IMG/VR virus record: IMGVR_UViG_3300045747_000527 | Span: 1-64,000 of that record | Source: a virus | DNA: 64,000 nt | Reading direction: 5' to 3' (one strand) | In this document: positions 1 to 64,000 of the stretch, piece after piece | How the letters are laid out: every line of letters starts with the position of its first letter | Numbering within the stretch: the stretch's first letter is position 1 | The notes under the pieces: model-generated | Database searches by the model: none | Seen by the model: the letters and a program-made list of their open reading frames with translations, nothing else | What the model was told of the DNA's origin: nothing | Translations under genes and position numbers: made by a program

Positions 1-2
1 TG

Positions 3-173
3 TGGGCAGACGGTGATGCCAGGACCAACATGCTCAGAGCGGCAGTGCCCTACGTCGGGAGGGCTAAGGCCAGTGAGCACGATGCGATTAAACAGATCGA
101 GCACTATGTAGGAATTCCAGTGGTGATAAAATCCACTGGCCCCACCGCAGAGAACAAAGTCAGTCTTCTGTAG
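3..173 (+). CDS. Adenylosuccinate synthetase-family protein (PurZ or PurA), C-terminal part
   Basis: Only the last 56 residues lie in the window; the gene starts upstream. The end reads IEHYVGIPVVIKSTGP, which fits the last block of adenylosuccinate synthetases, where IEE..GVP(V/I)..(I/V)STGP precedes the C-terminus. PurA joins IMP and aspartate in adenine synthesis. Its phage relative PurZ uses dGMP and makes the precursor of 2-aminoadenine (base Z), which replaces adenine in some phage genomes. A phage copy makes PurZ the more attractive reading, but the substrate-defining residues are outside the window. A strong terminator follows 20 bases after the stop, so this gene ends its own transcription unit. 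Confidence 0.6.
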   Translation, partial: WADGDARTNMLRAAVPYVGRAKASEHDAIKQIEHYVGIPVVIKSTGPTAENKVSLL

Positions 174-192
174 AACAGCGCAGAAGTGGGAG

Positions 193-217
193 AGAGGCCA
201 CAGGGCCTCTTTTCTTT
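193..217 (+). terminator. Intrinsic terminator after the PurZ/PurA-like gene
   Basis: Seven base pairs (AGAGGCC/GGCCTCT) with a four-base loop ACAG, followed by TTTCTTT. The tail runs on into AGCC, a feature shared with other terminators in this window. Confidence 0.85.
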
Positions 218-242
218 AGCCTGCAATATGAGCGGCTACGAG

Positions 243-250
243 GGTATAAG
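243..250 (+). promoter_or_regulatory. GGTATAAG promoter-like element
   Basis: Exact match to the recurring GGTATAAG box, 26 bases after a terminator and 19 bases before the next start codon. Its upstream A-rich box is weak (CAATATG), unlike most other copies. Confidence 0.7.
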
Positions 251-269
251 ATCTGTAGAGAGGAGACAC

Positions 270-455
270 ATGCCCAACCCATTTGAGATCACCCTAGCCA
301 CCGGAGACGTAGCCAAGATCATAGTGCGCCACGACCGTACCGGCTGCTTCCTGGCTGTATACGACAGTGACAGCCAAGAGGACCCATTGATTCAGGCGAG
401 GCTAAGTCCCGCCGAAATACGAAATCTGCGCCTAGCCATCAACAAGGAGCCCTGA
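270..455 (+). CDS. Small unknown protein (61 aa)
   Basis: Not recognised. The ATG is chosen because it follows the terminator and promoter and has an AGAGAGGAGA ribosome site; a longer reading from an upstream GTG would run through the terminator. The N-terminal half looks beta-rich, and the C-terminal half holds a likely helix ending in basic residues. It is first in a two-gene unit, with the next ATG two bases after its stop. Confidence 0.7.
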   Translation: MPNPFEITLATGDVAKIIVRHDRTGCFLAVYDSDSQEDPLIQARLSPAEIRNLRLAINKEP

Positions 456-456
456 C

Positions 457-834
457 ATGACCGATAAATTCGAACTGCCCACGTCCGAAGACACCGCAGA
501 AGATTTGACCATCCAGATCCACTTTACTGCTGCTGACGCTAGAGCTTCCTCTCTTCTTGAGAAGAAGAATAAACGCGGCCAGTTTCAGTCACTGCTGAGG
601 AAATACCTGTTGGTCGTACAGGCTGAGCTGAACGGAGCAATGTCTAGCGCGATCAAACTCGGTCAATTTTCTACGGAGTTTGTCATGCCCACCCTCGTCA
701 GTTACCGCGAGTCGGACCAACTAGAGGTGCGTCGCATAGGGCGTGACCGCCTCATCCGCGCACTAAAGGAACTGGGCTTCAAAGTCACCCTTGCCCGAGG
801 CCACGCACTCACCCTCCACATTATGTGGGTATAG
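457..834 (+). CDS. Unknown protein (125 aa)
   Basis: Not recognised. Its ribosome site AAGGAG lies in the end of the preceding gene, so the two are probably co-translated. The first 25 residues are acidic, followed by a mixed alpha/beta region. No transmembrane segment or Cys cluster is present. A hairpin-containing repeat lies 20 bases after the stop. Confidence 0.7.
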   Translation: MTDKFELPTSEDTAEDLTIQIHFTAADARASSLLEKKNKRGQFQSLLRKYLLVVQAELNGAMSSAIKLGQFSTEFVMPTLVSYRESDQLEVRRIGRDRLIRALKELGFKVTLARGHALTLHIMWV

Positions 835-853
835 CTGGCAGTTCTACCTAACA

Positions 854-901
854 AGATCATGACACGCCACGGCTACTACCACTGTAGCCGAAGTGCATCA
901 A
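854..901 (+). repeat. 48-bp hairpin repeat, copy 1
   Basis: This matches another stretch in the structural gene block at 47 of 48 positions; the one difference is C here and T there. It contains the hairpin GGCTAC/GTAGCC with a seven-base loop TACCACT. It sits between two accessory genes, just before the ribosome site of the second. There is no U-tract, so it is not a standard terminator. Confidence 0.9.
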
Positions 902-916
902 TAAAGGAGAAACCAA

Positions 917-1354
917 ATGTCTGATCTACTCTACGCAATAGTGATTCTGCTACTGCTAGCCAACATGTGGCTCGTACCTGCTTTGTTCAAGTACAAGAGG
1001 CTGCTGAAGAAGGCCACAGATCTAGCTGTGCCTTTCCCACCGTCAGATATCGAGATAAAAAGCCCTGGGCGCAAATGGGTACCTTTGCGTACCCCCATGA
1101 TTTTGGGGCCCATGGCCAACGAACACGCCACTGCTAACACGTACGTGTACTGCCTGGACATGCGGCTATACCCAGATCGACTCACGTCGGAAGGGCCATG
1201 CCACTTACGTTGGCCAGACAGCAAAGGCAAGTGGTGCTCTGGTTGTGCTGACTTCGTGGAGATGAATACACAGTGCCGAGGCCCCACAGGTCCTAAGTGC
1301 CCACCGGGGCTAGACACAATACTTGGAGGAGGAGACCGTGAAAAAATTCGTTAG
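917..1354 (+). CDS. Single-pass membrane protein with Cys-rich domain (145 aa)
   Basis: Residues about 3-24 form a strong hydrophobic membrane segment followed by Lys/Arg residues, suggesting an N-out, C-in anchor. The C-terminal half has several cysteines (including CSGC and later single Cys), which could bind a metal. Ribosome site AAAGGAGA precedes the ATG. The 3' end overlaps the following kinase-like gene by 17 bases. No family recognised. Confidence 0.65.
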   Translation: MSDLLYAIVILLLLANMWLVPALFKYKRLLKKATDLAVPFPPSDIEIKSPGRKWVPLRTPMILGPMANEHATANTYVYCLDMRLYPDRLTSEGPCHLRWPDSKGKWCSGCADFVEMNTQCRGPTGPKCPPGLDTILGGGDREKIR

Positions 1355-1922
1355 CATCAACCGAGGTTTACCCGGATCGGGCAAAAGTGTACGAGCACAG
1401 TGGCTAGCTCGGGGGCTATCCGACAGCGTCGTGTGTTCCACGGATGATTACTTCACTGATTCAAACGGGGAATACCACTATGTCCCCGAGAACAGCAAAG
1501 AGGCTCACGCTGCTTGTCTGCGCAAATACGTCGAAGCTCTGCAGAACCCGTTCATCGCCGTGATCGTAGTGGACAACACCAACATTAGCGTGGCAGAGAT
1601 AGCGCCCTACTACGCCCTAGCTGAAGCGTACGGTGTCGCAGTAGATCTGATAACGATAGACTGTAGCCCGACATCCGCCCACGCACGTAACGTCCACGAC
1701 GTGCCCCTAAACACAGTAGTACGCATGTCCATGGAGATGATCTGCGAAGAAGCCAGATTTCCAACGTGGTGGGAACACAGCCACGTCACAGCCCCTGGAG
1801 AACTAGAACAGGTACGCGAGGAATGGGCGCTGGAAGAGATGGCCCGCATCAGGGCTGAGCACCCAATCATGGGACAAGAAGAGAAGGACCTACTGGAGGA
1901 GTGGGCAGGCATCATTCAGTAG
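1338..1922 (+). CDS. P-loop kinase, AAA_33/N4BP2L1-like
   Basis: A 194-residue P-loop protein. Walker A is GLPGSGKS (residues 10-17), followed by STDDYF (34-39) and an AH..C segment. This is the usual order in the AAA_33 group of small-molecule and polynucleotide kinases that includes the N4BP2L1 type. VVDNTN near residue 75 is the likely Walker B/substrate strand. Phage members can be nucleic-acid end kinases; there is no phosphatase or ligase domain here, so the substrate is open. The GTG start follows GGAGGAGA; the TTG further upstream is less likely because it would lie ahead of that site. A terminator follows. Confidence 0.7.
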   Translation: MKKFVSINRGLPGSGKSVRAQWLARGLSDSVVCSTDDYFTDSNGEYHYVPENSKEAHAACLRKYVEALQNPFIAVIVVDNTNISVAEIAPYYALAEAYGVAVDLITIDCSPTSAHARNVHDVPLNTVVRMSMEMICEEARFPTWWEHSHVTAPGELEQVREEWALEEMARIRAEHPIMGQEEKDLLEEWAGIIQ

Positions 1923-1928
1923 ATTCCG

Positions 1929-1952
1929 GAGAAGGGCCCTCGCCTTCTCTAG
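1929..1952 (+). terminator. Intrinsic terminator after kinase-like gene
   Basis: GAGAAGG/CCTTCTC stem with loop GCCCTCG, followed by TAGCCCTTT. The stem is seven pairs and the tail only moderately T-rich, so the strength is uncertain. Confidence 0.65.
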
Positions 1953-1960
1953 CCCTTTGT

Positions 1961-1987
1961 GAAATGTTCACCGCAAGAAGGTATAAG
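1961..1987 (+). promoter_or_regulatory. GAAA-N15-GGTATAAG promoter-like element
   Basis: GAAA box, 15-base spacer, then GGTATAAG, placed between the terminator and the start codon 25 bases downstream. Confidence 0.75.
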
Positions 1988-2011
1988 AGATCTGACGATT
2001 GGAGATAGACC

Positions 2012-2506
2012 ATGCTTGACCCTGCCACACTTACTCAAGAAGAACGCGACATCTATGACACTGAACTTGCACAACTTAGTGGCTACGGCCTGAAAGGTAG
2101 TCGAGACGCGGTAGCCTCTGCTATACGGGCCGTGGAGAGGCACAGGCAACTGCGCTGCGGAAAGATGAAGGTCGGCCAGGGAGGAATAGAGGACCGCCAC
2201 AACGATAGGCGGTTCTCAGATACTACGTTCCCGTCCAATGCTGAGGAGCTACGGCAGCAATGCATAGATAAGATCTGCCTTCTACGGGGCGCTCCTCATG
2301 CTGCCTTCAAAACTCACCGAGGTATACGCAACTGGGTAGTCATTGCCCTGTCAACCTCTGTGGGCGAGCCCAGTGCCCGCAAGATACTCGGCATGAGTAA
2401 GGGCATGGTTACCGTGGCCGCCCGCGGCCTACCAGAGAGCTGGGTAACTGAGGCCAAGGCATTCGGGGCCACACTGAAACCTGTCTACCCAGTAAAGGAA
2501 GTCTAA
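2012..2506 (+). CDS. Unknown protein (164 aa)
   Basis: Not recognised. A soluble mixed-charge protein with a basic centre and no membrane segment or obvious zinc cluster. Ribosome site GGAGAT lies just upstream. The stop codon overlaps the next ATG by one base, so it is likely translationally coupled to the SspB-like gene. Confidence 0.7.
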   Translation: MLDPATLTQEERDIYDTELAQLSGYGLKGSRDAVASAIRAVERHRQLRCGKMKVGQGGIEDRHNDRRFSDTTFPSNAEELRQQCIDKICLLRGAPHAAFKTHRGIRNWVVIALSTSVGEPSARKILGMSKGMVTVAARGLPESWVTEAKAFGATLKPVYPVKEV

Positions 2507-2868
2507 TGGAGTTCGAAAGCAATGAATTCAAACGAGATCTGTTCTCGGCGATACTACAAAAAGATGTGGTACAGGTCTTCGTCAACAAACATCCTGGTGT
2601 GGTGCTAGCTGATCAAGTTAAGCTGCCATGTATGCTTGAGTACGGTCTGAATATGGCCAATCCCATCACAGAGCTGACCGTAACCAAAGAAGGAATCTTC
2701 GCGACGATGTCCTTCGAAGCAACTCCCTGGGCCACCTTTGTTCCATGGGAGGCAGTCGCAGTTATCCGCTTAGCAGACCGATCTTTCGCAGTAGTGTGGA
2801 ACAAGAGAGATCTGCCGGCCGCACCGCACCGCCCGAGCCAAGACGTGGCCTCAAAGCTGTCTAGCTAG
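2506..2868 (+). CDS. SspB-like ClpXP adaptor candidate
   Basis: A 120-residue protein whose middle resembles SspB, the adaptor that delivers ssrA-tagged and other substrates to the ClpXP protease. The pattern is a short N-terminal helix, VFVNKHPGVVLAD, then a strand pair ending in FATMSFEATPW, and VPWEAVAVI followed by a strand. In SspB the same order (hydrophobic strand, G.P..V.VPW.AV.AI) forms the substrate-binding fold. SspB also has a C-terminal ClpX-binding tail; here the tail is short and Ser/Pro-rich, so ClpX docking is not shown. A phage could use such a protein to redirect host proteolysis. The match is by eye and remote. Confidence 0.5.
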   Translation: MEFESNEFKRDLFSAILQKDVVQVFVNKHPGVVLADQVKLPCMLEYGLNMANPITELTVTKEGIFATMSFEATPWATFVPWEAVAVIRLADRSFAVVWNKRDLPAAPHRPSQDVASKLSS

Positions 2869-2882
2869 CAGTCACGAGCAGA

Positions 2883-2910
2883 GAAAGTCTGATCAAGATA
2901 CGGGTATAAG
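2883..2910 (+). promoter_or_regulatory. GAAA-N16-GGTATAAG promoter-like element
   Basis: GAAA, 16-base spacer, GGTATAAG, followed by T-N4-TGATC at the spacing also seen at three other promoters in this window. Confidence 0.75.
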
Positions 2911-2949
2911 TATAGTGATCAGGCAGAAACGCCTAGAAAGGAGATTCTC

Positions 2950-3069
2950 ATGCGCGGATTCAGTCATGGATACGTGTCGAGCCTTCTGCTTGTGTGCTTC
3001 CTCTTGCTCGGCATCGCAATGGTCTGTGAGAAGGAAGAGGAAGCTGAGAACGGATTCGAGCCCCGCTAA
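2950..3069 (+). CDS. Small membrane protein (39 aa)
   Basis: A short protein with a hydrophobic stretch, VSSLLLVCFLLLGIAMVC (residues 9-26), then an acidic tail of Glu residues. The ribosome site AAAGGAGA is 5 bases before the ATG. A longer ORF in another frame covers the same DNA, but its first part lacks a ribosome site and is read better as this membrane peptide plus the following zinc protein. Function unknown. Confidence 0.65.
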   Translation: MRGFSHGYVSSLLLVCFLLLGIAMVCEKEEEAENGFEPR

Positions 3070-3085
3070 ACCAGAAAGGATCAAA

Positions 3086-3436
3086 ATGCCCTACGTATGT
3101 GCGACCTGTCAGAAACCCAGGAAGAGAAACCAAATGCGCATGGCCAGCGGTACTAAGCCGACTAAGTACTGCAAGACCTGCGTGAAGGAGAAGATCAACG
3201 CCGCCCGCGCAAAGGCCCCTGAGCTGCCGAACATGGAAGACGTGAATAGCGCCCTCCAGTTGAGCAACGGCGACTCAGCCCTACTCATGTCCCACGCCAC
3301 CAAGGTCGTGGACTTCTTCGCCGCTCAGGATGAAGTGGTGCGCGAGATCAAATTCGTGTACGAGCCCCATGGGGACGGTTCCCAAATACTCCGCCGCGTG
3401 GAGGCTGTGACGGTCAAGCACAGGCAGTACGCATGA
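3086..3436 (+). CDS. Zinc-finger protein (116 aa)
   Basis: The N-terminus carries a four-Cys site, C5-x2-C8 and C29-x2-C32, with basic residues between the pairs, as in small nucleic-acid-binding zinc fingers. The rest is an alpha/beta region without recognisable family. The start ATG follows AAAGGATC; the protein frame continues upstream, but that part codes the preceding membrane peptide in another frame. Its stop overlaps the next ATG (ATGA). Confidence 0.65.
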   Translation: MPYVCATCQKPRKRNQMRMASGTKPTKYCKTCVKEKINAARAKAPELPNMEDVNSALQLSNGDSALLMSHATKVVDFFAAQDEVVREIKFVYEPHGDGSQILRRVEAVTVKHRQYA

Positions 3437-3822
3437 GCGAGCTCACCACAGTCCAGCTCAAGTTCGCAAAGTACGTGGACTTCAGGAAGTGCGAGTACAC
3501 ACACTGGAAGGAGAATGCTGCTCGCACCGCACTCTTGAAAGCAAGTGAATGCGCGCTGTTCATCAGCAATAACGGCCAGCTGCTGCGGTTCGTTTGGAAA
3601 CCCAGAACGCTAGCCAACCTGGCGTTCGAAGGGTCGCAGGATACTGTCGTGTCCTCGCGACTGTTTCGCATCACCAGGAAAGACGGGGACTCTCCGGGTC
3701 ACTGGAGTCCTTACATGCTCCAGAACTACGCAGAAAGCGAAGGCCTGAAACTCGAAGGATACAAGACCTTCGCGGAACACTTCAACCGAATGCAGGAACT
3801 GAAGAAGAAACCAAGAGAGTGA
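3433..3822 (+). CDS. Unknown protein (129 aa)
   Basis: Not recognised. A soluble basic protein with aromatic residues scattered throughout. It begins inside an ATGA overlap with the zinc-finger gene and is followed by a terminator, so the two form the end of one unit. Confidence 0.65.
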   Translation: MSELTTVQLKFAKYVDFRKCEYTHWKENAARTALLKASECALFISNNGQLLRFVWKPRTLANLAFEGSQDTVVSSRLFRITRKDGDSPGHWSPYMLQNYAESEGLKLEGYKTFAEHFNRMQELKKKPRE

Positions 3823-3829
3823 TCTTGGG

Positions 3830-3852
3830 GAGAAAGGCCCTCGCTTTCTCTA
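3830..3852 (+). terminator. Intrinsic terminator
   Basis: GAGAAAG/CTTTCTC stem with the same seven-base loop GCCCTCG as the terminator at 1929, then a TAGCC tail. The two look like copies of one element. Confidence 0.65.
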
Positions 3853-3857
3853 GCCGT

Positions 3858-3883
3858 AAAACGATCTCAGATAACGGTATAAG
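3858..3883 (+). promoter_or_regulatory. AAAA-N14-GGTATAAG promoter-like element
   Basis: AAAA box, 14-base spacer, GGTATAAG, 6 bases after the terminator tail. The next gene starts 30 bases downstream. Confidence 0.75.
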
Positions 3884-3913
3884 TACTCTGTCACCAACCT
3901 AAGGAGGACTACC

Positions 3914-4429
3914 GTGTCTAACAGCTACTACCAGTTCTGCGTAGAGATCGAAAACCTGGGCGTCAGACAAGTGAAGTGGCTCAACAAGCTTCTTACTTTC
4001 GTCACCCCAGAAAAAGAAGAGGAACAAACTTATGACTTCATCTGCAGGGAACTAGGGCTAACCCCACGAGAGGTGGCGGATTGGATCAGCTTCCCCGACT
4101 TTGAGTGGAGGGTTATGCCGGGACATACCCAGCGGAGTCGAGCCAGTATTGTCATGTACTCCAACGAAAACGGCAGCCTGGAACAGGTGGCGCTCGTTGC
4201 CCATGCCTTACTCAAGAAGTTCAACCGCGATGACGTGCTCTGGTTCACCGCAGCCGCTACATCCTCGAAGTCCCGCGTGAACGAATTTGTCGGAGACTCA
4301 GTCTGGGTCACCAAAAGAGGTTGCTACTGGAGTAATCCAGTAGAACGTGCGATACACGACGCCCTCAAATCACAGGAAGATCAAACTGTCGAGTTCGAGG
4401 AAATGACCGTCAGTATCCACATCAAGTAG
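3914..4429 (+). CDS. Unknown protein (171 aa)
   Basis: Not recognised. The GTG start follows TAAGGAGGA. A soluble alpha/beta protein with acidic N-terminal region and no Cys cluster or membrane segment. It heads a three-gene unit. Confidence 0.7.
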   Translation: MSNSYYQFCVEIENLGVRQVKWLNKLLTFVTPEKEEEQTYDFICRELGLTPREVADWISFPDFEWRVMPGHTQRSRASIVMYSNENGSLEQVALVAHALLKKFNRDDVLWFTAAATSSKSRVNEFVGDSVWVTKRGCYWSNPVERAIHDALKSQEDQTVEFEEMTVSIHIK

Positions 4430-4439
4430 GAGTCAGAGA

Positions 4440-4658
4440 ATGCCCCAACAGTACATACTATTCGAAGAAGCAGAAGCAGTGCACGATACCGACGACGGCC
4501 TGAAAGTGAGCATCGGCGGTGGTGAAGCCATCTGGATACCAAAGACCGCTATCCACGAGGATTCTGAAACCTACAAAAAAGGTACCTCGGGAAATCTCAT
4601 CATCGCCAAGTGGCTGGCAGACAAGAACAAGTTGGAAGGGGAGGACTATGGCCTATAA
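4440..4658 (+). CDS. Small acidic unknown protein (72 aa)
   Basis: Not recognised. Acidic protein with a glycine turn (SIGGGEAIWIP). Ribosome site AGGAG lies 10 bases upstream. It overlaps the next gene by 11 bases. Confidence 0.65.
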   Translation: MPQQYILFEEAEAVHDTDDGLKVSIGGGEAIWIPKTAIHEDSETYKKGTSGNLIIAKWLADKNKLEGEDYGL

Positions 4659-4917
4659 GAAAGGACAGTACGTCCGCTCCCGCGGCGGCTACCCAGCCCG
4701 TGCCCTGGGCTACAACACTCTCTGCCTGCGTATGACCCAAGACGGCAAATTGCTGCTGGATAGCATACGTCAAAACGACGTGACCGTGCGGCCGAACCAA
4801 GTGCCTACCATGGAACAGGTTGACGAGTTCTTGCGTACCCACGGAGACGCCCACACAGCCTCCCTATCCTTCGCAGAAGCGATGATTGCCCCATCCCGAG
4901 GCATCCGTAAGGCCTAG
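4648..4917 (+). CDS. Small unknown protein (89 aa)
   Basis: Not recognised. The ATG is chosen for its GGGGAGGA ribosome site inside the previous gene; a longer ORF in this frame would add an unlikely basic N-terminus. The first 30 residues (KKGQYVRSRGG.PARALG) look like a small SH3-like or KOW-like beta fold, but this is only an impression. Confidence 0.65.
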   Translation: MAYKKGQYVRSRGGYPARALGYNTLCLRMTQDGKLLLDSIRQNDVTVRPNQVPTMEQVDEFLRTHGDAHTASLSFAEAMIAPSRGIRKA

Positions 4918-4943
4918 TCACCCCGCCTCGCTAATGCACGCGG

Positions 4944-4970
4944 AAGAGGGGTAGGATATTTGGGTATAAG
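4944..4970 (+). promoter_or_regulatory. GGTATAAG promoter-like element
   Basis: GGTATAAG with a weaker GAA box 16 bases upstream. An imperfect GC-rich inverted repeat lies between the previous stop and this box, but it has no T-tract. Confidence 0.65.
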
Positions 4971-4995
4971 GTAGGTAGAAAGGAAACGGTGCATT

Positions 4996-5247
4996 ATGTG
5001 TGAACACCAGTGTGCTTGTCCTCTTTGCGTCACTGAACGTGGCATTCAGACTTCAAGGCTGGAGCTTGTGGGGCTGGTTCGAGGATCTTCGGCGTGGCTT
5101 GCTGCTCGGGAAAAGTTGGAGACCTTCACAAAGATCCAAGCGATGCTCCACCAGTACATCGACGCTCGACAGATAGCCTTTCACGAAGCAGTGGAGTGTG
5201 GGGGCGTCCCAAGTGCTGGCGGTGGCCCCTCAGATCGCGCGAACTAA
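4996..5247 (+). CDS. Small Cys/His N-terminal protein (83 aa)
   Basis: Begins MCEHQCACPLC, five possible metal ligands within 11 residues, followed by a mainly helical body. Ribosome site AAAGGAAAC precedes the ATG. A single-gene unit between a promoter and a terminator. Function unknown. Confidence 0.6.
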   Translation: MCEHQCACPLCVTERGIQTSRLELVGLVRGSSAWLAAREKLETFTKIQAMLHQYIDARQIAFHEAVECGGVPSAGGGPSDRAN

Positions 5248-5253
5248 GAGCCT

Positions 5254-5281
5254 GCACACACGAAAGTGTGTGCTTTCTCTT
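5254..5281 (+). terminator. Strong intrinsic terminator
   Basis: Perfect eight-pair stem GCACACAC/GTGTGTGC with a GAAA tetraloop, followed by TTTCTCTT. Confidence 0.88.
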
Positions 5282-5294
5282 GCCCATGATCGGC

Positions 5295-5320
5295 AAAACT
5301 CCAGTAGCACAAGGTATAAG
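5295..5320 (+). promoter_or_regulatory. AAAA-N14-GGTATAAG promoter-like element
   Basis: AAAA, 14-base spacer, GGTATAAG, followed by T-N4-TGATC. Starts 14 bases after the terminator. Confidence 0.78.
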
Positions 5321-5351
5321 TACCTTGATCTAGTTACGTAAGGAGGATTTC

Positions 5352-5567
5352 TTGCCAACCTACAGAGTCAACCAATTGAACACGAAGACAAAGAGCTGGT
5401 CCACCGCTGGCTCCGTTATCGCGAACTCCTTCCTAGAAGCAGTGTCGCAAGTACTCCAGAGCTTCGCAGGTATGAGAGTGCGGAGATCTAAAACGGGCTT
5501 CACCGTAAAGGAGGCTGGAGTCAAGGTCATTGTGACTGAGGATCAAAGTGCCGTCACAGGAAAGTAG
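5352..5567 (+). CDS. Small basic unknown protein (71 aa)
   Basis: Not recognised. The TTG start is favoured because it follows a full TAAGGAGGA ribosome site at correct spacing. The protein is basic and looks like an alpha/beta fold with a central helix. It overlaps the next membrane peptide by 20 bases. Confidence 0.6.
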   Translation: MPTYRVNQLNTKTKSWSTAGSVIANSFLEAVSQVLQSFAGMRVRRSKTGFTVKEAGVKVIVTEDQSAVTGK

Positions 5568-5697
5568 CTGGAGTCATCTGCCCGTCCTCATCCTATTCCT
5601 GTTCAGTCTATTCATGCTGACTTGGCGGGTGGTGTATCCAGAGGACTTTAAGTGCAGCGGCCAAGATTGCCTGATTACTCATCCGAACGAACCCTAG
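5548..5697 (+). CDS. Small membrane protein (49 aa)
   Basis: A GTG-started peptide with a hydrophobic segment, LPVLILFLFSLFMLTW, at residues 11-26 and two Cys in the short C-terminal part. TGAGGATC lies upstream as a possible ribosome site. It fills an otherwise empty gap between two genes. Function unknown. Confidence 0.5.
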   Translation: MPSQESSWSHLPVLILFLFSLFMLTWRVVYPEDFKCSGQDCLITHPNEP

Positions 5698-5704
5698 GAG
5701 ACCC

Positions 5705-5995
5705 ATGGCCTACATCATTGGTGCGCTAACTAGCAAAGAAAAAGCCACCCTCCGTAAACGTGGGTGGGACGTAGAACCGATCACACCGGTCACGCTGGCA
5801 GAGCTCAACAAAAAGTGCCTGAGCTTGGTGTTTGTAGACAGCAGCATGTTCAATGTCATGTCAGGACCAAACTGGGATAAGGGGAATCTCGATGAAAGTA
5901 CTGCTCAAAACCGACCTGGGAGATATCGAGCTCTGCGACTGGAGACGCGAGTTAGTAGACGCCTGCCACGAAATCTTCGGAGAAAAACCAAATGA
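5705..5995 (+). CDS. Unknown protein (96 aa), 3' part doubtful
   Basis: Not recognised. Ribosome site TAGGAGA precedes the ATG. The first 60 residues look like a normal protein; the last 36 become very Arg-rich, and an alternative frame looks more protein-like there. However, its TGA overlaps the next ATG in an ATGA junction, which supports this reading frame to the end. A +1 frameshift into the alternative frame is an open option. Confidence 0.55.
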   Translation: MAYIIGALTSKEKATLRKRGWDVEPITPVTLAELNKKCLSLVFVDSSMFNVMSGPNWDKGNLDESTAQNRPGRYRALRLETRVSRRLPRNLRRKTK

Positions 5996-6101
5996 GCCAA
6001 ATCAACCTGCCCAAAGACCCCCTGAACGAGTTCACCCCAAAGCCCGCGACAAGACACCCGCTCCTAGTGTGCCCAAGGTGCCCAAACGACGACGTAACTA
6101 A
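5892..6101 (+). CDS. Possible overlapping small protein (69 aa)
   Basis: An ORF in the +1 frame relative to the preceding gene, with ATG after AAGGGGA. Its first 40 residues (MKVLLKTDLGDIELCDWRRE...) have normal protein composition and codon third positions richer in G/C than the competing frame. The tail turns Pro/Lys/Arg-rich where it overlaps the next gene. It overlaps both neighbours by about 100 bases, which is unusual, so it is offered as an alternative and not as a firm gene. Confidence 0.4.
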   Translation: MKVLLKTDLGDIELCDWRRELVDACHEIFGEKPNEPNQPAQRPPERVHPKARDKTPAPSVPKVPKRRRN

Positions 6102-6288
6102 GTTCTCCGCGAGAGAGAGCAACATCTTCAACGTCATGAAGGTTACTCCGGCGGGTGGTAAGCTACTTCTCGAACTCAAGGAGAACATACTTGACGACGC
6201 GAAGTACACACTATTCTGCGAAAGGTGTACCTGCGAGTTCAAGGTTGACTTCGACGACCTGATTTTCGACGAAGCCCAAGTAGAGTAG
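5992..6288 (+). CDS. Zinc-ribbon-like protein (98 aa)
   Basis: Two Cys pairs, CPRC (C27, C30) and CERC near residue 75, about 45 residues apart, consistent with a zinc ribbon. The C-terminus is acidic. Starts in an ATGA overlap with the preceding ORF. Function unknown. Confidence 0.65.
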   Translation: MSQINLPKDPLNEFTPKPATRHPLLVCPRCPNDDVTKFSARESNIFNVMKVTPAGGKLLLELKENILDDAKYTLFCERCTCEFKVDFDDLIFDEAQVE

Positions 6289-6297
6289 AGTCGGACC

Positions 6298-6519
6298 ATG
6301 AGCATCAAAGATCTGTGGTCCCATGTACGAGGTTACGCACACCTCGTGCGCAGCACAATCAATCGCCTCGTGTTCAAGGGCTGGAGCAGAGACAGAGAGT
6401 ACTACTCCGTCTCCCTGTTCCGCTTTGAGGTGCGCCGATGGAAACAGACCAAGCGGTGGGACATCATCCTGTGGTGGCCCAAACTTCGCGTGATCAAAGG
6501 AAAGGTAGAAAGACCATGA
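6298..6519 (+). CDS. Small basic Trp-rich protein (73 aa)
   Basis: Not recognised. Very basic, with several Trp and Tyr residues (WDIILWWPKLRV near the end), suggesting a compact nucleic-acid- or membrane-surface-binding protein, but this is inference. Its stop overlaps the next ATG (ATGA). Confidence 0.6.
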   Translation: MSIKDLWSHVRGYAHLVRSTINRLVFKGWSRDREYYSVSLFRFEVRRWKQTKRWDIILWWPKLRVIKGKVERP

Positions 6520-6899
6520 GAAAGCCTAAGCAACCGCCGGCTCAGACAATCTGCTGCCCGCGATGTAACACATCCAGTACGTGCGAACCGCACCAGTTAG
6601 CAGCCTTCAGCGTAGTGCAGCCACAAGAACTCGTCTGCCCGGTGTACCTAGTCGGTGGCCTACCCATGGTTGACCTGGACGAGGAGACCTTGCAAGAGGG
6701 CGCAAGCCACAAACTGCTCTTGTGTGATCATTGCGGTCACCTATTCCGGCTACCAGACTGGATGAGTGATACTGTGTACCGCACGGACAACGCGTCCATG
6801 AGAGACCACCCAGCAAGAGAAATCGCTGCAGCAAGAGAACACCTACACAACGTACTGAGGGAAAGGAACAAGACCTGTGGGAAAAACAAGAAGGCCTAG
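6516..6899 (+). CDS. Zinc-ribbon-like protein (127 aa)
   Basis: CCPRC near residue 14 and CDHCG near residue 73 form the likely zinc site; the C-terminal third is a charged helix. It is the second of three consecutive small Cys-pair proteins. It overlaps the next gene by 23 bases. Confidence 0.62.
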   Translation: MRKPKQPPAQTICCPRCNTSSTCEPHQLAAFSVVQPQELVCPVYLVGGLPMVDLDEETLQEGASHKLLLCDHCGHLFRLPDWMSDTVYRTDNASMRDHPAREIAAAREHLHNVLRERNKTCGKNKKA

Positions 6900-7170
6900 C
6901 CGAGACGACAGAGAGTACGAGACCTTTGCCGGGTGGAATCCATCCTCGCGAGGATGCTCCGGCCCTCCCCTGCCGACAACACAGCCAGTAGCGCCAGTCA
7001 CCGTCCCTACCGGCATTGATCAGACGCATAAGTGCGCGGATTGCCCTAACACGTTCGTGTTCACTGCCATCGATCAAGTTTTCTTCGCAGAGAAGCAGCT
7101 ATCTCCTCCACGACGCTGCCGCGAATGTCGTGCCAAACGACGCGCAGCCCGAGAAGCATCTCGAACCTGA
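6877..7170 (+). CDS. Zinc-ribbon domain protein (97 aa)
   Basis: The C-terminal half matches the small zinc-ribbon pattern C.DC...F.FT..DQ.FFA.K.L..P.RC..CR..R (CADC, then CREC), a widespread domain of unknown role found in bacterial and phage proteins. The N-terminal 45 residues are Pro-rich and probably disordered. The GTG start lies inside the previous gene. Confidence 0.65.
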   Translation: MGKTRRPSRDDREYETFAGWNPSSRGCSGPPLPTTQPVAPVTVPTGIDQTHKCADCPNTFVFTAIDQVFFAEKQLSPPRRCRECRAKRRAAREASRT

Positions 7171-7173
7171 CAC

Positions 7174-7199
7174 AAACACCTTTGATCTGAGGGTATAAG
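7174..7199 (+). promoter_or_regulatory. AAA-N15-GGTATAAG promoter-like element
   Basis: AAA box, 15-base spacer, GGTATAAG, directly after the zinc-ribbon gene without a visible terminator. A perfect palindrome follows 10 bases downstream. Confidence 0.75.
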
Positions 7200-7208
7200 A
7201 GTCACGGT

Positions 7209-7226
7209 AGGGCATAGCTATGCCCT
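7209..7226. promoter_or_regulatory. Perfect 18-bp palindrome, operator or leader hairpin
   Basis: AGGGCATAG/CTATGCCCT is a perfect 9+9 dyad with no spacer, between the promoter box and the ribosome site AAAGGAA of the next gene. Its place around the expected transcription start suits an operator for a dimeric repressor. It has no T-tract. Confidence 0.6.
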
Positions 7227-7239
7227 CAGAAAGGAATTC

Positions 7240-7803
7240 ATGCGCGCGCTAGACAGTGATATGATCCGAGACCTCTATCGGGCGTCCGTTCGAGTGGAAG
7301 AGGAACAGGACGAGAAGAGGGACATTGGCTGCTACCTATTCGCAATCAAGTCCACCTGGCAAGATGAGATCATCTTGGTCGCCAACCGTAGCATGATCGT
7401 CGAGTGGCCGATCGCACTGGTGGAGACAGATTGCCCGGAGTTCAAGAAGCTACTGCGGTCAGCGCGGATGGTACCTAAGATCGCAGCAAGCCTGGTCAAG
7501 AACACGTGGAGCTCTATTGTCATCGGCGTAGAGGACAAGAACAATCTGGAGGAGTGTGAGGAGATTGAGCCCGTTGAGGAGGATGTCTTCTCGTACCAGG
7601 CTGCTTCTGGAATCGTGCTCCACTTCAACCGCCACTATCGGGGTATGGTGGACGCTATTTGGCCGGCGCACATCATAGACGGCGAACCCTCAGCAGCAGT
7701 GGACACCAAGCTCTGCATTCGACGGGGCAAGAAGCAAGAGGGCCTACTCATCATCTCAGAGAACGGCCGAAGACGAGGGGCGATAGCCAACGCGAGGGTA
7801 TGA
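7240..7803 (+). CDS. Unknown protein (187 aa)
   Basis: Not recognised. Mixed alpha/beta with an acidic middle (residues about 100-125) and a basic C-terminus. First gene after the palindrome-bearing promoter and therefore the one most directly controlled by it. The next gene starts one base after its stop. Confidence 0.68.
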   Translation: MRALDSDMIRDLYRASVRVEEEQDEKRDIGCYLFAIKSTWQDEIILVANRSMIVEWPIALVETDCPEFKKLLRSARMVPKIAASLVKNTWSSIVIGVEDKNNLEECEEIEPVEEDVFSYQAASGIVLHFNRHYRGMVDAIWPAHIIDGEPSAAVDTKLCIRRGKKQEGLLIISENGRRRGAIANARV

Positions 7804-7804
7804 C

Positions 7805-8059
7805 GTGCCCCGTAGATCACACATAAGAGTAGAGGACGGAGAAGCCGCGGAACAGATAGACCAATACCGCGTCGAACTAGGTATGTCAGGAGAGGACCAC
7901 GACTACCTGATGTACCTGGCTAACATTCAGAACGAACGAAGGAGGGCTCAAGGTATAGCTAGACGCATAACGATCCAGGACGTCGTCAGATCAATGATAG
8001 GCGCCCACCGTAACCGAAGCCGCCTGCTAGGCGGCCAACTAGAACCAGAGGACACCTGA
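7805..8059 (+). CDS. Small charged unknown protein (84 aa)
   Basis: Not recognised. GTG start. Highly charged and helical, with a short N-terminal basic segment. A small DNA-binding helix protein is possible, but no family motif is seen. Confidence 0.6.
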   Translation: MPRRSHIRVEDGEAAEQIDQYRVELGMSGEDHDYLMYLANIQNERRRAQGIARRITIQDVVRSMIGAHRNRSRLLGGQLEPEDT

Positions 8060-8060
8060 C

Positions 8061-8279
8061 ATGAAGAAGACAGCAGCAGCAGCACCCACGGTCAACAACA
8101 CCATCAGCAAGAAGTTCGTCGTCAAGGCGCTCAAATTGGCCGTGCGCGAAGCAGCCAAGGGTATGAAGGCGAGCAAGAAGAACAGTGACTTCTACATAGC
8201 CGGCGAGCAACAGCTCGTTGGGGCCGTCTACGCTGAGCTTCTCGGCCGCGTAGCAGCCGGAGAATTCGACCTGGAGTAG
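8061..8279 (+). CDS. Small basic unknown protein (72 aa)
   Basis: Not recognised. Lys/Ala-rich N-terminal half, acidic C-terminus. The ATG follows the previous stop by one base. A strong hairpin follows the stop. Confidence 0.62.
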   Translation: MKKTAAAAPTVNNTISKKFVVKALKLAVREAAKGMKASKKNSDFYIAGEQQLVGAVYAELLGRVAAGEFDLE

Positions 8280-8293
8280 CACAAATTTGGGAT

Positions 8294-8333
8294 GCGGCGT
8301 CCCCTGTTCTCTCCTTTCTACGGGGGACGCCGC
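8294..8333 (+). terminator. Strong GC-rich hairpin, terminator or leader element
   Basis: Eleven perfect pairs, GCGGCGTCCCC/GGGGACGCCGC, around a 17-base pyrimidine-rich loop. There is no T-tract after it (TACCCGTTTCG), so it may act as an RNA stabiliser, processing site or attenuator. Confidence 0.5.
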
Positions 8334-8352
8334 TACCCGTTTCGAGGCCAAC

Positions 8353-8574
8353 ATGAACACCACTACCGTGCTACTTCTAATTTTGGGCAACATAAGCTGC
8401 GCGATCTTGAGCTACCTTGCCGGACGCGAAAAAGAGAAAAGAGACATCGTCAAGTTGATCGAAGAATCCAGCATCATGGGCATCTACGAACTCGTACATC
8501 GAATCGAGCGGCATGACCATCGCGTTCACGGAAAAAGGAGCCACTATGACGCACGAAAAAGACAACACAGCTGA
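8353..8574 (+). CDS. Small membrane protein (73 aa)
   Basis: Residues 4-23 (TTVLLLILGNISCAILSYLA) form a membrane segment followed by a charged helix and His/Arg-rich tail. The ATG at the hydrophobic N-terminus is preferred to an upstream start that would lie in the hairpin. It overlaps the next gene by 29 bases. Confidence 0.6.
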   Translation: MNTTTVLLLILGNISCAILSYLAGREKEKRDIVKLIEESSIMGIYELVHRIERHDHRVHGKRSHYDARKRQHS

Positions 8575-9094
8575 CTCAGATCTAGTGGGCAAAGCCCGGC
8601 AAGAACTACCAGGCTGGGAACGGGAGATTGCTTTTGCCCAACTCCTCAAGGACTACGTGTACGTGACCGCCGAAGGCCCAGTGTGCGCCAACCGATTCAT
8701 CTACGAAGGCATCGGTCTTCCACGAAGTGGGCACTGTGGCGACTGCCAAACACCTACGGGACTGCTGCACGTCCCTGGTTGCGAAGTCGAGCGTTGTCCT
8801 AACTGCAACAACCAAGTCATCTCCTGTTCGTGCGAGCGAGTAGTGACCTGGCACAAACTTCTTTCGCCGGACAAGAACGTAAAGATGGGTCCTGAAACAG
8901 TGAACCCTGTCGTCTCGTACGCACACGGGCTGTGCCAGCTGGAGCGGTTTCATATTCTGCTAGATGACAACTGCTACTGGGCGATCATGGAAGATCCAGG
9001 CCAATCGCGCAGACCGAAGAACTACGTACTCACCTTTGCCATCACCCCCGAAATCTTGCGGGCCCTCAGAGCCCTGCCACAGCTGGAGGACTAG
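8546..9094 (+). CDS. Cys-rich zinc protein (182 aa)
   Basis: The centre has CGDC, then HVPGC, CPNC and CSC within 40 residues. The order C..C.....G..H.PGC..E.CP.C..Q...C.C is a known pattern in bacterial and phage proteins of unknown role and should hold two zinc ions. The ATG follows AAAGGAGCC; an in-frame upstream ATG lacks such a site. Confidence 0.68.
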   Translation: MTHEKDNTADSDLVGKARQELPGWEREIAFAQLLKDYVYVTAEGPVCANRFIYEGIGLPRSGHCGDCQTPTGLLHVPGCEVERCPNCNNQVISCSCERVVTWHKLLSPDKNVKMGPETVNPVVSYAHGLCQLERFHILLDDNCYWAIMEDPGQSRRPKNYVLTFAITPEILRALRALPQLED

Positions 9095-9343
9095 ATGTAC
9101 AAACCAGAAACGATCAAACTACTGTCTGAGATCAACGTCAGACGGTACACCAATAGGATCAACAGTGGGTCCAAGATGGTGCGCATTGGGGAATGCCAGA
9201 CGTACTTGGGCTTCTGGAATTCCATCGTGGCCAAAGAGTTCCTCTGGGATAGGCTCTCTGCAGCTGAACGACAAGAAGTTCAAGAGGCCGCGATGGATGA
9301 GGAAATCGAGTCCGACCTAGCCAAGCCAGCTACTGAAGCGTGA
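9095..9343 (+). CDS. Small unknown protein (82 aa)
   Basis: Not recognised. Helical, amphipathic, with an acidic C-terminus. The ATG follows directly on the previous stop, whose end supplies the GGAGGA ribosome site. Confidence 0.65.
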   Translation: MYKPETIKLLSEINVRRYTNRINSGSKMVRIGECQTYLGFWNSIVAKEFLWDRLSAAERQEVQEAAMDEEIESDLAKPATEA

Positions 9344-9352
9344 GGCGGCACC

Positions 9353-9733
9353 ATGTATCACACCTCTATGATCATTCTGTTTGGCTTTGGCTTCGGATGT
9401 CTCTGTTACGCTGTGCTCTCTCTGCTCGTGCATATCTTAGGTTGCCTCAGCCCAAAGGAGAAGACGGGGACACCTGAGCGAGCACCCAAAAGACCAGAGG
9501 TGAGAGTTGACCCGTTCTATCTGGATGCATGCCGCGAGTTAGATCTGATGTTTCCGGAAACTCCCTGTCTGCCGCCCAACGAGCTAACCGGCACGAACAG
9601 TCTCCCTTGGCAGGAACAGCCTCCAAAACCTGGGGCCTTTCGCATAGATGGCAGCTGGTGGGAGACCGTACCTGGGAGTGAGAGGCACTCTGCAGTAGGT
9701 AGCTGCAGCGTCATAAGAAAAATCCTCAACTGA
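9353..9733 (+). CDS. Single-pass membrane protein (126 aa)
   Basis: Residues 5-31 form a long Gly/Phe/Leu-rich membrane segment; the rest is Pro-rich and soluble. Ribosome site GAGGCGG is weak. The end overlaps a variant promoter. Confidence 0.6.
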   Translation: MYHTSMIILFGFGFGCLCYAVLSLLVHILGCLSPKEKTGTPERAPKRPEVRVDPFYLDACRELDLMFPETPCLPPNELTGTNSLPWQEQPPKPGAFRIDGSWWETVPGSERHSAVGSCSVIRKILN

Positions 9734-9741
9734 GGTATACT
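9718..9741 (+). promoter_or_regulatory. Variant promoter-like element (GGTATACT)
   Basis: AAAAA, 11-base gap, then GGTATACT, 14 bases before the next start codon. It differs from the main box in the last two bases and has a shorter spacer, so it is only a candidate. Confidence 0.4.
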
Positions 9742-9747
9742 CCCACC

Positions 9748-10215
9748 ATGGAATGCGCTCTCTGTGCAGGTAAAGGACACCACTGGACGAAATGCCCCCT
9801 TTTCGGCAAACCCGAGGAGTTCATTCAGGCGTTCGCCCCGCAGTCCCTTGTCCCGCCAGAGAGCGGAGTGCCGGCACACAGCCGTCGCTCTTTAGCCCCA
9901 TCCATCGAGGCTATCTTCGGGCAAGACAAAGACCGTGTACTCCAGGAAGTTCTGGATGACCACGGGAGCCCAGAGGAAGAGAAGATGCTGGCTCTGGAGC
10001 TCTTGATCGGCACCAAGCAGCTGAACAAACTAGCCGAGCAAGATCAAGACACCGCCACCAGCATGAGCCACAGGATGCTCTACGGTTCTCCACGAATACC
10101 CGACTTCGTACAGGCACAGCCCGCCCCTAAACCACAGGCTACAAGTACTGACCGTGACCCATACAGCTCGGTCAACTACGACGATGATCGCGACCTGGGA
10201 ACTACCCCAGCCTAA
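9748..10215 (+). CDS. CCHC zinc-knuckle protein (155 aa)
   Basis: Begins with CALCAGKGHHWTKC, an exact C-x2-C-x4-H-x4-C zinc knuckle (residues 3-16) of the type that binds single-stranded nucleic acid in retroviral nucleocapsids and many RNA-binding proteins. The rest is charged, helical in the middle and Pro/Asp-rich at the end. It is the last gene of the plus-strand accessory block and faces the structural block. Confidence 0.68.
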   Translation: MECALCAGKGHHWTKCPLFGKPEEFIQAFAPQSLVPPESGVPAHSRRSLAPSIEAIFGQDKDRVLQEVLDDHGSPEEEKMLALELLIGTKQLNKLAEQDQDTATSMSHRMLYGSPRIPDFVQAQPAPKPQATSTDRDPYSSVNYDDDRDLGTTPA

Positions 10216-10220
10216 ATAAA

Positions 10221-10259
10221 ATGCCGCCCACCGGAGGGGCCAAGTCCCCCAGTGAGCGG
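10221..10259 (-). terminator. Terminator of the minus-strand structural block
   Basis: On the minus strand GCCGCTCAC pairs with GTGGGCGGC through one U-G pair, with an inner GGGG/CCCC helix, followed by ATTTTATTT. The plus strand has a C-A mismatch and no T-tract, so this works for the leftward transcript. Confidence 0.8.
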
Positions 10260-10260
10260 C

Positions 10261-10310
10261 AGCTGCGGTAAGATGATCTTCGAACCCGTAGGAGGTAACC
10301 TACCGCAGCT
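10261..10310 (-). other. Inverted repeat directly after the last structural gene
   Basis: Perfect ten-base arms AGCTGCGGTA/TACCGCAGCT separated by 30 bases, starting at the stop codon of the leftward gene and directly before its terminator. It may extend or protect the 3' end of the late transcript. Confidence 0.5.
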
Positions 10311-11122
10311 TAGCCAGCTCCCATGTTGGGGGCGCCGTTGCCCCAAGGGGAATAACCGTGGCCGTACGGGACTGGAGACCAGCCTCCGCCGGAAGCCTGA
10401 GGCATGCTGCCCTCTTCTTTAGCCATCTGCAGCGCCTTGGGCACAGCCTTCGCCAAGCCGTACGCTCCAAGGCCCGCAGCTGCCAGAAGGCCTGCCTTGC
10501 CCCACCCGAACCTCTTTGCCCCCGCAACAGCACCAGGGGCACCCTTGACGACTGTCTTGGCTGCGTTGGCACCTGGGCCCATCGCCCCTGCCGGGGACTT
10601 TGCCCGAGCCAGGAGACCTGGAGGAGGCGCACCCACACGAGTCGCCTGCATGGACTTGCCGGGAACCTGCCAGGAGCCCGAAGGCATACCCCTGGTACGC
10701 GCCGCGGGCATCTGTGGCGTGACAGCACCACCAGAGACCGCAGGAGCGGCTGCACCTATGGCACCCCAAAGGCCGGCTTCCTTTGCCATTCTGCGGGCAA
10801 GGAGAACACCGGCTAGCTTGGCAGCACCAATCTTGGCTTGAGCCTCTCCCTCCTCACCTGGGTCGATGAGCTGGAGCTTCTTGTAGTAGTCCGGGTCTTT
10901 GGCGAGATGATCCATGGCAATCTCAGCGGCCACATTCGGGTCCGCCGTATGCTCCAGCTCTTCCTTCACACCGGCAGAGAGCTGCTCGATGTCGAACTGA
11001 TTTGGGTCCATACCTTCAGCTTGGCCGCCGACAATGTGATCGCGCCAAGGGTGGCCGGCGTCAAATCCAGCCACACCCTGAAGTACCTCACCTGTTTTCT
11101 GGAAGGGAACCAGGTAAGCCAT
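10310..11122 (-). CDS. DUF5661-like virion-block protein (270 aa)
   Basis: Residues about 38-85 (QLSAGVKEELEHT, then AMDHLAKDPDYYKKL) match the short DUF5661 pattern of phage and bacterial proteins, EL.H...A..IA.DHL...P.YY..L. The C-terminal 150 residues are Ala/Gly/Pro-rich with a hydrophobic segment (GLLAAAGLGAYGLAKAV), like several other proteins of this block. Last gene of the leftward block; probably a minor or internal virion protein. Confidence 0.6.
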   Translation of the reverse strand: MAYLVPFQKTGEVLQGVAGFDAGHPWRDHIVGGQAEGMDPNQFDIEQLSAGVKEELEHTADPNVAAEIAMDHLAKDPDYYKKLQLIDPGEEGEAQAKIGAAKLAGVLLARRMAKEAGLWGAIGAAAPAVSGGAVTPQMPAARTRGMPSGSWQVPGKSMQATRVGAPPPGLLARAKSPAGAMGPGANAAKTVVKGAPGAVAGAKRFGWGKAGLLAAAGLGAYGLAKAVPKALQMAKEEGSMPQASGGGWSPVPYGHGYSPWGNGAPNMGAG

Positions 11123-11131
11123 GTCGGCCTC

Positions 11132-11872
11132 CTACGCGCCTACGCCCAGGTTCGCAGCATCAGCAGCTGCTGAATCCAGCAAGGTCAGCCCGCTGACCGC
11201 CACCGGCACCGCGCGCTCGAACTGAATGGCTGCTGACTCCTGGATGATGACCCCTTGGGCATCTGTCGCCCAGGTGTGGTTCGGGACGTAGCACCCTTCG
11301 AGGTACACGGCACCGTAGGTCTCCATGTTGGAGTCGCGGTTGTACATCAGGAGGCCGATGGGCTGGTTGAACAAGTCCGAGGCCAGATTGATGTAGAAGT
11401 TCTCGTAGCCGGGCGGAATGACGACGTCGTGGGGATTCGACATCGTATTGATCCCAGTGTTCGGAAACACCGCAGGAATGGTCGGAGGCGAGTTGCCAGG
11501 GACCAGTGCGTCGCTGTAGTACGCGTAGATGAGCCGAAGCAGCGAAGGTCCGTGGTACAGAATGCGTGAGATAGACAGCTGGCCCATCGTACGACCTGAC
11601 ACGAAGTAGGAACGCTCAGAACCGATTTCGAAGATACGGTTGAACGTCCTGTTGTGGCTCAGGTTCACGTTCTGGATAAGACCCAGAGGCATGACAATCT
11701 GGTCCGCCCCTGTTCCTTCCAGAGCCTTACTCACTGCAGCTACTCCTCCCAGAGTCGAGAGGCGAGGAGGGCCAGCCGCGAGAACGGTAAACCCTGCGTT
11801 CAGGAATTGGCCGTCCTTCATGCCAGCTTGTACGTACTTCTGGTAGGGAGCCCAGTTAGACATCGTAGACAT
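11132..11872 (-). CDS. Tail tube protein, probable
   Basis: A 246-residue structural protein immediately downstream of the sheath gene, where myoviruses normally place the tube. It has a mixed beta-rich composition, with a central segment GRTMGQLSISRILYHGPSLL of the kind found in tube proteins of large myoviruses. The start is the first ATG after AGGAGA; a second in-frame ATG lies three codons on. An HNH gene separates it from the sheath and overlaps its start by 17 bases. Confidence 0.6.
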   Translation of the reverse strand: MSTMSNWAPYQKYVQAGMKDGQFLNAGFTVLAAGPPRLSTLGGVAAVSKALEGTGADQIVMPLGLIQNVNLSHNRTFNRIFEIGSERSYFVSGRTMGQLSISRILYHGPSLLRLIYAYYSDALVPGNSPPTIPAVFPNTGINTMSNPHDVVIPPGYENFYINLASDLFNQPIGLLMYNRDSNMETYGAVYLEGCYVPNHTWATDAQGVIIQESAAIQFERAVPVAVSGLTLLDSAAADAANLGVGA

Positions 11873-12596
11873 GCGTCATTTCTCCTGTTCTGATTTGATC
11901 TTTACTGTGCTCCAGTACCAAGGCACACCACTGAAGCATCTCTGGTACCGAGAGGCTGTTCTTCATTTCGTTAACGTGAGCACAACACAAAACGATGTTG
12001 TCGTGCGTATATCCTCTCGCGCTGTCTACACGATCAATGCTTACACATTCCGGCCTGCCTGAGCCGTCATACAGCATGGGAATACCGGTATAGTAGCAGC
12101 GCCCTTCCTGGATATTCCAGAGAAGCACCAGGTCTCCCAAGGTCAGAATATTGGAGATGCCTTTGTGCTTTGCGGAAGTTTTAGCCGTAGCCAGCGCCAC
12201 AGCCAGACGGCGCTCTGGGGACTTGGCACTATTTTCCTTTTTCCAAGCTCGCCTACATGGACGACAGTACGCCGCGCGGCCATCCGAGGTAGACTTCTGC
12301 GGGTCAAACTGATTTAGCGTCTTTGGCAACACACAGCGCGCACAGAGCTTTGAGCCGGCGGGTATCGTCTTCTTTTGTTCCCGGATAGCAGCAAGTCGCT
12401 GTGCTTTCTCCAGACCATACTTATTCACTGTCTCGGCAAAATACCTCTCATTGCGCCTACTACGGGCGCACACCTTACACTCCCGCTGCCTACCGTCAGC
12501 CTCAGTAGAGCTACGATGAAACTCGGTAAGTGCTTTGCGTGCCGAACACGCAAAGCACTTCTTCCAGAGAGGTACTATTTTCTGGTCTGAAGCCAT
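11856..12596 (-). CDS. Free-standing HNH homing endonuclease
   Basis: The N-terminal half has two similar zinc-finger units, each with two CxxC pairs about 20 residues apart (CFAC/CKVC and CARC/CRPC). The C-terminal half is an HNH nuclease: CYYTGIPM, then SIDRVDSARGYTHDNIVLCC with the catalytic-region D and N residues, and a final Asn/Lys helix. Such genes cut a cognate site and copy themselves into it. It sits between sheath and tube genes and its end still carries the tube ribosome site, as expected for an insertion that spared tube translation. Confidence 0.8.
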   Translation of the reverse strand: MASDQKIVPLWKKCFACSARKALTEFHRSSTEADGRQRECKVCARSRRNERYFAETVNKYGLEKAQRLAAIREQKKTIPAGSKLCARCVLPKTLNQFDPQKSTSDGRAAYCRPCRRAWKKENSAKSPERRLAVALATAKTSAKHKGISNILTLGDLVLLWNIQEGRCYYTGIPMLYDGSGRPECVSIDRVDSARGYTHDNIVLCCAHVNEMKNSLSVPEMLQWCALVLEHSKDQIRTGEMTHVYDV

Positions 12597-12615
12597 AGTA
12601 CGATTTAACCTAACA

Positions 12616-15600
12616 TTAGATCACGAGGGTCAAGCGAAGGTAGTTGCAGGGGTAGGGCGGGTCCAGCGTCACATCGATCAACACGGCGTCAGGTTGATCT
12701 GACGACTGGATGATGTTGTTGAGGTCACCACCCACAATGACCCCCTGCTCGATGGCGAAATTGAGCATACCCTGCACGACCGTGGACAGGGTGTCCAAGA
12801 AGGGCTGGGTGATGTTGAACTTCCCGATGAAGTTTCTCAAACCTCCGCGGAGCATCTTGGCCATGAAGTCCACCACCTTGGTGATAGAGAGCTCACGGGT
12901 CTCGATGCTGGTGAGGTCAGTGGACAGCTGGTGGCGGGTGCTCAGTGGTCCGCCAGCAGTGTTCTGGATGACCCAGTAAGCGCCGCCCGCTGTCGCTGCG
13001 TTCATTTGAAGCCGGCTGAACCTGTCGTTCGAACCGGTTACTCTGGTGAACCCAGTGACAGGGTAGTTTGTGAATCCCTGCTGTGGGGCCAGCTGGCCGG
13101 TCATGCCTGCGAGAGCGGCACAGATGTAGTACCCAGGCAGCTCTTGTTCCGTGCCGTCCACGGTCGCGCCCGTCTTCTCCGGGGCAACCATGTAGACGCG
13201 GCGATTGGCGTAGCTGCGGCCGAGTTCGGCGTAGGCTTTGGCAATGGCCGCGTAGTCTGGTGAGCCATCGGGGGTCACCAGCTGAGCCCCACGCACGTGG
13301 ACACTGAAGCCTGCCTGCAAGAGGTTGGCAGGCAGGGAACTCGTTGAGAAGAACCCATCCGTGTTCAACCCGGAGGAGAATGCCACGCGCAGGGTAATGC
13401 GAGTGCCTGACACGGAAGCAAGGTTCCACTTGTCCGTGTAGCCGGATACCATCAGGTACACGCCGTCCGCAACCGAGAACCCTTGATCTGGTGCCAGGCC
13501 CGCGGCCACCAAATCTGCGGTCAAGCTTGGCAGGTTGGTCTCGAACACGTTGGTGGTGGCAGTGCTTTCGCCGTCCGTTCCGCTGGTAGCCAGGGCTGGA
13601 AGATCTTCCGTGGGCATCCGTGGATTGATGAAGACGATACGCTCACCCTTGGAGTCTGGCTCGCTCATAGCTGTAACGTGAGCGACGCAGCTCTGGTGTA
13701 CTTCCGGGCTCTGCGAAGCAGGTGCCAGGGCGTAGACCTCTTTGGCCTCCAAGAATGCAAGGGCGCGGGAGTAGCCATCCGTGGTGCCGTCTGGTTCGCC
13801 AGCACTCACTTCGTCAACGCCGATACCCGACACTTCAATGCCCGGTGCGTTCACCAACATGAAGTAGAGCATGAGAGCGAGGGGATTCTCCGCATTCACG
13901 GGAGAGAGAACGGTGTCCAGCGTGTCCGTGCTGTCCAACGTGAGCAGGCCAGGGTTAGTAGCCTTCGGGGTCACATCCAACCGCAGGGCTTTGTAGGACA
14001 TGATGAGTTGTCCGCGGCCGGTGGGGAGAGGCGTGCCCGTGATATCACGCAAGAAGTCCTGCTTGATCTTGATGTTGCTGTTGCCGTCGATGTACAAGTC
14101 GGGCAGTGGTCTATCCGCCGGCAAGCTGGCGGGGATGCCCTTGGCCTGGATGTAGTACGAGGAAGCCCCGAAGGTCTTTGCGACCCTCCGGTCCAGCTTG
14201 AGACGGTGAGTGTTGCCCGCGTATGCTGCCGTGACCACAACTCCCAGGAACGCGCCACCAGCGTAGACGTAGTCTCCCGGCTTAGGGGCGTACGGAGCGC
14301 CGTAAGTAGCGCCAGCTGTGAGGCCAAAGTCAGCGTTGGCTGTTCCATTGCCGACCCTCACTTCGCCATCGAAGCCATCCTGAGTAGAGGTAAAGCGGAT
14401 ATGATCTGTGCTGAAGTCACAGAACGCCGTACCCATTGTCGAGTTGACCAGAGCAGCGACAGCCAGCTCACTGTACGACGCCAAGGAGAATACGATCTCC
14501 TGCATTGGTCCGCCGTCCACCGCCAGTTGTAGGGTCTTGCCTTGGCCGGTGTATGGTGGCGTGATGGCGACAGTGCCGGTAACCACGGCAGCTGAGGCAG
14601 CCGCGCTGAAATTCTCTGCTGGCACATCCACCAGCGGAGTAGTCGTGCCCGAGCTTCCGTCATCCACCGCGACAATGACCGCCGCAGCGGGAGAAGTGGC
14701 AGACGTGGGCAAGTGCAGAGTAGCGTTCGCAGTGAGAACATACAGGATGCCGCTCACTGGGGCAGCCGCCAATCTGGCAGACTGGTTGCTCCAGATTGCC
14801 GCAGGCACGTTAGCCTGTCCGTTCAAGAAGCGGAGCAGGTCTGGCATCGTGGCGAAGCTGTTGCCAATCGAGGCTATCGTGGGGGTGACAGCAAACGCTT
14901 GAGCCACGCCCGTGGCGTTGACGTACGTGACCTGTTGGCCGTTGGTGGACACGCTCAGAATGGAGAAGGTGCCGTTGTTGCCAGACGTCGTGGCACTCGT
15001 GATCACCATACTGCGGCCCAGATCGGCCTTGGTGAACGGGGCTGACGTGTCCGTGATAGTCATGACACTGCCTGCTGCGGGACCGGTGAACGAGCACCCA
15101 GCGGCCGGACCAGTCGTGTGCGTACCAGCAAAGTTGATGGTGACAGGGGTCCCGCCCAAGGCGCCGTCAATGTATGACAGCGACGCTGGAGAGCCCACGG
15201 ACGGGTTAATCGGGAACGTCAGATCTGCTGAGCTGACCAACTGAGCGGTCTTTGTGTTACGAAGAAACGCCTCATCTCGCTTGAACTCCAGCAAAGCTTT
15301 GCCCGTGTTCACGAACACACGAACGGAGTCGCTGTTCACGACAAGCTCGTCCATGTTGTTCCGTGGATCTGGCAACTCAGTCTCCATGAGGCTGAGAGCT
15401 TCCTGCTGGTACGAAGACACACCGGCAACCTGGTAGTCTCGCAAGAAACCGAGAATGGTGTTGGCCGTGCCCTCTGCAACCTTGAGGTAGTGGCCGTCAC
15501 CCTTGGCCACCGTCTGCAGAGCAAGGTACTTGGCACTCCCGATAACCTTCACAAACCCAAGGAACCCAGAGGGAGCCGGGAATGTGCTGTTCATCTGATC

Positions 15601-15933
15601 GATGACCTGCTGTGCGCTCAGACCCACGTTGTCGGGGTCCGATAGCGTGAACTCCTGCACAGGACCGTTGTCCACGGAGACCTGTAGGGTCGTGCCGTTC
15701 AGGTTAGAGAAAGGACCCGCCGTTGATCCGACCACGACGGCTGGTGCGGAGGCCACAGCAGAGGGGTTGATGACCTCACTCCCTGCCGCGTTTGGCACCA
15801 TCGCATCCAGCACTTGAAATGCCGGCGCAACCGCGCATGGGACAAGCGTGGGGGCCACGATTGTAGGGCTGACGGTCCGGAACTGTTGAATGACTTGAAC
15901 GCCTGGTTGCGGCAGTCCGCTTGCGATGGCCAT
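12616..15933 (-). CDS. Tail sheath protein, very long
   Basis: A 1105-residue protein. The C-terminal 150 residues have the sheath arrangement: helix with SIETRELSITKVVDFMAK, then a QPFLDTLSTVVQGMLN helix and a final strand region ending LRLTLVI. The sheath polymer surrounds the tube and contracts on infection. Usual sheaths have 400-700 residues; here residues about 79-163 and 462-540 are two copies of a beta module ending in GTAN...(L/F)G, probably surface-exposed additions. Ribosome site AAGGAGG precedes the ATG. Confidence 0.8.
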   Translation of the reverse strand: MAIASGLPQPGVQVIQQFRTVSPTIVAPTLVPCAVAPAFQVLDAMVPNAAGSEVINPSAVASAPAVVVGSTAGPFSNLNGTTLQVSVDNGPVQEFTLSDPDNVGLSAQQVIDQMNSTFPAPSGFLGFVKVIGSAKYLALQTVAKGDGHYLKVAEGTANTILGFLRDYQVAGVSSYQQEALSLMETELPDPRNNMDELVVNSDSVRVFVNTGKALLEFKRDEAFLRNTKTAQLVSSADLTFPINPSVGSPASLSYIDGALGGTPVTINFAGTHTTGPAAGCSFTGPAAGSVMTITDTSAPFTKADLGRSMVITSATTSGNNGTFSILSVSTNGQQVTYVNATGVAQAFAVTPTIASIGNSFATMPDLLRFLNGQANVPAAIWSNQSARLAAAPVSGILYVLTANATLHLPTSATSPAAAVIVAVDDGSSGTTTPLVDVPAENFSAAASAAVVTGTVAITPPYTGQGKTLQLAVDGGPMQEIVFSLASYSELAVAALVNSTMGTAFCDFSTDHIRFTSTQDGFDGEVRVGNGTANADFGLTAGATYGAPYAPKPGDYVYAGGAFLGVVVTAAYAGNTHRLKLDRRVAKTFGASSYYIQAKGIPASLPADRPLPDLYIDGNSNIKIKQDFLRDITGTPLPTGRGQLIMSYKALRLDVTPKATNPGLLTLDSTDTLDTVLSPVNAENPLALMLYFMLVNAPGIEVSGIGVDEVSAGEPDGTTDGYSRALAFLEAKEVYALAPASQSPEVHQSCVAHVTAMSEPDSKGERIVFINPRMPTEDLPALATSGTDGESTATTNVFETNLPSLTADLVAAGLAPDQGFSVADGVYLMVSGYTDKWNLASVSGTRITLRVAFSSGLNTDGFFSTSSLPANLLQAGFSVHVRGAQLVTPDGSPDYAAIAKAYAELGRSYANRRVYMVAPEKTGATVDGTEQELPGYYICAALAGMTGQLAPQQGFTNYPVTGFTRVTGSNDRFSRLQMNAATAGGAYWVIQNTAGGPLSTRHQLSTDLTSIETRELSITKVVDFMAKMLRGGLRNFIGKFNITQPFLDTLSTVVQGMLNFAIEQGVIVGGDLNNIIQSSDQPDAVLIDVTLDPPYPCNYLRLTLVI

Positions 15934-15944
15934 GAAATGCCTCC

Positions 15945-16802
15945 TTAGGTCTTCACTTTCTGATTCAGCCCAGTACCTTCAGGCGCTGGCGCCATGTTTG
16001 ATAGATTGATCGTTCTGCCGCGAATGGTAGGTGCACGAAGTCCGCGACGAACTTCCTTGTTCGCAGGAGAACCCTCCGCAGCGCCTCCCCATGCGGGAGC
16101 GCCTTTAGGCAATCCGCGGGGTGTCTGCAGGTGTGCCGCCTTCGCAGTAAAGCTCAGCTCTACGGTCTTGAGCGGACTGATCGTTCGGCCAGACCAGTCG
16201 TGCGCCAGCGGCGTCACGGTATCATTCCACTGCATGTAGAACGGAACCACCACAGGGAAGTTGTGCCACTCCCCTTCCGTATCTCCCTGAACCAGAGCAC
16301 CGGGAGGCGTAACGGGGCCGAACTGGATACGTCGGCCGATCTCTTGGAAGGTGCCCTCACGAATAAGGGACTTACGGAGATTCCAGATTGTTCTGCCACA
16401 CTGCCAGCCGATGAACCGCGCCGTCTGTGGATACCGAGCCAAACAGTTGAGAACGAAGTTTCCCGGCACCAAGTCAGCGTGATGCTCCGACGCGTCGGTA
16501 GCACTCACGTGCGCCAACTCATCCAGAGTCAAGCCGCTGAAGTTCATTGCACCGAGGGCAATGGCTATGGCGGGCTTGTGCTTTATGGTGTCCAGGTTCA
16601 AGGGGTTCTCTTCCGTGATTACTATTTCAGTTTCCTCTATTTGGGGGGTCCAGTGGAAGAGGCCCGGCTCAGAAGTTTCCCAAATCGTCTGGAGGAAGCA
16701 CGTCATCACCTTGACCACGTAGTTCAACGGGTCGTTCAGATAGGTGTACTCCACCTCCTTGATCGGAAGGATAGCACTTCCTGGGATGGGTACGTTAGGC
16801 AT
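15945..16802 (-). CDS. Structural protein, tail terminator-like
   Basis: A 285-residue protein upstream of the sheath gene. Sequence without Cys clusters or membrane segments; the middle (IAIALGAMNFSGLTLD) and the run of long beta-type segments suit a tail completion or terminator protein, which caps the tube and sheath. The ATG giving MPNVPIPG is preferred; a longer reading would overlap the upstream gene by about 95 bases. Here the overlap is 8 bases. The role is inferred mainly from position. Confidence 0.45.
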   Translation of the reverse strand: MPNVPIPGSAILPIKEVEYTYLNDPLNYVVKVMTCFLQTIWETSEPGLFHWTPQIEETEIVITEENPLNLDTIKHKPAIAIALGAMNFSGLTLDELAHVSATDASEHHADLVPGNFVLNCLARYPQTARFIGWQCGRTIWNLRKSLIREGTFQEIGRRIQFGPVTPPGALVQGDTEGEWHNFPVVVPFYMQWNDTVTPLAHDWSGRTISPLKTVELSFTAKAAHLQTPRGLPKGAPAWGGAAEGSPANKEVRRGLRAPTIRGRTINLSNMAPAPEGTGLNQKVKT

Positions 16803-17190
16803 TGGGGGTCTTCGGCTTATCGCCGTAGGCGATGTAGTTATCGGACATCCGCGCCTGTTCCCTCGCCATCCAGCCGAGCGGCAATGCAAGGCCGCCTACT
16901 ATGGCGGGCGCGTAGTGGCGAAGCTTAGACATCTGGGCAGGGTCCATGTGCGTGAGGTATTTGCGCACCAGATGCGCTCCTCCGTGTCCCACGGCACCGC
17001 CGGCACCGGTCAAGCCCGCTACAATGAGGCCGCGCTTGAGTCGGTCCTTGGTGATGAACCTGTCCTCATCGGGTAGCTCCGTTGGCGGGAACTGGTAGCG
17101 GTCAGGCCCCATCGAGCGAACGTCTGCCGGAGAGAGCCCAGGGTCCGCAGCAATCTTTTGGAGTTCGTCGTAGAAGGATGCTGGGATCAT
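16795..17190 (-). CDS. Virion-block membrane protein with FYDELQKIA N-terminus
   Basis: Starts MIPASFYDELQKIA, one of a set of similar N-termini in this block. Two hydrophobic segments follow (residues about 54-72 and 92-108). It is short (131 aa) and probably a minor internal or membrane-associated virion protein. Overlaps the next gene by 8 bases. Confidence 0.55.
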   Translation of the reverse strand: MIPASFYDELQKIAADPGLSPADVRSMGPDRYQFPPTELPDEDRFITKDRLKRGLIVAGLTGAGGAVGHGGAHLVRKYLTHMDPAQMSKLRHYAPAIVGGLALPLGWMAREQARMSDNYIAYGDKPKTPNA

Positions 17191-18098
17191 CGTTGCCTCT
17201 GGTAGATGGCGAAAATGTCTGCGATGGGCTGCGTGGTCAGTGAGTCGATATCTTGGGCATTGGCAAAGTTACGGATAGGACTGGGCTCGAAGTCCCGCAG
17301 GTCTCCTAGCCGAATCGGTATCTGGTATTCTACCTCACTGCGGTCTATCTCGTGAAGGGTCAGCTCCTGGTGCACCACCGACCGCAATCGCTCTGTAGGC
17401 GTCGAGGTCACTACTCGCCACCTGCGGTTCTCGGATTCCACCAGCAGGTCCTTGGGCTTCAGCATCGGATAGTTGGGCAGCCGCGCCCTGGTGTCAGCCT
17501 GTAGCCGCTGGAGGTACGCCTGTGTTTGCACACTCTCCGTGTACGGATCGATCTGAACGTACACTTGAATTGGATCGAAATACCCACGAACAAAGCTGGT
17601 GTCATAGCAAGAGGCACAGCCGGACCTCCGCTTGGAGGACGTGAACCCTTTGCCCTTCTCTGGTCCGTCGTAGCAGAACTCACACCGCTTACCGAAGGTC
17701 CTCACCGGGAACAGGAAGCACGCTCTACCCGAGAACTCATTCCAGACAATGCGCTCTGCCCGCTGAATCTCCTGGGCTATGAGGTCAGGGTCTGGGTACT
17801 GGATGATGGACTCGGACTCGACGATGTTCTCCTGGTCCTTCTTCTCCACCGAGCGGATGCGGTAGAAAATCTGCCGCTGCTGGTGCATCGGGTTGACCTG
17901 GTTGTCGATGTACCGGTAGTGGTCCTCGAATGGGCCCGCGATAATGTCCCACGGGCCTTCAGGAGATTCAGAGCGGAGGACGTAGAACTGAAAGTCGTTG
18001 GGGTCAAGGGTAGTAGTTTCGATCTCCCAGAGGACCTCATAGAAGTCCAGGGAGAACGACCGCACCTTGGCGTTGACGATGTTCAGGTTCAGACCCAT
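17187..18098 (-). CDS. Structural protein with Cys-pair site (303 aa)
   Basis: Residues 1-100 look like a fibronectin-type beta sandwich (DFYEVLWEI...FQFYVLRSESPEGPW). In the middle, CEFC and CASC, about 24 residues apart, form a likely zinc site. The C-terminal third is beta-rich. It lies between tail and head genes and may be a neck or connector protein, but no family is recognised. Confidence 0.5.
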   Translation of the reverse strand: MGLNLNIVNAKVRSFSLDFYEVLWEIETTTLDPNDFQFYVLRSESPEGPWDIIAGPFEDHYRYIDNQVNPMHQQRQIFYRIRSVEKKDQENIVESESIIQYPDPDLIAQEIQRAERIVWNEFSGRACFLFPVRTFGKRCEFCYDGPEKGKGFTSSKRRSGCASCYDTSFVRGYFDPIQVYVQIDPYTESVQTQAYLQRLQADTRARLPNYPMLKPKDLLVESENRRWRVVTSTPTERLRSVVHQELTLHEIDRSEVEYQIPIRLGDLRDFEPSPIRNFANAQDIDSLTTQPIADIFAIYQRQR

Positions 18099-18104
18099 AC
18101 ATCC

Positions 18105-19079
18105 CTAGCAGTTCTCGTGATCGTAGCTGGCCTGCTTGTTCGAGTACTTGGCGCGTACCTTAGCCACCTGGGCTGCAGCCTCTTTCTTTTTGGCCGCCTC
18201 CAGGAACTTGAAATGCTGCTTAGATTCTCGGGTAAGCAGCTTTGGCTCAAGGTCTTTGAACCTTTGCGGGTCGATGTTAGGGAATTTTGCCCCCACAGCC
18301 CTAAGCTTTGCCATGAGGCCTTTATTTGCCGCCTTATCAGCCGCACGACGCAGAAGCTCAGGACTGATCGCTGTCTTCTCTAGCAAAAGCGCGCCACCAG
18401 TCTTCACCACCAGAGGCTGAGGCTCTTTCTTTTTCAGCAGAGCGTGGCCGGCAAGTAGGCCAGCCCCCAGGATACCTGCATGTGGCGCGACCATACGGGC
18501 AGCGCCGCCTACCCGAGCTGCGGTACTGAGGGCAGGGTTCTTGAGCATCTTCATGGCCATCCCTGGGCGCTCCATGAACTTTGCTCCGCCACTGGCGAGA
18601 CTCTTTCCTGCCGCGGCCCAACCGGTGCCCATGCTCTTCCCCATTTGCTTCGCAGAATTCACGACACCCCCACTGGCAGCCGCGGCTGCAGGTGCCGCTG
18701 CAGGAGCAGCACTGTGCACAGCAGCACCCATGCCGGGTATCGTTCCCTCGGCGGCACTCATGGGAGTCAGGGGGGTCAGCTTCGGCCTCAAGGCCCCACC
18801 TGGCATCGTACGACCCGAGGGTATGGGTGCTGCAGGGGCTGGTCCTGGCAGGGTCTTCTGGTGACTTAGGGGCACTGGTGGTGGCGTACCAGTAGGCCGC
18901 GCCGCTACTGACGCCTTAGCGGAGGGCTTCGCGGCCACTGTGGCTCCCGGACCCTGCTGTACAGGAAGCTGGCCTGCCTTCAGTTGTCGGCCAAAGGATG
19001 CCTCTTCCGGGTCGAACTCATCGAACCGACCAGCATCTGCGATCTTGTGCATCTTTCGTGCAAACTGTTCCAGATACAT
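18105..19079 (-). CDS. Low-complexity virion-block protein (324 aa)
   Basis: N-terminus FARKMHKIADAG resembles the shared FFDELxKIA start. Residues 45-150 are Ala/Pro/Gly-rich and likely disordered. Then comes GGAARMVAPHAG with a hydrophobic segment and HALLKKK, a module shared with two other proteins of this block. The C-terminal 80 residues are a charged helix. Starts in a one-base overlap (TAATG) with the upstream gene. Function unknown; probably an internal virion protein. Confidence 0.5.
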   Translation of the reverse strand: MYLEQFARKMHKIADAGRFDEFDPEEASFGRQLKAGQLPVQQGPGATVAAKPSAKASVAARPTGTPPPVPLSHQKTLPGPAPAAPIPSGRTMPGGALRPKLTPLTPMSAAEGTIPGMGAAVHSAAPAAAPAAAAASGGVVNSAKQMGKSMGTGWAAAGKSLASGGAKFMERPGMAMKMLKNPALSTAARVGGAARMVAPHAGILGAGLLAGHALLKKKEPQPLVVKTGGALLLEKTAISPELLRRAADKAANKGLMAKLRAVGAKFPNIDPQRFKDLEPKLLTRESKQHFKFLEAAKKKEAAAQVAKVRAKYSNKQASYDHENC

Positions 19080-19405
19080 TAGGCACCTATTCCATCAGAG
19101 AGAGTTAGTTGCGAGCGCAAGAATCCACGAGACTTGTTGGGGGCAGAGGAGGCCATTGTGGTGGCCGGCTTAGCCGCAGGCTTCAGGGCCTGAAGCCACT
19201 TACCCTGCTCCAGCATGGTGTTGTACTTCTCGCGGTTCGGGGAAATCTTCCCTTGCCGCGCGAGAGAGCCGAAGGCAGTACGGTTTTTGGCCAGGGCCGC
19301 CTCTACTCTACCAGCAGGGGCGCTGCTGATAGCTTTACGAACGACGCTGTCGGAGAGTGCTCCGATCTTAGTGAGCTCGTCAAAGAAGGCGTCCGTACTG
19401 AGCAT
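19079..19405 (-). CDS. Small virion-block protein with FFDELTKIG N-terminus
   Basis: A 108-residue basic protein beginning MLSTDAFFDELTKIG. Apart from this shared peptide it is Ala/Lys-rich and helical, without known domains. A candidate packaged protein. Confidence 0.55.
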   Translation of the reverse strand: MLSTDAFFDELTKIGALSDSVVRKAISSAPAGRVEAALAKNRTAFGSLARQGKISPNREKYNTMLEQGKWLQALKPAAKPATTMASSAPNKSRGFLRSQLTLSDGIGA

Positions 19406-19407
19406 AG

Positions 19408-19911
19408 CTACAGTCTCGAAGCAGCCAACTTGATGGCCGCATCCCTGATGTGTTCGGGGGCTCCCTCTACAGCCTGCATAGCTGTACAGAGCATCTCAGC
19501 CTGAGCCGTCTTCTCACCAACGCCCAGGGCGTCTCCATAGTCCGCAGACCTCTCCCCTGCTGTGCGCTTGGGGTGGCCGTCTACCTCTTCCATCAACGCT
19601 GGAGAGATAGACGGGCCCTCCATGGCTCCGCGGCCGAGGCGCTTGATGGCTGCAACCATGGTGTTGAGCGGGGCATCAGGAAGCTCTGCCGACTCTGTCT
19701 TCTTGGGCACGGCCTTCTCAGACACCGCGGCTGGAGCTGCTGCAGCCCCGGTAGGAGTCACCGGTTCCGCGGAGCCCTCCACAGCTACCTTCTGCAGGCC
19801 AAGGACTTCCCTCAAATCAGAAACAGAGAGGCCCGCGTAAAGGCGGCGCAAGTCAGCCGAGGACTGCTTGGTCAGGTCTTCCTGGTACAGGTTCTTCAAA
19901 AAGGTATCCAT
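19408..19911 (-). CDS. Unknown virion-block protein (167 aa)
   Basis: Helical N-terminus ending LGLQKVAVEG, an Ala/Pro linker (residues 45-75), and a helical C-terminal domain ending IKLAASRL. No known family. Separated from its neighbours by very short gaps in the same leftward operon. Confidence 0.5.
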   Translation of the reverse strand: MDTFLKNLYQEDLTKQSSADLRRLYAGLSVSDLREVLGLQKVAVEGSAEPVTPTGAAAAPAAVSEKAVPKKTESAELPDAPLNTMVAAIKRLGRGAMEGPSISPALMEEVDGHPKRTAGERSADYGDALGVGEKTAQAEMLCTAMQAVEGAPEHIRDAAIKLAASRL

Positions 19912-19924
19912 GATCTTGTCTCCT

Positions 19925-21022
19925 CTATTTTCCGCTCTTCAAAGCGTCGAGTTGGCTTCCCAAATCTTGTGATGTTTCGAGACCAGCGTTCTCCCGCTGC
20001 TTCATTCTATACTGCCGGACCTTCCTGATGATATAGGGCGCCGCCACAGCAGGTATGCCGAACTTCGAGGCGTAGGCCCCGAGCGCCCTACCACCCTGCA
20101 AAGCCCCGTGCCTGATGGCTTCCGCGGGCAATCCAGCTTTCCGCATGAGCTGGAGACCTTTGATCGAAGCATAGGCTTCCTCACCCAGCATCGGCACCAA
20201 CCCAAGAGCTGCTACTGCTGGTGCGAGCTTGGCCGAAGTACTATCGGGGTCACCCTTGGCGGCCATGTAGCTCGATCCGAGCATTGAGGCAACACCAAGG
20301 GGCATACCCGCACGACGAAATACTTTCGCGTAAGGCTTCTCACTGAACATCGCGTGCCCGAGCTCATGGGCAGCGACCATGGGGTTAGCCTTACCGGGCA
20401 TCGTTGTTACCCCGTGCTGCATCCCGTAGTCGATCACTCCCTCTGGAATACCCCGCCCACGCAAACCCAGTCTCTCTTTATCCTTGCCCAACTTCCCCGC
20501 GTAACCGCCCTTGGGCGTATGCTGCGCCTGCCCTCGGTTCCACTCTGGCGAGAAGACCACCCCACTGCTGTTCGGACGCACTACGCCCATCGTGCCGGTG
20601 CTGGGGTCTATCTCTACTGGGATGTTGTCCTTCGGGAACGCTGCACGGTACAGCTTTGCTGCTTCTTCCGCCGAAGTAGACTTGCCGACATCAGAGTCCT
20701 TGTTCAGCTTCTTGAGTATCTCTTTGCCGCCCCAACCGGCGAGGCTTCCACCAGTGGTGGCCAAGAGGGCTCCAGCACGTTCGTTGTTCTCGACCGCACT
20801 CTCATGCTTCTTCAGAGCCCCAATTTGATCTTCCCGAGATAGCCCCGGCTGCTGTAGGGCCGCCAGAGTTTTCTGCTCCGGGGCCGAACGTCCTCCCTCT
20901 TGTGAGCGATGGCGCAAGTACCCGAGACCACCAAGACCCGCGGTAGCCCCTACCGGGTACCACCACGGATCAATCTTGGCCTGCTTGATCTTAGCCAACT
21001 CGTCGAAGAAAGAAGGACGCAT
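19925..21022 (-). CDS. Membrane zinc metalloprotease with FFDELAKI N-terminus
   Basis: A 365-residue protein starting MRPSFFDELAKI. The active-site motif is HELGH (219-223) in the setting MVAAHELGHAMF, as in membrane-associated neutral zinc peptidases. Hydrophobic segments lie before it (about 85-96) and after it (about 240-265 and 280-300). In such enzymes the two His bind zinc and the Glu activates water. The shared N-terminal peptide and position suggest it is packaged in the virion, perhaps to act on host envelope proteins or during head assembly; this is inference. Confidence 0.65.
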   Translation of the reverse strand: MRPSFFDELAKIKQAKIDPWWYPVGATAGLGGLGYLRHRSQEGGRSAPEQKTLAALQQPGLSREDQIGALKKHESAVENNERAGALLATTGGSLAGWGGKEILKKLNKDSDVGKSTSAEEAAKLYRAAFPKDNIPVEIDPSTGTMGVVRPNSSGVVFSPEWNRGQAQHTPKGGYAGKLGKDKERLGLRGRGIPEGVIDYGMQHGVTTMPGKANPMVAAHELGHAMFSEKPYAKVFRRAGMPLGVASMLGSSYMAAKGDPDSTSAKLAPAVAALGLVPMLGEEAYASIKGLQLMRKAGLPAEAIRHGALQGGRALGAYASKFGIPAVAAPYIIRKVRQYRMKQRENAGLETSQDLGSQLDALKSGK

Positions 21023-21025
21023 TGG

Positions 21026-21982
21026 TCACTTATCCTCGTCCTTTTTGAGTGCGTGACGGGCGATGAGACCTGCTGTGAGAAGTCCTCCAGCAGCGAGAGC
21101 TGCGTGTGGGGCCAGGAGTCTTCCAGCGCCACCGATGCGGAAAGCGTGGGAGGCCCTCTCTGCCCCCGGCAGATTGTCAGTCAACATCTTCACGCCCAGC
21201 TGCATGCGCGGATTAGCAGTAGCGAACGCCCCTCTGACTACCGCCGAGCCGTCACCACCTCCGAAGATAGTACCTGCAGGGCTCGCCAGAGCTTCACCGG
21301 CGCCATGCCAGCCACCCCTCAAGTCTGAGAGTGCGTTTCGTACCTTCGCCACTACCCCGTGATCGTCTCGCAGTTTGTTGTGTGTTCCATGAAGGCTTTG
21401 GGGTACGAGCCCAGGTTTAGGCTGGGGCGTGGGGGCATAGTCACCGGGGGGCATATACCTCGCCCAACCCTTTGCCGCTGCCTCCTTACTACTACCCACG
21501 GAGAACCTCCTGGCCGCACTCTCGGTAAACCGGCCCCGGCCAAAGCCTCCATAAGTGGGCAGTACGCCTCGATCTTTTAGAAGGGCGTGGGCCTGTTGTA
21601 CCTCCCCGGCCACACTCCCAATTACGCCTCCGGCCACGCCCCCCAGGAGCCCCGCATGTCGCATAGGCGGCACGAAACCCTTTCTGTTTTTGACCGCCAG
21701 TGCTAGCGCGACCATCTCTCCTAGACCTACGCCGGCGCCCGCTCCAGCCAAAGCGCCACCCACCATCCCTTTAGCATACCGAGACATCTGTTGGCCCACC
21801 GGGGCAGTCTGCTGCGCGACAGACGCGGCAAGTTGACCGCGCAGCCAAGATTCCGGAACGACAGGGTACTTCTCCTCATCACTCAGGGCAATTTTCGTGA
21901 ACTCCTGGGTGTGCGCCAGCGCTTCCCCAGCAAGGTGGTCGTCCACAGCTGCCAGCGCGTACGCTGCAAGCTTAGTGGACAT
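21026..21982 (-). CDS. Glycine-rich membrane-type virion-block protein (318 aa)
   Basis: The ATG giving MSTKLAAY is preferred because a GGAGGAAAGG ribosome site precedes it; the longer frame upstream is inside the previous gene. Residues 29-35 contain EFTKIA. Several Gly/Ala hydrophobic stretches follow, and the end, GGAGRLLAPHAA...LIARHALKK, matches the module of the 18105-19079 protein. No enzyme motif seen. Confidence 0.5.
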   Translation of the reverse strand: MSTKLAAYALAAVDDHLAGEALAHTQEFTKIALSDEEKYPVVPESWLRGQLAASVAQQTAPVGQQMSRYAKGMVGGALAGAGAGVGLGEMVALALAVKNRKGFVPPMRHAGLLGGVAGGVIGSVAGEVQQAHALLKDRGVLPTYGGFGRGRFTESAARRFSVGSSKEAAAKGWARYMPPGDYAPTPQPKPGLVPQSLHGTHNKLRDDHGVVAKVRNALSDLRGGWHGAGEALASPAGTIFGGGDGSAVVRGAFATANPRMQLGVKMLTDNLPGAERASHAFRIGGAGRLLAPHAALAAGGLLTAGLIARHALKKDEDK

Positions 21983-23552
21983 GGACGACGGTTCCCTTTC
22001 CTCCACCCTTCGCCCCCTCTTCCTTCTTTGCCGCCGGCTTGGCTGCTTCGCCGCCCTCAGACTCGCCCCCGCCTTCAGCGGCAGGAGGAGCGGCCTCAGC
22101 AGGCGCAGCCTCAGCTGGTGCACCCGCTGGTGGCTGTCCCTGAGCCGCGGCTGCGTTGGGGTCACCGCCCATAGCTGCCGCGTTCGGGTCACCGCCAGGA
22201 AGGCCGCCCATTCCGGACGGGTCCTGCATCATCTGGCCGCTACCTGGGGTAGGAGCCATCATTCCAGGAGCTGCCATCTGAGCAGGGTCCTGGGACAGAT
22301 AATCGATCAGACCCTGACGGAACTGATTCATGCCCTGGAGCAGAGAAGTAGCCTGGGCCTGTGCTTCCTGTACCTGCTGCTGGCTGGACATGACCTGCTG
22401 GTGCAGCATCTGCGACTCACCCGAGGCCGCGGTCGCTTCTGTCCGTGCAGCATGGAGCTCTTCAGCTTGCTGCTGTACCGCAACCTCCTGCTCCTTCTGT
22501 ACTTGATCAAGCTGACCCTTCGCCAGCTCCGCAGCGGCCTGAGCCCGCTCAGCCACCTGCTGCGCATCCTCTGCCTTCTGCTGGTAGTGCTCTGCTTCAT
22601 TGCCCTTCTGGAGCATGTCGAGGATGCCCTCTAGTGGGTTGGGCACCAAGTCTTGATCTGGTGACACAAAAGGCTCAGCCGGCATAGGGTCCCCAACAGC
22701 GTCTCTGGTGGACACGGGCTGTGCCTGAGTCTCTGGGGAGTAGTTATCCTTCATCGGTTCGTCCTCTCCCACAGCAGTAGGGGAGTTCAGCTGAGCTGCC
22801 TTCTGCAAAACGCTGAGAACCCGAGCGACCTTAGCTTCAGGCTCACGGCTAGCCAAACCAGCTATCCCCTTGCCCGCGAAGTGGCCCGCTATGATCGAAG
22901 GAATCTTGTACCGACCCGGCATAGCCGAGCCAGCCATCCCACCTGCTGTGCTCAAGGTGTCCGAGAGCGCATCATCCGCACCGCCCTGTACACCACTGGA
23001 GATGGCGGTATCCCGGAGAGAGTCCAGGTCAATAGCCCCGAGGGCCTCACGTAGACGAGCCAGGGCTGCCGGATTGATACCAGCACCTTCCTTCTGAATC
23101 TCCGCGGTCTTAGGAGCAGCAGCCCGGTGGGCGTCTACGCCTTGCCCCGTCGCCTTGCCGAGCGCGTGACCAGCCAAAGCGCCCACACCGGCACGTACCG
23201 CTCGGTCAGCGGCCTGGCCCTTGCCAGCAACCAACCCTGTCACAGCACCCGCGGCGGTACCCAATGCCTTGCCCCACCGCTCACCTTTGGACGCACGCAG
23301 CTTCTCCCCGTGCTGAATCCTTTGGGCCACGGAAGAGCGGACACCCTGAAGGAGCCCTTTGTCTTCTGCGTCCTGCATGTCCTCAACGGATATGCCTCCC
23401 TCCGCCACCTTCTTGAGGAGGTCCACCTCGGTGGCCAATAGGCCGCCGGAAGCTAGCTTGACGCTGACGAAGTACTCAGCCGCCTTGATGAGAGGGATGG
23501 AGGTGTCCCGTCCAGGACGAAGCACGTCGTACAGAAGCTGTTCAGCGTTCAT
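21972..23552 (-). CDS. Coiled-coil internal or scaffold-like protein (526 aa)
   Basis: The N-terminal half is helical with glycine-rich hydrophobic parts. Residues about 310-400 form a long Gln/Glu/Ala coiled coil (KAEDAQQVAERAQAAAELAK and on). The C-terminal 120 residues are a disordered Ala/Pro/Gly/Met region with a GGDPNAAA repeat and end HVH. Such composition is common in scaffolding or ejected internal proteins. No homologue recognised. Confidence 0.5.
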   Translation of the reverse strand: MNAEQLLYDVLRPGRDTSIPLIKAAEYFVSVKLASGGLLATEVDLLKKVAEGGISVEDMQDAEDKGLLQGVRSSVAQRIQHGEKLRASKGERWGKALGTAAGAVTGLVAGKGQAADRAVRAGVGALAGHALGKATGQGVDAHRAAAPKTAEIQKEGAGINPAALARLREALGAIDLDSLRDTAISSGVQGGADDALSDTLSTAGGMAGSAMPGRYKIPSIIAGHFAGKGIAGLASREPEAKVARVLSVLQKAAQLNSPTAVGEDEPMKDNYSPETQAQPVSTRDAVGDPMPAEPFVSPDQDLVPNPLEGILDMLQKGNEAEHYQQKAEDAQQVAERAQAAAELAKGQLDQVQKEQEVAVQQQAEELHAARTEATAASGESQMLHQQVMSSQQQVQEAQAQATSLLQGMNQFRQGLIDYLSQDPAQMAAPGMMAPTPGSGQMMQDPSGMGGLPGGDPNAAAMGGDPNAAAAQGQPPAGAPAEAAPAEAAPPAAEGGGESEGGEAAKPAAKKEEGAKGGGKGTVVHVH

Positions 23553-23571
23553 GGTAATCCTTTCAGATTTT

Positions 23572-24015
23572 CTACGTGTGGATCAAAACTGAGTAGCTCG
23601 GTCCCAGTAGCTGCACCTGCTCTGCAACGATGCTGGTCACCACCACTTCGGTCACCGTCTTGTTCGCCGTCGTGGAGAACCCTAGGAGGCTATTCGCCGT
23701 ACCAGTGCTCTTCACCACCTGTGCCGCGGTCATAATCGCCAAGCACGGCTGCTTGCTGTCATACCCGTAGTTCCGCAGAATCGCGGTAGCCAGCGCGGAA
23801 TCAGCGGCTTGTACCTGACCTAATATCTGCCGAGGACTGAGGCCTGCACCCGTGGCGTCCGCGAAAGTAACCGTTCGGTCTCCACCAGCTGTGGTGATGA
23901 TGAGGGTCAGCCCGTGCAGCCCGGAGGTAAGCAACGGCAGTGGCTTGCTTTGAACGACACCGTTCAGGAAGTCCACCAGTGCTTCGGGAGTGTTGAAAGT
24001 TTTGAACGTGTACAT
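23572..24015 (-). CDS. Structural protein with GTAN..LGF module (147 aa)
   Basis: ATG after AGGAGATC. The whole protein is one copy of the module that occurs twice in the tail sheath: strand pair with TLIITTAGG, GLSPRQILGQV, and GTANSLLGF. The N-terminal ALVDFLNG also resembles DLLRFLNG in the sheath. It sits in the head-to-tail part of the operon and may be a decorating or connector protein. Confidence 0.55.
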   Translation of the reverse strand: MYTFKTFNTPEALVDFLNGVVQSKPLPLLTSGLHGLTLIITTAGGDRTVTFADATGAGLSPRQILGQVQAADSALATAILRNYGYDSKQPCLAIMTAAQVVKSTGTANSLLGFSTTANKTVTEVVVTSIVAEQVQLLGPSYSVLIHT

Positions 24016-24023
24016 TTGATCTC

Positions 24024-24536
24024 CTAATAGATGCCGTACCAACCGTTGACGAACGCGTACTCGGACCTGACGCCGCTAGTGCCGAACAGCTGTGCGATAT
24101 TCAGAGATACCTTGATCTGAGTCTTCTGCTGCTCGTACTTATTCTGAAAGTCTCGAATCCACTGCATAAGCAACGGGCTCTTGTCTGAGACGCCCACGCT
24201 GATACCGCCGTCTGAGAAGGTCAACTGATTCCGCGTCTGGAGCATGCCCACAGACTGAAGGAGCGTGATGACTGTTCCGCGGATAGCGAAGCTCTGCATG
24301 TGCATCCGGCACAAGTCTTCAATCGAGTAGTAGCCAAGGAACGGAGGAGTACCGGCAAAGTCGGAGAGGAAGTCCATGATCCCAAATGCGATCATACGGT
24401 TGGAGTGTTCCTCTCCCTTGACGATGCGGTTGAGCTCTGAGAAGTCGCGGAGGAAATAGCGGACTGACTGCACGAACGAGTTAAAGACCTCGCTCGTGCC
24501 CGCTACCCCAGCCAGACCCTGAAGCTCTGGGGGCAT
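24024..24536 (-). CDS. Head-tail connector-like structural protein (170 aa)
   Basis: Helical N-terminal part, a hydrophobic centre, and a beta-rich C-terminus ending VNGWYGIY. It lies between the capsid and tail genes in the order typical for neck proteins. No specific family recognised, so the call rests on position and composition. Confidence 0.45.
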   Translation of the reverse strand: MPPELQGLAGVAGTSEVFNSFVQSVRYFLRDFSELNRIVKGEEHSNRMIAFGIMDFLSDFAGTPPFLGYYSIEDLCRMHMQSFAIRGTVITLLQSVGMLQTRNQLTFSDGGISVGVSDKSPLLMQWIRDFQNKYEQQKTQIKVSLNIAQLFGTSGVRSEYAFVNGWYGIY

Positions 24537-24537
24537 G

Positions 24538-24822
24538 CTACTCGCCCTTGTCCTTCTTCTGCGTCAGCCGGGCCTTCATAGGCGCTGCTTCGTCCATCAG
24601 TCTTCCCGCGGGTGCTGGAGATGGAGAAACGGCAGGGGCCTCTTCGTCCACCAGCACCTCACGCTGCACAAGGCTCTGCACAATAGGCAGCTTCGCCACC
24701 TGATCAGGCAGTTGGTCTACCACCTGTCCGGTCAGTGCGTGTGTAGCGCGTGAGCTCTTAGCGTCGATGGTCCAGCGTGCGACCAGTACTGGCCTGTCAC
24801 CGGGATTTGAGATCTTACTCAT
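24538..24822 (-). CDS. Small structural-operon protein (94 aa)
   Basis: Not recognised. Beta-type N-terminal half (PVLVARWTIDAKSSR) and a Pro/Ala/Lys-rich tail. Starts in an ATGA overlap with the upstream gene and ends one base before the next start, so it is translated within the operon. Confidence 0.5.
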   Translation of the reverse strand: MSKISNPGDRPVLVARWTIDAKSSRATHALTGQVVDQLPDQVAKLPIVQSLVQREVLVDEEAPAVSPSPAPAGRLMDEAAPMKARLTQKKDKGE

Positions 24823-25535
24823 GACTTCTTTCCCTTCTTCTTCTTGGGTTGCCTATCGCCAACATGCTCGGTCTCCGCGAACTCTTCCGCGGCTGGCTCT
24901 TCAACAGGCGTCTCTTCCTGCGCGGTGGTATCCAAGGAAATCTGCGGAACCTCGTCCGGCTGTGCCCCTCTAGCGGCACAATTCGCACAAAGCGCACTAT
25001 CCTCCGTCGCAGGGAGCTCACGGCACTGGATACAGACCCGTGGGCCCGCCTCGTCTGGGACTGGAAGCTCCGCCGTGACCTTCTCGGAATCCGGAGTCTC
25101 CACTACTCCTTCAAACTCCGGTGTTTCCAGCTGGCGCACCAGCTCATCGAGGCCCGTGACACCTTCAGGTACCACAGACGTAGGTGCCTCGCCCTGGGGC
25201 ACCAAGGGGGAAAGGGTAACTGCCAGAGGGGGCTCTACAGACGTGGGAGGCTTGCCTGGCACAAAATAGAGCAGCTGGCCGGCGTCGTTGGAGTCGATGC
25301 GTACTTGATCTGGACGCACGATTGATATCTCACCAAGTTGAACCTTGGCGAGCAACGAGACCTTGTTGTCTTCGAACTCTTTGGCCGTAATCAGGAGTGG
25401 CACACGCGGGAGCACTCGTTTCCCGAGAACCCAGGCGACAGCCCGGTGTTTCACCACAGCACTTTGGCGCTGCAGGCGTGAGGTAACGGCCCTCACCATG
25501 TTCTCGACTCGGTAGAAATTCCTGGGTTCAAGCAT
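24819..25535 (-). CDS. Zinc-pair structural-operon protein (238 aa)
   Basis: The ATG giving MLEPRNFYRVEN is chosen for its GAGGAGG ribosome site. Residues 1-90 look like a compact beta domain; then a Pro/Glu-rich linker; CIQC and CANC, 15 residues apart, make a zinc ribbon near residue 185; the end is acidic, then Lys-rich. First gene after the major capsid gene and its terminator. Role unknown. Confidence 0.5.
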   Translation of the reverse strand: MLEPRNFYRVENMVRAVTSRLQRQSAVVKHRAVAWVLGKRVLPRVPLLITAKEFEDNKVSLLAKVQLGEISIVRPDQVRIDSNDAGQLLYFVPGKPPTSVEPPLAVTLSPLVPQGEAPTSVVPEGVTGLDELVRQLETPEFEGVVETPDSEKVTAELPVPDEAGPRVCIQCRELPATEDSALCANCAARGAQPDEVPQISLDTTAQEETPVEEPAAEEFAETEHVGDRQPKKKKGKKS

Positions 25536-25555
25536 TGGAACGGACCTCCTCATAA

Positions 25556-25592
25556 AGCAAAAGCGCCGAGCGCCAAGAATGGCACCCGGCGC
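25556..25592 (-). terminator. Terminator after the major capsid gene
   Basis: On the minus strand GCGCCGGGTGCC pairs along its full 12 bases with GGCGCTCGGCGC using two G-U pairs, followed by TTTTGCTTT. On the plus strand both G-U positions become mismatches. Partial termination here would make capsid mRNA more abundant than mRNA for the following genes. Confidence 0.82.
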
Positions 25593-25625
25593 CTCTGCTA
25601 CAGCTTACTACGTTCGGCGCTGCTG

Positions 25626-26747
25626 CTAGTAGATTTCGACGTGCGGGAACGTCAAACCTGCATCAACACGATTGTTGACCGCGCCCAGATCTTCCTCTGC
25701 CTTCGGAGTCACGCTGGCAACGATGCTGTTGCTGTCGTTCAGCGAGCTGTCACCAGAGTAGGTCTCCAGCTTACGGACAGACGCGATGTTGATGATCGCG
25801 CTGCCGATGTCTTCCCATGCCTGCCACGTGATCAAGTTCGCGATCTTGTCGATGTAGAACTTGGTGTTGTTCAGGATGTAGAAGCGACCGAAGAAGTCAG
25901 GCTTCGTGAAGCAGTAGATGTTGCCGGGACGGAGGATGTCCGTCTTGATCGTGCGGCAGTACGCACGGCCCATCAACATGTTGTACTTGAAGCCCTCGAT
26001 CAGGGTCTCAGACTGGATACGGTTACCCTGGTCTTCCACCGTCCACTGGAGCAAATCGTCCCAGTCAACCTCGGTCAGCAAGACCATCTCGGCGCGAAGC
26101 CGATTGCCGTCCAGCATCTTGAAGAGGTTGACGAAGTCCGGCCGCTGCACTGGCAGAGCCACCGCGGAGTCCGCCGAAGCGGTACGAGCGAGCGCACCCT
26201 TGCGGATGGAGAACTCGACCGTGGTTCCGATGGTGGTGGTGTTCAGGACGGTGTTGCCGACGGTGCCACCGTTTGCTTCGAGTTGCAGAGCCTGGACAGC
26301 CGCTTCGATTGCAACCGAGAACTCACGGTCCTCAATCTCCTGGATGTCCTTGACGCTGTTGTCCTCGATGATCTTGGTGATCGGCATTTCATACGCCAAG
26401 AGTTCCTGCTCCGTCTTCTCGAACTTCTCCGAGGAGATGGTGAAGAAGGGGACCTCGGCGCGGGGCGCGCGGATGAAGCGTGCAGTGGGCTGACCACGGA
26501 AGGTCAAGACTTGCGCCTTGCTCTGTGGCTCGACGTCCACGATCTTCACGAGCGTATCGTGGTTGACCGAACGCTGACAATCAGCGCGGGTAATCTGTTG
26601 CGGTGGGACGATCTTCCTGTGGAAAGAGACCTCACGAAGACGGTCACGGATGTACGTTCCACCGTATTCTGCGATCTTGTCTTTGCCCTCTTGGGAGTCC
26701 AGCTTCTGCGAGAAGAGGTCGTTCACGAGCCTGCTTGAAGGATTCAT
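25626..26747 (-). CDS. Major capsid protein
   Basis: A 373-residue protein with HK97-fold features: N-terminal helix region, the long E-loop-like stretch FRGQPTARFIRAPRAEVPFF, a spine-helix segment IEDREFSVAIEAAVQALQLE, and C-terminal axial-domain strands (RPGNIYCFTKPDFFGRFYIL). ATG follows AAGGAGAA. It lies downstream of the decoration-like gene and protease and has its own terminator, as expected for the most abundant virion protein. DKIAEYGG near residue 23 could be a maturation cut site. Confidence 0.8.
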   Translation of the reverse strand: MNPSSRLVNDLFSQKLDSQEGKDKIAEYGGTYIRDRLREVSFHRKIVPPQQITRADCQRSVNHDTLVKIVDVEPQSKAQVLTFRGQPTARFIRAPRAEVPFFTISSEKFEKTEQELLAYEMPITKIIEDNSVKDIQEIEDREFSVAIEAAVQALQLEANGGTVGNTVLNTTTIGTTVEFSIRKGALARTASADSAVALPVQRPDFVNLFKMLDGNRLRAEMVLLTEVDWDDLLQWTVEDQGNRIQSETLIEGFKYNMLMGRAYCRTIKTDILRPGNIYCFTKPDFFGRFYILNNTKFYIDKIANLITWQAWEDIGSAIINIASVRKLETYSGDSSLNDSNSIVASVTPKAEEDLGAVNNRVDAGLTFPHVEIY

Positions 26748-26796
26748 TGCATTTTCTCCTTGTTGATTTCTGTGTGTGCTTGCTCTGACCCGACCT

Positions 26797-27246
26797 CTAG
26801 AAAAGAGTCTGGATGAAGCGAAGTTTTTGACCGTTGCGAGCCGGGGTACGTGTGCAGTACCCGATGATGACACCCGAACCTGCCTGACGAATCAGGCCGA
26901 TGCGAGATTGACCCTGGTACGTGACCGCACCAATCTTGAGTGCGTCGCCAGTGACGATGCTGGTGGCCGTCATGACCATGGTGTCTGCCTCATAGGTGGG
27001 CCCCATGATGACAGTCATCTTGCCCGAGGCCTGGACGTCCATACGTCCGCGCTCCGAGAAGCCGACCCAACCAACGCCGCCGGCGCTAGCACGGACGAGT
27101 TTGTAGTTGTCATCGACGAAGTAGAACTCTCCGTCCAGGTATGGGTTGACTTGTGTCGGATCGATGTTGGCTTTGGAAGCCACGGTGAAGTCCCTGCGGA
27201 GAAGTCCCTGCAGTTCTGTCACCATTTCGAAATTGACCGTTGACAT
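26797..27246 (-). CDS. Capsid decoration-like protein (149 aa)
   Basis: A beta-rich small protein directly upstream of the major capsid gene. Repeated Gly-containing strands (KMTVIMGPTYEADTMVM, GYCTRTPARNG) and no helices resemble head-stabilising or decoration proteins. Position gives most of the support. Confidence 0.5.
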   Translation of the reverse strand: MSTVNFEMVTELQGLLRRDFTVASKANIDPTQVNPYLDGEFYFVDDNYKLVRASAGGVGWVGFSERGRMDVQASGKMTVIMGPTYEADTMVMTATSIVTGDALKIGAVTYQGQSRIGLIRQAGSGVIIGYCTRTPARNGQKLRFIQTLF

Positions 27247-27281
27247 TGTTTAGCTCCTTCAGATCTTTTGACGTTTCAGGT

Positions 27282-27683
27282 TTAGTCGGCCAGTCCGCCG
27301 AGCAGGAATGTTTCGAGTTGAGACGCGCCAGTTCCACCGCCGACATCGTCGGCAGCAATCTTGGCGAACGAGCCATCGGGTGCAGTCATCTCAACAGCCT
27401 CTTCGATGGCGTCGAGTGACCTACCCTGAGCAACCGCCTCCTTGATGGTGGCGAAGTGCTCTTCCATGGAGAGACCGCGGTTGACGCCCTTTTCGTGCAT
27501 CTTGCCCGCAACCTTTGCCATGCGCTCGCTGAGGCGGTACTGCCCCAGTTCCAACTCTGCCGCCGCAAGTTTCTCGGAAAGCGTGTCCCTTTCGGAGGCG
27601 AGCTTCCTGAGGACCTTCGGCACTTCGGCGTAGACCTGCGCAGCCTGGGCCGTGCTGATCTTCACTTGTTCTTTGGTCTCCAT
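27282..27683 (-). CDS. Coiled-coil protein, small scaffold-like (133 aa)
   Basis: Residues 20-60 form a heptad-rich helix (LRKLASERDTLSEKLAAAEL), then a helical domain and a flexible Gly-rich end. ATG after GGAGAAGAG. Located in the head assembly cluster. A scaffold or assembly helper is likely but unproved. Confidence 0.5.
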   Translation of the reverse strand: METKEQVKISTAQAAQVYAEVPKVLRKLASERDTLSEKLAAAELELGQYRLSERMAKVAGKMHEKGVNRGLSMEEHFATIKEAVAQGRSLDAIEEAVEMTAPDGSFAKIAADDVGGGTGASQLETFLLGGLAD

Positions 27684-27697
27684 GTTCTCTTCTCCTT

Positions 27698-28723
27698 CTA
27701 GAACCCGCCGCCAATTGGCATTGCGGCCTGTTGCCCCACACCCATTCCCGATGTCTTTTCCTGCTTGGCGAGAAGCTCTTTCAGCTTCTCTGCTTTCTCT
27801 TTGGCCTCAGGGGAAGCCCCTTCAGCGCATCCCTCCTCTGCTACCTTGATGAGGAGGGCCCTGGCAGCCGCGGCGGTCTTGACCGAAGAGATCTTCGTTC
27901 CAGCTTGCGCCGTTTCCGACAGGTTGTTTTGAAGAACAGGGTCCGTTGACGTCACCTGAGCTGGTTCTGAAAGAACCTCACCCATCTGTGCTTTTGGCTC
28001 TGCCTTCGCTTGCCGTTTCGTGTAGTTCGTTGCTGCTTCGTTCGAACTCACCAGGGCTGCCTGCGATGCTGCAGGACCTGGAAGAGCTGGAACTCCTTCG
28101 CCGGAGGCCGAAACCGCCGGGGACATATCCTCTGCCACCTTCTTCATGACACTCAAGACCCGACCAACTACGCCGGCTACCTTGGTGCGCTCTTGCAGAG
28201 CTGCAGAGCCCTGCTTGAGAACATCCTTGTCCGCCCAGCTCTCATCACCACCGGGCTTCTTGGCCTCGTTGTTGTCGAGAGAGGTAGCGGGAGCGGTGTT
28301 ACCGGCCTCAGAAGCAGGCGCCGCACCTGGGTTCTTGGGGATGACATTCTGGCTGGTGGCCTGGCCGGTCTCGTAGTTCTGGGTACCTGGCGTGGGTCCA
28401 CCCACGTTGGTCTCCAGAGCGTTGGGGCCGGTGCCTGGGCCCACTTCCTCCGCCAGCTTCACGCGCGTATTGATGAACTCAATGGCGCTCGCGAGTTTGT
28501 TGACGTAGGCAGTGTTGACGGAAGAGGTCTTCTCTCCCTGACTTTGTTCGTTGCGGTCGGGGGTCGTGTTGGGGTTGGGGGAGGCCGGCTTAGGCGATCC
28601 CTTACCCGCTGAAGCGATGTCCGTGTCTTCGCCGTCCGCCGAAGAATCCGCCTCTGCGAGTTTCACCCGCCGTGCAGACTCTTGGAGCGTCCGCTGGACC
28701 ATACTCTGTAGTGAGAAATTCAT
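27698..28723 (-). CDS. Internal or scaffold-like protein (341 aa)
   Basis: The ATG giving MNFSLQSMVQRTLQ follows CGGAGGA; the longer frame has no such site. Mostly disordered Ser/Ala/Pro/Asn composition, broken by repeated short helices with K-hydrophobic-A-E (RRVKLAEAD, TRVKLAEEV, MKKVAEDM, LLIKVAEEG). These could be protease cut sites in a scaffold that is digested. No family recognised. Confidence 0.5.
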   Translation of the reverse strand: MNFSLQSMVQRTLQESARRVKLAEADSSADGEDTDIASAGKGSPKPASPNPNTTPDRNEQSQGEKTSSVNTAYVNKLASAIEFINTRVKLAEEVGPGTGPNALETNVGGPTPGTQNYETGQATSQNVIPKNPGAAPASEAGNTAPATSLDNNEAKKPGGDESWADKDVLKQGSAALQERTKVAGVVGRVLSVMKKVAEDMSPAVSASGEGVPALPGPAASQAALVSSNEAATNYTKRQAKAEPKAQMGEVLSEPAQVTSTDPVLQNNLSETAQAGTKISSVKTAAAARALLIKVAEEGCAEGASPEAKEKAEKLKELLAKQEKTSGMGVGQQAAMPIGGGF

Positions 28724-28743
28724 TTGGGAATCCTCCGATTTGA

Positions 28744-29016
28744 TCAAAATGAAGGCGGTTCGGCAGTTTGCGGAGGCACGTCTGAGGTGTCCACAGGTTG
28801 AGCGTAGTTTTGTCGCTGACCGAAGTTGCCCGCCGGCTTTACCAGTTTTGGACTCAAGGAACCAGGGGCAGTCGGCGCCTTCGCGAACTGAGTAGACGGT
28901 AGCTTTGAACGAGGGCTCCCCACGGTCTTTGGAGACCATGGCGAATTTGGATCTCTCGCCTGTGCTGCCATCTTGTCCAGCTCGTCAAAGAACGCCGACC
29001 TGCTGATCCCAGTCAC
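28744..29016 (-). CDS. Small protein with AFFDELDKMA N-terminus (90 aa)
   Basis: GTG start four bases after the previous stop gives MTGISRSAFFDELDKMAAQ, a clear copy of the shared N-terminal peptide. The rest is Pro/Ser/Lys-rich and disordered. The ribosome site is weak, so translation may be coupled to the upstream gene. Confidence 0.5.
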   Translation of the reverse strand: MTGISRSAFFDELDKMAAQARDPNSPWSPKTVGSPRSKLPSTQFAKAPTAPGSLSPKLVKPAGNFGQRQNYAQPVDTSDVPPQTAEPPSF

Positions 29017-29020
29017 GTTG

Positions 29021-29839
29021 CTACTTGTTCCAATTGACCGGGTAGCCGTTGGCTTCCAGCAACTTGAGAGCCTGCTCCTCAACCACGAGGTCGAGTGCCG
29101 ACGCCGACTTCTCCTGCGTTTCCGCGGGTGCTTCTTCGGTCTGTGGAGCCGTGACGTTTCCTTCGGCATCCACGTACCCTGCTGTCTTCAGCATGTCGAG
29201 TGCGCGCTGCTCGATGAGGGTCTCCAGAGCCGAGCCCTCCTTCTTCTTGTCCTCCGCCTTGCGCTTGGCTGAGAATCCGCCGGCCAGAGCGCCAGCAGCA
29301 AATCCGCCAGCACCAGCGGCAACGTGCCCTGCGTTAACCTTCTTGGCTGCGCCAGCGATTGCTCCACCAGCCTTCTTGCCTGCTCCCGCAACCGCGGTGC
29401 CGGCCTTGCCAGCCTTCTCGCGAATCATCTTGAGGAAGTCGCCCTTGCCCGCTTGCTTCTCAATGAGGTCCAGCTCCTGAACCATCGCGTGGGCCATGGT
29501 GCGGCCGAGGAAATCAGCCTCAGCGAACTTCGCTTGAGCTTCCTTCGACTCGTCTTTCTTCTCTTCCTTCTTCTCTTCCTTCGACTCATTGGGGGAAGAT
29601 TCGCCCGAGGACTCTTCGCCCTTGGTCTCTTTCTTCTCTCCCGCAGGAGGAGGGGGAAATTCCGCTGTCTTGAACAGCTCACTGACCATCGCAGCGATTT
29701 GGTCATCACTGCACTTGTCCAGGTCGATCCCTTCTTGTGCCGCGAGCTTCACTAGAAGTTCGGCAGCCGCTGTCTTCTGTAGATCTTCACCGGCATCGGT
29801 CTGTCCCGTGCCATAGATCTGCGCGAGTTTTTCGTCCAT
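29021..29839 (-). CDS. Scaffold-like acidic/Ala-rich protein (272 aa)
   Basis: The N-terminal 70 residues are helical, followed by a Glu/Lys-rich region (residues 65-100), a Gly/Ala hydrophobic part with two membrane-like segments, and a C-terminal pair of similar helical units (ALETLIEQRALDMLKTAGY and LDLVVEEQALKLLEANGY). This duplication is visible by eye. Placed just after the protease gene, where phage scaffolds often are. Confidence 0.5.
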   Translation of the reverse strand: MDEKLAQIYGTGQTDAGEDLQKTAAAELLVKLAAQEGIDLDKCSDDQIAAMVSELFKTAEFPPPPAGEKKETKGEESSGESSPNESKEEKKEEKKDESKEAQAKFAEADFLGRTMAHAMVQELDLIEKQAGKGDFLKMIREKAGKAGTAVAGAGKKAGGAIAGAAKKVNAGHVAAGAGGFAAGALAGGFSAKRKAEDKKKEGSALETLIEQRALDMLKTAGYVDAEGNVTAPQTEEAPAETQEKSASALDLVVEEQALKLLEANGYPVNWNK

Positions 29840-29922
29840 GATGGCTCTCCTAACGATCCATTGTTGTTGTGATACTGATCAGTGTTTGCATCACCGAGGT
29901 ACGAAGCCTCTCGCGCTCACCG

Positions 29923-31767
29923 TCATGGTTTCTTGTACCCTACTGTAGACGCATGCAGTCCAGAAACCAATCTGGAAGGCAATGTGGACCCCTGCTGATG
30001 CAAAGCCGCCAACGCGGCCAAGAGCATCATGGCCTTCGGGTAATCCGCGGCAGTAGCAGTCAGGGGGCCGACAGGTTCACGAGAGCCCATCATGGCCTGC
30101 TGCCTCTCCCAGTCAGCCATTGCTGAGAGTGCGTACGCACCCCCGACCGCCCCGAGCAGCACTGCTGGGTTGATTTTGGCAACACCGGCGGCTTCCTTCG
30201 TGAGCAGATCTTGCTTGTGTACGGCAGACCAAAGCTCTGCGTCGCTACCGACACATTGCCCTGCGTTCCGTAAACAGTGAGTGGCTCCATCTAGATACCC
30301 ATTGTACGCTGCAGAAATCTTCTGCAGGAAGGGGGTCTCACAATCAAAGTCAGGACGGCTGGCCGCTGTCTTGGGCGCCCCCATGACTGTAATGCGAATA
30401 ACTCGCCTCTGGGCTACTGGTTCCAGTACCGACCGGTCTTCCAGATGAGGCATCAAGAGTTTCTTCAGCAAGCCACTGAAGAACTCAGGACCCATAGGCA
30501 CGGATGAGTCTGTCTCCGCTACCGGTGGGAACACCTTGTTCTCAGCGTCCATCTTGTCCGCCAACTCGGGGCCGTTGCCTTTGCCCATCTGAATGATGGT
30601 GATTCGCTGAAACTCCCGCGGCCGGAGAAGAATGCCCATGGAGGACACGGTGGAAAGCGCCTGGGACAGGTCGCACTTCCCCAGTCGGTCAAGAACATCA
30701 TTCGGCAGGTCATTGGCTTCGTGGTCGATGTTGACTGACTTGCCACCGAACTGAGTGGGGACGATGTCCTTTACGATCTCACTGGCCTTAACCTTTGCAG
30801 CCTGCTTCACCCGCGGGCGCAGAGTACCCACCACACCAGTCTGAAGAGGGTTCACGGCATCCCTGACGTCCGATGCTGACGCGGCCTTTTGCATGCCATC
30901 CTCGCCGTAGGTCTGTTCCGCCACGTACCAGGATGGGACCGTGGTCATCGCCGGGCTCGCCAGCTTGGCCATAACCTTCGCTGTCTTGTCCGCACCTATG
31001 AAAACGAACGAGATATCGAAGAACTTGGGATAGTCGTTGATGGCGCACGCACGCCTGCCGTCTGGCCTGATCTTATTGAGGCCCTTGCGCAGACACTCAC
31101 AGTAGTCGTCGCGAGTGATCGAGATACCGCGGATGGCATTCTTCTTGTGGAACGCCAGAACAGCAGCGCCCACATTCTTATGCTGGCTCGGGTCAAAAGT
31201 CTGCTGAGCCTCCCGGAACTTCGAAAGATCACAGCAGATACTGCACCGGTCGAACGGTACCCGACAACCCATGCTGACATCGCTGAAGATTCCTCGGTCG
31301 ATCTTATCGCAGACACTGGTGGCTCCCACCATGTCCGCCTTCCGCCGGTCAATACAAATGACCAGCTCAACCCGCTTCATGGCATCGTTCCACACCGACA
31401 GAGTCACGGTCCCAAACGCCTTCGCGGGGTCCTTGTTCTGATGGTGGGTAAACGGCAACGCCTGGTAGAAAGTCTCGTAGCCCCAATCCGGGCCCTTATG
31501 GATCAGAGCGATCTCTGGAAAGTCATCACCGTTGATGTTACTACCCCAGTACTCCCCAGCTCCCATGGCGTTCACCAGAACGTGAATCTTGCCTGGGTCC
31601 TGCTTAACGCCTTCGAGGTGATTCTGCACCTCGGACAAGAGCGGAGCTGCCGTCTTGCCCATTCCGAAGAACGCCGCAGCCTGGGCTATCTCACCTGGGC
31701 GAAACACCTGCACGAGGCGCTCCCCTGAGTGGGAGACGGCGTTGAACTGGCAGAGCTTAGTGATCAT
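29923..31767 (-). CDS. Prohead maturation protease, enlarged
   Basis: A 614-residue protein. The N-terminal 200 residues show the pattern of capsid-maturation serine proteases: GAGEYWGSNINGD, then FTHHQNKDPAKAFGTV with the candidate catalytic His (108 or 109), VELVICID, and VSMGCRV with the candidate Ser (165). A Cys cluster after the Ser (168, 175, 178, 179) and CEC further on may bind metal. The remaining 400 residues are not recognised and include a hydrophobic C-terminal stretch. The protease digests scaffold and N-terminal peptides in the prohead. Position before scaffold and capsid genes agrees. Confidence 0.68.
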   Translation of the reverse strand: MITKLCQFNAVSHSGERLVQVFRPGEIAQAAAFFGMGKTAAPLLSEVQNHLEGVKQDPGKIHVLVNAMGAGEYWGSNINGDDFPEIALIHKGPDWGYETFYQALPFTHHQNKDPAKAFGTVTLSVWNDAMKRVELVICIDRRKADMVGATSVCDKIDRGIFSDVSMGCRVPFDRCSICCDLSKFREAQQTFDPSQHKNVGAAVLAFHKKNAIRGISITRDDYCECLRKGLNKIRPDGRRACAINDYPKFFDISFVFIGADKTAKVMAKLASPAMTTVPSWYVAEQTYGEDGMQKAASASDVRDAVNPLQTGVVGTLRPRVKQAAKVKASEIVKDIVPTQFGGKSVNIDHEANDLPNDVLDRLGKCDLSQALSTVSSMGILLRPREFQRITIIQMGKGNGPELADKMDAENKVFPPVAETDSSVPMGPEFFSGLLKKLLMPHLEDRSVLEPVAQRRVIRITVMGAPKTAASRPDFDCETPFLQKISAAYNGYLDGATHCLRNAGQCVGSDAELWSAVHKQDLLTKEAAGVAKINPAVLLGAVGGAYALSAMADWERQQAMMGSREPVGPLTATAADYPKAMMLLAALAALHQQGSTLPSRLVSGLHASTVGYKKP

Positions 31768-31770
31768 GAA

Positions 31771-32460
31771 CTATCTCTCGTAGTCACGGCGCTCGGAGTC
31801 ACCCTTTGGGTTGCCCTGTTCGTCAAACCACTGATGCGTAGATGCCCTGATGGACGGGTCGAAATTCTGAACAGTGTTGAGCACCTTATTGTTGGTCACG
31901 GGGCCCTCTTTGACGCTGCCCATGCTGGTGCCGAATACATCCAGCAGCGACTTACTGTTGCCTCTCCCAACCATCTTGCTTTGGGTATCTGCAAGCATCT
32001 TTGCCGTATCTGGCGGCATTGTGAGGCCTTGTTCCGTGCGCCCGTACGCCAGGATGTTTCTGACTAAGGAACCGGCAACCAATGGGTCCGAAGACAAGCT
32101 GGGAGAAAGGTGTCGGACGGACTGAAGGACCATCTCCACTTCCCTAGGATCTTCCTCCTTCAGAGAAGGATGAGCCTGCATCATGGCTGAGTGTTCGGCA
32201 CGATGGTGTAGCCCACTGGTCGCAGCGTCGTACAGAGAGTCGCCGCCCTTACCAAGCAGGGAAACGCCGCCCACTATGCCCGCCCCAAGTGCGCCGTTAC
32301 CTGTCATCTTGCCCGCGTTATACGCAAAGCGCTCACCTGTACCCGGCACGGCCTTCTTGAGCGCACCAGGCAGATCTTTCTCCGCCCCCAAAGTCAGCCC
32401 ATGTTTCAAGGCATCCCAGACGCCCGCTTCCTTCAGGAAATCCTCAACTGGATTGCTCAT
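31771..32460 (-). CDS. Virion-block protein (229 aa)
   Basis: Starts MSNPVEDFLKEAG. A hydrophobic Gly-rich segment lies at residues 57-72 (ALGAGIVGGVSLLGKG), followed by a helical domain. The ATGA overlap with the upstream gene shows operon coupling. No family recognised. Confidence 0.5.
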   Translation of the reverse strand: MSNPVEDFLKEAGVWDALKHGLTLGAEKDLPGALKKAVPGTGERFAYNAGKMTGNGALGAGIVGGVSLLGKGGDSLYDAATSGLHHRAEHSAMMQAHPSLKEEDPREVEMVLQSVRHLSPSLSSDPLVAGSLVRNILAYGRTEQGLTMPPDTAKMLADTQSKMVGRGNSKSLLDVFGTSMGSVKEGPVTNNKVLNTVQNFDPSIRASTHQWFDEQGNPKGDSERRDYER

Positions 32461-32807
32461 TGGTAATACCCTCCTTGATCTCCTCCACCAGACAGCCGCG
32501 CCCGGACGGCCTGGACTGGGGAAGAGCCTACAACTTTGCCTGCTCCGTACATTGCTCCGGCATAGGGAGCTAGTCGGGCTGCGCCGCCAGCAGCACGCCC
32601 GAGGCGGCTACCAGTGCCCTCCAAGTGTTCCGCGACTGCTGTGGAGCCTTTGCGCCCAGCCTCCCAGAGGTGGCCAGCTCCTTTGGCCGCAGTGCCTGCG
32701 GCGGAGGCCCCATGGCCCAAGATGCTTTTCACAGCCGCGCCAAGACCGGGGGCTTCGGCGATCTTCTCGAACTCACTCAGGAACCCAGCAACTGTTACTC
32801 GATCCAT
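32457..32807 (-). CDS. Small virion-block protein with FEKIAEA N-terminus (116 aa)
   Basis: Starts MDRVTVAGFLSEFEKIAEA, close to the shared FFDELxKIA type. The rest is Gly/Ala-rich and contains GGAARLAPYAGAMYGAGK, a relative of the APHA module of two larger proteins in the block. Likely a packaged small protein. Confidence 0.5.
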   Translation of the reverse strand: MDRVTVAGFLSEFEKIAEAPGLGAAVKSILGHGASAAGTAAKGAGHLWEAGRKGSTAVAEHLEGTGSRLGRAAGGAARLAPYAGAMYGAGKVVGSSPVQAVRARLSGGGDQGGYYQ

Positions 32808-32816
32808 TGTGTCTCC

Positions 32817-32864
32817 AGATCATGACACGCTACGGCTACTACCACTGTAGCCGAAGTGCATCAA
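32817..32864 (+). repeat. 48-bp hairpin repeat, copy 2
   Basis: One mismatch against copy 1 near the start of the window. It contains the same GGCTAC/GTAGCC hairpin. Here it lies between two leftward genes; the stop codon of the upstream one is inside the repeat end. Same orientation on the plus strand as copy 1. Confidence 0.9.
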
Positions 32865-33799
32865 ATTGCGACCCCTGAGATCGCCTTGTTCGTGAGTTTG
32901 ATCTGCTCCTGCACGTCACTGATCGCGAGGTCAACCACGCGCACAGCCTGTGCTGCTTTAGTGAAGGCAGCGAACTTCACGACCAAGGGATGCTGTGGAT
33001 TCGGGATACGCCCAGCATGCGCGCGCTTCTCGATGGGTACACCACGCAGAGACCGGCCGATCTCTTCGGCAGAGTGACCGTGTTTTCCGAGATAGTCCTC
33101 TAGGTGCGCCGCGGCCTGCTTCACGTGTGCCTGGTGCTGGCTAACCGCCCCACAGGCGTACAGCACCTCAGCCAAACCGCAGGTGCCATCCATCATCGCT
33201 TGTTCCGCTGTCTTGGCGAAATCAGTGGAGATATCATCGAACACCAACTGGGCACCGGTCTTCATGGACACCAGCTCATCCCGAACGCCCTCCAAAGAGA
33301 GCTTGGTGTCCAACAAATCATCCAGGGGGTTGGCGTGCTGCTGATGCTGAGGTTGGGCAGAGGCAGTCTTGGATAGCTGCTCAGCCTGATGCTGGAACGC
33401 TTGGGCCAGGACATCCATCTCGCCAGCATGGCGAAAATCAGGGGAAGCCTTCTTGTAGTCCGAGCTCTCGGTGAGCAGGGTGGGGGAAGAGCCATCGTTC
33501 AGGTCCTGCAGTACCCTGGCTGGGTTCGCTGGCCCACCTTCGAACGTGACATTTCGCACGTTCCCGGACTTCTCGAAGGCCGCGAGGTACGCCGTGGTGT
33601 TGGCGAATTCACAAACCCGCTTGACCTGCTCTGGAGCCAAACAAGCGGTCTTGACGACCTCCACGACAGCCTCTGTGAGGGGCGTTCCTGCCCCGGAGTA
33701 CATGTCTGCTGCCTGTTTGCCAAACTTCTCAAGTTGATCTGGGTCTATGGCGCGTGCCTTCTCTTGTTGCGCCAAGCCCAGTGGTAGAGGTTCGCTCAT
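32861..33799 (-). CDS. Helical virion-block protein (312 aa)
   Basis: The ATG giving MSEPLPLG follows AAAGGGGAC. Long helical protein with many K-x-A motifs (VKTACLA, LSKTASA, FAKTAEQA, VKQAAAH). First gene of the leftward structural block, just after the divergent promoter region. No family recognised; an internal head protein is plausible. Confidence 0.5.
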   Translation of the reverse strand: MSEPLPLGLAQQEKARAIDPDQLEKFGKQAADMYSGAGTPLTEAVVEVVKTACLAPEQVKRVCEFANTTAYLAAFEKSGNVRNVTFEGGPANPARVLQDLNDGSSPTLLTESSDYKKASPDFRHAGEMDVLAQAFQHQAEQLSKTASAQPQHQQHANPLDDLLDTKLSLEGVRDELVSMKTGAQLVFDDISTDFAKTAEQAMMDGTCGLAEVLYACGAVSQHQAHVKQAAAHLEDYLGKHGHSAEEIGRSLRGVPIEKRAHAGRIPNPQHPLVVKFAAFTKAAQAVRVVDLAISDVQEQIKLTNKAISGVAI

Positions 33800-33840
33800 G
33801 TGTGTCCCCTTTGGGTATATGATATCTGGTGAGGCCAAGA

Positions 33841-34350
33841 ATGGGAAGTCATGACGATGAACTAAGGCAGTTGGAAAGCAAGGTGTCTGTTTTGGAGAAG
33901 CAGGTCACCTTCCTACTGAAGGTTAACGGGTTCCACCTCTCTGAGATGAGGAAGATATCAGACGAAGCCCTCCTAAGGCTATACCAGGACTCCGTACACG
34001 TGATTTCTGTCATCCGAAAGGGCGTGGCACTGGAGATAGTGGAGCATTGGGCTGAAATCTTCCTGCAGCTATCCGAGGTCGAGATGGTTCGGCTGCAGCC
34101 CATAGTAGGGTTTGATCACACCTGGGAGCCCTTCTACGTGCTCTGCATCAAGCTGATGACCCAGGTTCGAACCTGTGCGGAAATCAAGACCAGCACTCGG
34201 GTTCAACAGTTGTTCTCCTTGCTGGAGAAGGGCCGGCAGGGGCTACAGGCCTGCGGAGTGATGATGTGCCGCAAGTTCCAGGATACCCTTACCGACACCG
34301 GCCGGGCCCTCATCAAAGACGGCGATTTGATGGCCTTTTTGCCTGCCTAG
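33841..34350 (+). CDS. Unknown protein with N-terminal coiled coil (169 aa)
   Basis: Residues 5-30 form heptads (ELRQLESKVSVLEKQVTFLL), followed by a mainly helical domain. Divergent from the structural block. Upstream, GGTATATG at 33814 is a weak variant of the promoter box. ATG is preferred to an in-frame GTG four codons earlier. Function unknown. Confidence 0.6.
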   Translation: MGSHDDELRQLESKVSVLEKQVTFLLKVNGFHLSEMRKISDEALLRLYQDSVHVISVIRKGVALEIVEHWAEIFLQLSEVEMVRLQPIVGFDHTWEPFYVLCIKLMTQVRTCAEIKTSTRVQQLFSLLEKGRQGLQACGVMMCRKFQDTLTDTGRALIKDGDLMAFLPA

Positions 34351-34402
34351 GCCGATCTGGTTAAGGACCTCTTTTGGGACCCCCAGAATAGGGCCGTTTG
34401 TG

Positions 34403-34430
34403 AAAAACGGGGGGCAAACGTGGGTATAAG
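34403..34430 (+). promoter_or_regulatory. AAAAA-N15-GGTATAAG promoter-like element
   Basis: AAAAA, 15-base spacer, GGTATAAG, then T-N4-TGATC. A small CCGTTT/AAACGG hairpin overlaps its upstream part. Confidence 0.78.
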
Positions 34431-34479
34431 TATTATGATCCAGAAGAACACTTATCTGGAACCACCACAAGGAGCCCCC

Positions 34480-34686
34480 ATGGAAAACATCGAGATTCAA
34501 CCTGGACACGGATTCTTCTCCCACATCGTCGGCACCAACAACGTCAACGGAACGACCTCGAAGGTCGCCAACGTCGCTGGCCGTGCAGCTCTCGTAGGCG
34601 CCGCGGTCTACGGCGGCATCAAGCTGTTCAGCAAGGACGAGCCGGTGGCCCTGGACGTGACGGTCGGCGGCTTCGAGCCGGCGTAG
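34480..34686 (+). CDS. Small hydrophobic-segment protein (68 aa)
   Basis: The ATG follows AAGGAGCC. A central segment, NVAGRAALVGAAVYGGIKLF, could be a short membrane helix. A monocistronic unit, enclosed by its own promoter and a strong terminator. Function unknown. Confidence 0.65.
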   Translation: MENIEIQPGHGFFSHIVGTNNVNGTTSKVANVAGRAALVGAAVYGGIKLFSKDEPVALDVTVGGFEPA

Positions 34687-34692
34687 GAAGAT

Positions 34693-34716
34693 GGGCCCAC
34701 AGGGGCCCTTTCCTTT
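34693..34716 (+). terminator. Terminator, GGGCCC hairpin
   Basis: GGGCCC/GGGCCC stem, loop ACAG, then TTTCCTTT and AGCC. The tail forms, on the other strand, the TAA stop of the terminase gene. Confidence 0.82.
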
Positions 34717-36550
34717 AGCCCAAGTTCTCCGAGAGCCCTGACTCCTGCACAGGCAGGATGATGTCATCCCTGCGGGTAACCAAAATGGACGCCAATACGC
34801 AGAGCAGGATGGCGTGAAAAGCATCGTCCGTCTTACCTGGTGGCTTCTTGAACTCGTTCATCCTCAGCCGGTCATTGTACTCCGTGAAGATGTTGAGAAT
34901 GTCCTGGCCGTGGGGATTCTGAAAGTCTTCCCAGCAGGGCAGATCAATCTTCTTTGCCTTCATGGCGTTGAAGATGTCGCTCATGATTTCTGTGCGGTGG
35001 CACATGTATCTGAGAAGGCTCGCATCCCAATAGATCTTTTTGCGCTGCCTCGGATTGTACTGGTACTTTGCCACGCGCCGCGGACCAAAGGCCTTGATGA
35101 GCTTGTCGTTCTGGTAGTGACCTCCACCGTAGTCGGTGCCGGTTACCTGGACGTTCAGCTGGCTCAGAATCTGGATGATGCTGTCCAGCTGCTTCTCGGG
35201 GTCCAAGTCTCGTCCCATGAACCGGTGAATCCAGAAGATGGTGAAGTTTCCAGTCCCCAAGTACCCGCCAAGCGCGATGGTGGTGTATGACGCCCGCTCT
35301 CCCGGACCCCAGTCGATGCCGGCGAATATTTGCCTGCCTTGGGCGAGCTCTCTGAACGCCTCGATGTCCACCAGCCGCACCGATGGGTTGCAGATGGCCT
35401 GCAGCTGAGCCCGCGTAATAGGACGAACGCCGGAGTCGTAGGACATGCCCAGCTTCTCGTTCATAAACTGGGCGCGCGAGTACTGCTCCTGTGCTTGAAG
35501 AACCTCTCCCCAGTCAACCCAGGGGACCATGATCTGAGGAATGCGGTAGCCCTCAAATGTGATCTTATCCGTGTTAGCTTCCGCGGGATTCATCGAAGCC
35601 CACATCGCCTGCGGATGCCGAGCTGAGATGAGGTTGCCGCACTTGTCACAGATAAGGCCCTCCTTCCCGATGCTCCGCTCCGTGAGCACGTTCCAGTGCC
35701 AAGTACTGGAGTCGTTGGGACCACCGTGCCGCTCGCAGGGGACCACCCACTCGTTTTGGGTCGAGAATTCGGACCAGTAGTGCTGGATGGTGTTGTCTAC
35801 AGACTTGGGCGTACCGGAGTAGAGGAACAGCTTGTAGCTAGAGTGGAAAGCGCACTGCTCGATGACGGGGATGTTGTCCACCATGATATCTTGGATCTCA
35901 TCGATAAGAACCAAGTCAGCCGGGATACCACGGACACGGTCAGCCGTGAGGTACGCGTACCTAAGTCTGATCTGAGAAAAGTTGATGAACTTCTTGAAGA
36001 AGACGGCTTGGTTTGCTGAGGAGGCGGTGTACGCCTTCAACATTGGCGACGCATCGATAACGTCCTTGATACGGTCATTCGAGAAGACCTTCGCCTGTTC
36101 CGCGGAAGGTGCTACGTACAGCGACCGAAAGTTGTTGGTCAAAGCTGAGTAGCACAAAAGCCGGTTGCCTAGCGTAGTTGATTTCTCGATCTGACGTCCG
36201 CACATAAGCAAAAGCTTCTTGGCGTCAGTATCGTAGATTTTCTGGAGGTACTCCCGCCCCTTGAATGAGAAGTCCGTCACGCGGCCAGCCTCAGGGACTC
36301 TGATGGCTGTCTCTGCAAACTGCGAAGGGGAGACTGAGATCAGCGCATCCTCGGTAGACTCATACGCATCGAAGGCCACCTCCTGTTCCGCCAAGAGACT
36401 CTCAGCAAAGTCCGGGTCATACTCCGGGCTGTCTACGTCGAACACAGAGAAGTCAACGTAAGGGGAGGGCTCTCCTGTGTACGAAGATCCTAGTTTCGTG
36501 TAACGCGCACCTGCCTGTGTTCTGACGCTGTCAAGAGGGACGATGGCCAT
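34715..36550 (-). CDS. Large terminase subunit (TerL)
   Basis: A 611-residue packaging motor. ATPase: Walker A GRQIEKSTT (118-126), Walker B LVLIDE (213-218), SGTP coupling motif (245-248). A zinc-type insertion, C272 with CDKC (301-304), resembles the GpA-like type. Nuclease: GIDWG (D413), TDYGG (D473) and DDAFHA (575-580) give the three acidic metal-binding places. It cuts concatemeric DNA and drives it through the portal. Last gene of the leftward operon that begins with the RNA polymerase. Confidence 0.88.
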   Translation of the reverse strand: MAIVPLDSVRTQAGARYTKLGSSYTGEPSPYVDFSVFDVDSPEYDPDFAESLLAEQEVAFDAYESTEDALISVSPSQFAETAIRVPEAGRVTDFSFKGREYLQKIYDTDAKKLLLMCGRQIEKSTTLGNRLLCYSALTNNFRSLYVAPSAEQAKVFSNDRIKDVIDASPMLKAYTASSANQAVFFKKFINFSQIRLRYAYLTADRVRGIPADLVLIDEIQDIMVDNIPVIEQCAFHSSYKLFLYSGTPKSVDNTIQHYWSEFSTQNEWVVPCERHGGPNDSSTWHWNVLTERSIGKEGLICDKCGNLISARHPQAMWASMNPAEANTDKITFEGYRIPQIMVPWVDWGEVLQAQEQYSRAQFMNEKLGMSYDSGVRPITRAQLQAICNPSVRLVDIEAFRELAQGRQIFAGIDWGPGERASYTTIALGGYLGTGNFTIFWIHRFMGRDLDPEKQLDSIIQILSQLNVQVTGTDYGGGHYQNDKLIKAFGPRRVAKYQYNPRQRKKIYWDASLLRYMCHRTEIMSDIFNAMKAKKIDLPCWEDFQNPHGQDILNIFTEYNDRLRMNEFKKPPGKTDDAFHAILLCVLASILVTRRDDIILPVQESGLSENLG

Positions 36551-36553
36551 GCG

Positions 36554-36580
36554 AAACTCTTTCGAAAAGTGGGGTATAAG
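36554..36580 (+). promoter_or_regulatory. GAAA-N16-GGTATAAG promoter-like element, isolated
   Basis: GCGAAA, 16-base spacer, GGTATAAG, pointing rightward into a short space between two leftward genes. A terminator lies 110 bases downstream. Confidence 0.72.
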
Positions 36581-36587
36581 ATCAATA

Positions 36588-36712
36588 GCAGGGAGAACTA
36601 CTCCTCTGCATGAACCGCAGGAGATGATGATGGAACACTCTAAGGCCGCTCAACTGAATACGCAGAGTGAAAAACATCATCCCAGCTTGGCCGGCGAAAG
36701 CCGGCTTTCATT
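36588..36712 (+). ncRNA. Short transcript unit, possible small RNA or micropeptide
   Basis: The space between promoter and terminator would give an RNA of about 125 bases. It holds CAGGAGATGATGATGG, a ribosome site with three ATGs; the third opens a 30-residue frame that would run through the terminator, so a peptide is doubtful. MNRRR is the other short frame. A small RNA is the simpler reading, but no family is recognised. Confidence 0.4.
36690..36712 (+). terminator. Terminator, GCCGGC hairpin with GAAA loop
   Basis: Perfect six-pair stem GCCGGC/GCCGGC, GAAA tetraloop, then TTTCATTAGCC. It lies just before the convergent gene's stop codon. Confidence 0.78.
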
Positions 36713-36716
36713 AGCC

Positions 36717-37217
36717 CTATGACAGTTGGCTGAACAAGCGGGACATCAGCATGTCCTGCGCTGTCGCAGTCCAGGCCGTAGGAAGAATGGGCTTGGCCAC
36801 TACCACGGACCAGCTGTCTACCTCAGGATCGAAGACCACCTTCGGTGTCTCTCGAAAGAATGAAGAGAACTCGTGCTGCAACTTTTCCCCTATGCCGCCC
36901 CACCAGGGGTACTTGGATAGGTGCTCCGTCAACTGGTCGTCTAGCTGGGCCAGCCGCCTAGGATTATCCGGAGATTGACTGGCCTCCTGCAGCGCCTCTG
37001 CGACCAGGCGCTTTCTCTCAACATGATAGATGTGGAAGATCAATCTGTTGCCACGCTCGGTGTACTCCACCAGAAGATTCCCCTTCTGCATTGGGGTGAA
37101 CACTGGCACGGAGTTGGCAAGTTTCCGGGCGGACGTTAGATCTTGTGGGGCCGTGGCCAAAGCCGCAGCTCCGCGTACCTCGTGGTGCGTGAGTGGCACC
37201 CTCGATGCATGGGACAT
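36717..37217 (-). CDS. Unknown late-operon protein (166 aa)
   Basis: Not recognised. Helical, charged protein with ribosome site GGAGGTAC. It lies directly upstream of the terminase gene, a place sometimes taken by small terminase subunits, but no helix-turn-helix is clear. Confidence 0.5.
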   Translation of the reverse strand: MSHASRVPLTHHEVRGAAALATAPQDLTSARKLANSVPVFTPMQKGNLLVEYTERGNRLIFHIYHVERKRLVAEALQEASQSPDNPRRLAQLDDQLTEHLSKYPWWGGIGEKLQHEFSSFFRETPKVVFDPEVDSWSVVVAKPILPTAWTATAQDMLMSRLFSQLS

Positions 37218-37226
37218 GTGTACCTC

Positions 37227-38126
37227 CTACGGTTCTTCAAGCAGTCGTGTTGATTGCGTTTCGCCAGTCCCTGCTCCCGACTGACTGTAGTTTAGCTTGG
37301 CCACTTCTTCGATAGACGGCACGGGTTTCGTGTTCTTATTCAGTCTGAATTTCTCGAAAGCTGTGAGTACGTCCTTCAGTGCCACGTCACTCTGGCGCAT
37401 TTCAGCTTCCGCAGAACACACCACCTTCATGTACTGGGACATGGTCCTGGAGTGCAATTCTCCAGCTGGCTGCCGCTCTATCTCCAGCAGCTTCATGAAC
37501 GCCACGTCCCTGATGCGTCTTGAAACAGAACCAGACGTGATGTTCGGGGGCGGGCCAGACAACCCGGTCACCCACGGCACGATCATATTTGCTGTGTCTG
37601 GTGCAGCCCGTACGATGGATTGAGCTGCCCCGTTTGGCTTGCGCTCATCCAGCAGTGACATCCACTCATCATCGGTCAGTAAGATCTTATTCCAGAAGTA
37701 ATGGCCGTACGTAGCCACGCCGTCGGGGGTCAGACTGATCTTAAAGTACTTGTTCAGCTGGATAGTCGCATCCTCCACCCTCATGGGAGAGAGCAGCAGG
37801 TCTTCCGTCAACGCCCGGACTCTTGGCTCCCCAAGGATGCGATATGCCTCCTGCACAGGCTCAGTGGGGTACCACAGGTCATGGATACCCTTGCGCTTCA
37901 TCCATTGGCGCGTGACCAGGTGGGCGTCCTTGTCTTTCTTCTTTGGCACCGCGGCGAACGGCTCGGGGTACGGCTCAAGGCTCAACTGTACCTTCTCAAG
38001 ATACCTGCCTGTTGGGTAGGCTATCTCGTGGTCATCGAGGACTCCCTCGATGGTGTCCACATCATGTTCGCGCCTTGAGAATAAGAAGCGAATAAAGTAT
38101 TCGGCCGGGGACCTGCTGAACGCCAC
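37227..38126 (-). CDS. Unknown late-operon protein (299 aa)
   Basis: Not recognised. GTG start after AGGGGGC. Mainly helical with a basic central part (KKKDKDAHLVTRQWMKRKG) and a disordered C-terminus. Candidates by position are small terminase or baseplate helper; neither is supported by motif. Confidence 0.48.
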   Translation of the reverse strand: MAFSRSPAEYFIRFLFSRREHDVDTIEGVLDDHEIAYPTGRYLEKVQLSLEPYPEPFAAVPKKKDKDAHLVTRQWMKRKGIHDLWYPTEPVQEAYRILGEPRVRALTEDLLLSPMRVEDATIQLNKYFKISLTPDGVATYGHYFWNKILLTDDEWMSLLDERKPNGAAQSIVRAAPDTANMIVPWVTGLSGPPPNITSGSVSRRIRDVAFMKLLEIERQPAGELHSRTMSQYMKVVCSAEAEMRQSDVALKDVLTAFEKFRLNKNTKPVPSIEEVAKLNYSQSGAGTGETQSTRLLEEP

Positions 38127-38135
38127 GGTAGCCCC

Positions 38136-40163
38136 CTACTGTGCGTCGCTGTCTACTGTCTTCAGCCCCGCCACCACTTTGTCTAGGTGAACAAGAGACC
38201 GCTGGATGGCGCCCTCGTCTACAGAGTGGAGCCCAAGTCTGGCCGCGACTAGCAACTCTGCCAGCCGGCGGATGACGGTCTCAATCTCAGGGATGTAGCT
38301 GGCGAACACAGCCACGTTCTCGGGGGTGATGAACCCGAGAGACAGTATCTTGTCCACCGCAATAGGATCGTCGATGGCCGTCGCCTCTTTGAGAAGGATG
38401 TGGTCCGTGCCGCCCCGAACAGCAGACACTTTGTTGACCACCGCTTCGGCTACCTTGGGCATTCCCGTCGGCGCCATCGCCACAGGGCGTGCCTTGAACC
38501 AGCCATCGTAGCTACCCTTCTTCCGCATAGAAGACAGGTCTGCTGCGAACTTCACCGGGTCCTGCCCCAGCACCGCACCCAGGAAGATAGCCTCGTCTTT
38601 GGAGACATCGTTGGTGCGCAGAACACCAGCCAACTTGTCGATGGGCTGGCCGTCAAAGGAGAACCGCCTACCGTCTTGATCGGTGAACACGCGCACAGCC
38701 ATGGGAAGAACACGTGCCTGGGCCACCTTGCTAGCCTCGTCCACGGCCGCCTCTTCCGTAGGCCCGCCCATGATCTCTACGTCCTCACCCCAGGGGGCGA
38801 ACTTAGCCTCAGCAGGGACACCAAACGTGGTGGCATCGATCTGAGAAACCGCCTGCAGACCTGGCACCTTGCGCACCAGAAATTGCTGACCCATGCTGTC
38901 CGTGCAGCGGAAAGCCAGGGCACCGCCCATGACGACGGAACCATCCACAGAGACTGGCGCCAAGGCAATTGGCCCATCAGGTGCCTCAAAGTAGAAGACG
39001 CCCTCACCCACTGGCGGAACGTCCAAGGGCTGCTCCGTAGTCTCCAGGGGGGAGCCAGCCATGCCGCTACCCATCGCGGAGAACTCACCATCCGTGAAGA
39101 GCATGGTGGACAGCTCGCTACCATCCCAGTCCACTACGTGGGGGAATACCCACCCCGTCAGCGCCATGTTATCCGGCTGTGCACTCACCCGGTATTTGCC
39201 GAACTGCTGGATGAGCTGGAAGGGCTCGGCCTGTGCCAGGTCTTGCTGCTGCTCTGGTGGACCCGCGGTGGCCTGGCCGTTTTGGTCTGCTTCGTTGACC
39301 ATCTCCGGGCCCAGGGCCTGGGTAGCCTCTGGCCGTGAGACATCAGCCTGCGCCGGGGGCGCCATAGAATCAGGATTTGCCATCTTGATCCTGTACCCTT
39401 CTGCCAACTTCAGAAGTTGAACGACAGTACGTTCGCCAACTTCCAGTGCACCGGCAGAGGCCACTTTACGTGTCCCCTCACCTGCATGCATGAGGGTCTC
39501 GATAAAGTGCGCCATGGCCCCATTGTGCACAGCCGCGTGTCCTATGGCCGCGTCCTTCTCCAACAAGCCGATCATGGAGGCCACGTCCGCGCGCTGAACG
39601 GACGGCATGAGCGCGTCCATGAGATACTCAGGCTTAGCCGAACCCTCTTTGCTCGCACCTGACGAACCGATGTCCGCCATGAGGGGACCGCGGGCACCAC
39701 CGTACTGACGATGAGGCGGGTAAAGCTGTTCGATCATACTCATATCGCCAGGCCGCTCACGCACAGCCTCGAATAGCTGCGGGCGGAACATGGCACGGCG
39801 CAGACGCTCTTCTGTCAGCGGCTCGGTCTTGCCGTCAGAGAGGAGGAGGTCCAAGGGCTTCATCCTGCCATCCTGTACGATGACTGGGATGCACGCCTTC
39901 TGACTTCCCTTGAGCGCGGCAGGTGTCGAGTCATCCCGCGGGTTGATGGCGAGCTTGTTGCTCAGCTCCACCTGTCCCAGGGCATACCGCCTGTCTGCAT
40001 CCACCGTGGGAAGGACCACCTTGGGGCTAAAGTCGCTGGTATAGGGCACCTGGCGCAACAGTTCGTCGAGAATCTGTGTCGGCCAATCGTTGGGGTCCTC
40101 GCTCAGCATGACTTCCATGCCCAGCTTTTCAAACTTCAATTCCGTATCGAGGTATAGCTCCAT
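38136..40163 (-). CDS. Large virion protein of the spike-terminase operon (675 aa)
   Basis: ATG giving MELYLDTEL is preferred because GAGAGGGA precedes it; a GTG seven codons upstream overlaps the spike gene. Contains a Gln/Pro/Ala-rich linker near residues 265-315, then a beta-rich domain (FPHVVDWDGSELSTMLFTDG) and a helical end. Several K-x-A motifs as in other virion proteins. No family recognised; a baseplate or packaged protein is possible. Confidence 0.5.
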   Translation of the reverse strand: MELYLDTELKFEKLGMEVMLSEDPNDWPTQILDELLRQVPYTSDFSPKVVLPTVDADRRYALGQVELSNKLAINPRDDSTPAALKGSQKACIPVIVQDGRMKPLDLLLSDGKTEPLTEERLRRAMFRPQLFEAVRERPGDMSMIEQLYPPHRQYGGARGPLMADIGSSGASKEGSAKPEYLMDALMPSVQRADVASMIGLLEKDAAIGHAAVHNGAMAHFIETLMHAGEGTRKVASAGALEVGERTVVQLLKLAEGYRIKMANPDSMAPPAQADVSRPEATQALGPEMVNEADQNGQATAGPPEQQQDLAQAEPFQLIQQFGKYRVSAQPDNMALTGWVFPHVVDWDGSELSTMLFTDGEFSAMGSGMAGSPLETTEQPLDVPPVGEGVFYFEAPDGPIALAPVSVDGSVVMGGALAFRCTDSMGQQFLVRKVPGLQAVSQIDATTFGVPAEAKFAPWGEDVEIMGGPTEEAAVDEASKVAQARVLPMAVRVFTDQDGRRFSFDGQPIDKLAGVLRTNDVSKDEAIFLGAVLGQDPVKFAADLSSMRKKGSYDGWFKARPVAMAPTGMPKVAEAVVNKVSAVRGGTDHILLKEATAIDDPIAVDKILSLGFITPENVAVFASYIPEIETVIRRLAELLVAARLGLHSVDEGAIQRSLVHLDKVVAGLKTVDSDAQ

Positions 40164-40176
40164 GTGATCCCTCTCG

Positions 40177-41340
40177 TTAGTCACTGATCAGAACTTTTCT
40201 AGATAGCATAGCAGGCGTTGGCGGGTCTACCTTGATTCCCACCGTCGCGAGTGTTGTCACAAGGTTCAGCAGCCATGGCACTACGATATCACCATGCAGG
40301 GCGGGATGAGAAGCGTTTGGGCCGCCAAGAAATAAAGCAGAGGCCCCGATTGTCTTCACCCCTGTCCAACTCTCAGTGCTTCCTCCTCCGCCACTGATCT
40401 TATGTTCGCCAGAGATGTCTGTGCTCTGTGAACCTTTCACCGTCGTGGTGTGGTCCTTTCCAACTGACAGAGAGCAGTTCCCTGAGATGGTATTAGTCTG
40501 ATCGCCGCCTACCTCGACTGTCAGATCTGAGGAGTACTTCGTGTACCCGACGCCGGTATTGAAGACTCGCATGACATAGGCTGGCTTCGCACTGATAGTC
40601 TCGCCGGTCGTGGGGTTTATCCCACCCGCAGCCACTACTACTTCGTAGTCTGCACCAGACTTGGCAACCGTACCTACACTGATACGAACTGACGCCTTCT
40701 CATCCTGAGCAGCTTCTCTCGCGATAAGATCGAACTGTACCGCCTGGTGTTGGTTGTCCGGTCCTGTGTCTGCGACCGCAGCTCGCCAGGTCATTGAGCC
40801 ACCAACTGTGTCAAGTTCCCAGTTCTCGCATACATCCCGGATAAGGTTGTTGAGTGGAATGAAGAGGCGCTGACAGATGTCAGAGGCCCCAATCTGCAGA
40901 ACACCACCACGACGCAGGACTAGGAAGTTGTCATCCCTTCCCTGGATATATAGATCTCCAGGGTTCAGAAGAGGTCGTCCAGCGTTGTACCCGCCCATCG
41001 AAGGCTGGTCTGCCGACTGTGGAGAGCCTGATGCCACTGTCATAGCCGGCTCCGGTGGCTCCAAGAATCCCATAACAAACGGAGCCTCCCCGTCTGCTGG
41101 CCAACATACGGCGCAGATAGCACCAAGGTCTGGTATGACCGTGAACCCTTCACCGTTGTTGTAGTGTAGGTACGGGGAGGATACCTGAATACCGGGAACC
41201 AGACGTCCAGTGTACTGTGCTGCCCAGTCCACGGTCTTGTTGACTGGGTTGACGTTAACGATCAACCCAGTTTCTACCCGCGTCTCTCCCGTTACGGTAG
41301 ACGATGCCCTGGAATTACCGAAGCTATACGCGCCAGCCAT
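40177..41340 (-). CDS. Baseplate central spike protein, gp5/gpV/Vgr-like
   Basis: A 387-residue protein. The N-terminal 100 residues resemble the OB-fold of spike proteins (TGLIVNVNPVNKTVDW, then AVCWPADGEAPFVMGF). Residues about 285-335 contain short repeated strands (DLTVEVGGDQTNTISGNCSL, SVGKDHTTTVKGSQS) typical of the spike beta-helix built from VxVxGxxxxxV repeats. Trimeric spikes tip the tail tube and pierce the envelope. Its start codon overlaps the RNA polymerase stop by one base (TGATG). Confidence 0.72.
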   Translation of the reverse strand: MAGAYSFGNSRASSTVTGETRVETGLIVNVNPVNKTVDWAAQYTGRLVPGIQVSSPYLHYNNGEGFTVIPDLGAICAVCWPADGEAPFVMGFLEPPEPAMTVASGSPQSADQPSMGGYNAGRPLLNPGDLYIQGRDDNFLVLRRGGVLQIGASDICQRLFIPLNNLIRDVCENWELDTVGGSMTWRAAVADTGPDNQHQAVQFDLIAREAAQDEKASVRISVGTVAKSGADYEVVVAAGGINPTTGETISAKPAYVMRVFNTGVGYTKYSSDLTVEVGGDQTNTISGNCSLSVGKDHTTTVKGSQSTDISGEHKISGGGGSTESWTGVKTIGASALFLGGPNASHPALHGDIVVPWLLNLVTTLATVGIKVDPPTPAMLSRKVLISD

Positions 41341-44300
41341 CAGTACTCTCCTGGCTTGCCCCTACCAAACTCTGCGGCATAGGCGATGGCAGGGATCGGG
41401 TGTGGGCCGTGAATGTGGGAAGTCCAGCCACGTTGAGCGGCGTCTATGACGGTATCATGCAGCCGCTCATGGTTGAGTTTCGCCATCCAATCTTCTTGAA
41501 CTTCCAGAGGCATCATGTCCACCCCCTTCAGCAAAGGCTTGTGAAGCACTGGCTTCTGCCCCACGGCAAGGGACCTGTTGTGCGCCACCACCTGAGATGT
41601 CGGAGCATAGTCGCCCCGAATGAAGTGGGTAGAAGACCCTGGGTGCAACACCTCCGTAAGATTGGTGACCGCCTTCACCACCACCTCAGCATTCCGCCGT
41701 CTGATGCCCTCACTCTTGTACCGGTCATACAATGCCCCTGCTAGATGTCCCTGTGTGTGCTCGATGCCGGTGAGCTCCAGCAACTCGTGCGGATTGACGG
41801 GCCCTCCAGAAATGGCACTCCCCTTCTTCACATCCATCCCCTTCTTGAGCGGTGACCCGTCGTACATAGGTACGCCGCGCGAGTTGGGAACGTAGTGGCG
41901 GCGACCATCAACGATCACGTCATGACCACCAGCCGGGTCCTTCCGTATCTCCTCCACCTTTCCAGTGACAGCACTGAGCGTAGCCGAACCAGGCAATACC
42001 TTCGGCAAATTCAGCAGGTCCTGCACCTGCTGGAAATCATCCGTGAGACCAGACTTGGACGCAGCCGATCCGCCCGTATGAAAGGCCTTCATGGCGAGCT
42101 GAACCGACCTCTCACCCAACGCCTGACCTGCGAGGATGCCGATGTTCGTCCCCACTGGCGGCAGATGACCGTCACTGTCCAGCCCGAAACACTTCTGGCA
42201 AATACCGGGGCCGTGCAAGCAGCGCAGCGGTGACCTGACCACTACCTTGCCTACCTTATTGTTGCGAAGAGTACTTTTGATCTCAGGAGTTATCAGTGTT
42301 CCAGCCGGGAGGGTTCGGCTGCCAACCTTGATGGGCGCTGCTGTGTACCGGTCAAGTATGTCCCTCTCGTCCACGTCCAAAGAGATACCCTTGTCAGTGC
42401 CGCAGTCATTGTCCTTCACCAGCGTGTCCATCGTGGTGTTCATGACCATCTTGCTGATGTACCCAGGCTCGCTGACCGATTGCACCTTTTGGATCGCCCC
42501 TTTACGAGCGCCGCTCACCGACGTCCAGTACTCTGATACGTCCAAGCCTTCTGCATATGACTTGCGGATAGGCGTGGGGAGCACACGCCCCTTGGCGTCC
42601 ATGACCAGCATCGGAGACATCTTGATCTGACGGAGAGTATCCATACCGGGCTTGACCCCTGCACGGTGCATGGTCATCAAGTTGCTGCTCTCGTCCGTCA
42701 TCTTATCCAGGGCCGCGTGCATCGTCTCTGTAGCCTTCGTGTACGCAGCGATACTGTGCGCGTCTCGTTTCTCCGCGGAGCCTGTGCCCTTCTTGGCCTC
42801 AATATCTGCAACCGCGAGTATCTTGTCCCGCAGCGCTCGGTCTGGGGTCACATCTGACAACCCAAGGGAGAACGAACTCTGAGTAGACCACGCGTTACCT
42901 AGGTCCTTCAGCTTGTTGACGACAACCCCGTACTCGTTCTTGTGCTCCCGTGCCAGCTTGTCCAGCAGCGCATCCTGTGCCTTGCCGTTCAGTACGGATG
43001 TGCTGGTGAGAACCTCCTTGCGCATAACCTCCGGCAGTGCACCAGCCAATAGGAAACGCCCAACCGAAGCCTTGATACCAGAGATTGTGATCACATCATT
43101 CAGGCGCGCTTCCCCCTTTCGTACGGCAGTCTCCACCTCCTGGATGGTCTTGAACGACTTGCCAGTATCCGTGCCGGCTTTCGATATGCCGTACAGGCCC
43201 AGCTTCATCTCGTGCGTGGGTGAGTACATCACCCTGCCCGTAGACGGGCTAAACAGATTGTGGGAGGGCATCATCCCCCGCGCCTCTGTTACCGCCTGTG
43301 CTGACACAGGAACGAACGCACCCATGGCATCACCGTCGAAGTCTGCGTTGAATCCCGACGTAACCAACGGGTGTATCTGGATGGTACGCCCGCTCACGAT
43401 GCGTGGCTTGAACGCCTGCACACTGTATTTGTGCAAGACCGGGTCTCTTTTCACCAAGATAGGTCGGTCAGAGATGACCCGCTCTAGCGCGCGATCAACC
43501 ATCTCTCCGCCCTTCTCAATCTGCGCACGGGCTGCCAGTGGAGAGATGCCCTGCAAGTTGCGCAACTCCTTGATGATGAACGGTTTGTAGAGCTCGATAG
43601 CCGCGGGCTTAGGGATACCCACCTCGTCCAGACCCAGTGAAGGTTCGGGTACGATGGTGGAGCGCATCGTTAGATCTTGCTTCCGCTGTATCAGCTTGCT
43701 CTGGAAGAAGCCCTGTTTCGGCGCACCAGACTTCTCCCCTGTCTCAGTATCCACCACTCGCTTGCCGGCTATGATGTCCAAGATGCCGCGACGAACCTGC
43801 TTAGGGTACCCGCCAATACCAGTCAGGGCGTGCAGACCATCGTGGATTTCCTCACGCAAAGCAACCTTCGCCTCATCATCGTCCGGGATAAGCGGCGACA
43901 TCTCCTTGTACTTCTGCGAAGACAGGTGAATGTACTTGTACAACCCGTTCAGATCATCCTCGCTGATGCGCTTGCCATCCGAGACAGAAAGCGGCCGCAT
44001 AGCCGGGGGCAAGATGGGCACGTGGCTCATCATGTACGCATCTTGCGGAGTCAGCTTTGCCCTCTGAAGGGCAGTCAAGAACTTGATCGTCTTGTTCGCG
44101 TCGTCCAGCTTGGCCCCCTTCAAAGCGGGCTTCTCAATCTCAAGCCGAGCAGCCGCGAGTGCCTTGTCCACGCTGATGTTACCAAGCAGGTGGTTCACTG
44201 CCTTGCCGCCCACCATTGCCCCTGGAGATTCTACGGGAACTACCTTGCCTGTCTTATCCACAGCGACTCGGCCGGCGACCAAGTCAGTGTACGTGGTCCC

Positions 44301-47300
44301 CTTCATGCCGAGTAACGTACGAGTTGCTCCCGCGAACAGAGGATTGGGGAACGGCTCCGGCAAAGTCATGTGCGACCACATGGTGCCGTCCAAGCCGCCG
44401 GTAATCCGCGGGTCGAAGAGGCCATCCTTTTCGGGCACCATGTTCTTTGCGCGGACCCATTTGGCAGGGTTTTTGATCTCCCCGTTACTCTGCTCTAAAA
44501 CCTGCTTGTCCGTCATCGGCACCATCGTGAGGTTGCTGCCCTCCTTCTTGACGTTGACCCCGACACCCTTCAGGTACGCCATGAACTTGTTGTAGGAGAA
44601 CGTAGGCCGCGGAGCCGGAAGCATCTCACCTGCCTGAAGGGCATGCCAAAACTGGTCGTGCTGACCTGCATCGCTCTTCATCGTGTACATCTCGCGCAGG
44701 TTATGGACCGCGCCATGGGCCAACATGGCGTACAACCCTAGCGCGCCCAGCGACTGGGCTCCGTGTGGGCCACCGCCCTTAGGCACCATACTGCTGTCGT
44801 AGGCGTAGCCGGGGCCGCCGGCGCGAGCAATCATCTTCTTGTCCACCTGGTGAACCAGCTTGACGATGTGTTGTGGGCCCACCAGCACCTGACCCATGAC
44901 CTTCCCGGTCGTAGGGTCTACTATGTCCTCCTTGTCCGGAAGTCCGTGCGCCTTGAGCTCGTCTGTGACTTTTTGGTGCAGGTCTACGCCAGGCTCGAAG
45001 TTCTTAATGAAGTAGGTCTTGCCGGTCTTCTCTGCAATCTTTCCGGCAGAGACCTCCAACAGCTGTCCCAAGTTAGTGCGGCCGGGAACACCTGCAGGGT
45101 TAAGTAAGATCTCCGTGGGCCTGCCATCCAAGGTATGTGGCATCTCGTGATCGGCAAGGATCTTAGTCACGATCCCCTTGTTTCCGTGGCGACCTGCTAA
45201 CTTATCCCCGACCTCCATAGGTTGGAGTGTCTTCACGTGGACCGCCACAGCGTGGCCTGTCTTGGACACCTCCTGGACGATACCTGGGTGGTCTGCCTCC
45301 CACTTCATCGAGACGTCCTTGAACGGCTTAACGATGGACTTGTGCAGCTTGGACAGGTCCGCGTCTTCCCGGCGCTCGTTTTCGTTCTTCTGCTGAAGGG
45401 CAGCGATCAATGTGTCGCCTGGCATGACGATGTGTCCTTCGCGAACAACGCCGTCATCATCCAGCTTATCCGCCTGCTCCTTGTTCAAGGCCGCGGGTGC
45501 ATAGGCACGAAACTTCCTCTTGTCTAGGACATGCCCGGTATCCCGGCTGATCTCATGGCGGTACAAGTGCTCTGAAGACAGCTTCTTCGCCGCGGTCTCG
45601 CTGATGACAACGCCGTCCTCGAAGTTGTATCCCTTGTACGGCATGTAGGCCACGCGCAGATTAGTGCCCAGCGCCAGGTTGCCGCCCTTAGTGTAGTTGG
45701 TGTCCGCTACCACCTGGCCCTTCGTAACCTTGTCGCCTACTCCTACAAGAGGCTCTGAGTGGATGAACACACGGTCCGTGTTCAGTGGGAAGTTATCGTA
45801 GAGCTGGACCTCATGCTTCTTCCCCTTGACGTCCTCAATGATAATCCCGTCCTTCTTGATCTTGGTGACGACACCATCATGCTGGCTGTTGTGACTAGCG
45901 TACGCGCCCACTATCCTCTCGAAGCTGTCCTTACCCGCCAGGCTCTGCACCAGGGGCGCTTCCCTATCCTTCAGAGAGATGGCTTGCTCCATGTGCCGGC
46001 CCGCCATAGTAGTACGGTTAGGGTGGTCTGCTCCCATGAACGGGATCATATTAGTGGACGTAGAAAACAGCTGGATCGGGTCAAGCATAACGTAATCCGC
46101 TTCGTGCAGAGGCGCAGATACGATTTCGTTACCCACGCCACTCATGCGGATGTTCTTGGCTACCGCTACCGGCTTGCCCTTAGCCCACGTAACCTGATCT
46201 GGCAGCACCACCTTGGTGCGCATGACCTGACTAGGTGTGATCTCAGTCTGCTTGCCCGTCTTTGTGTCATAGACCCGCATGGTAATATCGTGGCCGCGCT
46301 TGCTGATACCTACGGGCATTCGCAAACTGATGCCGACATCCTGTCCTTCGGACGTGTGCAGCGGGTCCATGAACCCCATGTGTGACGGGTCTACTAGCTT
46401 AGCGTCGTCCGACACAACGTGAAAATCTGAGATGCCTCCCTTACCCATGATGGTGGTTTTCATCTGGTTAGAGATCATCTCAAGCGGGTTCAGCTGACTG
46501 GGTGTGTTTGCCAAACCGCTGTTGCCCGTGAACAAGGACCTTACGGACTTGTTGAACACGTCGGGGCCAATGATATCGCGGATGCCTCTGTCTGGTCGGT
46601 CGATGGTGTTCTTGACCTTACGTGTGATCTCTCTGGCTCCGTTCTGTACCCGCTCCGCCACAAAGTCCTCCACAGAATGCAGGTCCTTGAACATGAGTGA
46701 GTCGCGCGGGTCAGACTTGGCTGTGCCGCGGGAGATGCCTAACAGCTTATTCGACGCCGCTAAGATCGCTTCCCCACTAGCATTCGCGTATGGATGCCCG
46801 AGGGTGACCTGGTTGACGTCAGGGCGCGATCCAGTGTTCTGGAACACCTCCTGGGTAACAGACTGTGCTGTCTCGGGGTTAGGCGCCTTTTGCCCCGTAG
46901 CTATTTCGTGGAATCTAGACAGAGTCTTGTTCGCGTCAGCTGCGTTCGCGTCTACGATCTCCTTACCCCAGTGTTTCTCAAGTTCATCTGGGTGAATCCC
47001 CAGACCCTGTAGCATCGGAGCCAACGGCAGGTGCTTGCCCTCGTACTCCATCTGGAACTTCTTGCTCTCGGGATCGAAGTGCAGCTTGAACGGGCGCCCC
47101 TTCACTCCGGCAGTGTTGAAGCTGGTCTCCAACGACCCGTCATCCTTGACCATGGAGTATGCACCAGCCTTCAAACGCCACTGGTTGTCTACCTGGTACT
47201 CCTTGCCATCGATAATGTGGCTGAGCCTGCGCGTACTCTTGGGCAGGTCCATCAGCTTGATCTTCTTTTTCTCGATAACGTGGCCAGTAGCGTTATCCTT

Positions 47301-47519
47301 CAGAGCAATCGTAGCCTGCACCGGCACGGTCCAGCTTTTCCCCTGAATCTTGGCTTCCTTCTGCGACCGGATATCATCCAGGTCCAGGTTGTCTGGGATG
47401 CTGATATCGTGAAGCTCAAGAGTTCGCGTGTTCCCTATGATGGGGAAGATGCTCTTGGTTGCCTCAGTTACCTTGTCCTTCAGTACGGTGAAACCAGTTT
47501 CTGGGTTTAGACGCGCCAT
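41340..47519 (-). CDS. Single-chain DNA-directed RNA polymerase, fused beta and beta-prime
   Basis: One 2059-residue chain. Beta part, about 1-1000: IPFMGADHPNRTTMAGRHM (492-510), GYNFEDGVVISE (630-641), GDKLAGRHGNKG (771-782), ILLNPAGVPGRTNLGQLLE (804-822) and the KLVHQVDKKMIARAGG clamp segment (887-902). Beta-prime part, about 1010-2059: GFFQSKLIQRKQDLTMRS (1270-1287), NADFDGD (1391-1397; Asp 1393, 1395, 1397 bind the catalytic magnesium), and trigger-loop region GILAGQALGERSVQLAM (1794-1810). Cys 1706, 1767, 1774 and 1777 form the conserved inner zinc site. The N-terminal beta-prime zinc domain is absent. No stop or frameshift separates the halves. GAGGAG precedes the ATG. It should transcribe phage genes; where and with which factors is open. 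Confidence 0.93.
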   Translation of the reverse strand: MARLNPETGFTVLKDKVTEATKSIFPIIGNTRTLELHDISIPDNLDLDDIRSQKEAKIQGKSWTVPVQATIALKDNATGHVIEKKKIKLMDLPKSTRRLSHIIDGKEYQVDNQWRLKAGAYSMVKDDGSLETSFNTAGVKGRPFKLHFDPESKKFQMEYEGKHLPLAPMLQGLGIHPDELEKHWGKEIVDANAADANKTLSRFHEIATGQKAPNPETAQSVTQEVFQNTGSRPDVNQVTLGHPYANASGEAILAASNKLLGISRGTAKSDPRDSLMFKDLHSVEDFVAERVQNGAREITRKVKNTIDRPDRGIRDIIGPDVFNKSVRSLFTGNSGLANTPSQLNPLEMISNQMKTTIMGKGGISDFHVVSDDAKLVDPSHMGFMDPLHTSEGQDVGISLRMPVGISKRGHDITMRVYDTKTGKQTEITPSQVMRTKVVLPDQVTWAKGKPVAVAKNIRMSGVGNEIVSAPLHEADYVMLDPIQLFSTSTNMIPFMGADHPNRTTMAGRHMEQAISLKDREAPLVQSLAGKDSFERIVGAYASHNSQHDGVVTKIKKDGIIIEDVKGKKHEVQLYDNFPLNTDRVFIHSEPLVGVGDKVTKGQVVADTNYTKGGNLALGTNLRVAYMPYKGYNFEDGVVISETAAKKLSSEHLYRHEISRDTGHVLDKRKFRAYAPAALNKEQADKLDDDGVVREGHIVMPGDTLIAALQQKNENERREDADLSKLHKSIVKPFKDVSMKWEADHPGIVQEVSKTGHAVAVHVKTLQPMEVGDKLAGRHGNKGIVTKILADHEMPHTLDGRPTEILLNPAGVPGRTNLGQLLEVSAGKIAEKTGKTYFIKNFEPGVDLHQKVTDELKAHGLPDKEDIVDPTTGKVMGQVLVGPQHIVKLVHQVDKKMIARAGGPGYAYDSSMVPKGGGPHGAQSLGALGLYAMLAHGAVHNLREMYTMKSDAGQHDQFWHALQAGEMLPAPRPTFSYNKFMAYLKGVGVNVKKEGSNLTMVPMTDKQVLEQSNGEIKNPAKWVRAKNMVPEKDGLFDPRITGGLDGTMWSHMTLPEPFPNPLFAGATRTLLGMKGTTYTDLVAGRVAVDKTGKVVPVESPGAMVGGKAVNHLLGNISVDKALAAARLEIEKPALKGAKLDDANKTIKFLTALQRAKLTPQDAYMMSHVPILPPAMRPLSVSDGKRISEDDLNGLYKYIHLSSQKYKEMSPLIPDDDEAKVALREEIHDGLHALTGIGGYPKQVRRGILDIIAGKRVVDTETGEKSGAPKQGFFQSKLIQRKQDLTMRSTIVPEPSLGLDEVGIPKPAAIELYKPFIIKELRNLQGISPLAARAQIEKGGEMVDRALERVISDRPILVKRDPVLHKYSVQAFKPRIVSGRTIQIHPLVTSGFNADFDGDAMGAFVPVSAQAVTEARGMMPSHNLFSPSTGRVMYSPTHEMKLGLYGISKAGTDTGKSFKTIQEVETAVRKGEARLNDVITISGIKASVGRFLLAGALPEVMRKEVLTSTSVLNGKAQDALLDKLAREHKNEYGVVVNKLKDLGNAWSTQSSFSLGLSDVTPDRALRDKILAVADIEAKKGTGSAEKRDAHSIAAYTKATETMHAALDKMTDESSNLMTMHRAGVKPGMDTLRQIKMSPMLVMDAKGRVLPTPIRKSYAEGLDVSEYWTSVSGARKGAIQKVQSVSEPGYISKMVMNTTMDTLVKDNDCGTDKGISLDVDERDILDRYTAAPIKVGSRTLPAGTLITPEIKSTLRNNKVGKVVVRSPLRCLHGPGICQKCFGLDSDGHLPPVGTNIGILAGQALGERSVQLAMKAFHTGGSAASKSGLTDDFQQVQDLLNLPKVLPGSATLSAVTGKVEEIRKDPAGGHDVIVDGRRHYVPNSRGVPMYDGSPLKKGMDVKKGSAISGGPVNPHELLELTGIEHTQGHLAGALYDRYKSEGIRRRNAEVVVKAVTNLTEVLHPGSSTHFIRGDYAPTSQVVAHNRSLAVGQKPVLHKPLLKGVDMMPLEVQEDWMAKLNHERLHDTVIDAAQRGWTSHIHGPHPIPAIAYAAEFGRGKPGEY

Positions 47520-47635
47520 GTGCTCCTCGCGGTTGGTCTTCGGAGATTCTGCAAGCTCCTACAACTCCTACCAAAATACCAGATTTTGGGGGCGCTAGGG
47601 AATGAAACCCTGCAAGAAGGCCCTCGCAGGCACTG

Positions 47636-47662
47636 AAAGCGCAGATCATAAGTGGGTATAAG
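47636..47662 (+). promoter_or_regulatory. GAAA-N16-GGTATAAG promoter-like element
   Basis: CTGAAA, 16-base spacer, GGTATAAG, in the divergent space (47520-47712) between the RNA polymerase gene and four small rightward genes. A short CCTGC/GCAGG hairpin lies just upstream. Confidence 0.75.
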
Positions 47663-47712
47663 ACAGGTAGAGGACGAGAACAATACTCGTACCCAATCAA
47701 GGAGGCGCCAAC

Positions 47713-47838
47713 ATGTACCCGGAAAATGAAGATGCCAGTGGCCAAGACGATGACGAAATGGACGAGGAGCCGACGAATACAGGAGAGGCGCTAGAGGCGG
47801 ATTTCTTCCAGCAATTCGACAAGGACGACGCTGGATGA
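47713..47838 (+). CDS. Very acidic micropeptide (41 aa)
   Basis: A short protein with about 17 Asp/Glu residues and only one Lys (MYPENEDASGQDDDEMDEEP...). The ribosome site AAGGAGGC is excellent and the next gene starts within its stop (ATGA), so it is likely real despite its size. It is first in the unit divergent from the RNA polymerase gene. Acidic peptides of this type can mimic DNA or bind basic protein surfaces; no known family is recognised. Confidence 0.7.
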   Translation: MYPENEDASGQDDDEMDEEPTNTGEALEADFFQQFDKDDAG

Positions 47839-47942
47839 GATTCTTTTGGATCTTCATGTTGTCTGTGCTGACAACAATGATCACAGAAATAATCTGTGAT
47901 CTGAACTGGGCGCGCGCACAGCGCGGTGACTCATGTTCATGA
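47835..47942 (+). CDS. Small membrane protein (35 aa)
   Basis: Residues 2-21 (RFFWIFMLSVLTTMITEIIC) form a membrane helix. ATGA overlap with the acidic peptide gene, and overlap with the next start, fit a coupled operon. Too short for family assignment. Confidence 0.6.
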   Translation: MRFFWIFMLSVLTTMITEIICDLNWARAQRGDSCS

Positions 47943-48421
47943 AGATCCTGTCCACAGAAGCCTTATGTATCTGTGGAAAGCGGCTCGGTGAGGACACACT
48001 CGTTCTCATCGAGTCCGGCCAAATGTTACCGAGCAAGAAAGATAATCGGTTCTTACGCTTTCACCCGGACTGGAGTCTGCCTGCAGACAAATGGAACGAA
48101 CCGGGTGACCCAGAGAGCGTGCTACGCAAGGTAGTGCACTTCGAGTGTCTCAGAGAACGCTTCAACATCACAGACAAGACCTGGAGGGGAGACCCACAGG
48201 TGAACGAGTGCCACATCTGTGACAGAAGCTTTCTCTCCTGTAAATGGGCTCATCGATACACGGTGGGCGAGATCGTAAATGGCATCTTCGAACAAGATCT
48301 AGAGATGCCTAATTGGAAGGGTATCGTGTGCAGCTTTTGCGCTGAGGTAATAGCGCAAGACCCGCCAGCGATACCAGAGATCAAACAACCCACGAGAGGG
48401 CAACTCTCGCTCTTCGAGTGA
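47933..48421 (+). CDS. Cys-rich unknown protein (162 aa)
   Basis: Several Cys pairs: CICG at residues 12-15, CHIC in the middle, CSFC near the end, suggesting one or two zinc sites. Two ATGs are possible, two codons apart; the second overlaps the previous stop. Ends in QLSLFE. Function unknown. Confidence 0.62.
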   Translation: MFMKILSTEALCICGKRLGEDTLVLIESGQMLPSKKDNRFLRFHPDWSLPADKWNEPGDPESVLRKVVHFECLRERFNITDKTWRGDPQVNECHICDRSFLSCKWAHRYTVGEIVNGIFEQDLEMPNWKGIVCSFCAEVIAQDPPAIPEIKQPTRGQLSLFE

Positions 48422-48438
48422 CACAGAAAGGAGGCCGC

Positions 48439-48846
48439 ATGTCTAATCAACCGGAACGGAAACCCTTCCCAGCTAGTCCCCCACCAGAGTTACGTTTCTT
48501 CAGGGCAAGTCCGGCGGCCTCCGAGGTCGTCAAACAGAACTTCCTAGACCTAGTACACAAAGAAACAGATCTGACCATAAACGCATTCCTCAGGCTCCAA
48601 AGCCTAGAACAGAGGCTGGTCTACTGGGTAAACGTGGAGGTAGCTCTCGGCAAGTCAGAACACCCGACGTACTACTGGTACCCACGGGACAAAGCCAAAA
48701 AGCTGGTAGAGGAAACGAAGCTATCCCCAGACTACATAACGTACAGGCTGATCAGAGAAGCCATGCAGAACACCAACGAGGCCGGGCATGAGGATTTCCG
48801 CCGGCTCGTCGAGCTGATGTTCAACCCACAGAAGTGTACTCGGTAA
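48439..48846 (+). CDS. Unknown protein (135 aa)
   Basis: ATG after AAAGGAGG; the in-frame GTG seven codons earlier overlaps the previous gene. Disordered Pro-rich N-terminus followed by a helical domain. Its stop abuts the stop of the convergent portal gene with no gap and no terminator. Not recognised. Confidence 0.62.
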   Translation: MSNQPERKPFPASPPPELRFFRASPAASEVVKQNFLDLVHKETDLTINAFLRLQSLEQRLVYWVNVEVALGKSEHPTYYWYPRDKAKKLVEETKLSPDYITYRLIREAMQNTNEAGHEDFRRLVELMFNPQKCTR

Positions 48847-50862
48847 CTAAACCAGCGCGGCCTCTACACCGCGTCTCGGAGCTCTCTGCTGTGGCAGGGG
48901 TCTCGCTGAGGCGGAAGAGGCTGCGCTGGGGCCGTTACCCCCACTTGCCATTAGCCCTAGTACGGCGCTGTAAAGCTCCGGGCTCGCTGTCTGCAGACGC
49001 CCCAGCACCTCCTGTCGGTTACCCATAGGCACCTGGGCCACTCTGTCCGCCAGCTTACGTGCTGTCACCAAGAGCTGAGCGTCAGCTCCTGACCCGCCGG
49101 AAGGTGCACTCTGGAGTTCGAGCGGAGACTTCACAGCCTTGGGCATATCTAGGACTGTGGGGTCCCGCGGCGTAGGCTGCAGGTCCGGGTTCTCTGGCTG
49201 TGGCTGCCCAGTCTGAGCTGCCATCTGGTGATCCATGATGTCCTTCTGGACCTCAGCCTGGAACGCACCCTGATCTTTGTTGGCCTCATTCTGCAGAGCC
49301 AACTGTTCAGCCATCGCCTTATTCTGCGCCTTGGTCTGCCACTTCGAGGTAACCATCGCAGCCTCGCCTTCGATGTCTGCCTGAAGCAAACGCTGCTTCT
49401 TGGTGACGTTCGCGCGACGAGCCGTTTCCATCTCCAGAATCTTGTCCTCTTTCTGAGAATCAAGATCTGCGTCTGCCAGCAAAGTTTCGTCAGACACCTT
49501 GCCTGCTTGTGCGAGCTGGAAGAGGTACGCCTTGCGCTGAAGATCGTCCGCCATCTTGAAAGGCTTGAACCGGGCACGAACCGGGGCCCACCCCAAGTAG
49601 GAAGATGTGCGCTCAATGATCCAATGGAGCAGCGTCTTGTGGTCTGTCAGATAGCCAAGGTGCATGTTCTCCAACATGCGCATGCTGACGTTGGAGCCGC
49701 TGTACGAGAGACCACCAAAGATCAGCTCTACAGGCACGCCCATGCCCGCGATGATGTGCTCCGACCACACACGAATCTCCTGGCTAAGGAGCATCGCCCG
49801 GCCGTCACCACCGATGGTCTGCTGCCCGATGGGCAGAGACATGATCGGAATATAGTTGTTATCCGCACGCCACTGCCGAATCTCCTGTGCCACCTGATCT
49901 CGCCAGTCAGCCAGGTTCACGCTGGAGTACGGGTCAGACGAGGCAGAGCCAGCCTGCGGGAACAACACGCGCAAAGGAACGATGTGCTCCATCGCGATGC
50001 TCTCCTGTGCCTTGCGAAGAATCTGCAGGTAGAAGGTGTCCTTCAGTACCGGCAAGATCATAGGCGTTCCCCAGCCGCGGTCCTTGCCCGCGAGAGTTGG
50101 ACGCTTGAAGTGGAAGATATTGTCTCGGCTGAAGACGACTGCTTTCTTTAGCCTAAGCGCCTCGATGAACAGCTGTGGCACCGTCTCAACCGCGGACTTC
50201 TTGCCGATAATGACGTCGTTCTTCAGCTGCACCGGGATGGTGTAGTAGTACTCGTACTCGCCGTTGATGTCATTGTACCGAATGTCCACGTCCTCCGGGT
50301 TCCACCGGATAAGCCGGATACCCTTCGCCGCCTTGACGTAGTGGTCCCGCACCTTGCACGGCCCCATCTCGCCGCACTTCGGGCAGTTCCAGTGGAACTC
50401 GAAGTTCATGAACCGGTAATCTGCGTGAGCCGCTTCCTTCTCGTAGTTGCAGTTCTTGCAGATTAAGATCTTAACGAACGGGTAAAAGATGCTGACCAGA
50501 GCGTTGCCGTAGACGTAGTAGTCCAGGCCAACCTCTATCTGAAACGCACGGTAGCGCAGCTGCTCACCCAGGAAGGCAGACCACCGCTCTTTGTGCTCCA
50601 GCCTGTCCGTATCCAGGATGATATCTGTGACTGGGTACTCGGCCATCTTGGAGGCCACTGTGTTGATCAGCGGGTTGACCAAGAAATAGTACCGACACCA
50701 CCGGAACATCTGCTTGACGGTGGCCGGCAGGTACGTCTGACCAATGTCAAAGAATGGACTCGGGTATTGGAGACCCTGGTCGCCCGAGCCCCCGATGCGT
50801 CCGCGAGTACGAGAGAACCTAAGTGCGGAGGACGCGAGGTCCCCAGAACCCATGAGGGCCAT
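48847..50862 (-). CDS. Portal protein
   Basis: A 671-residue protein with portal features: N-terminal wing with YLPATVKQMFRWCRYYF, a conserved core GMGVPVELIFGGLSYSGSNV followed by long helices that line the channel, and a Gln-rich C-terminal barrel/tail. An insertion with CKNC and CPKC, about 24 residues apart, is a probable zinc site. The dodecameric portal is the DNA entry point and terminase dock. Last gene of the leftward F block. Confidence 0.8.
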   Translation of the reverse strand: MALMGSGDLASSALRFSRTRGRIGGSGDQGLQYPSPFFDIGQTYLPATVKQMFRWCRYYFLVNPLINTVASKMAEYPVTDIILDTDRLEHKERWSAFLGEQLRYRAFQIEVGLDYYVYGNALVSIFYPFVKILICKNCNYEKEAAHADYRFMNFEFHWNCPKCGEMGPCKVRDHYVKAAKGIRLIRWNPEDVDIRYNDINGEYEYYYTIPVQLKNDVIIGKKSAVETVPQLFIEALRLKKAVVFSRDNIFHFKRPTLAGKDRGWGTPMILPVLKDTFYLQILRKAQESIAMEHIVPLRVLFPQAGSASSDPYSSVNLADWRDQVAQEIRQWRADNNYIPIMSLPIGQQTIGGDGRAMLLSQEIRVWSEHIIAGMGVPVELIFGGLSYSGSNVSMRMLENMHLGYLTDHKTLLHWIIERTSSYLGWAPVRARFKPFKMADDLQRKAYLFQLAQAGKVSDETLLADADLDSQKEDKILEMETARRANVTKKQRLLQADIEGEAAMVTSKWQTKAQNKAMAEQLALQNEANKDQGAFQAEVQKDIMDHQMAAQTGQPQPENPDLQPTPRDPTVLDMPKAVKSPLELQSAPSGGSGADAQLLVTARKLADRVAQVPMGNRQEVLGRLQTASPELYSAVLGLMASGGNGPSAASSASARPLPQQRAPRRGVEAALV

Positions 50863-51744
50863 TTACCACGCTCCTGGCTCTGCCGCAGGCGGCGGGGCCA
50901 TCTGTTGTACTGGTTGCTGCGGAGGCTGGAGAGAGGGCTTTGCCCGTGAGAACGTACGGTCTGCCAAGCGGCCTAGTCTATTGCCCGCGACGCCCATAAC
51001 GCCGCTTACTGCCAAGCTTGGGAGCACACCTGACGGGGCGACAAGGTTTCCTACCAAAGAGCCGGCGGAACCCAGAATACGCTCAGCCTTACCTGGGCCG
51101 CCCTCCTCTGTGGGTAGGACGGCCTGATGAACGGTGTCTGCCGCCTGGAGTCCAGTAACCGTTTTGCCGAGCCAGTCCATCCGGTTCCAGGCGTTCCCGA
51201 GCATGCGCTTTGGATCTCGCACCATGCCCTTAGCCACACCAGGGATAGTGTTCCACCCCTCAGCGTGTGCGAGATTATCCGCTGAAGTTGGTGTCTTGCC
51301 GAGCAGACCGACTTGCTTTGCTGACTTCAGGTCCATCCGGCTCACGTTCGGGGCACTGCCGGTAAACTGATAGCGTGTGCGCGTACCAAAATTCTGGAGG
51401 CTGCTCTTGGCCGCTGCACGCCCACCCTTAGTCGCGAGAGCTCCGACACCCACAGCACCTGCTCCCAGCAGAGCACCCTGGGCGATGTTGCCGATGCGGC
51501 TTCGACGATGTAGGCCGCCCTGGTCATCCTCCTCATACCCTGGCTGCCGAAGCCCGCCAAGCACCCCGCCAGCGCCCGCACCCATCAGCATCTGGGTGCC
51601 ATACCGCCCGCGGATGAGAGAGCGCGCAGCACCCAACGACGTGGGTATGCTGTGCTTGCCCGCGAATTCCGCGGCAGCACTTCCCAAGCCGCTGGTCTTC
51701 TCAAGCTCGGCCACCAGCGCGTCCATGCTCTGTATTGTGATCAT
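50863..51744 (-). CDS. Gly/Ala-rich virion-block protein (293 aa)
   Basis: Starts MITIQSMDALVAELEKTS, similar in spirit to the FFDELxKIA peptides. Contains hydrophobic Gly-rich segments (LMGAGAGGVLGGL, ALLGAGAVGVGALA, and another near residue 245) and a Pro/Gln tail. Its stop touches the portal start. Possibly a packaged or membrane-acting virion protein. Confidence 0.5.
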   Translation of the reverse strand: MITIQSMDALVAELEKTSGLGSAAAEFAGKHSIPTSLGAARSLIRGRYGTQMLMGAGAGGVLGGLRQPGYEEDDQGGLHRRSRIGNIAQGALLGAGAVGVGALATKGGRAAAKSSLQNFGTRTRYQFTGSAPNVSRMDLKSAKQVGLLGKTPTSADNLAHAEGWNTIPGVAKGMVRDPKRMLGNAWNRMDWLGKTVTGLQAADTVHQAVLPTEEGGPGKAERILGSAGSLVGNLVAPSGVLPSLAVSGVMGVAGNRLGRLADRTFSRAKPSLQPPQQPVQQMAPPPAAEPGAW

Positions 51745-51752
51745 AGCTACCT

Positions 51753-52514
51753 CTACGTCAGCAGCAGTAGTTGTTCTTTGAGCTGCTCCCGACGCTTAGT
51801 CAGATAGTCCCACGCCACCTTCAATTTTGCTACCTGTACATCCACAGCATTTTCCTGCAGGTCCAGAGAGGCCCCACCACGCAGCTGGAGATACCTGGTC
51901 TGGGTCTCATGTACAATGGACGCGTAATCTTCCACCGGCCTGGAGGCCGCGTACAAATCAATGTCTGGCTGACAGAACTTCAGCTCGTCCGGGGCGTACA
52001 GAACACCTTCATCCAAAATACTGGCTGCGACGTACCCCTGCACCTCGGGGGAGAAGACCTCATCGGCACGGACCAAAGTAGCAACGTCAACGGCGTTCAG
52101 CAGCTGGCCGATAGACGGCTTCTGCATGGTCTGCCAGTCGGGAATGTTGTTGTTCAACGCCTGAGAGATCCAACCGAACACTTCCCACTCTGTCCAGAAA
52201 CTCTCTGAGATGTGCAAGGTCTTGATCGCTTGAATCTTCGTCTTGGCATGGTCAGAGATGGAGGGCACCTTGAAGTCCCGTAAAATCTCAGACCACAGAG
52301 TAGCTGCCTCCCACTCGAACCAATCCACGCCGTACTCTTTGAGCAAGGCCACGTCGTACACCACAGGGTGGGTGTCGTGATGTACGAACAGTGTTTTCCG
52401 CGTGACAGGAGACGCCTTCCACCCTGTTGCAGGCGGAGGCGTGGCCTCCACTATTGGGGCAGGCCGCTGGCCTATACCTTCCAGTACGGTCAGCAGGTCT
52501 GCCCCGTGGTCCAT
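51753..52514 (-). CDS. Unknown structural-operon protein (253 aa)
   Basis: Not recognised. Aromatic-rich middle (VDWFEWEAATLWSEIL), helical C-terminus with a likely coiled coil. Located between beta-rich virion protein and the Gly-rich protein. A connector or baseplate role is possible by position only. Confidence 0.5.
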   Translation of the reverse strand: MDHGADLLTVLEGIGQRPAPIVEATPPPATGWKASPVTRKTLFVHHDTHPVVYDVALLKEYGVDWFEWEAATLWSEILRDFKVPSISDHAKTKIQAIKTLHISESFWTEWEVFGWISQALNNNIPDWQTMQKPSIGQLLNAVDVATLVRADEVFSPEVQGYVAASILDEGVLYAPDELKFCQPDIDLYAASRPVEDYASIVHETQTRYLQLRGGASLDLQENAVDVQVAKLKVAWDYLTKRREQLKEQLLLLT

Positions 52515-52518
52515 CTGG

Positions 52519-53280
52519 TTAGGCAGCCAGCGTGACGTTGACAGAGGACGTCAGCACACCATTGGACGAAATACGGATCGGCACGGTATCTGCCGCCGCG
52601 CAAGCTGGAGTCTGCCCCGTGAGAGCAGGCACCGTGACCTTGACGCCTGTGTCCGTCCAGGACGCTGCGCCAGCGGTACCTGTCGTGTTGAACGGCAAGC
52701 ACTCGGTGTTGGACGCCGTGACTTTGTTCCCAGCGTAGTAGCCTACGCCACCAGCCAGCGGAGTCTTGGCGACTGCAGCAACGTACTTACCGAGGCTGCC
52801 CGAGGCTGCCCGAATGATTCCGCGACAAGCCGAGGCATCCGCGTTGACTGCCGTGGCAATCGCGTCGTCCGTGCTACCGCCAGTAGCCAACGTGATCGTA
52901 AGGGTGTTGTTCGCAAACGCGATTATGAGCGAGGAGCCCGTCGCGACTACAACCGAAAGACCACTATCACCTGGCTTCAGCGCCGTAAACGTGACGGAGC
53001 CCAACCCAGTAGTGGGCGTAGCGTCCACCAGGGCGAGGCTGTCAAACGTCTGCCCTTGCAGCAAACGCAAACCATTCAGCTGCACTGCTGCGCCAGCCGC
53101 AGAAACAGCAGGTCCCTTGACCTGAATCAGCTCTGGAAATGCCACTCGGCCTTCCGCTGCCTTGAACCCCGCATCTACGTCTTTGCGAAGGTCATCCACA
53201 GCGCCGGGTACTCCTCCATGGCCCGCGGTCAGGTGTTCGTTGGCGGCCTTCTGTGGCCCGAATGAAACAGATTTCAACAT
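52519..53280 (-). CDS. Beta-rich structural protein (253 aa)
   Basis: ATG giving MLKSVSF is favoured, 7 bases after AAGGAG; another ATG two codons upstream is too close to that site. The middle has strands of the type GLSVVVATGSSLIIAF, the C-terminal domain Thr/Val-rich strands as in Ig-like or decoration proteins. A virion surface protein is likely; no family recognised. Confidence 0.52.
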   Translation of the reverse strand: MLKSVSFGPQKAANEHLTAGHGGVPGAVDDLRKDVDAGFKAAEGRVAFPELIQVKGPAVSAAGAAVQLNGLRLLQGQTFDSLALVDATPTTGLGSVTFTALKPGDSGLSVVVATGSSLIIAFANNTLTITLATGGSTDDAIATAVNADASACRGIIRAASGSLGKYVAAVAKTPLAGGVGYYAGNKVTASNTECLPFNTTGTAGAASWTDTGVKVTVPALTGQTPACAAADTVPIRISSNGVLTSSVNVTLAA

Positions 53281-53316
53281 TTGCATCTCCTTGTTTGATC
53301 AGCCAGTGAAGGCCAG

Positions 53317-54528
53317 TTAGGGCTGCGTATCCTGCAGAATGTGGCAGACAATACGCTTGGTATCCAGTGGAAGGGACCCGAATACCTCAATTGGTTTCTT
53401 CGCGAGTTCACTCGCCAGCTCCCCACCAAACCTGGCCTTTATCTGGTGGATCTTCCCGCTGTCATTTACGCCGTTTCTGAGAACGTCTTCCTTCAGGACG
53501 TCGGGCCCCTCCACCCAACTCCATTCCGCTCTCTTCTCGAAACCGAACGTAGACGAGACAGGGTCAACGACCTCACTGTCCCACCGTAGGTTCAGCCCGG
53601 TAGCTTCATCGAACTGCTTCAACGCCTCACAGAAAACCTCTGGAGATACGCTGGCGTACTTGCCCATCAAGCCATCCAGCAAAGTCTTCTCGGGGTCTCC
53701 GTTCGACCAGAACTGCATACGGGTTGCCACAGCAGCGTGAACATCATCCCGCTCCGCGAATTTGGTGCCCGCGTACTTACGGATGTTATCCGTCACGCTG
53801 ATACCAAGCACGTCTGCCCGAGCCGCCAGCTTCGTGCAGTACTCTCGTCTCTCGTCTGGATGAAGTGTACGCTGGTTCTCTTCGAACCACCGGTTAGCCG
53901 TGAGAACGTCACCGTAACTGTCCAGAGGGAACCGGCCATGCCCCTCCTTGACCAGCGCAAAAATCGGAGCCGCCGCTAGCTTCTGACAAAACGCCTCGAC
54001 CACACCTACCGGCTCTGATACTCCCGTGATATCCACGTACCGGCTCGCCAGCTTCTTCGTGTCACTGGATGCGGGCACGGACTCATCCGCAGTACCCGAA
54101 GCATGATCATTACCTGGATGGCTTGCCTGCATCGGCATGACCTCTGTCCCGGTAAGATCTGCTTTCTTTTGCGTCTTGGCTGCGGCCTTGAGCAGAAGAG
54201 GGGGCTCTACCCCGAACGCCTCACAAGCCACGCACAGGTTGGTGGCGGCAACGTACTGTGCTTCCTTCGTCAGCTTGCCCTGGTTGTCCAGAAAATAGAT
54301 CACGGACAACGCCGTGTTCCCCTGATCGACACATGCGTACTTCCGCAGCTTCTTCCCCTGGTCAACCAGAACCAGAGCGAACGCGTCATCTGGCAGAGAC
54401 GCCAGCTTCTCCGGAGTCACGCACTCCGCAGCTCGAACGTAGTCCGGCACCTGAGCCGCAGCCAGCTTCCTCTTCAGCACCAAACCCGTAGGGTCATCGT
54501 AGAAATCAAGGATCTCGCCAGTGTTCAT
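53317..54528 (-). CDS. Large virion-block protein rich in K-x-A motifs (403 aa)
   Basis: Begins MNTGEILDFYDDPTGLVLKR. Helical, with KLAAAQ, KLASLPD, QKLAAAP, TKLAARA and GKYASVS spread over its length. No catalytic motif or Cys cluster. First gene of the leftward F block; unknown virion or assembly protein. Confidence 0.52.
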   Translation of the reverse strand: MNTGEILDFYDDPTGLVLKRKLAAAQVPDYVRAAECVTPEKLASLPDDAFALVLVDQGKKLRKYACVDQGNTALSVIYFLDNQGKLTKEAQYVAATNLCVACEAFGVEPPLLLKAAAKTQKKADLTGTEVMPMQASHPGNDHASGTADESVPASSDTKKLASRYVDITGVSEPVGVVEAFCQKLAAAPIFALVKEGHGRFPLDSYGDVLTANRWFEENQRTLHPDERREYCTKLAARADVLGISVTDNIRKYAGTKFAERDDVHAAVATRMQFWSNGDPEKTLLDGLMGKYASVSPEVFCEALKQFDEATGLNLRWDSEVVDPVSSTFGFEKRAEWSWVEGPDVLKEDVLRNGVNDSGKIHQIKARFGGELASELAKKPIEVFGSLPLDTKRIVCHILQDTQP

Positions 54529-54628
54529 TGGCTGCTCCGCCTCGTTGTTGCCATGTGTCTAAAGTCGCCCAAACGCTTACGAAAATACTACGTGCTTAGG
54601 AACTGCTGTGTCAAGCAACCCCTCCGGC

Positions 54629-54654
54629 AAAAAGCTGTGATTCGTCGGTATAAG
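54629..54654 (+). promoter_or_regulatory. AAAAA-N13-GGTATAAG promoter-like element
   Basis: AAAAA, 13-base spacer, GGTATAAG, then T-N4-TGATC. It heads the replication block and lies in the 167-base divergent space next to a leftward gene. Confidence 0.78.
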
Positions 54655-54695
54655 TCCTTTGATCTAGTACCCAACTACTAACGCCAGGAGACCCA

Positions 54696-55073
54696 ATGTC
54701 ATTTGCCGACCGAATCGGAGTATCTGCCCCAGTAGAGAAACCCAGCTGCTGGGGAAACAAGAACGCCTTTGACCCGGAGGATAGCGACTGCTCTGAGTGT
54801 AGGTTCCAGAACAGCTGTCGCCAAGAAGTAGGCGCCAAGCAGCGCGTCTACCAGGTCGGGGTCAACCAAGCACCACGACCATCCATTCCGCAGACGTCCT
54901 ACCGCCCCAACTACCAAGCACACCCAAACGACACGTACCCAACCTGGGCTCCGGGTCCCACGCACGAAAATGACCGACCCCTAGCTCGACTCGCAAAGGA
55001 TGTTGCCGTAGGCGGCCTCCATGGATTAGGCCTACAGTTCGTTCGGTTCTTCTCCGTGTGGAGAATGAAATAG
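54696..55073 (+). CDS. Cys-cluster protein (125 aa)
   Basis: Cys at 18, 32, 35 and 41 (CWGNKNAFDPEDSDCSEC...SC) form a small metal-binding unit; this CWG-AFDP-C..C pattern occurs in phage proteins of unknown role near replication genes. The middle is Pro/Tyr-rich and disordered; the end has a short helix. ATG follows CAGGAGA. Confidence 0.6.
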   Translation: MSFADRIGVSAPVEKPSCWGNKNAFDPEDSDCSECRFQNSCRQEVGAKQRVYQVGVNQAPRPSIPQTSYRPNYQAHPNDTYPTWAPGPTHENDRPLARLAKDVAVGGLHGLGLQFVRFFSVWRMK

Positions 55074-55081
55074 GAGACAGT

Positions 55082-57325
55082 ATGAACAGAGATCCAGACC
55101 TCGGCTACTACGGGCGCAACCTGTGGTTGCCTAAGAAACACGTCAACGTCCGCAGTGTCAAAGCCGGCCTGGAGTTCCCCGTCATGGGGGAGAAAGGAAT
55201 CGAGTACCTCCAGCTGTGGACAGATAGGAGCACGCATCTTGTAGTACCAAGGGAGTTCATCCGTCGAACGATGTACCCGTCACTGCCGTTCAAGATCGTT
55301 CCGGTCCTTCCTGCATCATACAGGCAGGTAAAATTCAAAGAGAACATCACTCTGGACATCAAGGACCCCACCCAGGACATCCAGAAGAACGCGTTCAAAG
55401 CGTACATGGCTGCCGACTGCGGCATCCTGAACCTAGCCTGTGTCTCGGGAAGTGCCCTAATCGACCTGAATAGAGCGGGTAAGGGCTTCAGCATAAACCT
55501 GCGAGATGCCTACGAAAGGTTCAACGGATTAGCCGCAAAGCACAACTGGGATCAAACAATACCCACCTTCGTGAGATCAAATAAGGGAAAACAAGTAGGG
55601 CTACAGAGAGTGGCGGCCATGCTCTACAAAGGCAAGCGCCGTACGTACACGCTGCGCCTAAGAAACGGAATGACCTTACGTGCTACTGGAGATCACGAGA
55701 TACAAGTCGAAGAAAATAAGTACGTCCCACTGCGCGAACTCGCTCCTGGAGACTCCGTACTGATAGACTCAGATCGCACAGAGTCCATTCGAAAGCCAAA
55801 AGAGGCGTATCGGAGGCTTAGCTGGTACCCCAGTCACCCCTTCGTACGAGTACAAAAACGAACAAGACCCTCAGGCAAGATAGACCTGTGCTGCCAGATA
55901 GAAGAACACCGCATTGTGGCTGAGTGCGCCCTCAACAAAATAGGAAGCATCAAGGGGTATCGGGCCCTGTTCAAGACAGGCAAGATTGCGGGACTGCAAT
56001 TTATCGATCCTGCCCTTTTCCACGTACATCACATCGACGAGAACAAAAGAAACAACTCCCCGGACAACCTAGAGATACTGCCGGCAGAGGAACACAGAGC
56101 CCACCACTCTATGGGGGCCGAGGCATTTGGATACGGAATACCAACAGCTAGAGAAATAGAGTCCATCACTCCCTTTGGGATGGAAGACGTCTACGACATC
56201 GTGTGTGACGATCCGCACCACAACTTCACGGCTAACAAGATCATAGTACACAATTGTGGCAGGGGCAAAACGGCGCTGACTCTCAAGCGAATAGCAGCAC
56301 GAGGAGTACCCGCCCTCGTGATCATGAATAACACCACACTCATAGGGCAGTGGGGAAAAAGTATTGAACAGTTCTTGGAGGTGGAAGGAGGCGTGGGCAT
56401 AGTCCAAGGCCCGCCCGATACCTGGGACTGGCACGACCGGGGCATCGTGCTGGCCTCCCTCATGTCCGTGGCCATTCGGTACCAGGAGTTACCCGTTGGT
56501 TTCTCCTCCTACTTTGGTGACATCTACTACGACGAAGTCCACCACTTATCTGCTGAAGTGTTCTCCCGTGCCGCGCCCATGTTCTACGGCAAACGGTACG
56601 GGCTGACTGCAACCCCAAAGAGAGAAGACGGGCTAGAGCTGGTGTACCAGTACAACATCGGCCCAGTATTCCATCGATACTTGATCCAGGACCTGACTCC
56701 GAAAATCTTCTTCCACTTGAACCCAGTCAAGCTGAACATGCTCAGTGCGGATGTGAAGTTTGCCATCTCAGACAAGAACGGCAAACCCTGCCTACCTAAG
56801 CTGCGGTCGTACCTGGGCACCATGCCGGAGAACAATAGGTACATCGCCAAAGAAACCAAACGAGCCCTGGCCAAGGGCCGCAAGATACTGGCTCTGAGTC
56901 ACAGCGTAGACCAGCTCGTCACTCTCCACAAAATGTTCAGAGGGTCCGGGCTCTGCATAGGCGACGTAAAGGACATCAACCTTCGTCTGAAGGCCCTGCG
57001 GGAATGCCAATTGACCTTCGGGACACTCGATCTAGTGCGAGAGGGGCTAGACGAAGACACGCTAGACACAATCTTCTTCCTCACACCGTTCGGGAGCAAG
57101 GACATAGTAGACGGGGGCAAGAACACTTTCCAGCAGGGCATGGGGCGTGCTCTTCGCCCACGCAAAGACAAAAGGCAACCTGTGATCACGGTATTCGACT
57201 ACCTGTACATCCCTAAGCTGCACCAGCAGTGCAACAAAATGAAGCAGTTATTGAAGGAGTGGCCTGTCGATGAGGGCGGTCCATTTGAGTTTGAGGTAAT
57301 CAAAGCGTACGAGGAGATCAAATGA
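55082..57325 (+). CDS. SF2 DNA helicase, interrupted by an intein
   Basis: The 747-residue precursor contains a 272-residue intein; spliced length is 475. The spliced protein has helicase motif I ACGRGKTAL, motif II DEVHH, motif III TATP and motif VI QGMGRALRPRK, the order of SF2 enzymes such as UvsW-type and type III restriction helicases. It probably unwinds or remodels DNA forks. Start ATG is 5 bases after TAGGAGA; an upstream GTG lies in the previous gene. The intein splits the ATP-binding loop, so unspliced protein should be inactive. Confidence 0.82.
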   Translation: MNRDPDLGYYGRNLWLPKKHVNVRSVKAGLEFPVMGEKGIEYLQLWTDRSTHLVVPREFIRRTMYPSLPFKIVPVLPASYRQVKFKENITLDIKDPTQDIQKNAFKAYMAADCGILNLACVSGSALIDLNRAGKGFSINLRDAYERFNGLAAKHNWDQTIPTFVRSNKGKQVGLQRVAAMLYKGKRRTYTLRLRNGMTLRATGDHEIQVEENKYVPLRELAPGDSVLIDSDRTESIRKPKEAYRRLSWYPSHPFVRVQKRTRPSGKIDLCCQIEEHRIVAECALNKIGSIKGYRALFKTGKIAGLQFIDPALFHVHHIDENKRNNSPDNLEILPAEEHRAHHSMGAEAFGYGIPTAREIESITPFGMEDVYDIVCDDPHHNFTANKIIVHNCGRGKTALTLKRIAARGVPALVIMNNTTLIGQWGKSIEQFLEVEGGVGIVQGPPDTWDWHDRGIVLASLMSVAIRYQELPVGFSSYFGDIYYDEVHHLSAEVFSRAAPMFYGKRYGLTATPKREDGLELVYQYNIGPVFHRYLIQDLTPKIFFHLNPVKLNMLSADVKFAISDKNGKPCLPKLRSYLGTMPENNRYIAKETKRALAKGRKILALSHSVDQLVTLHKMFRGSGLCIGDVKDINLRLKALRECQLTFGTLDLVREGLDEDTLDTIFFLTPFGSKDIVDGGKNTFQQGMGRALRPRKDKRQPVITVFDYLYIPKLHQQCNKMKQLLKEWPVDEGGPFEFEVIKAYEEIK
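55439..56254 (+). mobile_element. Intein with HNH endonuclease domain
   Basis: Residue 120 of the precursor is Cys1 (CVSGSALIDL, block A); TGDH gives the block B His; the end VYDIVCDD, then NKIIVHN with terminal His-Asn, is blocks F and G, followed by Cys as the +1 residue. All splicing residues are present. Residues about 196-223 (HVHHIDENKRNNSPDNLEI to AHH) are an HNH nuclease core, so it can probably home into empty alleles. The insertion point is directly before GRGKT of the helicase Walker A motif, a typical intein site. Confidence 0.9.
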
Positions 57326-57798
57326 GTGAAGAGAGCAACAAACCAAACGAGTCCGAAGAATGGATCATGGTCGGCGCCGGCGACCCAATGAACTTCTACG
57401 TTGGCCACCTCCGAGCCTCAGAAGACTGGCCAGCGCAAATTGCGGCACGTGACCTACGTGATCCCGCGGAATTACGCGCAGTAACCGAGCGCTGCATCGC
57501 GTGGGGAGAGCCACTCACCCTTGTAGAAACGCGGCTGTTCATGACGATGTTCCAGCCCTCCCCCAATGGGGGCATGGGGATGGTCTCTCAGCTGGCTCCA
57601 GTTTCTGGTAGCGGAGGGCCAGTCATCCTGCGGATCAAGCCGACAATCGTTGTGTTCCCTGCGGACACACCAGGCATGGCAGAGCGCATCTCTGAGATGT
57701 CCACGCAGGTAGCATCACGAGAGATGGAGGCACGGGCCAAGGCATCCGGCATTCACCTGGGTGGAACTATGCCCCCTGGGATCAACAGGAGGCAGTAG
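57322..57798 (+). CDS. Unknown replication-block protein (158 aa)
   Basis: Not recognised. Overlaps the helicase stop (ATGA). Alpha/beta protein with a central Gly/Ser/Pro loop and a helical end. Its stop overlaps the next GTG start. Co-transcription suggests a role in DNA metabolism, but nothing specific. Confidence 0.6.
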   Translation: MSEESNKPNESEEWIMVGAGDPMNFYVGHLRASEDWPAQIAARDLRDPAELRAVTERCIAWGEPLTLVETRLFMTMFQPSPNGGMGMVSQLAPVSGSGGPVILRIKPTIVVFPADTPGMAERISEMSTQVASREMEARAKASGIHLGGTMPPGINRRQ

Positions 57799-58517
57799 TG
57801 AACAAGGGCAAACAGCTTGCCATACTGAGGGATGACTGGCTGGAGTGCGGCCGGTGCGGGCTCTGTGAGAGGAGAAAGCATGTTGTCTTTGGGGAGGGCA
57901 ACCCTTCTGCTAAGATCTTAATTGTGGGAGAAGCCCCAGGTCCGGAGGAGGACAAGTCGGGGCGCCCGTTTATGGGCGAGACAGGGAAGATCTTAGATAC
58001 GTTCCTCCGCGCAGCTAGACTTGACCGAAGGGAGGACGTCTACATCACCAATGTCGTCGGCTGCCGCCCAACGGTGTCCAACCTGAACGACGCCACGGGA
58101 GAGTCCGTGGTAGAGAACCGCACGCCAAGTACTGAAGAGAGGAACGCGTGTAAGCAGCGAGTCTTAGACACGATCTATGCAGTAGATCCGTTACTCATCG
58201 TAGGGCTGGGTAAGACGGCCCTCCAAACTCTGCTGGGCAAAACCAACGTCATAGCCAAGATGCGCGGCAACGTCTACACCATGCACATGCCCGGCAAGCG
58301 GGTCGCAGACCTACGGTACCCAGTGCTCGCCATGTTCCACCCATCCTTCCTAGCCAGGAACTTCGAGTACACAAACCCTGAGGGCGTCTGGTACCAGACT
58401 GGACGCGATTTCAAACTACTAACCGAAGTCATCGACTACATCGATCTGAAATACTACGGAATCGCACGGAGGCGTTATGACCAGCCCGAAGAACAAAACC
58501 CTGACACCGAAGACTGA
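57798..58517 (+). CDS. Uracil-DNA glycosylase, family 4
   Basis: A 239-residue protein with the iron-sulfur type UDG layout: Cys pair near the N-terminus (C17-x2-C20), motif GEAPGPEEDKSGRPFMG with the water-positioning region, Cys in GCRP and in RNACK as further cluster ligands, VGLGKTA, and the FHPSFL motif near the end. It removes uracil from DNA. Phage members may repair deaminated cytosine; in some phages UDG-like proteins serve replication instead. GTG start; overlaps the next gene by 41 bases. Confidence 0.82.
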   Translation: MNKGKQLAILRDDWLECGRCGLCERRKHVVFGEGNPSAKILIVGEAPGPEEDKSGRPFMGETGKILDTFLRAARLDRREDVYITNVVGCRPTVSNLNDATGESVVENRTPSTEERNACKQRVLDTIYAVDPLLIVGLGKTALQTLLGKTNVIAKMRGNVYTMHMPGKRVADLRYPVLAMFHPSFLARNFEYTNPEGVWYQTGRDFKLLTEVIDYIDLKYYGIARRRYDQPEEQNPDTED

Positions 58518-58995
58518 AGAGCCCTCGTTCGCCGCGAAGGTTGTTCGCAAATTCAAAGAGGCAGAGGACCGACTAACCCAGTTCATGCGAGACCCCGATG
58601 TGCGTGAACTACTTCAGCAGTACCACGATCTGGTACTTCAGAGAAATGAGCAACTCGGTGAGGCAGTTCGAGCAGTAAAATCCGAACTGTCTCGTTCCGA
58701 CCGCGCCAAACTGCTCATCGAAGGCATCGGCGCACAGAAGAAGTACGGGTACAAGTACGATATCGACCACTTACGTGCCTACCTGCCGCCGGAACAGGTA
58801 GCCATGATCATCACGGAAGAGACTGTCTACAACCTAAACGTGGAAGATCTGACCCGGCTCGTACGGCAAAAGGAAATTGACGAAACCATAGTTCGGCAGG
58901 CGTACAAAGAGGCGCCTGCTGGTGTAGCAAGCATGCCAGGGACCCCAAAGGTGTACGAGATGCCGCCCCTGGCACTGGAGGAAGAAGTTGACTAA
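58477..58995 (+). CDS. Unknown replication-block protein (172 aa)
   Basis: Not recognised. Helical, with a long charged helix in the first 80 residues. Starts inside the glycosylase gene after GGAGGCG and overlaps the next gene by 8 bases. Confidence 0.6.
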   Translation: MTSPKNKTLTPKTEEPSFAAKVVRKFKEAEDRLTQFMRDPDVRELLQQYHDLVLQRNEQLGEAVRAVKSELSRSDRAKLLIEGIGAQKKYGYKYDIDHLRAYLPPEQVAMIITEETVYNLNVEDLTRLVRQKEIDETIVRQAYKEAPAGVASMPGTPKVYEMPPLALEEEVD

Positions 58996-59341
58996 GAACA
59001 TAGCAAAGACCCCCGTAAGAGCAGTGGCAGAAGGCAAAGTCACCGCGACAGACAAACGAGAAGGACGGGTTCTGCGTGAGACACCCATTCATGTAGAGGA
59101 GACCTATGACATCATGAACCTGGGTAACGGAGGAGCCGTAGTCTGCAATACCCGCGGCTTCAAGAAGTGGGCGTCAACCCGAGAAAGCGGCCTGACCGTA
59201 GAAGCCACCGTCTCGGTCACGCTAACCTGTAACCAAGACCAGAACACGATTGACCAGGCCGCCGCACTGGCGGGCGGCATGGCCGAGCACCATGCCCGAG
59301 AGGGCATCACAGAAATGAACCAATACTTCGAGGAGCTATAG
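58988..59341 (+). CDS. Unknown protein (117 aa)
   Basis: Not recognised. TTG start after GGAGGAAGAAG is the only good option. Beta-rich middle (GNGGAVVCNTRGFKKW) and helical end. Part of a tightly packed replication operon. Confidence 0.55.
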   Translation: MTKNIAKTPVRAVAEGKVTATDKREGRVLRETPIHVEETYDIMNLGNGGAVVCNTRGFKKWASTRESGLTVEATVSVTLTCNQDQNTIDQAAALAGGMAEHHAREGITEMNQYFEEL

Positions 59342-59344
59342 GCC

Positions 59345-59665
59345 GTGCACGTCACAGAAGAGTGCAAGATCAACGGCATCCGCCTGACCGAGTTCACGTA
59401 CGCGAACATCGCAGGCACTCCAGAGGTTTCCATCACGTACGCACTCACACAGGTAGACCCGAACACAAAAGCCACTACCAACACTCACGGAAAAGTCACT
59501 GCCGTCGGAGGCAACATGTCCGCGTACTCGTGGGAGCTGCTGCTTCGGCTGCTAGCTCACATCGAGAAGGACCTCGCGCCCAGACACTTCACTATCGACC
59601 CCAAGGAGACAGACGATGAACCACGGACTGCTACTTCAGGACCAGAAGAAACTCCTCAAATTTAA
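59345..59665 (+). CDS. Unknown protein (106 aa)
   Basis: Not recognised. GTG start 3 bases after the previous stop. Beta-rich N-terminal half; the last 20 residues are Pro/Thr/Glu-rich. Its end overlaps the next gene by 50 bases. Confidence 0.55.
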   Translation: MHVTEECKINGIRLTEFTYANIAGTPEVSITYALTQVDPNTKATTNTHGKVTAVGGNMSAYSWELLLRLLAHIEKDLAPRHFTIDPKETDDEPRTATSGPEETPQI

Positions 59666-60776
59666 CAGCGTGTATGAGGAGGTTACGCGCAAGGCTGATC
59701 TGAATCTACCTGATGTCACAATCGAGATGACCAAGGTTAAGATCGCAAATACCGGCGCCGCACAGGACGTCGCCCTAGACGTTCCAGGGCAGGGCACCTT
59801 CTGCATGACCCACTGGGCGCGCAGCCAAATGGGCTCCTACCTGGGCATCCAGTGGGACAAGTGGTTCAATCCCAAAGCCGTCAACTCCAGAGACATTCAA
59901 GAGGAAGTGCAGAAGCGCTTCCGCCAAAGCGGAGAAAGTAAAAAGCTGCGCCTCTGCCGGTTCAACGGAGCCGAGGCAGACGCCAAGCTGAAGAAGACCG
60001 GCTACGATGGCTACGTTCGCGCAGTCCTCGGTCCCACGTACGCATCCATTGACGACGTCCGCGTTTTCGACCGCATCGCCAAGTCCTTCAGGAACCAGCT
60101 GGACAGTGTCCACTTCATGAAGAACCACATGAGCAAGACGAGTCACTGGGGTAACGATCACTGCACCTACTACAGCATGATCGGAGAGCCCGTCAACCTC
60201 GGGCCCATCGACCGACTCAACTCCAATGTGGCAGTCCGACGTATCTACGATCTGGCTGAGCGAGAGGGCAAGTTGCCCGATGCTGACTGGGTCTACCCAG
60301 GCTTCCAACTACGAAACAGCGAAGTCGGGTACACCGCGGTCCAAATCAACGAATTCCTGTTCCGCCTGGTTTGCCTGAACGGGGCCATCATCTGCACAGG
60401 TGAGTCCAAACTGATGTACCGGACTCACAGGCCTATCGAAGATGTGATCTTAGACCAGCAACTGCATGCAGTATTCTCCGGCGCTCCAGCTCGATGGAAA
60501 CTCACGGAGAAGAACATCAAGATCTTGTCAGGCATCGTGCTCCAGAACCCAGTCGCAGAACTGGAGCACCAACTACTGAAGATGGACGTCCCCAAGTCCT
60601 TCATCAAGCTGGCCACGGAAGCGTTCGAGAAAGAGCCGCTGCCCACCATGTACGGCGTGCTTCAGGCCATCACCCGAGCCGCACAGCAAGAAGAGGACAT
60701 GGACAAGCGCTTCGACTTGGAGAGCTTGGGCGGTCGCCTCATCAACAGCGCACCCCGTCTGCAAGCTGCGGCGTAA
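59616..60776 (+). CDS. DUF932-like protein (386 aa)
   Basis: Layout and several segments (THWARSQMGSYLGI near residue 65; YDGYVRAVLGPTYASIDD, then HFMK..; NSEVGYTAVQINEFLFRLVCLNGAI) match the DUF932 group of phage and plasmid proteins, whose biochemical role is unknown. ATG follows AAGGAGACAG. It lies directly before the helicase-primase pair. Confidence 0.6.
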   Translation: MNHGLLLQDQKKLLKFNSVYEEVTRKADLNLPDVTIEMTKVKIANTGAAQDVALDVPGQGTFCMTHWARSQMGSYLGIQWDKWFNPKAVNSRDIQEEVQKRFRQSGESKKLRLCRFNGAEADAKLKKTGYDGYVRAVLGPTYASIDDVRVFDRIAKSFRNQLDSVHFMKNHMSKTSHWGNDHCTYYSMIGEPVNLGPIDRLNSNVAVRRIYDLAEREGKLPDADWVYPGFQLRNSEVGYTAVQINEFLFRLVCLNGAIICTGESKLMYRTHRPIEDVILDQQLHAVFSGAPARWKLTEKNIKILSGIVLQNPVAELEHQLLKMDVPKSFIKLATEAFEKEPLPTMYGVLQAITRAAQQEEDMDKRFDLESLGGRLINSAPRLQAAA

Positions 60777-60800
60777 ACAGCAACCGATAGTGGGTATACC
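60775..60800 (+). promoter_or_regulatory. AAA-N15-GGTATACC, variant promoter-like element
   Basis: AAA, 15-base spacer, GGTATACC; the first six bases agree with the main box. A large hairpin overlaps its last bases and continues to the ribosome site. Confidence 0.5.
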
Positions 60801-60863
60801 GGGGTGGTGGCCCCGTATCTAGTGCCTTGACCAGGGCTAGGTATGGGGCCACACCCCGGTTTC
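60798..60863 (+). promoter_or_regulatory. Large leader hairpin before the DnaB-like helicase gene
   Basis: Arms ACCGGGGTGGTGGCCCCGTA and TATGGGGCCACACCCCGGT pair over about 18 bases with one bulged base and one mismatch, followed by TTTCCTC. It ends 9 bases before the AAAGGAG ribosome site. It could be an attenuating terminator or an RNA-stability element. Confidence 0.6.
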
Positions 60864-60877
60864 CTCAAAGGAGTATC

Positions 60878-62365
60878 ATGGCCGCATCCGTAGACCTAAA
60901 GTTGATCGCCAAGATTGCAGACGTAGGAGAGATCAAGTCGGTCATTGACGCCGGCATCACGGTGGACAAATTCAAAGACCAAGACGCCCGCCTTATGTTT
61001 GGCTTCGTTCTGAACTACTACAAGAACAGAAAGACGATGGGGAACATCCCCACCCGTGCATTGCTGGAGGACCACTACCCAACGGTAGACCTACCTCCAT
61101 CAGATCGGTTGACTCTGAGCTCCGCTATCGATGAGTTTCTGCACACAGACCTGAAAGCTCGTGTAAGCAAGCTCAATGATTACGTCTCTGACTGGGCGGA
61201 TAGCCCGCTGATAATGCTGCCCAAGGCGCAGCAGATGATCAACGACATGCTCAAGGACAAGCGCTCCAGCGTTGACATCGTAGTCGCAGAAGCCGTACTT
61301 GAGGCCCAGCAGCGCTATGAAGAAGCTAAATTCCGTGACGTGCTCAAGGGCATCCCGTACCCCTGGAAGATCTTAAACACAGAGACACAGGGCGCGCAAA
61401 ACGGCGAGTACATCATCTTCTACGGCAGACCCAAGAGCCTCAAGACATTCATAGGGCTCAAGGTATCCGTGCACGCCTACGAGTTCGCTGACAGAAGGAT
61501 ACTCATCTACACCAGAGAGATGAGCCCGCAGCAGATGATGGACCGGGTAATCTGCATGCTCATCCACGCGCCGTACGATGCGTTTAAGAAGGGGTACCTC
61601 CACCAAATACCGAATGAATTTGGGGGCACCAAAGAAGACGAGTTCTACGCGCTGATGGGGGCGATCAAAGAAGACGAGAACATGCTGGCTATCGGCGACA
61701 AGCACAAAACGATAGTGATCACCAGCGATAGGCAAGACAAAGATGGCGGCGGTGTCTCCGGCCTCCGCAGAAAAATAGAGGACCACCGCCCAGACCTGGC
61801 TTTCGTAGACGCCGTGTACTTGATGCGCAATGACCGCAGCGGTGTGCGTTCCGTGAAGTGGTCAGACCAGGCCGGCATTTCACAAGATCTAAAGGAAGTC
61901 GCCCAAGACTTCAACATCCCCCTGGTTGCCACACTCCAGGCAAACCGCGGCAGCGAAAACAACAAAGGCGAGAGCGCAGCAAACATGTCCTTCAGCGACT
62001 CGTACGCACAAGATTGTGACCTCGCCATAGAGATCATAAAGAAGAAAATCGACCCGCTCCACAACGAGTTGGCCCTTGCCATCACGGCGTCTAGGGAGAC
62101 CAACATGTCCGGCTTCGCTATCCACGGTAACCCGTGCGAGAACTTCGACATCCTGGAGAAACCCGTACTAGACAGACACGGCGAAATTGTGATCGGGCAT
62201 AACGGCCAACCCATGCTAGAGCCGGTCATCTTCCACGACACCGCTGACATCTGGAAGATGTTCAAGAAGGATGAGGACAAGTCCTATAGCGCCAAGAACC
62301 ACCTGGACCACCTGTCGAGTTCGGTCACGAATGCGAACGTCAGGGAACACAAAGCAAGGGGGTAG
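60878..62365 (+). CDS. Replicative DNA helicase, DnaB-like
   Basis: A 495-residue RecA-fold helicase. Walker A GRPKSLKTF (about 182-190), an ARM-rich region ILIYTREMSPQQMMDRVI, Walker B region LAFVDAVYL (about 307), and LVATLQANRGSEN (about 348) as the sensor/arginine-finger part. The N-terminal 150 residues are the helical DnaB-type collar region. It should unwind DNA at the fork and work with the downstream primase. ATG after AAAGGAG; a longer reading would start inside the leader hairpin. Confidence 0.82.
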   Translation: MAASVDLKLIAKIADVGEIKSVIDAGITVDKFKDQDARLMFGFVLNYYKNRKTMGNIPTRALLEDHYPTVDLPPSDRLTLSSAIDEFLHTDLKARVSKLNDYVSDWADSPLIMLPKAQQMINDMLKDKRSSVDIVVAEAVLEAQQRYEEAKFRDVLKGIPYPWKILNTETQGAQNGEYIIFYGRPKSLKTFIGLKVSVHAYEFADRRILIYTREMSPQQMMDRVICMLIHAPYDAFKKGYLHQIPNEFGGTKEDEFYALMGAIKEDENMLAIGDKHKTIVITSDRQDKDGGGVSGLRRKIEDHRPDLAFVDAVYLMRNDRSGVRSVKWSDQAGISQDLKEVAQDFNIPLVATLQANRGSENNKGESAANMSFSDSYAQDCDLAIEIIKKKIDPLHNELALAITASRETNMSGFAIHGNPCENFDILEKPVLDRHGEIVIGHNGQPMLEPVIFHDTADIWKMFKKDEDKSYSAKNHLDHLSSSVTNANVREHKARG

Positions 62366-62368
62366 CTT

Positions 62369-63436
62369 ATGCTGAGGGACGTGATCATGCAGGAGCTGCC
62401 CAAGCTCCTGCGTTTCGTCAAGCCATCAGGCACCAACAACATGGGTGGGCCCTGCCCGTTCCACAAAGGCGGTGAAGAGAAGACCCCGTCATTCTACGTC
62501 AACGTGAACAACGGACTCTACTTCTGCCACTCGTGCGGCGTCCGCGGCACCTTCGTACAACTGCTCAAGAACCTCGGAGCCAGGGCAGACAAAATAGAAC
62601 TGCTCACCCAACTCGCAGCAGAAGAACAGGACGCCGAGAAACCAAAGAAAGCCCTGGACCACAGAGCCACCCACACCATCAGCGAGGCAATCCTAGGAGC
62701 GTTGGACTTCTGCCCCGAAGAGCTCCTTCAGGTAGGGTTCGACATGACCTTGCTACACGACCTGGACGTGGGGTTCGACAAAGAACTCAGTCGGATCACA
62801 TTCCCCATCCGGGACGTCTATGGCACCTTGGTAGGTATCTCTGGCCGCACAGTCATCGACGCCTGGCCCAGATACCTGGTGTACCGACCCCAGGACCTAG
62901 CCAAGTTTGCCCCAGCAGACGAGCCAGCAAAGTACGCCGGCCACCAACTGAAAAACCATGACCACGTGTGGAATCTACACAACGTGTACCCAAGCCTCTT
63001 CTACGGCGACCTGGACGCGGTCATCGTGGTGGAGGGGTATAAGGCGTGTATCTGGATGATTCAGCAGGGGTTCACCAACACCGTCGCCCTCATGGGCAGC
63101 CGCATGACGTGGAAACAGGAAGCACTGCTCACGAAATTCAGCGGCTCCGTCTTTCTCTGCCTTGACAACAACGAGGCAGGGTGGAACGGTACCTTTGAAA
63201 CGGGCCGAGCTCTAGCACGGCACGGCCAAGATGTTTGGGTGTTCCGGTATCCATTCGACTCAACCGAGGGCGCCCAGCCAGATAACTTAGACGCGAACGA
63301 AATTAAAGAAGGCCTCGACACATCGTCACCATTTGCAACTTGGAGAAGAAAAAATGCACTACTCATCGGCAGACCGCAAGTCACTATCGACACAGATCGG
63401 AGCGTTCGTCTCAGCAAACAAGAGCGGGGGTCTTAG
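62369..63436 (+). CDS. DNA primase, DnaG-type
   Basis: A 355-residue primase. CHC2 zinc site: CPFH (C29, H32) and CHSC (C53, C56). Toprim core: VIVVEGYKA near residue 220 with its Glu, and CLDNNEAG near 264 for the acidic pair. It starts 3 bases after the helicase stop. It lays RNA primers for the replisome. Shorter than bacterial DnaG (about 580), so the helicase-binding domain is reduced or missing. The last 27 residues overlap the next gene. Confidence 0.85.
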   Translation: MLRDVIMQELPKLLRFVKPSGTNNMGGPCPFHKGGEEKTPSFYVNVNNGLYFCHSCGVRGTFVQLLKNLGARADKIELLTQLAAEEQDAEKPKKALDHRATHTISEAILGALDFCPEELLQVGFDMTLLHDLDVGFDKELSRITFPIRDVYGTLVGISGRTVIDAWPRYLVYRPQDLAKFAPADEPAKYAGHQLKNHDHVWNLHNVYPSLFYGDLDAVIVVEGYKACIWMIQQGFTNTVALMGSRMTWKQEALLTKFSGSVFLCLDNNEAGWNGTFETGRALARHGQDVWVFRYPFDSTEGAQPDNLDANEIKEGLDTSSPFATWRRKNALLIGRPQVTIDTDRSVRLSKQERGS

Positions 63437-64000
63437 TAGGGGATCGGCCCTCAATATCCGCTGGAGCAGCTGGTTCAAACCGCCGCTAGCCAAGACAACA
63501 AAGGCTCGCTTGATCCCAGGCGAATACGCTTGCCTAGACGGAGAAACCCACGACTTCTACCAGTACGTTGAGGTGTACTGCGCATCCGTGAAGAAGAGCT
63601 ACGTCAGCTCCGCGCAGTTCAAACTCAACCGAGGGATGCTGGAGAAGGTAGCTGGAGAAGACATCGGCTGGGATATCTTCAAGGAAGAGGTGGACAAAGG
63701 AGTCGAACGCGATCACCGCAGCGTGTCTGTGCGGCTGATGAACGTGTTCACCCTCATCCACTTGGTCAACTACCACCTCGTTCCAGTAGAGGACGAAAGT
63801 GGCAACCCCAAGACGTACACCCGTGGCCCCAAGACAGGGGAATTCATGATGTCCCGCGAACTGTGCGTAGGGGCTGGGTGCAGCTACTGCGAGCAGCAGG
63901 ACGAAATGGTCTTCGGCAAGCGCCTGCACTGGAGTCTGGGGCAAGGCCACCTGGAACAACTGGGTGGGTTTGCGCGCACCATTGCGAGCAACTGCGCTTC
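63354..64000 (+). CDS. Replication-block protein, C-terminus outside the window
   Basis: Open from the ATG (after GGAGAAG) to the window end, 215 residues visible. Soluble, with aromatic and basic residues and near residue 178 the Cys group CVGAGCSYC, a likely zinc site. Position behind the primase would suit a single-strand DNA-binding or similar replication factor, but no family is recognised. Overlap with the primase end is 83 bases. Confidence 0.58.
   Translation, partial: MHYSSADRKSLSTQIGAFVSANKSGGLSRGSALNIRWSSWFKPPLAKTTKARLIPGEYACLDGETHDFYQYVEVYCASVKKSYVSSAQFKLNRGMLEKVAGEDIGWDIFKEEVDKGVERDHRSVSVRLMNVFTLIHLVNYHLVPVEDESGNPKTYTRGPKTGEFMMSRELCVGAGCSYCEQQDEMVFGKRLHWSLGQGHLEQLGGFARTIASNCA

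Follow-up and report, generated by a model that had tools for sequence, protein, structure and literature searches.

Phage T4 is the standing example of a shared address label for the head, and for SPN3US-like giant phages and P1, where packaged proteins are known, no common address label is evident to our knowledge. Targeting by the capsid-targeting sequence (CTS) of T4 resides chiefly in its N-terminal part, and processing occurs at residues 8 and 10 (PMC9026906). In phage P1, as described for DarB, an N-terminal signal puts injected proteins into the head, and a reporter is packaged with no more than the first 30 residues (PMC9024508). SPN3US and phiKZ carry N-terminal propeptides on packaged ejection proteins that are removed by the prohead protease gp245, which also processes itself (PMC10052503, PMC5694885). 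Finally, packaging and injection have been predicted for InPase-bearing polyvalent proteins from independent evidence, and their set includes putative metallopeptidases and helicases (PMC5512222).

The DNA analyzed here (hereafter the window) comprises the first 64 kb (64,000 nucleotides) of an IMG/VR phage record of 191,220 bases, and its head and tail genes read leftward (Table 1). The nearest named phages are Salmonella phage Arash and the Vibrio phages D69, D148, and D181 with around 27% to 37% protein identity, while phage G is a weaker match. With the capsid protein as query, 259 related stretches turned up in viral contigs, and some of these belong to several records of 180 to 196 kb; 3 further stretches lie in binned metagenome assemblies, though such bins are an unsafe guide to the host. 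The gene at 41340-47519 had been considered as a tape measure, a role that we reject because it encodes an RNA polymerase.

Table 1. Coordinates of the head, tail, and tag features in the window.
Feature	Position	Strand	Remarks
Tail sheath	12616-15933	-	Same head/tail run as terminase, protease, and capsid
Tag FYDELQKIA	17149-17175	-	Starts 131-aa basic protein 16795-17190, body pI 9.3
Weak tag FARKMHKIA	19038-19064	-	Starts 324-aa Ala-rich protein 18105-19079; under profile cut-off
Tag FFDELTKIG	19361-19387	-	Starts 108-aa protein 19079-19405, body pI 11.1
Second tag type MDxFLxxLYxEExEKxA (here MDTFLKNLYQEDLTKQSS)	19408-19911	-	One family, variable length
Tag FFDELAKIK	20984-21010	-	Starts 365-aa putative metalloprotease 19925-21022
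Major capsid protein	25626-26747	-	phrog_2522, E 4e-9; conserved K-I-A at residues 24-26
133-aa head-block protein	27282-27683	-	Three hydrophobic-x-K-x-A sites, 0.4 expected
Head-block protein	27698-28723	-	Three hydrophobic-x-K-x-A sites, 0.8 expected
Tag FFDELDKMA	28966-28992	-	Starts ~90-aa Pro-rich protein 28744-29016, GTG start
Core/scaffold-like protein	29021-29839	-	Five hydrophobic-x-K-x-A sites, 1.2 expected
Head maturation protease	29923-31767	-	PHROGs E 5.8e-7; T4 gp21-like predicted fold
Third tag type NPVEEFL + variable spacer + K-x-A (here MSNPVEDFLKEAG)	31771-32460	-	24 coding matches, 1 antisense
Tag FLSEFEKIA	32757-32783	-	Starts 116-aa protein 32457-32807
Head-block protein	32861-33799	-	Seven hydrophobic-x-K-x-A sites, 0.7 expected
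Terminase large subunit	34715-36550	-	Same head/tail run as tail sheath, protease, and capsid
Divergent tag LVAELEKTS	51691-51717	-	Starts 293-aa protein 50863-51744

A first-pass annotation of this DNA had noticed that several virion-block proteins share an N-terminal FFDELxKIA peptide and had proposed that it acts as a T4-like cargo tag. All six protein starts that it listed are present on the minus strand (17190, 19079, 19405, 21022, 29016 with a GTG codon, and 32807), and the respective peptides are SFYDELQKIA, QFARKMHKIA, AFFDELTKIG, SFFDELAKIK, AFFDELDKMA, and GFLSEFEKIA. The shared peptide is real, yet two copies depart from it, since FARKMHKIA is the weakest of them and the metalloprotease copy ends in KIK instead of KIA. 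The six carriers stand as well, but the list had missed the divergent copy of the 50863-51744 protein plus three copies beyond the window (genome coordinates 96784-97347, 119429-119677, and 119674-119943), and the tag is therefore not restricted to the virion block.

In the window and 80 relative loci, a regular expression for the tag gave 49 matches within the first 40 residues of proteins, 3 elsewhere, and 1 in antisense ORFs, with near-identical loci counted as separate. A back-translated pattern matched 57 times in 16 whole records of this phage and its relatives (one strand per record), and its reversed version had no match in the same 16 records. Genome-wide scanning of all ORFs in five genomes with a 12-column profile returned matches that are almost all start-proximal, with 1 antisense. 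The tag is not due to chance. Several of its codons vary while the residues are constant, indicating that selection acts on the peptide. Across 74 distinct instances, the consensus reads [A/S/G]-F(65)-F/L/Y/W/V-D(64)-E(74)-L(64)-E/Q-K(73)-I(57)-A/G/S(72), with the number of instances given in brackets, and it mostly lies 3 to 15 residues from the start codon. Clear N-terminal copies in five full genomes number 8 in this phage (plus the divergent one), about 11, about 12, 3, and 3, so that a genome has about 3 to 12 tagged genes; deeper relatives have only around 3 clear N-terminal copies. A further 12 records were found by searching for the tag as an exact pattern; 9 of them have a gene for a protease relative, and the remaining 3 are fragments of 17 to 61 kb. 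Two candidates were discarded: the match in the kinase-like protein of locus L094 scores about 18 and is probably due to chance, and the internal tag-like start at 15461-16978 of locus L035 is only apparent because the ORF is over-extended. A text search of open-licence papers found no mention of the peptide strings, which may still be described elsewhere.

Profile searching of other phages, a check that had been suggested together with the original observation, found the tag in 114 distinct ORFs across the clade. With the tag removed, these form 41 body clusters (blastp E<=1e-3) that show no detectable similarity to one another, which bears out the earlier statement that the carriers otherwise differ. 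The most widespread carrier is the Pro-rich 28744-29016 protein with 27 distinct relatives, and no homolog of the 18105-19079 protein was found among the relative loci examined. Relatives of the 16795-17190 body have the tag at the N-terminus in 11 cases and internally in 2, and three homologs of the divergent 50863-51744 protein carry FVDELNKTA, FVDELEKLA, and FHAELDKTS. What the tagged bodies have in common is their basic character, with a median pI of 10.4 versus 6.8 and 92.5% versus 32% above pI 9 (Mann-Whitney p 5e-13); T4 internal proteins are likewise described as basic (PMC9026906). An unusually membrane-like character of the tagged proteins is unsupported, since 10 of 36 bodies have strongly hydrophobic segments versus 30% of other genes. 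These properties bear on the idea that the peptide is an address label for a destination other than the head (e.g., host membrane, tail, or replication compartment). Some tagged genes do lie far from the head block, but most of those in the window are found inside it, next to the protease, an apparent site of which forms part of the tag; moreover, the bodies are no richer in strongly hydrophobic segments than other genes and their basic nature suits packing with DNA, and we therefore consider such a label highly improbable.

The neighboring head maturation protease resembles that of T4 in its predicted fold. The AlphaFold model has T4 gp21 (5jbl) as its clear top match (Z 9.4 with an rmsd of 2.8 over 141 residues, against 5.9 for the next chain), and Foldseek pairs it with gp21 at a probability of 0.98 to 0.99 (E 4e-3), with herpesvirus proteases lower in the list. 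The Peptidase_S78 family (PF04586) has no match in the genome, and Pfam gives the protease no name. H109 and S165 are invariant as far as phage G and, by analogy with the family, would be the active-site His and Ser. Two K-x-A sites, K38-x-A40 and K268-x-A270, are shared by almost all of the 27 relatives and flank the confident core of the model (residues ~42 to 256), a pattern that would be expected of a protease trimming itself at both ends.

The tag ends in five residues that fit a motif enriched in head-block proteins. Counted by position, the leftward genes at 16795-33799 contain 36 hydrophobic-x-K-x-A sites versus 11.5 expected from composition-preserving shuffles (z 7.4, with no more than 22 in any of 1000), and the remaining leftward genes in the window contain 20 versus 12.6 (z 2.2). 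This smaller excess comes from two genes, at 38136-40184 and 53317-54528, and leaving them out brings the count down to background; their products may be head proteins as well. A hand-made list of head proteins, which was compiled after the first counts and had these two genes in neither the head list nor the other one, gave 34 versus 10.6, or 30 versus 10 with the tags removed. The count by position agrees with this list for the head block and adds the small excess elsewhere. By contrast, the cleavage motifs of T4, SPN3US, and phiKZ show no enrichment in the head proteins (z 0.9 for L/I-x-E of T4). As an independent check, hydrophobic-x-K-x-A is also enriched in cultured phages: head-block proteins of Arash and D181 have 26 versus 3.9 and 33 versus 4.0 sites, with a consensus of L-E-K-x-A-S/A, while their other proteins are near background. 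Within the head block itself, the capsid protein keeps its K-I-A in nearly all relatives (the cultured phages have K-E-A-G there), and deep relatives of the 29021-29839 protein contain the internal tag-like site AHAYVDELKKIA.

Two further N-terminal tag types that end in K-x-A were found in the window (Table 1), of which the second has 15 coding and 0 antisense matches and the third 24 coding and 1 antisense. The start of the third type is similar to that of some phage sigma factors. In the 31771-32460 family, both the NPVEEFL start and the K-x-A end are kept and the spacer between them varies from zero to about a dozen residues, as if two functions had been joined.

This architecture is informative about whether the peptide could be a favored recognition sequence of the prohead protease without any role in targeting, with the cargo entering the head by other contacts. 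The recurrence of L-x-K-x-A without a preceding F-F-D-E in core, protease, and capsid proteins would agree with a mere cleavage site, as would the homologs of the 32457-32807 protein, which have a different upstream peptide and retain K-x-A. However, F, D, and E (65, 64, and 74 of 74) are conserved like K (73) on unrelated small cargo, which exceeds what cutting at K-x-A would need, and the variable spacer of the 31771-32460 family separates NPVEEFL from K-x-A. A role in cleavage only is thus unlikely. Instead, the peptide is likely a capsid-targeting sequence that is cleaved off, with an F-F-D-E half for targeting and an L-x-K-x-A site for the prohead protease.

One tagged protein is a putative metalloprotease (19925-21022) with AHELGH at residues 218-223. 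The HExxH motif is invariant in 12 homologs, and most of the 11 relatives aligned with this protein have a tag-like start. Foldseek of its model gave nothing meaningful (best E 0.27), so the label rests on this invariant motif; tblastn against phage records gave no match. Residues 1-21 of the model have a pLDDT below 50 and most of the body has 70 to 90, placing the tag outside the confident part, where it is predicted to be helical with low confidence. Some homologs (loci L016, L022, and L031) are without F-F-D-E-L and, together with the 32457-32807 homologs described above, suggest that individual proteins can do without the tag.

Named domains occur in tagged proteins of the relatives, including InPase (loci L099, L101, L103, and L110), SNF2 helicase (L097), and DUF5661, while Pfam domains of this sort had no match in the tagged proteins of the window. 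In several relatives the tag lies at the junction of fused proteins (residue 441 in L110, residue 99 in L011 and L031, and residue 110 in L044). The L110 protein has an InPase part followed by the tag and a protein that is found free-standing and tagged elsewhere. Tags at such junctions suggest that the parts get separated, which speaks against an unremoved docking peptide that would tether carriers to capsid, portal, or core and stay in the mature virion. The helix predicted for the metalloprotease tag and the KIK end of this copy, a misfit to the cut rule, would be compatible with docking, but K-I is followed by A, G, or S, all small, in 72 of 74 instances, as in the head-block motif, and we regard permanent docking as very unlikely.

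We propose that, in a cleavable capsid-targeting sequence of this kind, the leading half, [ASG]-F-F-D-E, would attach to the internal core or to the inner face of the shell while the prohead is being built, and the carrier would enter with it. The gp21-like protease would then cut after L-x-K-I-[AGS] and would also use L-x-K-x-A sites to process the precursors of capsid, core, and the protease itself. The freed basic carriers would remain alongside the DNA and would probably be delivered into the host at infection. The KIK end of the metalloprotease copy and the weak copies with GTG start and FARKMHKIA argue against this explanation, as do the homologs without F-F-D-E-L, the few copies in deeper relatives, the two motif-rich proteins outside the head block, and the head-block proteins of Arash and D181, in which no such tag was seen. 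Nonetheless, the T4-like cargo-tag idea is supported at the level of sequence by the gp21-like protease, the head-enriched motif, the unrelated basic carriers, and, in relatives, carriers with a domain for which packaging and injection had been predicted by others. A broader version across the clade is possible, though we would not call it probable: the classes FFDELxKIA, MDxFLxxLYxEExEKxA, and NPxEEFL..KxA might each combine a zip code with a cut site and mark most injected proteins (metalloprotease, InPase proteins, SNF2 helicase, and the phage's own sigma factor), with some cargo made as polyproteins that have a tag at each junction and would be split within the head by the prohead protease.

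Similar to the T4 CTS and gp21, around ten shared N-terminal residues are found on diverse basic proteins together with a protease of the same predicted fold (PMC9026906, PMC3012670), and the proposed order of a targeting part followed by a processed part is that of the T4 CTS. The peptide itself is different and the apparent cut rule is L-x-K-x-A instead of the L/I-x-E of T4; as the cleavage motif of T4 is not enriched here, the tag is not T4's CTS by sequence. It is unrelated to this CTS in sequence and appears to work like one. Unlike in T4, there are 41 carrier clusters across a clade that include putative enzymes and junction-tagged fusions, and the system here is known from sequence alone. 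The Dar proteins of P1 are without a consensus (PMC9024508), whereas one consensus marks many proteins here. The proposed N-terminal removable peptide is a likeness to SPN3US and phiKZ, but most propeptides of these phages are 111 to 254 residues long and their A-x-E motif is not enriched here. With Arash and D69, D148, and D181, this phage shares 27% to 37% identity in the capsid protein and 32% to 35% in the protease as well as the K-x-A enrichment (Arash and D181); no F-F-D-E-L tag was seen in those head-block proteins of Arash and D181 that were examined, so that only the cleavage-like motif is shared. As in polyvalent proteins, InPase, helicase, and metallopeptidase are part of the set, with the InPase and SNF2 matches in relatives only. 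The scanned proteins hold at most one named enzymatic domain and were therefore not filed as polyvalent proteins, from which they also differ as mostly short separate or two-part chains with a common N-terminal tag.

A clear label in this widespread uncultured clade of ~180-195 kb phages would allow phage cargo to be listed from sequence, and dozens of small basic proteins would gain a testable role in, e.g., early host take-over, anti-restriction, or entry. The pair of a short peptide and its protease would offer a way to load proteins into phage heads. The apparent L-x-K-x-A specificity of the prohead protease is shared with cultured phages, where it would be checkable.

Two proteins encoded outside the head block are rich in the hydrophobic-x-K-x-A motif, the apparent cut site of the prohead protease. 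The 403-aa protein carries six such sites (0.9 expected), is kept by four relatives and is possibly a so far unrecognised head protein, and the 682-aa protein carries five (1.1 expected) and had no matches in Pfam or PHROGs. Separately, inspection of protein sequences by eye revealed that three otherwise different proteins have a C-terminal-type stretch in common, in which a hydrophobic segment comes after GGAxRxxAPHA or its APYA version.

Among relatives, inteins interrupt the prohead-protease gene itself. Of 40 protease ORFs, no fewer than 7 contain inteins, which sit at several distinct insertion sites, e.g., immediately after the conserved HH in L030 and the conserved Ser-Met-Gly in L011.

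Features discussed (L003, stretch of this phage's own genome; other L handles, loci of relatives)
Feature	Position	Strand	Remark
403-aa protein	53317-54528	-	distant from head block
682-aa protein	38136-40184	-	
GGAxRxxAPHA/APYA proteins	18105-19079, 21026-21982, 32457-32807	-	
Intein-bearing protease ORFs	L011:2919-5873, L030:2815-6834, L074:4058-6922, L082:2953-6852		
Further intein-bearing protease ORFs	L055, L063, L086		
Single-chain RNA polymerase, 2059 aa	41340-47519	-	virion block
Sigma-70-like protein	genome 118657-119508 (L003:17658-18425)	-	

The RNA polymerase combines beta- and beta'-like parts, which are two separate genes in Arash, with NADFDGD at around residue 1392; it lacks the N-terminal tag. 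Two tagged genes lie directly upstream of the sigma-70-like gene, and homologues of its product in three related phages (G001, G003 and G011) begin with NP(V/A)xxFL...KxA. Because this start resembles that of the 31771 family (NPVEEFL, variable spacer, K-x-A), the sigma factor may also be packaged.

Follow-up and report, generated by a model that had tools for sequence, protein, structure and literature searches.

A single-chain polymerase gene in a structural gene block

The window, a 64,000-nucleotide stretch of a phage genome (G000), contains on its minus strand an uninterrupted open-reading frame (ORF) of 2059 amino acids (47519..41340); the plus strand across 41340..47519 has many stops. 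Alignment to RpoB and RpoC of E. coli and B. subtilis divides the protein into an RpoB-like part (residues ~1-996; 44532..47519), which comprises the protrusion/lobe, fork, DPBB-B, flap and a C-terminal clamp piece, and an RpoC-like part (residues ~997-2059; 41343..44531), with no linker between them. Profile searches are in agreement with this division. Rpb2_6 (E 4e-61, residues 547-903), Rpb2_3 (2e-6) and, weakly, Rpb2_7 match the first half, while Rpb1_2 (6e-27), Rpb1_5 (3e-19), Rpb1_3 (2e-8) and Rpb1_1 (7e-8) match the second (residues 1151-1960), and a phmmer comparison with beta-prime chains in the PDB yielded an E-value of 1e-109. The structure of the fused chain was predicted as two overlapping AF2 models, not one. 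The top PDB match in Foldseek is bacterial RpoB for residues 1-1110 (pLDDT 78, pTM 0.72; E 9e-72, TM ~0.7) and bacterial RpoC for residues 960-2059 (pLDDT 79, pTM 0.63; E 2e-62, TM 0.80). The original prediction of a fused beta/beta-prime RNA polymerase (RNAP) of cellular type, encoded in a single frame with no stop between the halves, is borne out by these data. Judged from its sequence, the protein is a complete catalytic core of the two-barrel, cellular type, with beta followed in the same chain by a compacted beta-prime.

The active-site elements are colinear with those of RpoB and RpoC (all coordinates minus strand). DPBB-B has both catalytic lysines, K773 and K781 (E. coli beta K1065/K1073), in the segment GDKLAGRHGNKG (45174..45209). 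DPBB-A has the DxDxD signature, and both beta-prime motifs named in the prediction were located: NADFDGD at residues 1391-1397 (43329..43349), with the Mg-binding triad D1393/D1395/D1397, and the trigger loop (42069..42125), recognized in the alignment by the segment QALGERSVQLAMKAFHTGG, with Q1807, M1810, K1811 and H1814 (the last three corresponding to E. coli M932, R933 and H936). The bridge helix region (GARKG...) spans residues 1670-1695 (42435..42512). An inactive chain, structural or degenerate, would fit the high spectral counts of the Arash homologue described below (PMC10585845), which are typical of structural proteins, but we consider this highly improbable: 15 diverse clade members all keep the catalytic residues unchanged, and inteins of relatives are inserted exactly within active-site motifs (the GDKLAGRHGNKG and NADFDGD sites), which implies strong constraint there. 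The enzyme is also compact, as had been proposed, in that the N-terminal zinc-binding domain of beta-prime is deleted (deletion point at 44376..44402). In 15 of 15 aligned members, a gap takes the place of E. coli C70, C85 and C88, and another residue replaces C72. The second zinc site is kept (C1706, C1767, C1774 and C1777; 42189..42404), as is the flap-tip region (residues 714-735; 45315..45380), the sequence of which varies within the clade. The equivalent of the rifampicin-contact cluster (residues 331-358; 46446..46529) is changed at several positions, including Q513N, D516S, H526N and S531T.

The gene lies in a structural operon of a contractile-tailed phage, again as predicted. Downstream is a gp5-like baseplate hub/spike protein (40177..41340), whose ATG overlaps the RNAP stop codon (TGATG) and whose homologue follows the RNAP gene in 71 of 74 loci. 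A portal protein homologue, 33% identical to Arash portal gp204, lies upstream (48847..50862), as it does in 67 of 71 loci. The terminase large subunit (34715..36550) shares strand and gene block with the RNAP gene, and the major capsid protein (MCP; 25626..26873) and a tail sheath protein (12616..15933), the C-terminal part of which matches sheath PHROGs, are likewise on the minus strand. A small minus-strand ORF of 125 amino acids (47507..47884) shares 13 bases with the start of the RNAP gene, and a comparison of the loci of relatives found no homologue of it beside their RNAP genes. Searches of nine phage records for alpha (PF01000) and omega (PF01192) found no gene for the former and none above cut-off for the latter, with 13/14 and 14/14 control genomes positive, respectively, though very diverged forms could escape such searches.

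Distribution of the fused enzyme and the Arash virion proteome

The same joint is present in 53 other full-length, intein-free loci from metagenomic phages. All of these (39 at <90% identity) are single open frames across the junction, which excludes a stop or frameshift hidden near residue 1000. The joint also occurs in the sequenced isolates Arash, a Salmonella phage (OQ632216), and Vibrio phage D69. An assembly or sequencing artefact that joined two genes can be given practically no weight, because the homologues are single open frames with conserved synteny. A separate contig, L009, is 100% identical to the chain over residues 1632-2059.

Trees of the beta half and the beta-prime half, which the prediction had proposed as a check, both place the phage clade outside all 11 sampled bacteria, a sample without an archaeal outgroup and without Helicobacter; the polymerases of Yersinia GN1 and Cobetia Carin-5 were too divergent for inclusion in the beta tree. 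Identity to every sampled bacterium is ~26-30%. Arash and Vibrio phages D69, D148 and D181 belong to the same clade as the window phage (SH-aLRT 100 in both trees), and share with it the portal-small gene-RNAP order, a gp10-type sigma, the GGTATAAG box discussed below and the beta/beta-prime joint. The fusion had been described as unusual in phages. It is not a one-off: fused beta/beta-prime is a shared trait of a widespread phage clade. Our literature searches turned up no account of a cellular-type phage RNAP with this fusion, though a notice in a figure or supplement of PMC10770324 is conceivable; that paper refers, without naming them in its text, to "derivatives with fused DPBB domains" within the cellular-type branch. 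The joint in the cultured phages Arash and D69 has been annotated "beta" or "hypothetical". GTDB genomes were scanned for relatives that might indicate the host by homology, and none were found.

In Arash, D69, D148 and D181, beta-prime is cut after the catalytic barrel, whereas a single chain makes up the entire enzyme of the window phage. Alignment shows that Arash gp206 (1525 aa, with the motif AADYDGD) is beta plus the N-terminal portion of beta-prime, and gp216 (606 aa) supplies the remainder; the window protein has 2059 aa and NADFDGD. A split intein at the Arash/D69 break was considered and rejected, as by eye the halves have no intein-like sequence there. The accessible portion of the Arash paper labels gp206 "beta" only, with no mention of fusion, and reports it as the most detected virion protein, at 100% coverage with 128 unique peptides and 3516 spectra, ahead of gp216 (1210 spectra), sigma gp10 (467), portal (877) and MCP (1333); a second Arash sigma, gp196, is absent from its virion protein table (PMC10585845). 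Spectra per residue calculated from that table are 2.31 for gp206, 2.00 for gp216 and 2.00 for gp10, a length-normalised ratio of fused core to beta-prime-C to sigma of ~2.3 : 2.0 : 2.0. The Arash authors note that abundant carry-over is possible in mass spectrometry of particles (PMC10585845). This stoichiometry need not transfer to the window phage, because beta-prime of Arash is in two pieces.

A conserved sigma-like family and a candidate early promoter

A gp10 homologue is encoded in 17 of the 18 clade records, that of the window phage among them (G000:118657-119508, 283 aa). All eight that were scanned pass the Sigma70_r3 cut-off; regions 2 and 4 are singly weak, and a gp10-family profile matches SigA across regions 2-4 (E 1e-16). 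PF04542 and PF04545 alone recovered from G000 only a FliA-like gene (~158 kb) that looked poorly conserved, and the conserved gp10 family emerged only when the Arash virion sigma was used as the query. The residues of the bacterial clamp helix that dock sigma region 2 (R275, E295, I291, N294) are not conserved in the phage core, so a sigma-like protein would have to bind through an altered interface. An argument for sigma use from a canonical docking surface of the core was dropped for this reason.

The sequence GGTATAAG occurs 33 times in G000, versus 2.7±1.1 expected. These sites have AA at -18/-17 in 31 of 33 cases and a T-purine start, which defines the candidate early-promoter motif AA-N16-GGTATAAG-N5-TR. 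Plus-strand examples in the window lie upstream of ORF 2012-2506 (1962..1994), ORF 3914-4429 (3858..3890), and ORF 54696 and the helicase at 55058-57325 (54629..54661); another (47637..47669) is inside the minus-strand 125-aa ORF, upstream of plus-strand ORF 47933-48421. The scan of G000 showed no box ahead of the minus-strand structural block. In Arash, the box is the top 8-mer de novo, with 21 copies on the coding strand versus none on the opposite strand, and 19 are within 90 nt upstream of genes. Several further clade members exceed a reversed-pattern control, while split-RNAP phages do not. Several others have just 0-2 copies, so the box is changed or absent in those members. Given that the enzyme comes with its own sigma-family protein and with a shared promoter box, the promoter-independent transcription suggested for it in the original prediction is probably the wrong expectation.

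The box could instead be read by host RNA polymerase with another phage sigma, such as the FliA-like protein of G000 or Arash gp196, and have no relation to the fused enzyme. G000, Arash, D69 and some other phages carry a second sigma, the spacing and start position of the sites are bacterial-like, and Arash sites often read TGGTATAAG, which resembles an extended -10. However, position -7 is invariably G rather than T; phages whose polymerases have diverged widely, one of them a Salmonella phage, have the same box; and gp10-type sigmas are much more common than other types, for which strong matches exceed the cut-off in only 6 of 19. We regard a host-read box as doubtful.

Proposed mechanism and relation to other polymerases

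A virion-carried single-chain core that transcribes early genes with a dedicated sigma is, in our estimation, the best explanation of these observations, with a probability of about two in three. The RNAP would be made late, along with portal, hub and terminase proteins, and packaged into the particle with the gp10-type sigma. Core and sigma would then enter the cell with the DNA, and early transcription would begin at GGTATAAG promoters with a T-purine start ~7 nt downstream of the box. Packaging, which has been shown only in Arash (PMC10585845), is inferred for the window phage by analogy; promoter use by its enzyme is suggested by conservation of the box across phages. Packaging probably lets the first genes be read without the host enzyme, and the covalent joint probably stands in for the alpha-dimer scaffold that holds bacterial beta and beta-prime. 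Alternatively, the enzyme may be made in the cell and transcribe middle or late genes, with early genes read by host RNA polymerase. The RNAP gene is among late structural genes, and non-virion enzymes exist in jumbo phages (PMC7598289). This is unlikely, given the near-equal core and sigma of the Arash virion, the lack of a host-like -10 at the strict early box (GGTATAAT, zero in G000), and a search of G000 that found no second RNAP copy to serve as the virion enzyme.

We give even odds to a more specific form of our preferred reading, a two-protein holoenzyme in which the one-chain core and its sigma, at ~1:1, would alone read GGTATAAG with a T-purine start, independently of host polymerase and free of alpha and omega. 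To our knowledge, RNA polymerases that use sigma have a core of several subunits, for which alpha is the assembly platform. The RpoBC proteins of Helicobacter and Wolbachia are fused in one chain, beta then beta-prime, an order shared by the window-phage protein, but they are cellular and full-size, retain the zinc-binding domain, and work with alpha, omega and a host sigma. The window phage differs from the bacterial core in having no detected alpha or omega genes and no N-terminal zinc-binding domain in beta-prime. Phage multisubunit enzymes studied to date have no sigma (PMC7598289, PMC13282480). If true, a one-chain, alpha-free core paired with a sigma of its own and with a defined promoter would be the smallest cellular-type polymerase that depends on sigma, encoded by two genes, and would allow the roles of alpha, omega and the zinc-binding domain to be tested directly. 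This model would also offer an explanation for the predominance of "RNAP beta" in Arash particles, a result that the Arash authors left open (PMC10585845).

Other phage enzymes resemble the window protein in part. Both barrels are in one chain in crAss-like gp66, P23-45 gp64/gp96 and YonO. Of these, crAss-like gp66 has a role in the virion. So does P23-45 gp96 (PMC10770324). Unlike the window clade, phage single-subunit enzymes group with the QDE-1-like branch (PMC10770324), and RpoB/RpoC profiles pick up no readable similarity in the RNAP of crAss (PMC7481178), in contrast to the Rpb2_6 match reported above. The virion and non-virion polymerases of phiKZ/AR9 type (PMC7598289) are two-barrel enzymes without alpha or omega, with a use in the virion, and their beta-prime split site resembles that of Arash and D69; however, they consist of 4-5 polypeptides, have no sigma gene and are far more diverged, whereas the window-phage chain is unsplit. 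The mReC phages are tailed and have a cellular-type RNAP that branches apart from bacteria (Weinheimer and Aylward, 2020; PMC7481178), but are described with beta and beta-prime subunits and with no mention of fusion. Their MCPs match PF07068, while the window-phage MCP has no Pfam match at E 0.05. The window-phage clade may nonetheless overlap mReC.

A complete core polymerase in one chain

The minus strand from 47519 to 41340 is filled by one 2059-codon open reading frame; the plus strand of this span has no open frame, with stops throughout. Pfam places the beta domains Rpb2_3, Rpb2_6 (4e-61) and Rpb2_7 at residues 342-952 and the beta-prime domains Rpb1_1, _2, _3 and _5 at residues 1151-1960, confirming the original prediction of a fusion without a stop between the halves. 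The protein matched 202 PDB sequences (best beta-prime E 1e-109), and its gene is present once in the 191,220-base record, of which the window covers bases 1-64000.

Fifteen single-chain members, metagenomic phages with the whole beta and beta-prime core in one chain, were aligned with 11 bacterial RpoB+RpoC pairs. Bacterial rpoBC regions that databases list as phages or plasmids (INPHARED, e.g. OR846602, OR844998, CAKLQH020000005; PLSDB, e.g. NZ_AP028965) served as references. The phage proteins are colinear with the bacterial pairs, starting close to the N-terminus of beta and continuing to the C-terminus of beta-prime, and both halves are polymerase-like, as had been proposed. The beta end, GVNVKKEGSN, abuts the beta-prime start, LTMVPMTDKQVLEQSNGEIK, without a linker; the zinc-binding domain at the beta-prime N-terminus is excised (RITGGLDGTMWSH), and the large E. 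coli inserts are missing. In E. coli numbering, beta K1065, K1073, E813, D814, R1106 and R678 are invariant in the clade, as are beta-prime D460, D462, D464, R425 and H936, with M932 almost so. The core is complete in one chain, with its active-site residues intact, and the window protein retains the second zinc site. Its rifampicin contacts are altered (Q513N, D516S, H526N, S531T, R687E), and natural insensitivity is therefore predicted from the residue map. The clamp-helix tip, where bacterial sigma docks, and the flap tip are both altered and variable in the clade.

Structure was predicted with AlphaFold2 on two overlapping segments, using 26-row alignments of clade members. The model of residues 1-1110 (pLDDT 78.4, pTM 0.72) has a bacterial beta as its top Foldseek match (E 8.9e-72, TM 0.72), with an rmsd of 14.5 A, so domain placement is loose; that of residues 960-2059 (pLDDT 78.7, pTM 0.63) best matches a bacterial beta-prime (E 1.7e-62, TM 0.80).

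Relatives, inteins and the beta-prime cut

Two scans of viral contigs yielded 14 and 76 loci, with some contigs common to both. The complete enzyme is a single intein-free frame in 53 loci (39 of them <90% identity), which excludes, for the clade, a sequencing or assembly artefact hiding a stop or frameshift at the junction. The remaining loci are mostly single frames with in-frame inserts, or contig ends. Exceptions are L087, broken near residue 300, and L107, where three pieces (7902-16280; 6160-6927) correspond to beta-N, beta-C/beta-prime-N with an insert, and beta-prime-C.

Inserts occupy six sites, every one inside an active-site motif: TPEG (~392), GYNFED (~630), GDK/GRHGNKG (775, breaking after GDK), GNKG (784), NADFDGD (1397) and FH/TGG (1815, breaking after FH). 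They contain LAGLIDADG and intein-splicing domains (Pfam). Polymerase inteins were found in L007, L008, L011, L045, L084, L092, L098, L103 and L113, and no chain has more than three (L103, 3371 aa). Some of the NADFDGD inteins lack the usual N-terminal Cys/Ser or have a terminal Asp, so their splice borders are tentative. An in-frame intein with an HNH endonuclease (Intein_splicing, HNH_3) also lies in a ResIII/SF2 helicase frame at 55058-57325 (+).

Scans of 84,980 bacterial and archaeal genomes turned up no relative. Relatives among cultured phages are Salmonella phage Arash and Vibrio phages D69, D148 and D181. In Arash and D69, one protein comprises beta plus the N-terminal portion of beta-prime, and the remaining beta-prime is a second protein encoded at some distance. 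The beta/beta-prime joint is common to the single-chain members and the Arash-like phages. In Arash and D69 beta-prime is cut after the catalytic barrel; a split behind the same barrel is noted for phiKZ-like phages and cyanobacteria (PMC7598289). Trees of each half are concordant, separating single-chain members plus Arash/D69 (SH-aLRT 100) from all 11 bacteria (100). The single-chain members group with support of 99 in the beta-prime tree and only 77 in the beta tree. Statements on depth are limited because the method was quick, the trees have no outgroup, and branches are long.

Structural neighbourhood and the Arash virion

With its sheath, baseplate hub, TerL, protease and capsid proteins, the virus is recognisable as a contractile-tailed phage, and the predicted setting of the polymerase gene among structural genes stands, with portal and hub flanking it. 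Of 74 loci, 71 have a gp5-like hub following the polymerase gene (L107, Arash and D69 do not), and a portal homologue precedes this gene in 67 of 71. In the window, polymerase stop and hub start share bases (TGATG); Arash and D69 retain the order portal-small gene-RNAP.

Core and sigma were both demonstrated in Arash particles by others (PMC10585845). In those published data gp206 (beta plus the beta-prime N-part) tops the proteins detected in mature particles with 3516 spectra, while gp216 (the beta-prime C-part) has 1210 and sigma gp10 has 467; the second sigma, gp196, is absent from the virion protein table. The authors label gp206 'beta' and propose early transcription or carry-over (PMC10585845). 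Dividing the published counts by length gives 2.31 spectra per residue for gp206, 2.00 for gp216, 2.00 for gp10, 1.51 for portal and 4.34 for capsid, a crude measure that fits a complex of core and sigma in equimolar amounts. We infer that the fused enzyme would be injected into the host cell and carry out early transcription; alternatively, it might be active late only.

A probable sigma partner and a conserved box

In this record, sigma-70 domain profiles matched a FliA-like sigma at ~158 kb; hits elsewhere were scattered. With Arash gp10 as query, homologues appeared in 17 of 18 records, including 118657-119508 of this one, in a tail-gene region where other frames match Arash genes near gp10. 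All eight gp10-family members scanned passed the Sigma70_r3 cut-off, and the family profile matched SigA at 1e-16 across regions 2-4. Genes for alpha and omega were not detectable. The gp10-type sigma probably pairs with the fused core, and the covalent beta/beta-prime joint probably stands in for alpha.

The word GGTATAAG emerged from a repeated-word search of the record's intergenic DNA, which occurs 33 times where 2.7 ± 1.1 would be expected; many of the copies precede non-structural genes by 12-60 nt. Counted from the first G of this box, AA occupies -18/-17 in 31 of 33 copies, G is preferred at -20, and T-purine follows at +13/+14. Judged by sequence, the -35-like element, spacing and start position resemble those of the sigma-70 family, but the box differs in ending in an invariant G (GGTATAAT: 0). 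In the early region of Arash the same 8 bases are found 21 times, all on the coding strand; the box is the commonest 8-mer there, and 19 copies are at most 90 nt upstream of a gene. Arash boxes share the T-purine start and the -35 match is absent. The full pattern, AA-N16-box-N5-TR, exceeds its reversed control in several clade members (G023 13, G020 9, G027 9, G011 7); other members have 0-2 copies and split-polymerase phages 0-1. Both the sigma-type partner gene and the promoter-like box are conserved. The box would be the promoter for the fused core and its sigma, although host polymerase with a second sigma might read it instead. It was not seen upstream of the window's minus-strand structural block.

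Cellular RpoBC fusions, phage polymerases split into several proteins and one-chain phage polymerases of the QDE-1 type are already known; our literature search found no description of a phage core of cellular type that is a single chain and has a sigma of its own.

Boxes at 34423 and 36573 (+) lie inside the structural block, where antisense transcription is possible. Two small frames between polymerase and portal (47933-48421 and 48418-48846, +) have their own box at 47655. The phage has a family-A DNA polymerase and, outside the window at 189872-191212 (+; L024:7872-9212), a strong adenylosuccinate synthetase match (1e-60). PurZ-type phage enzymes produce 2-aminoadenine DNA, so a modified genome of this type is possible; the synthetase could be PurA or PurZ. 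A 1396-aa tail-region protein at 103903-108093 (-; L020:1903-6093) carries collagen triple-helix repeats.
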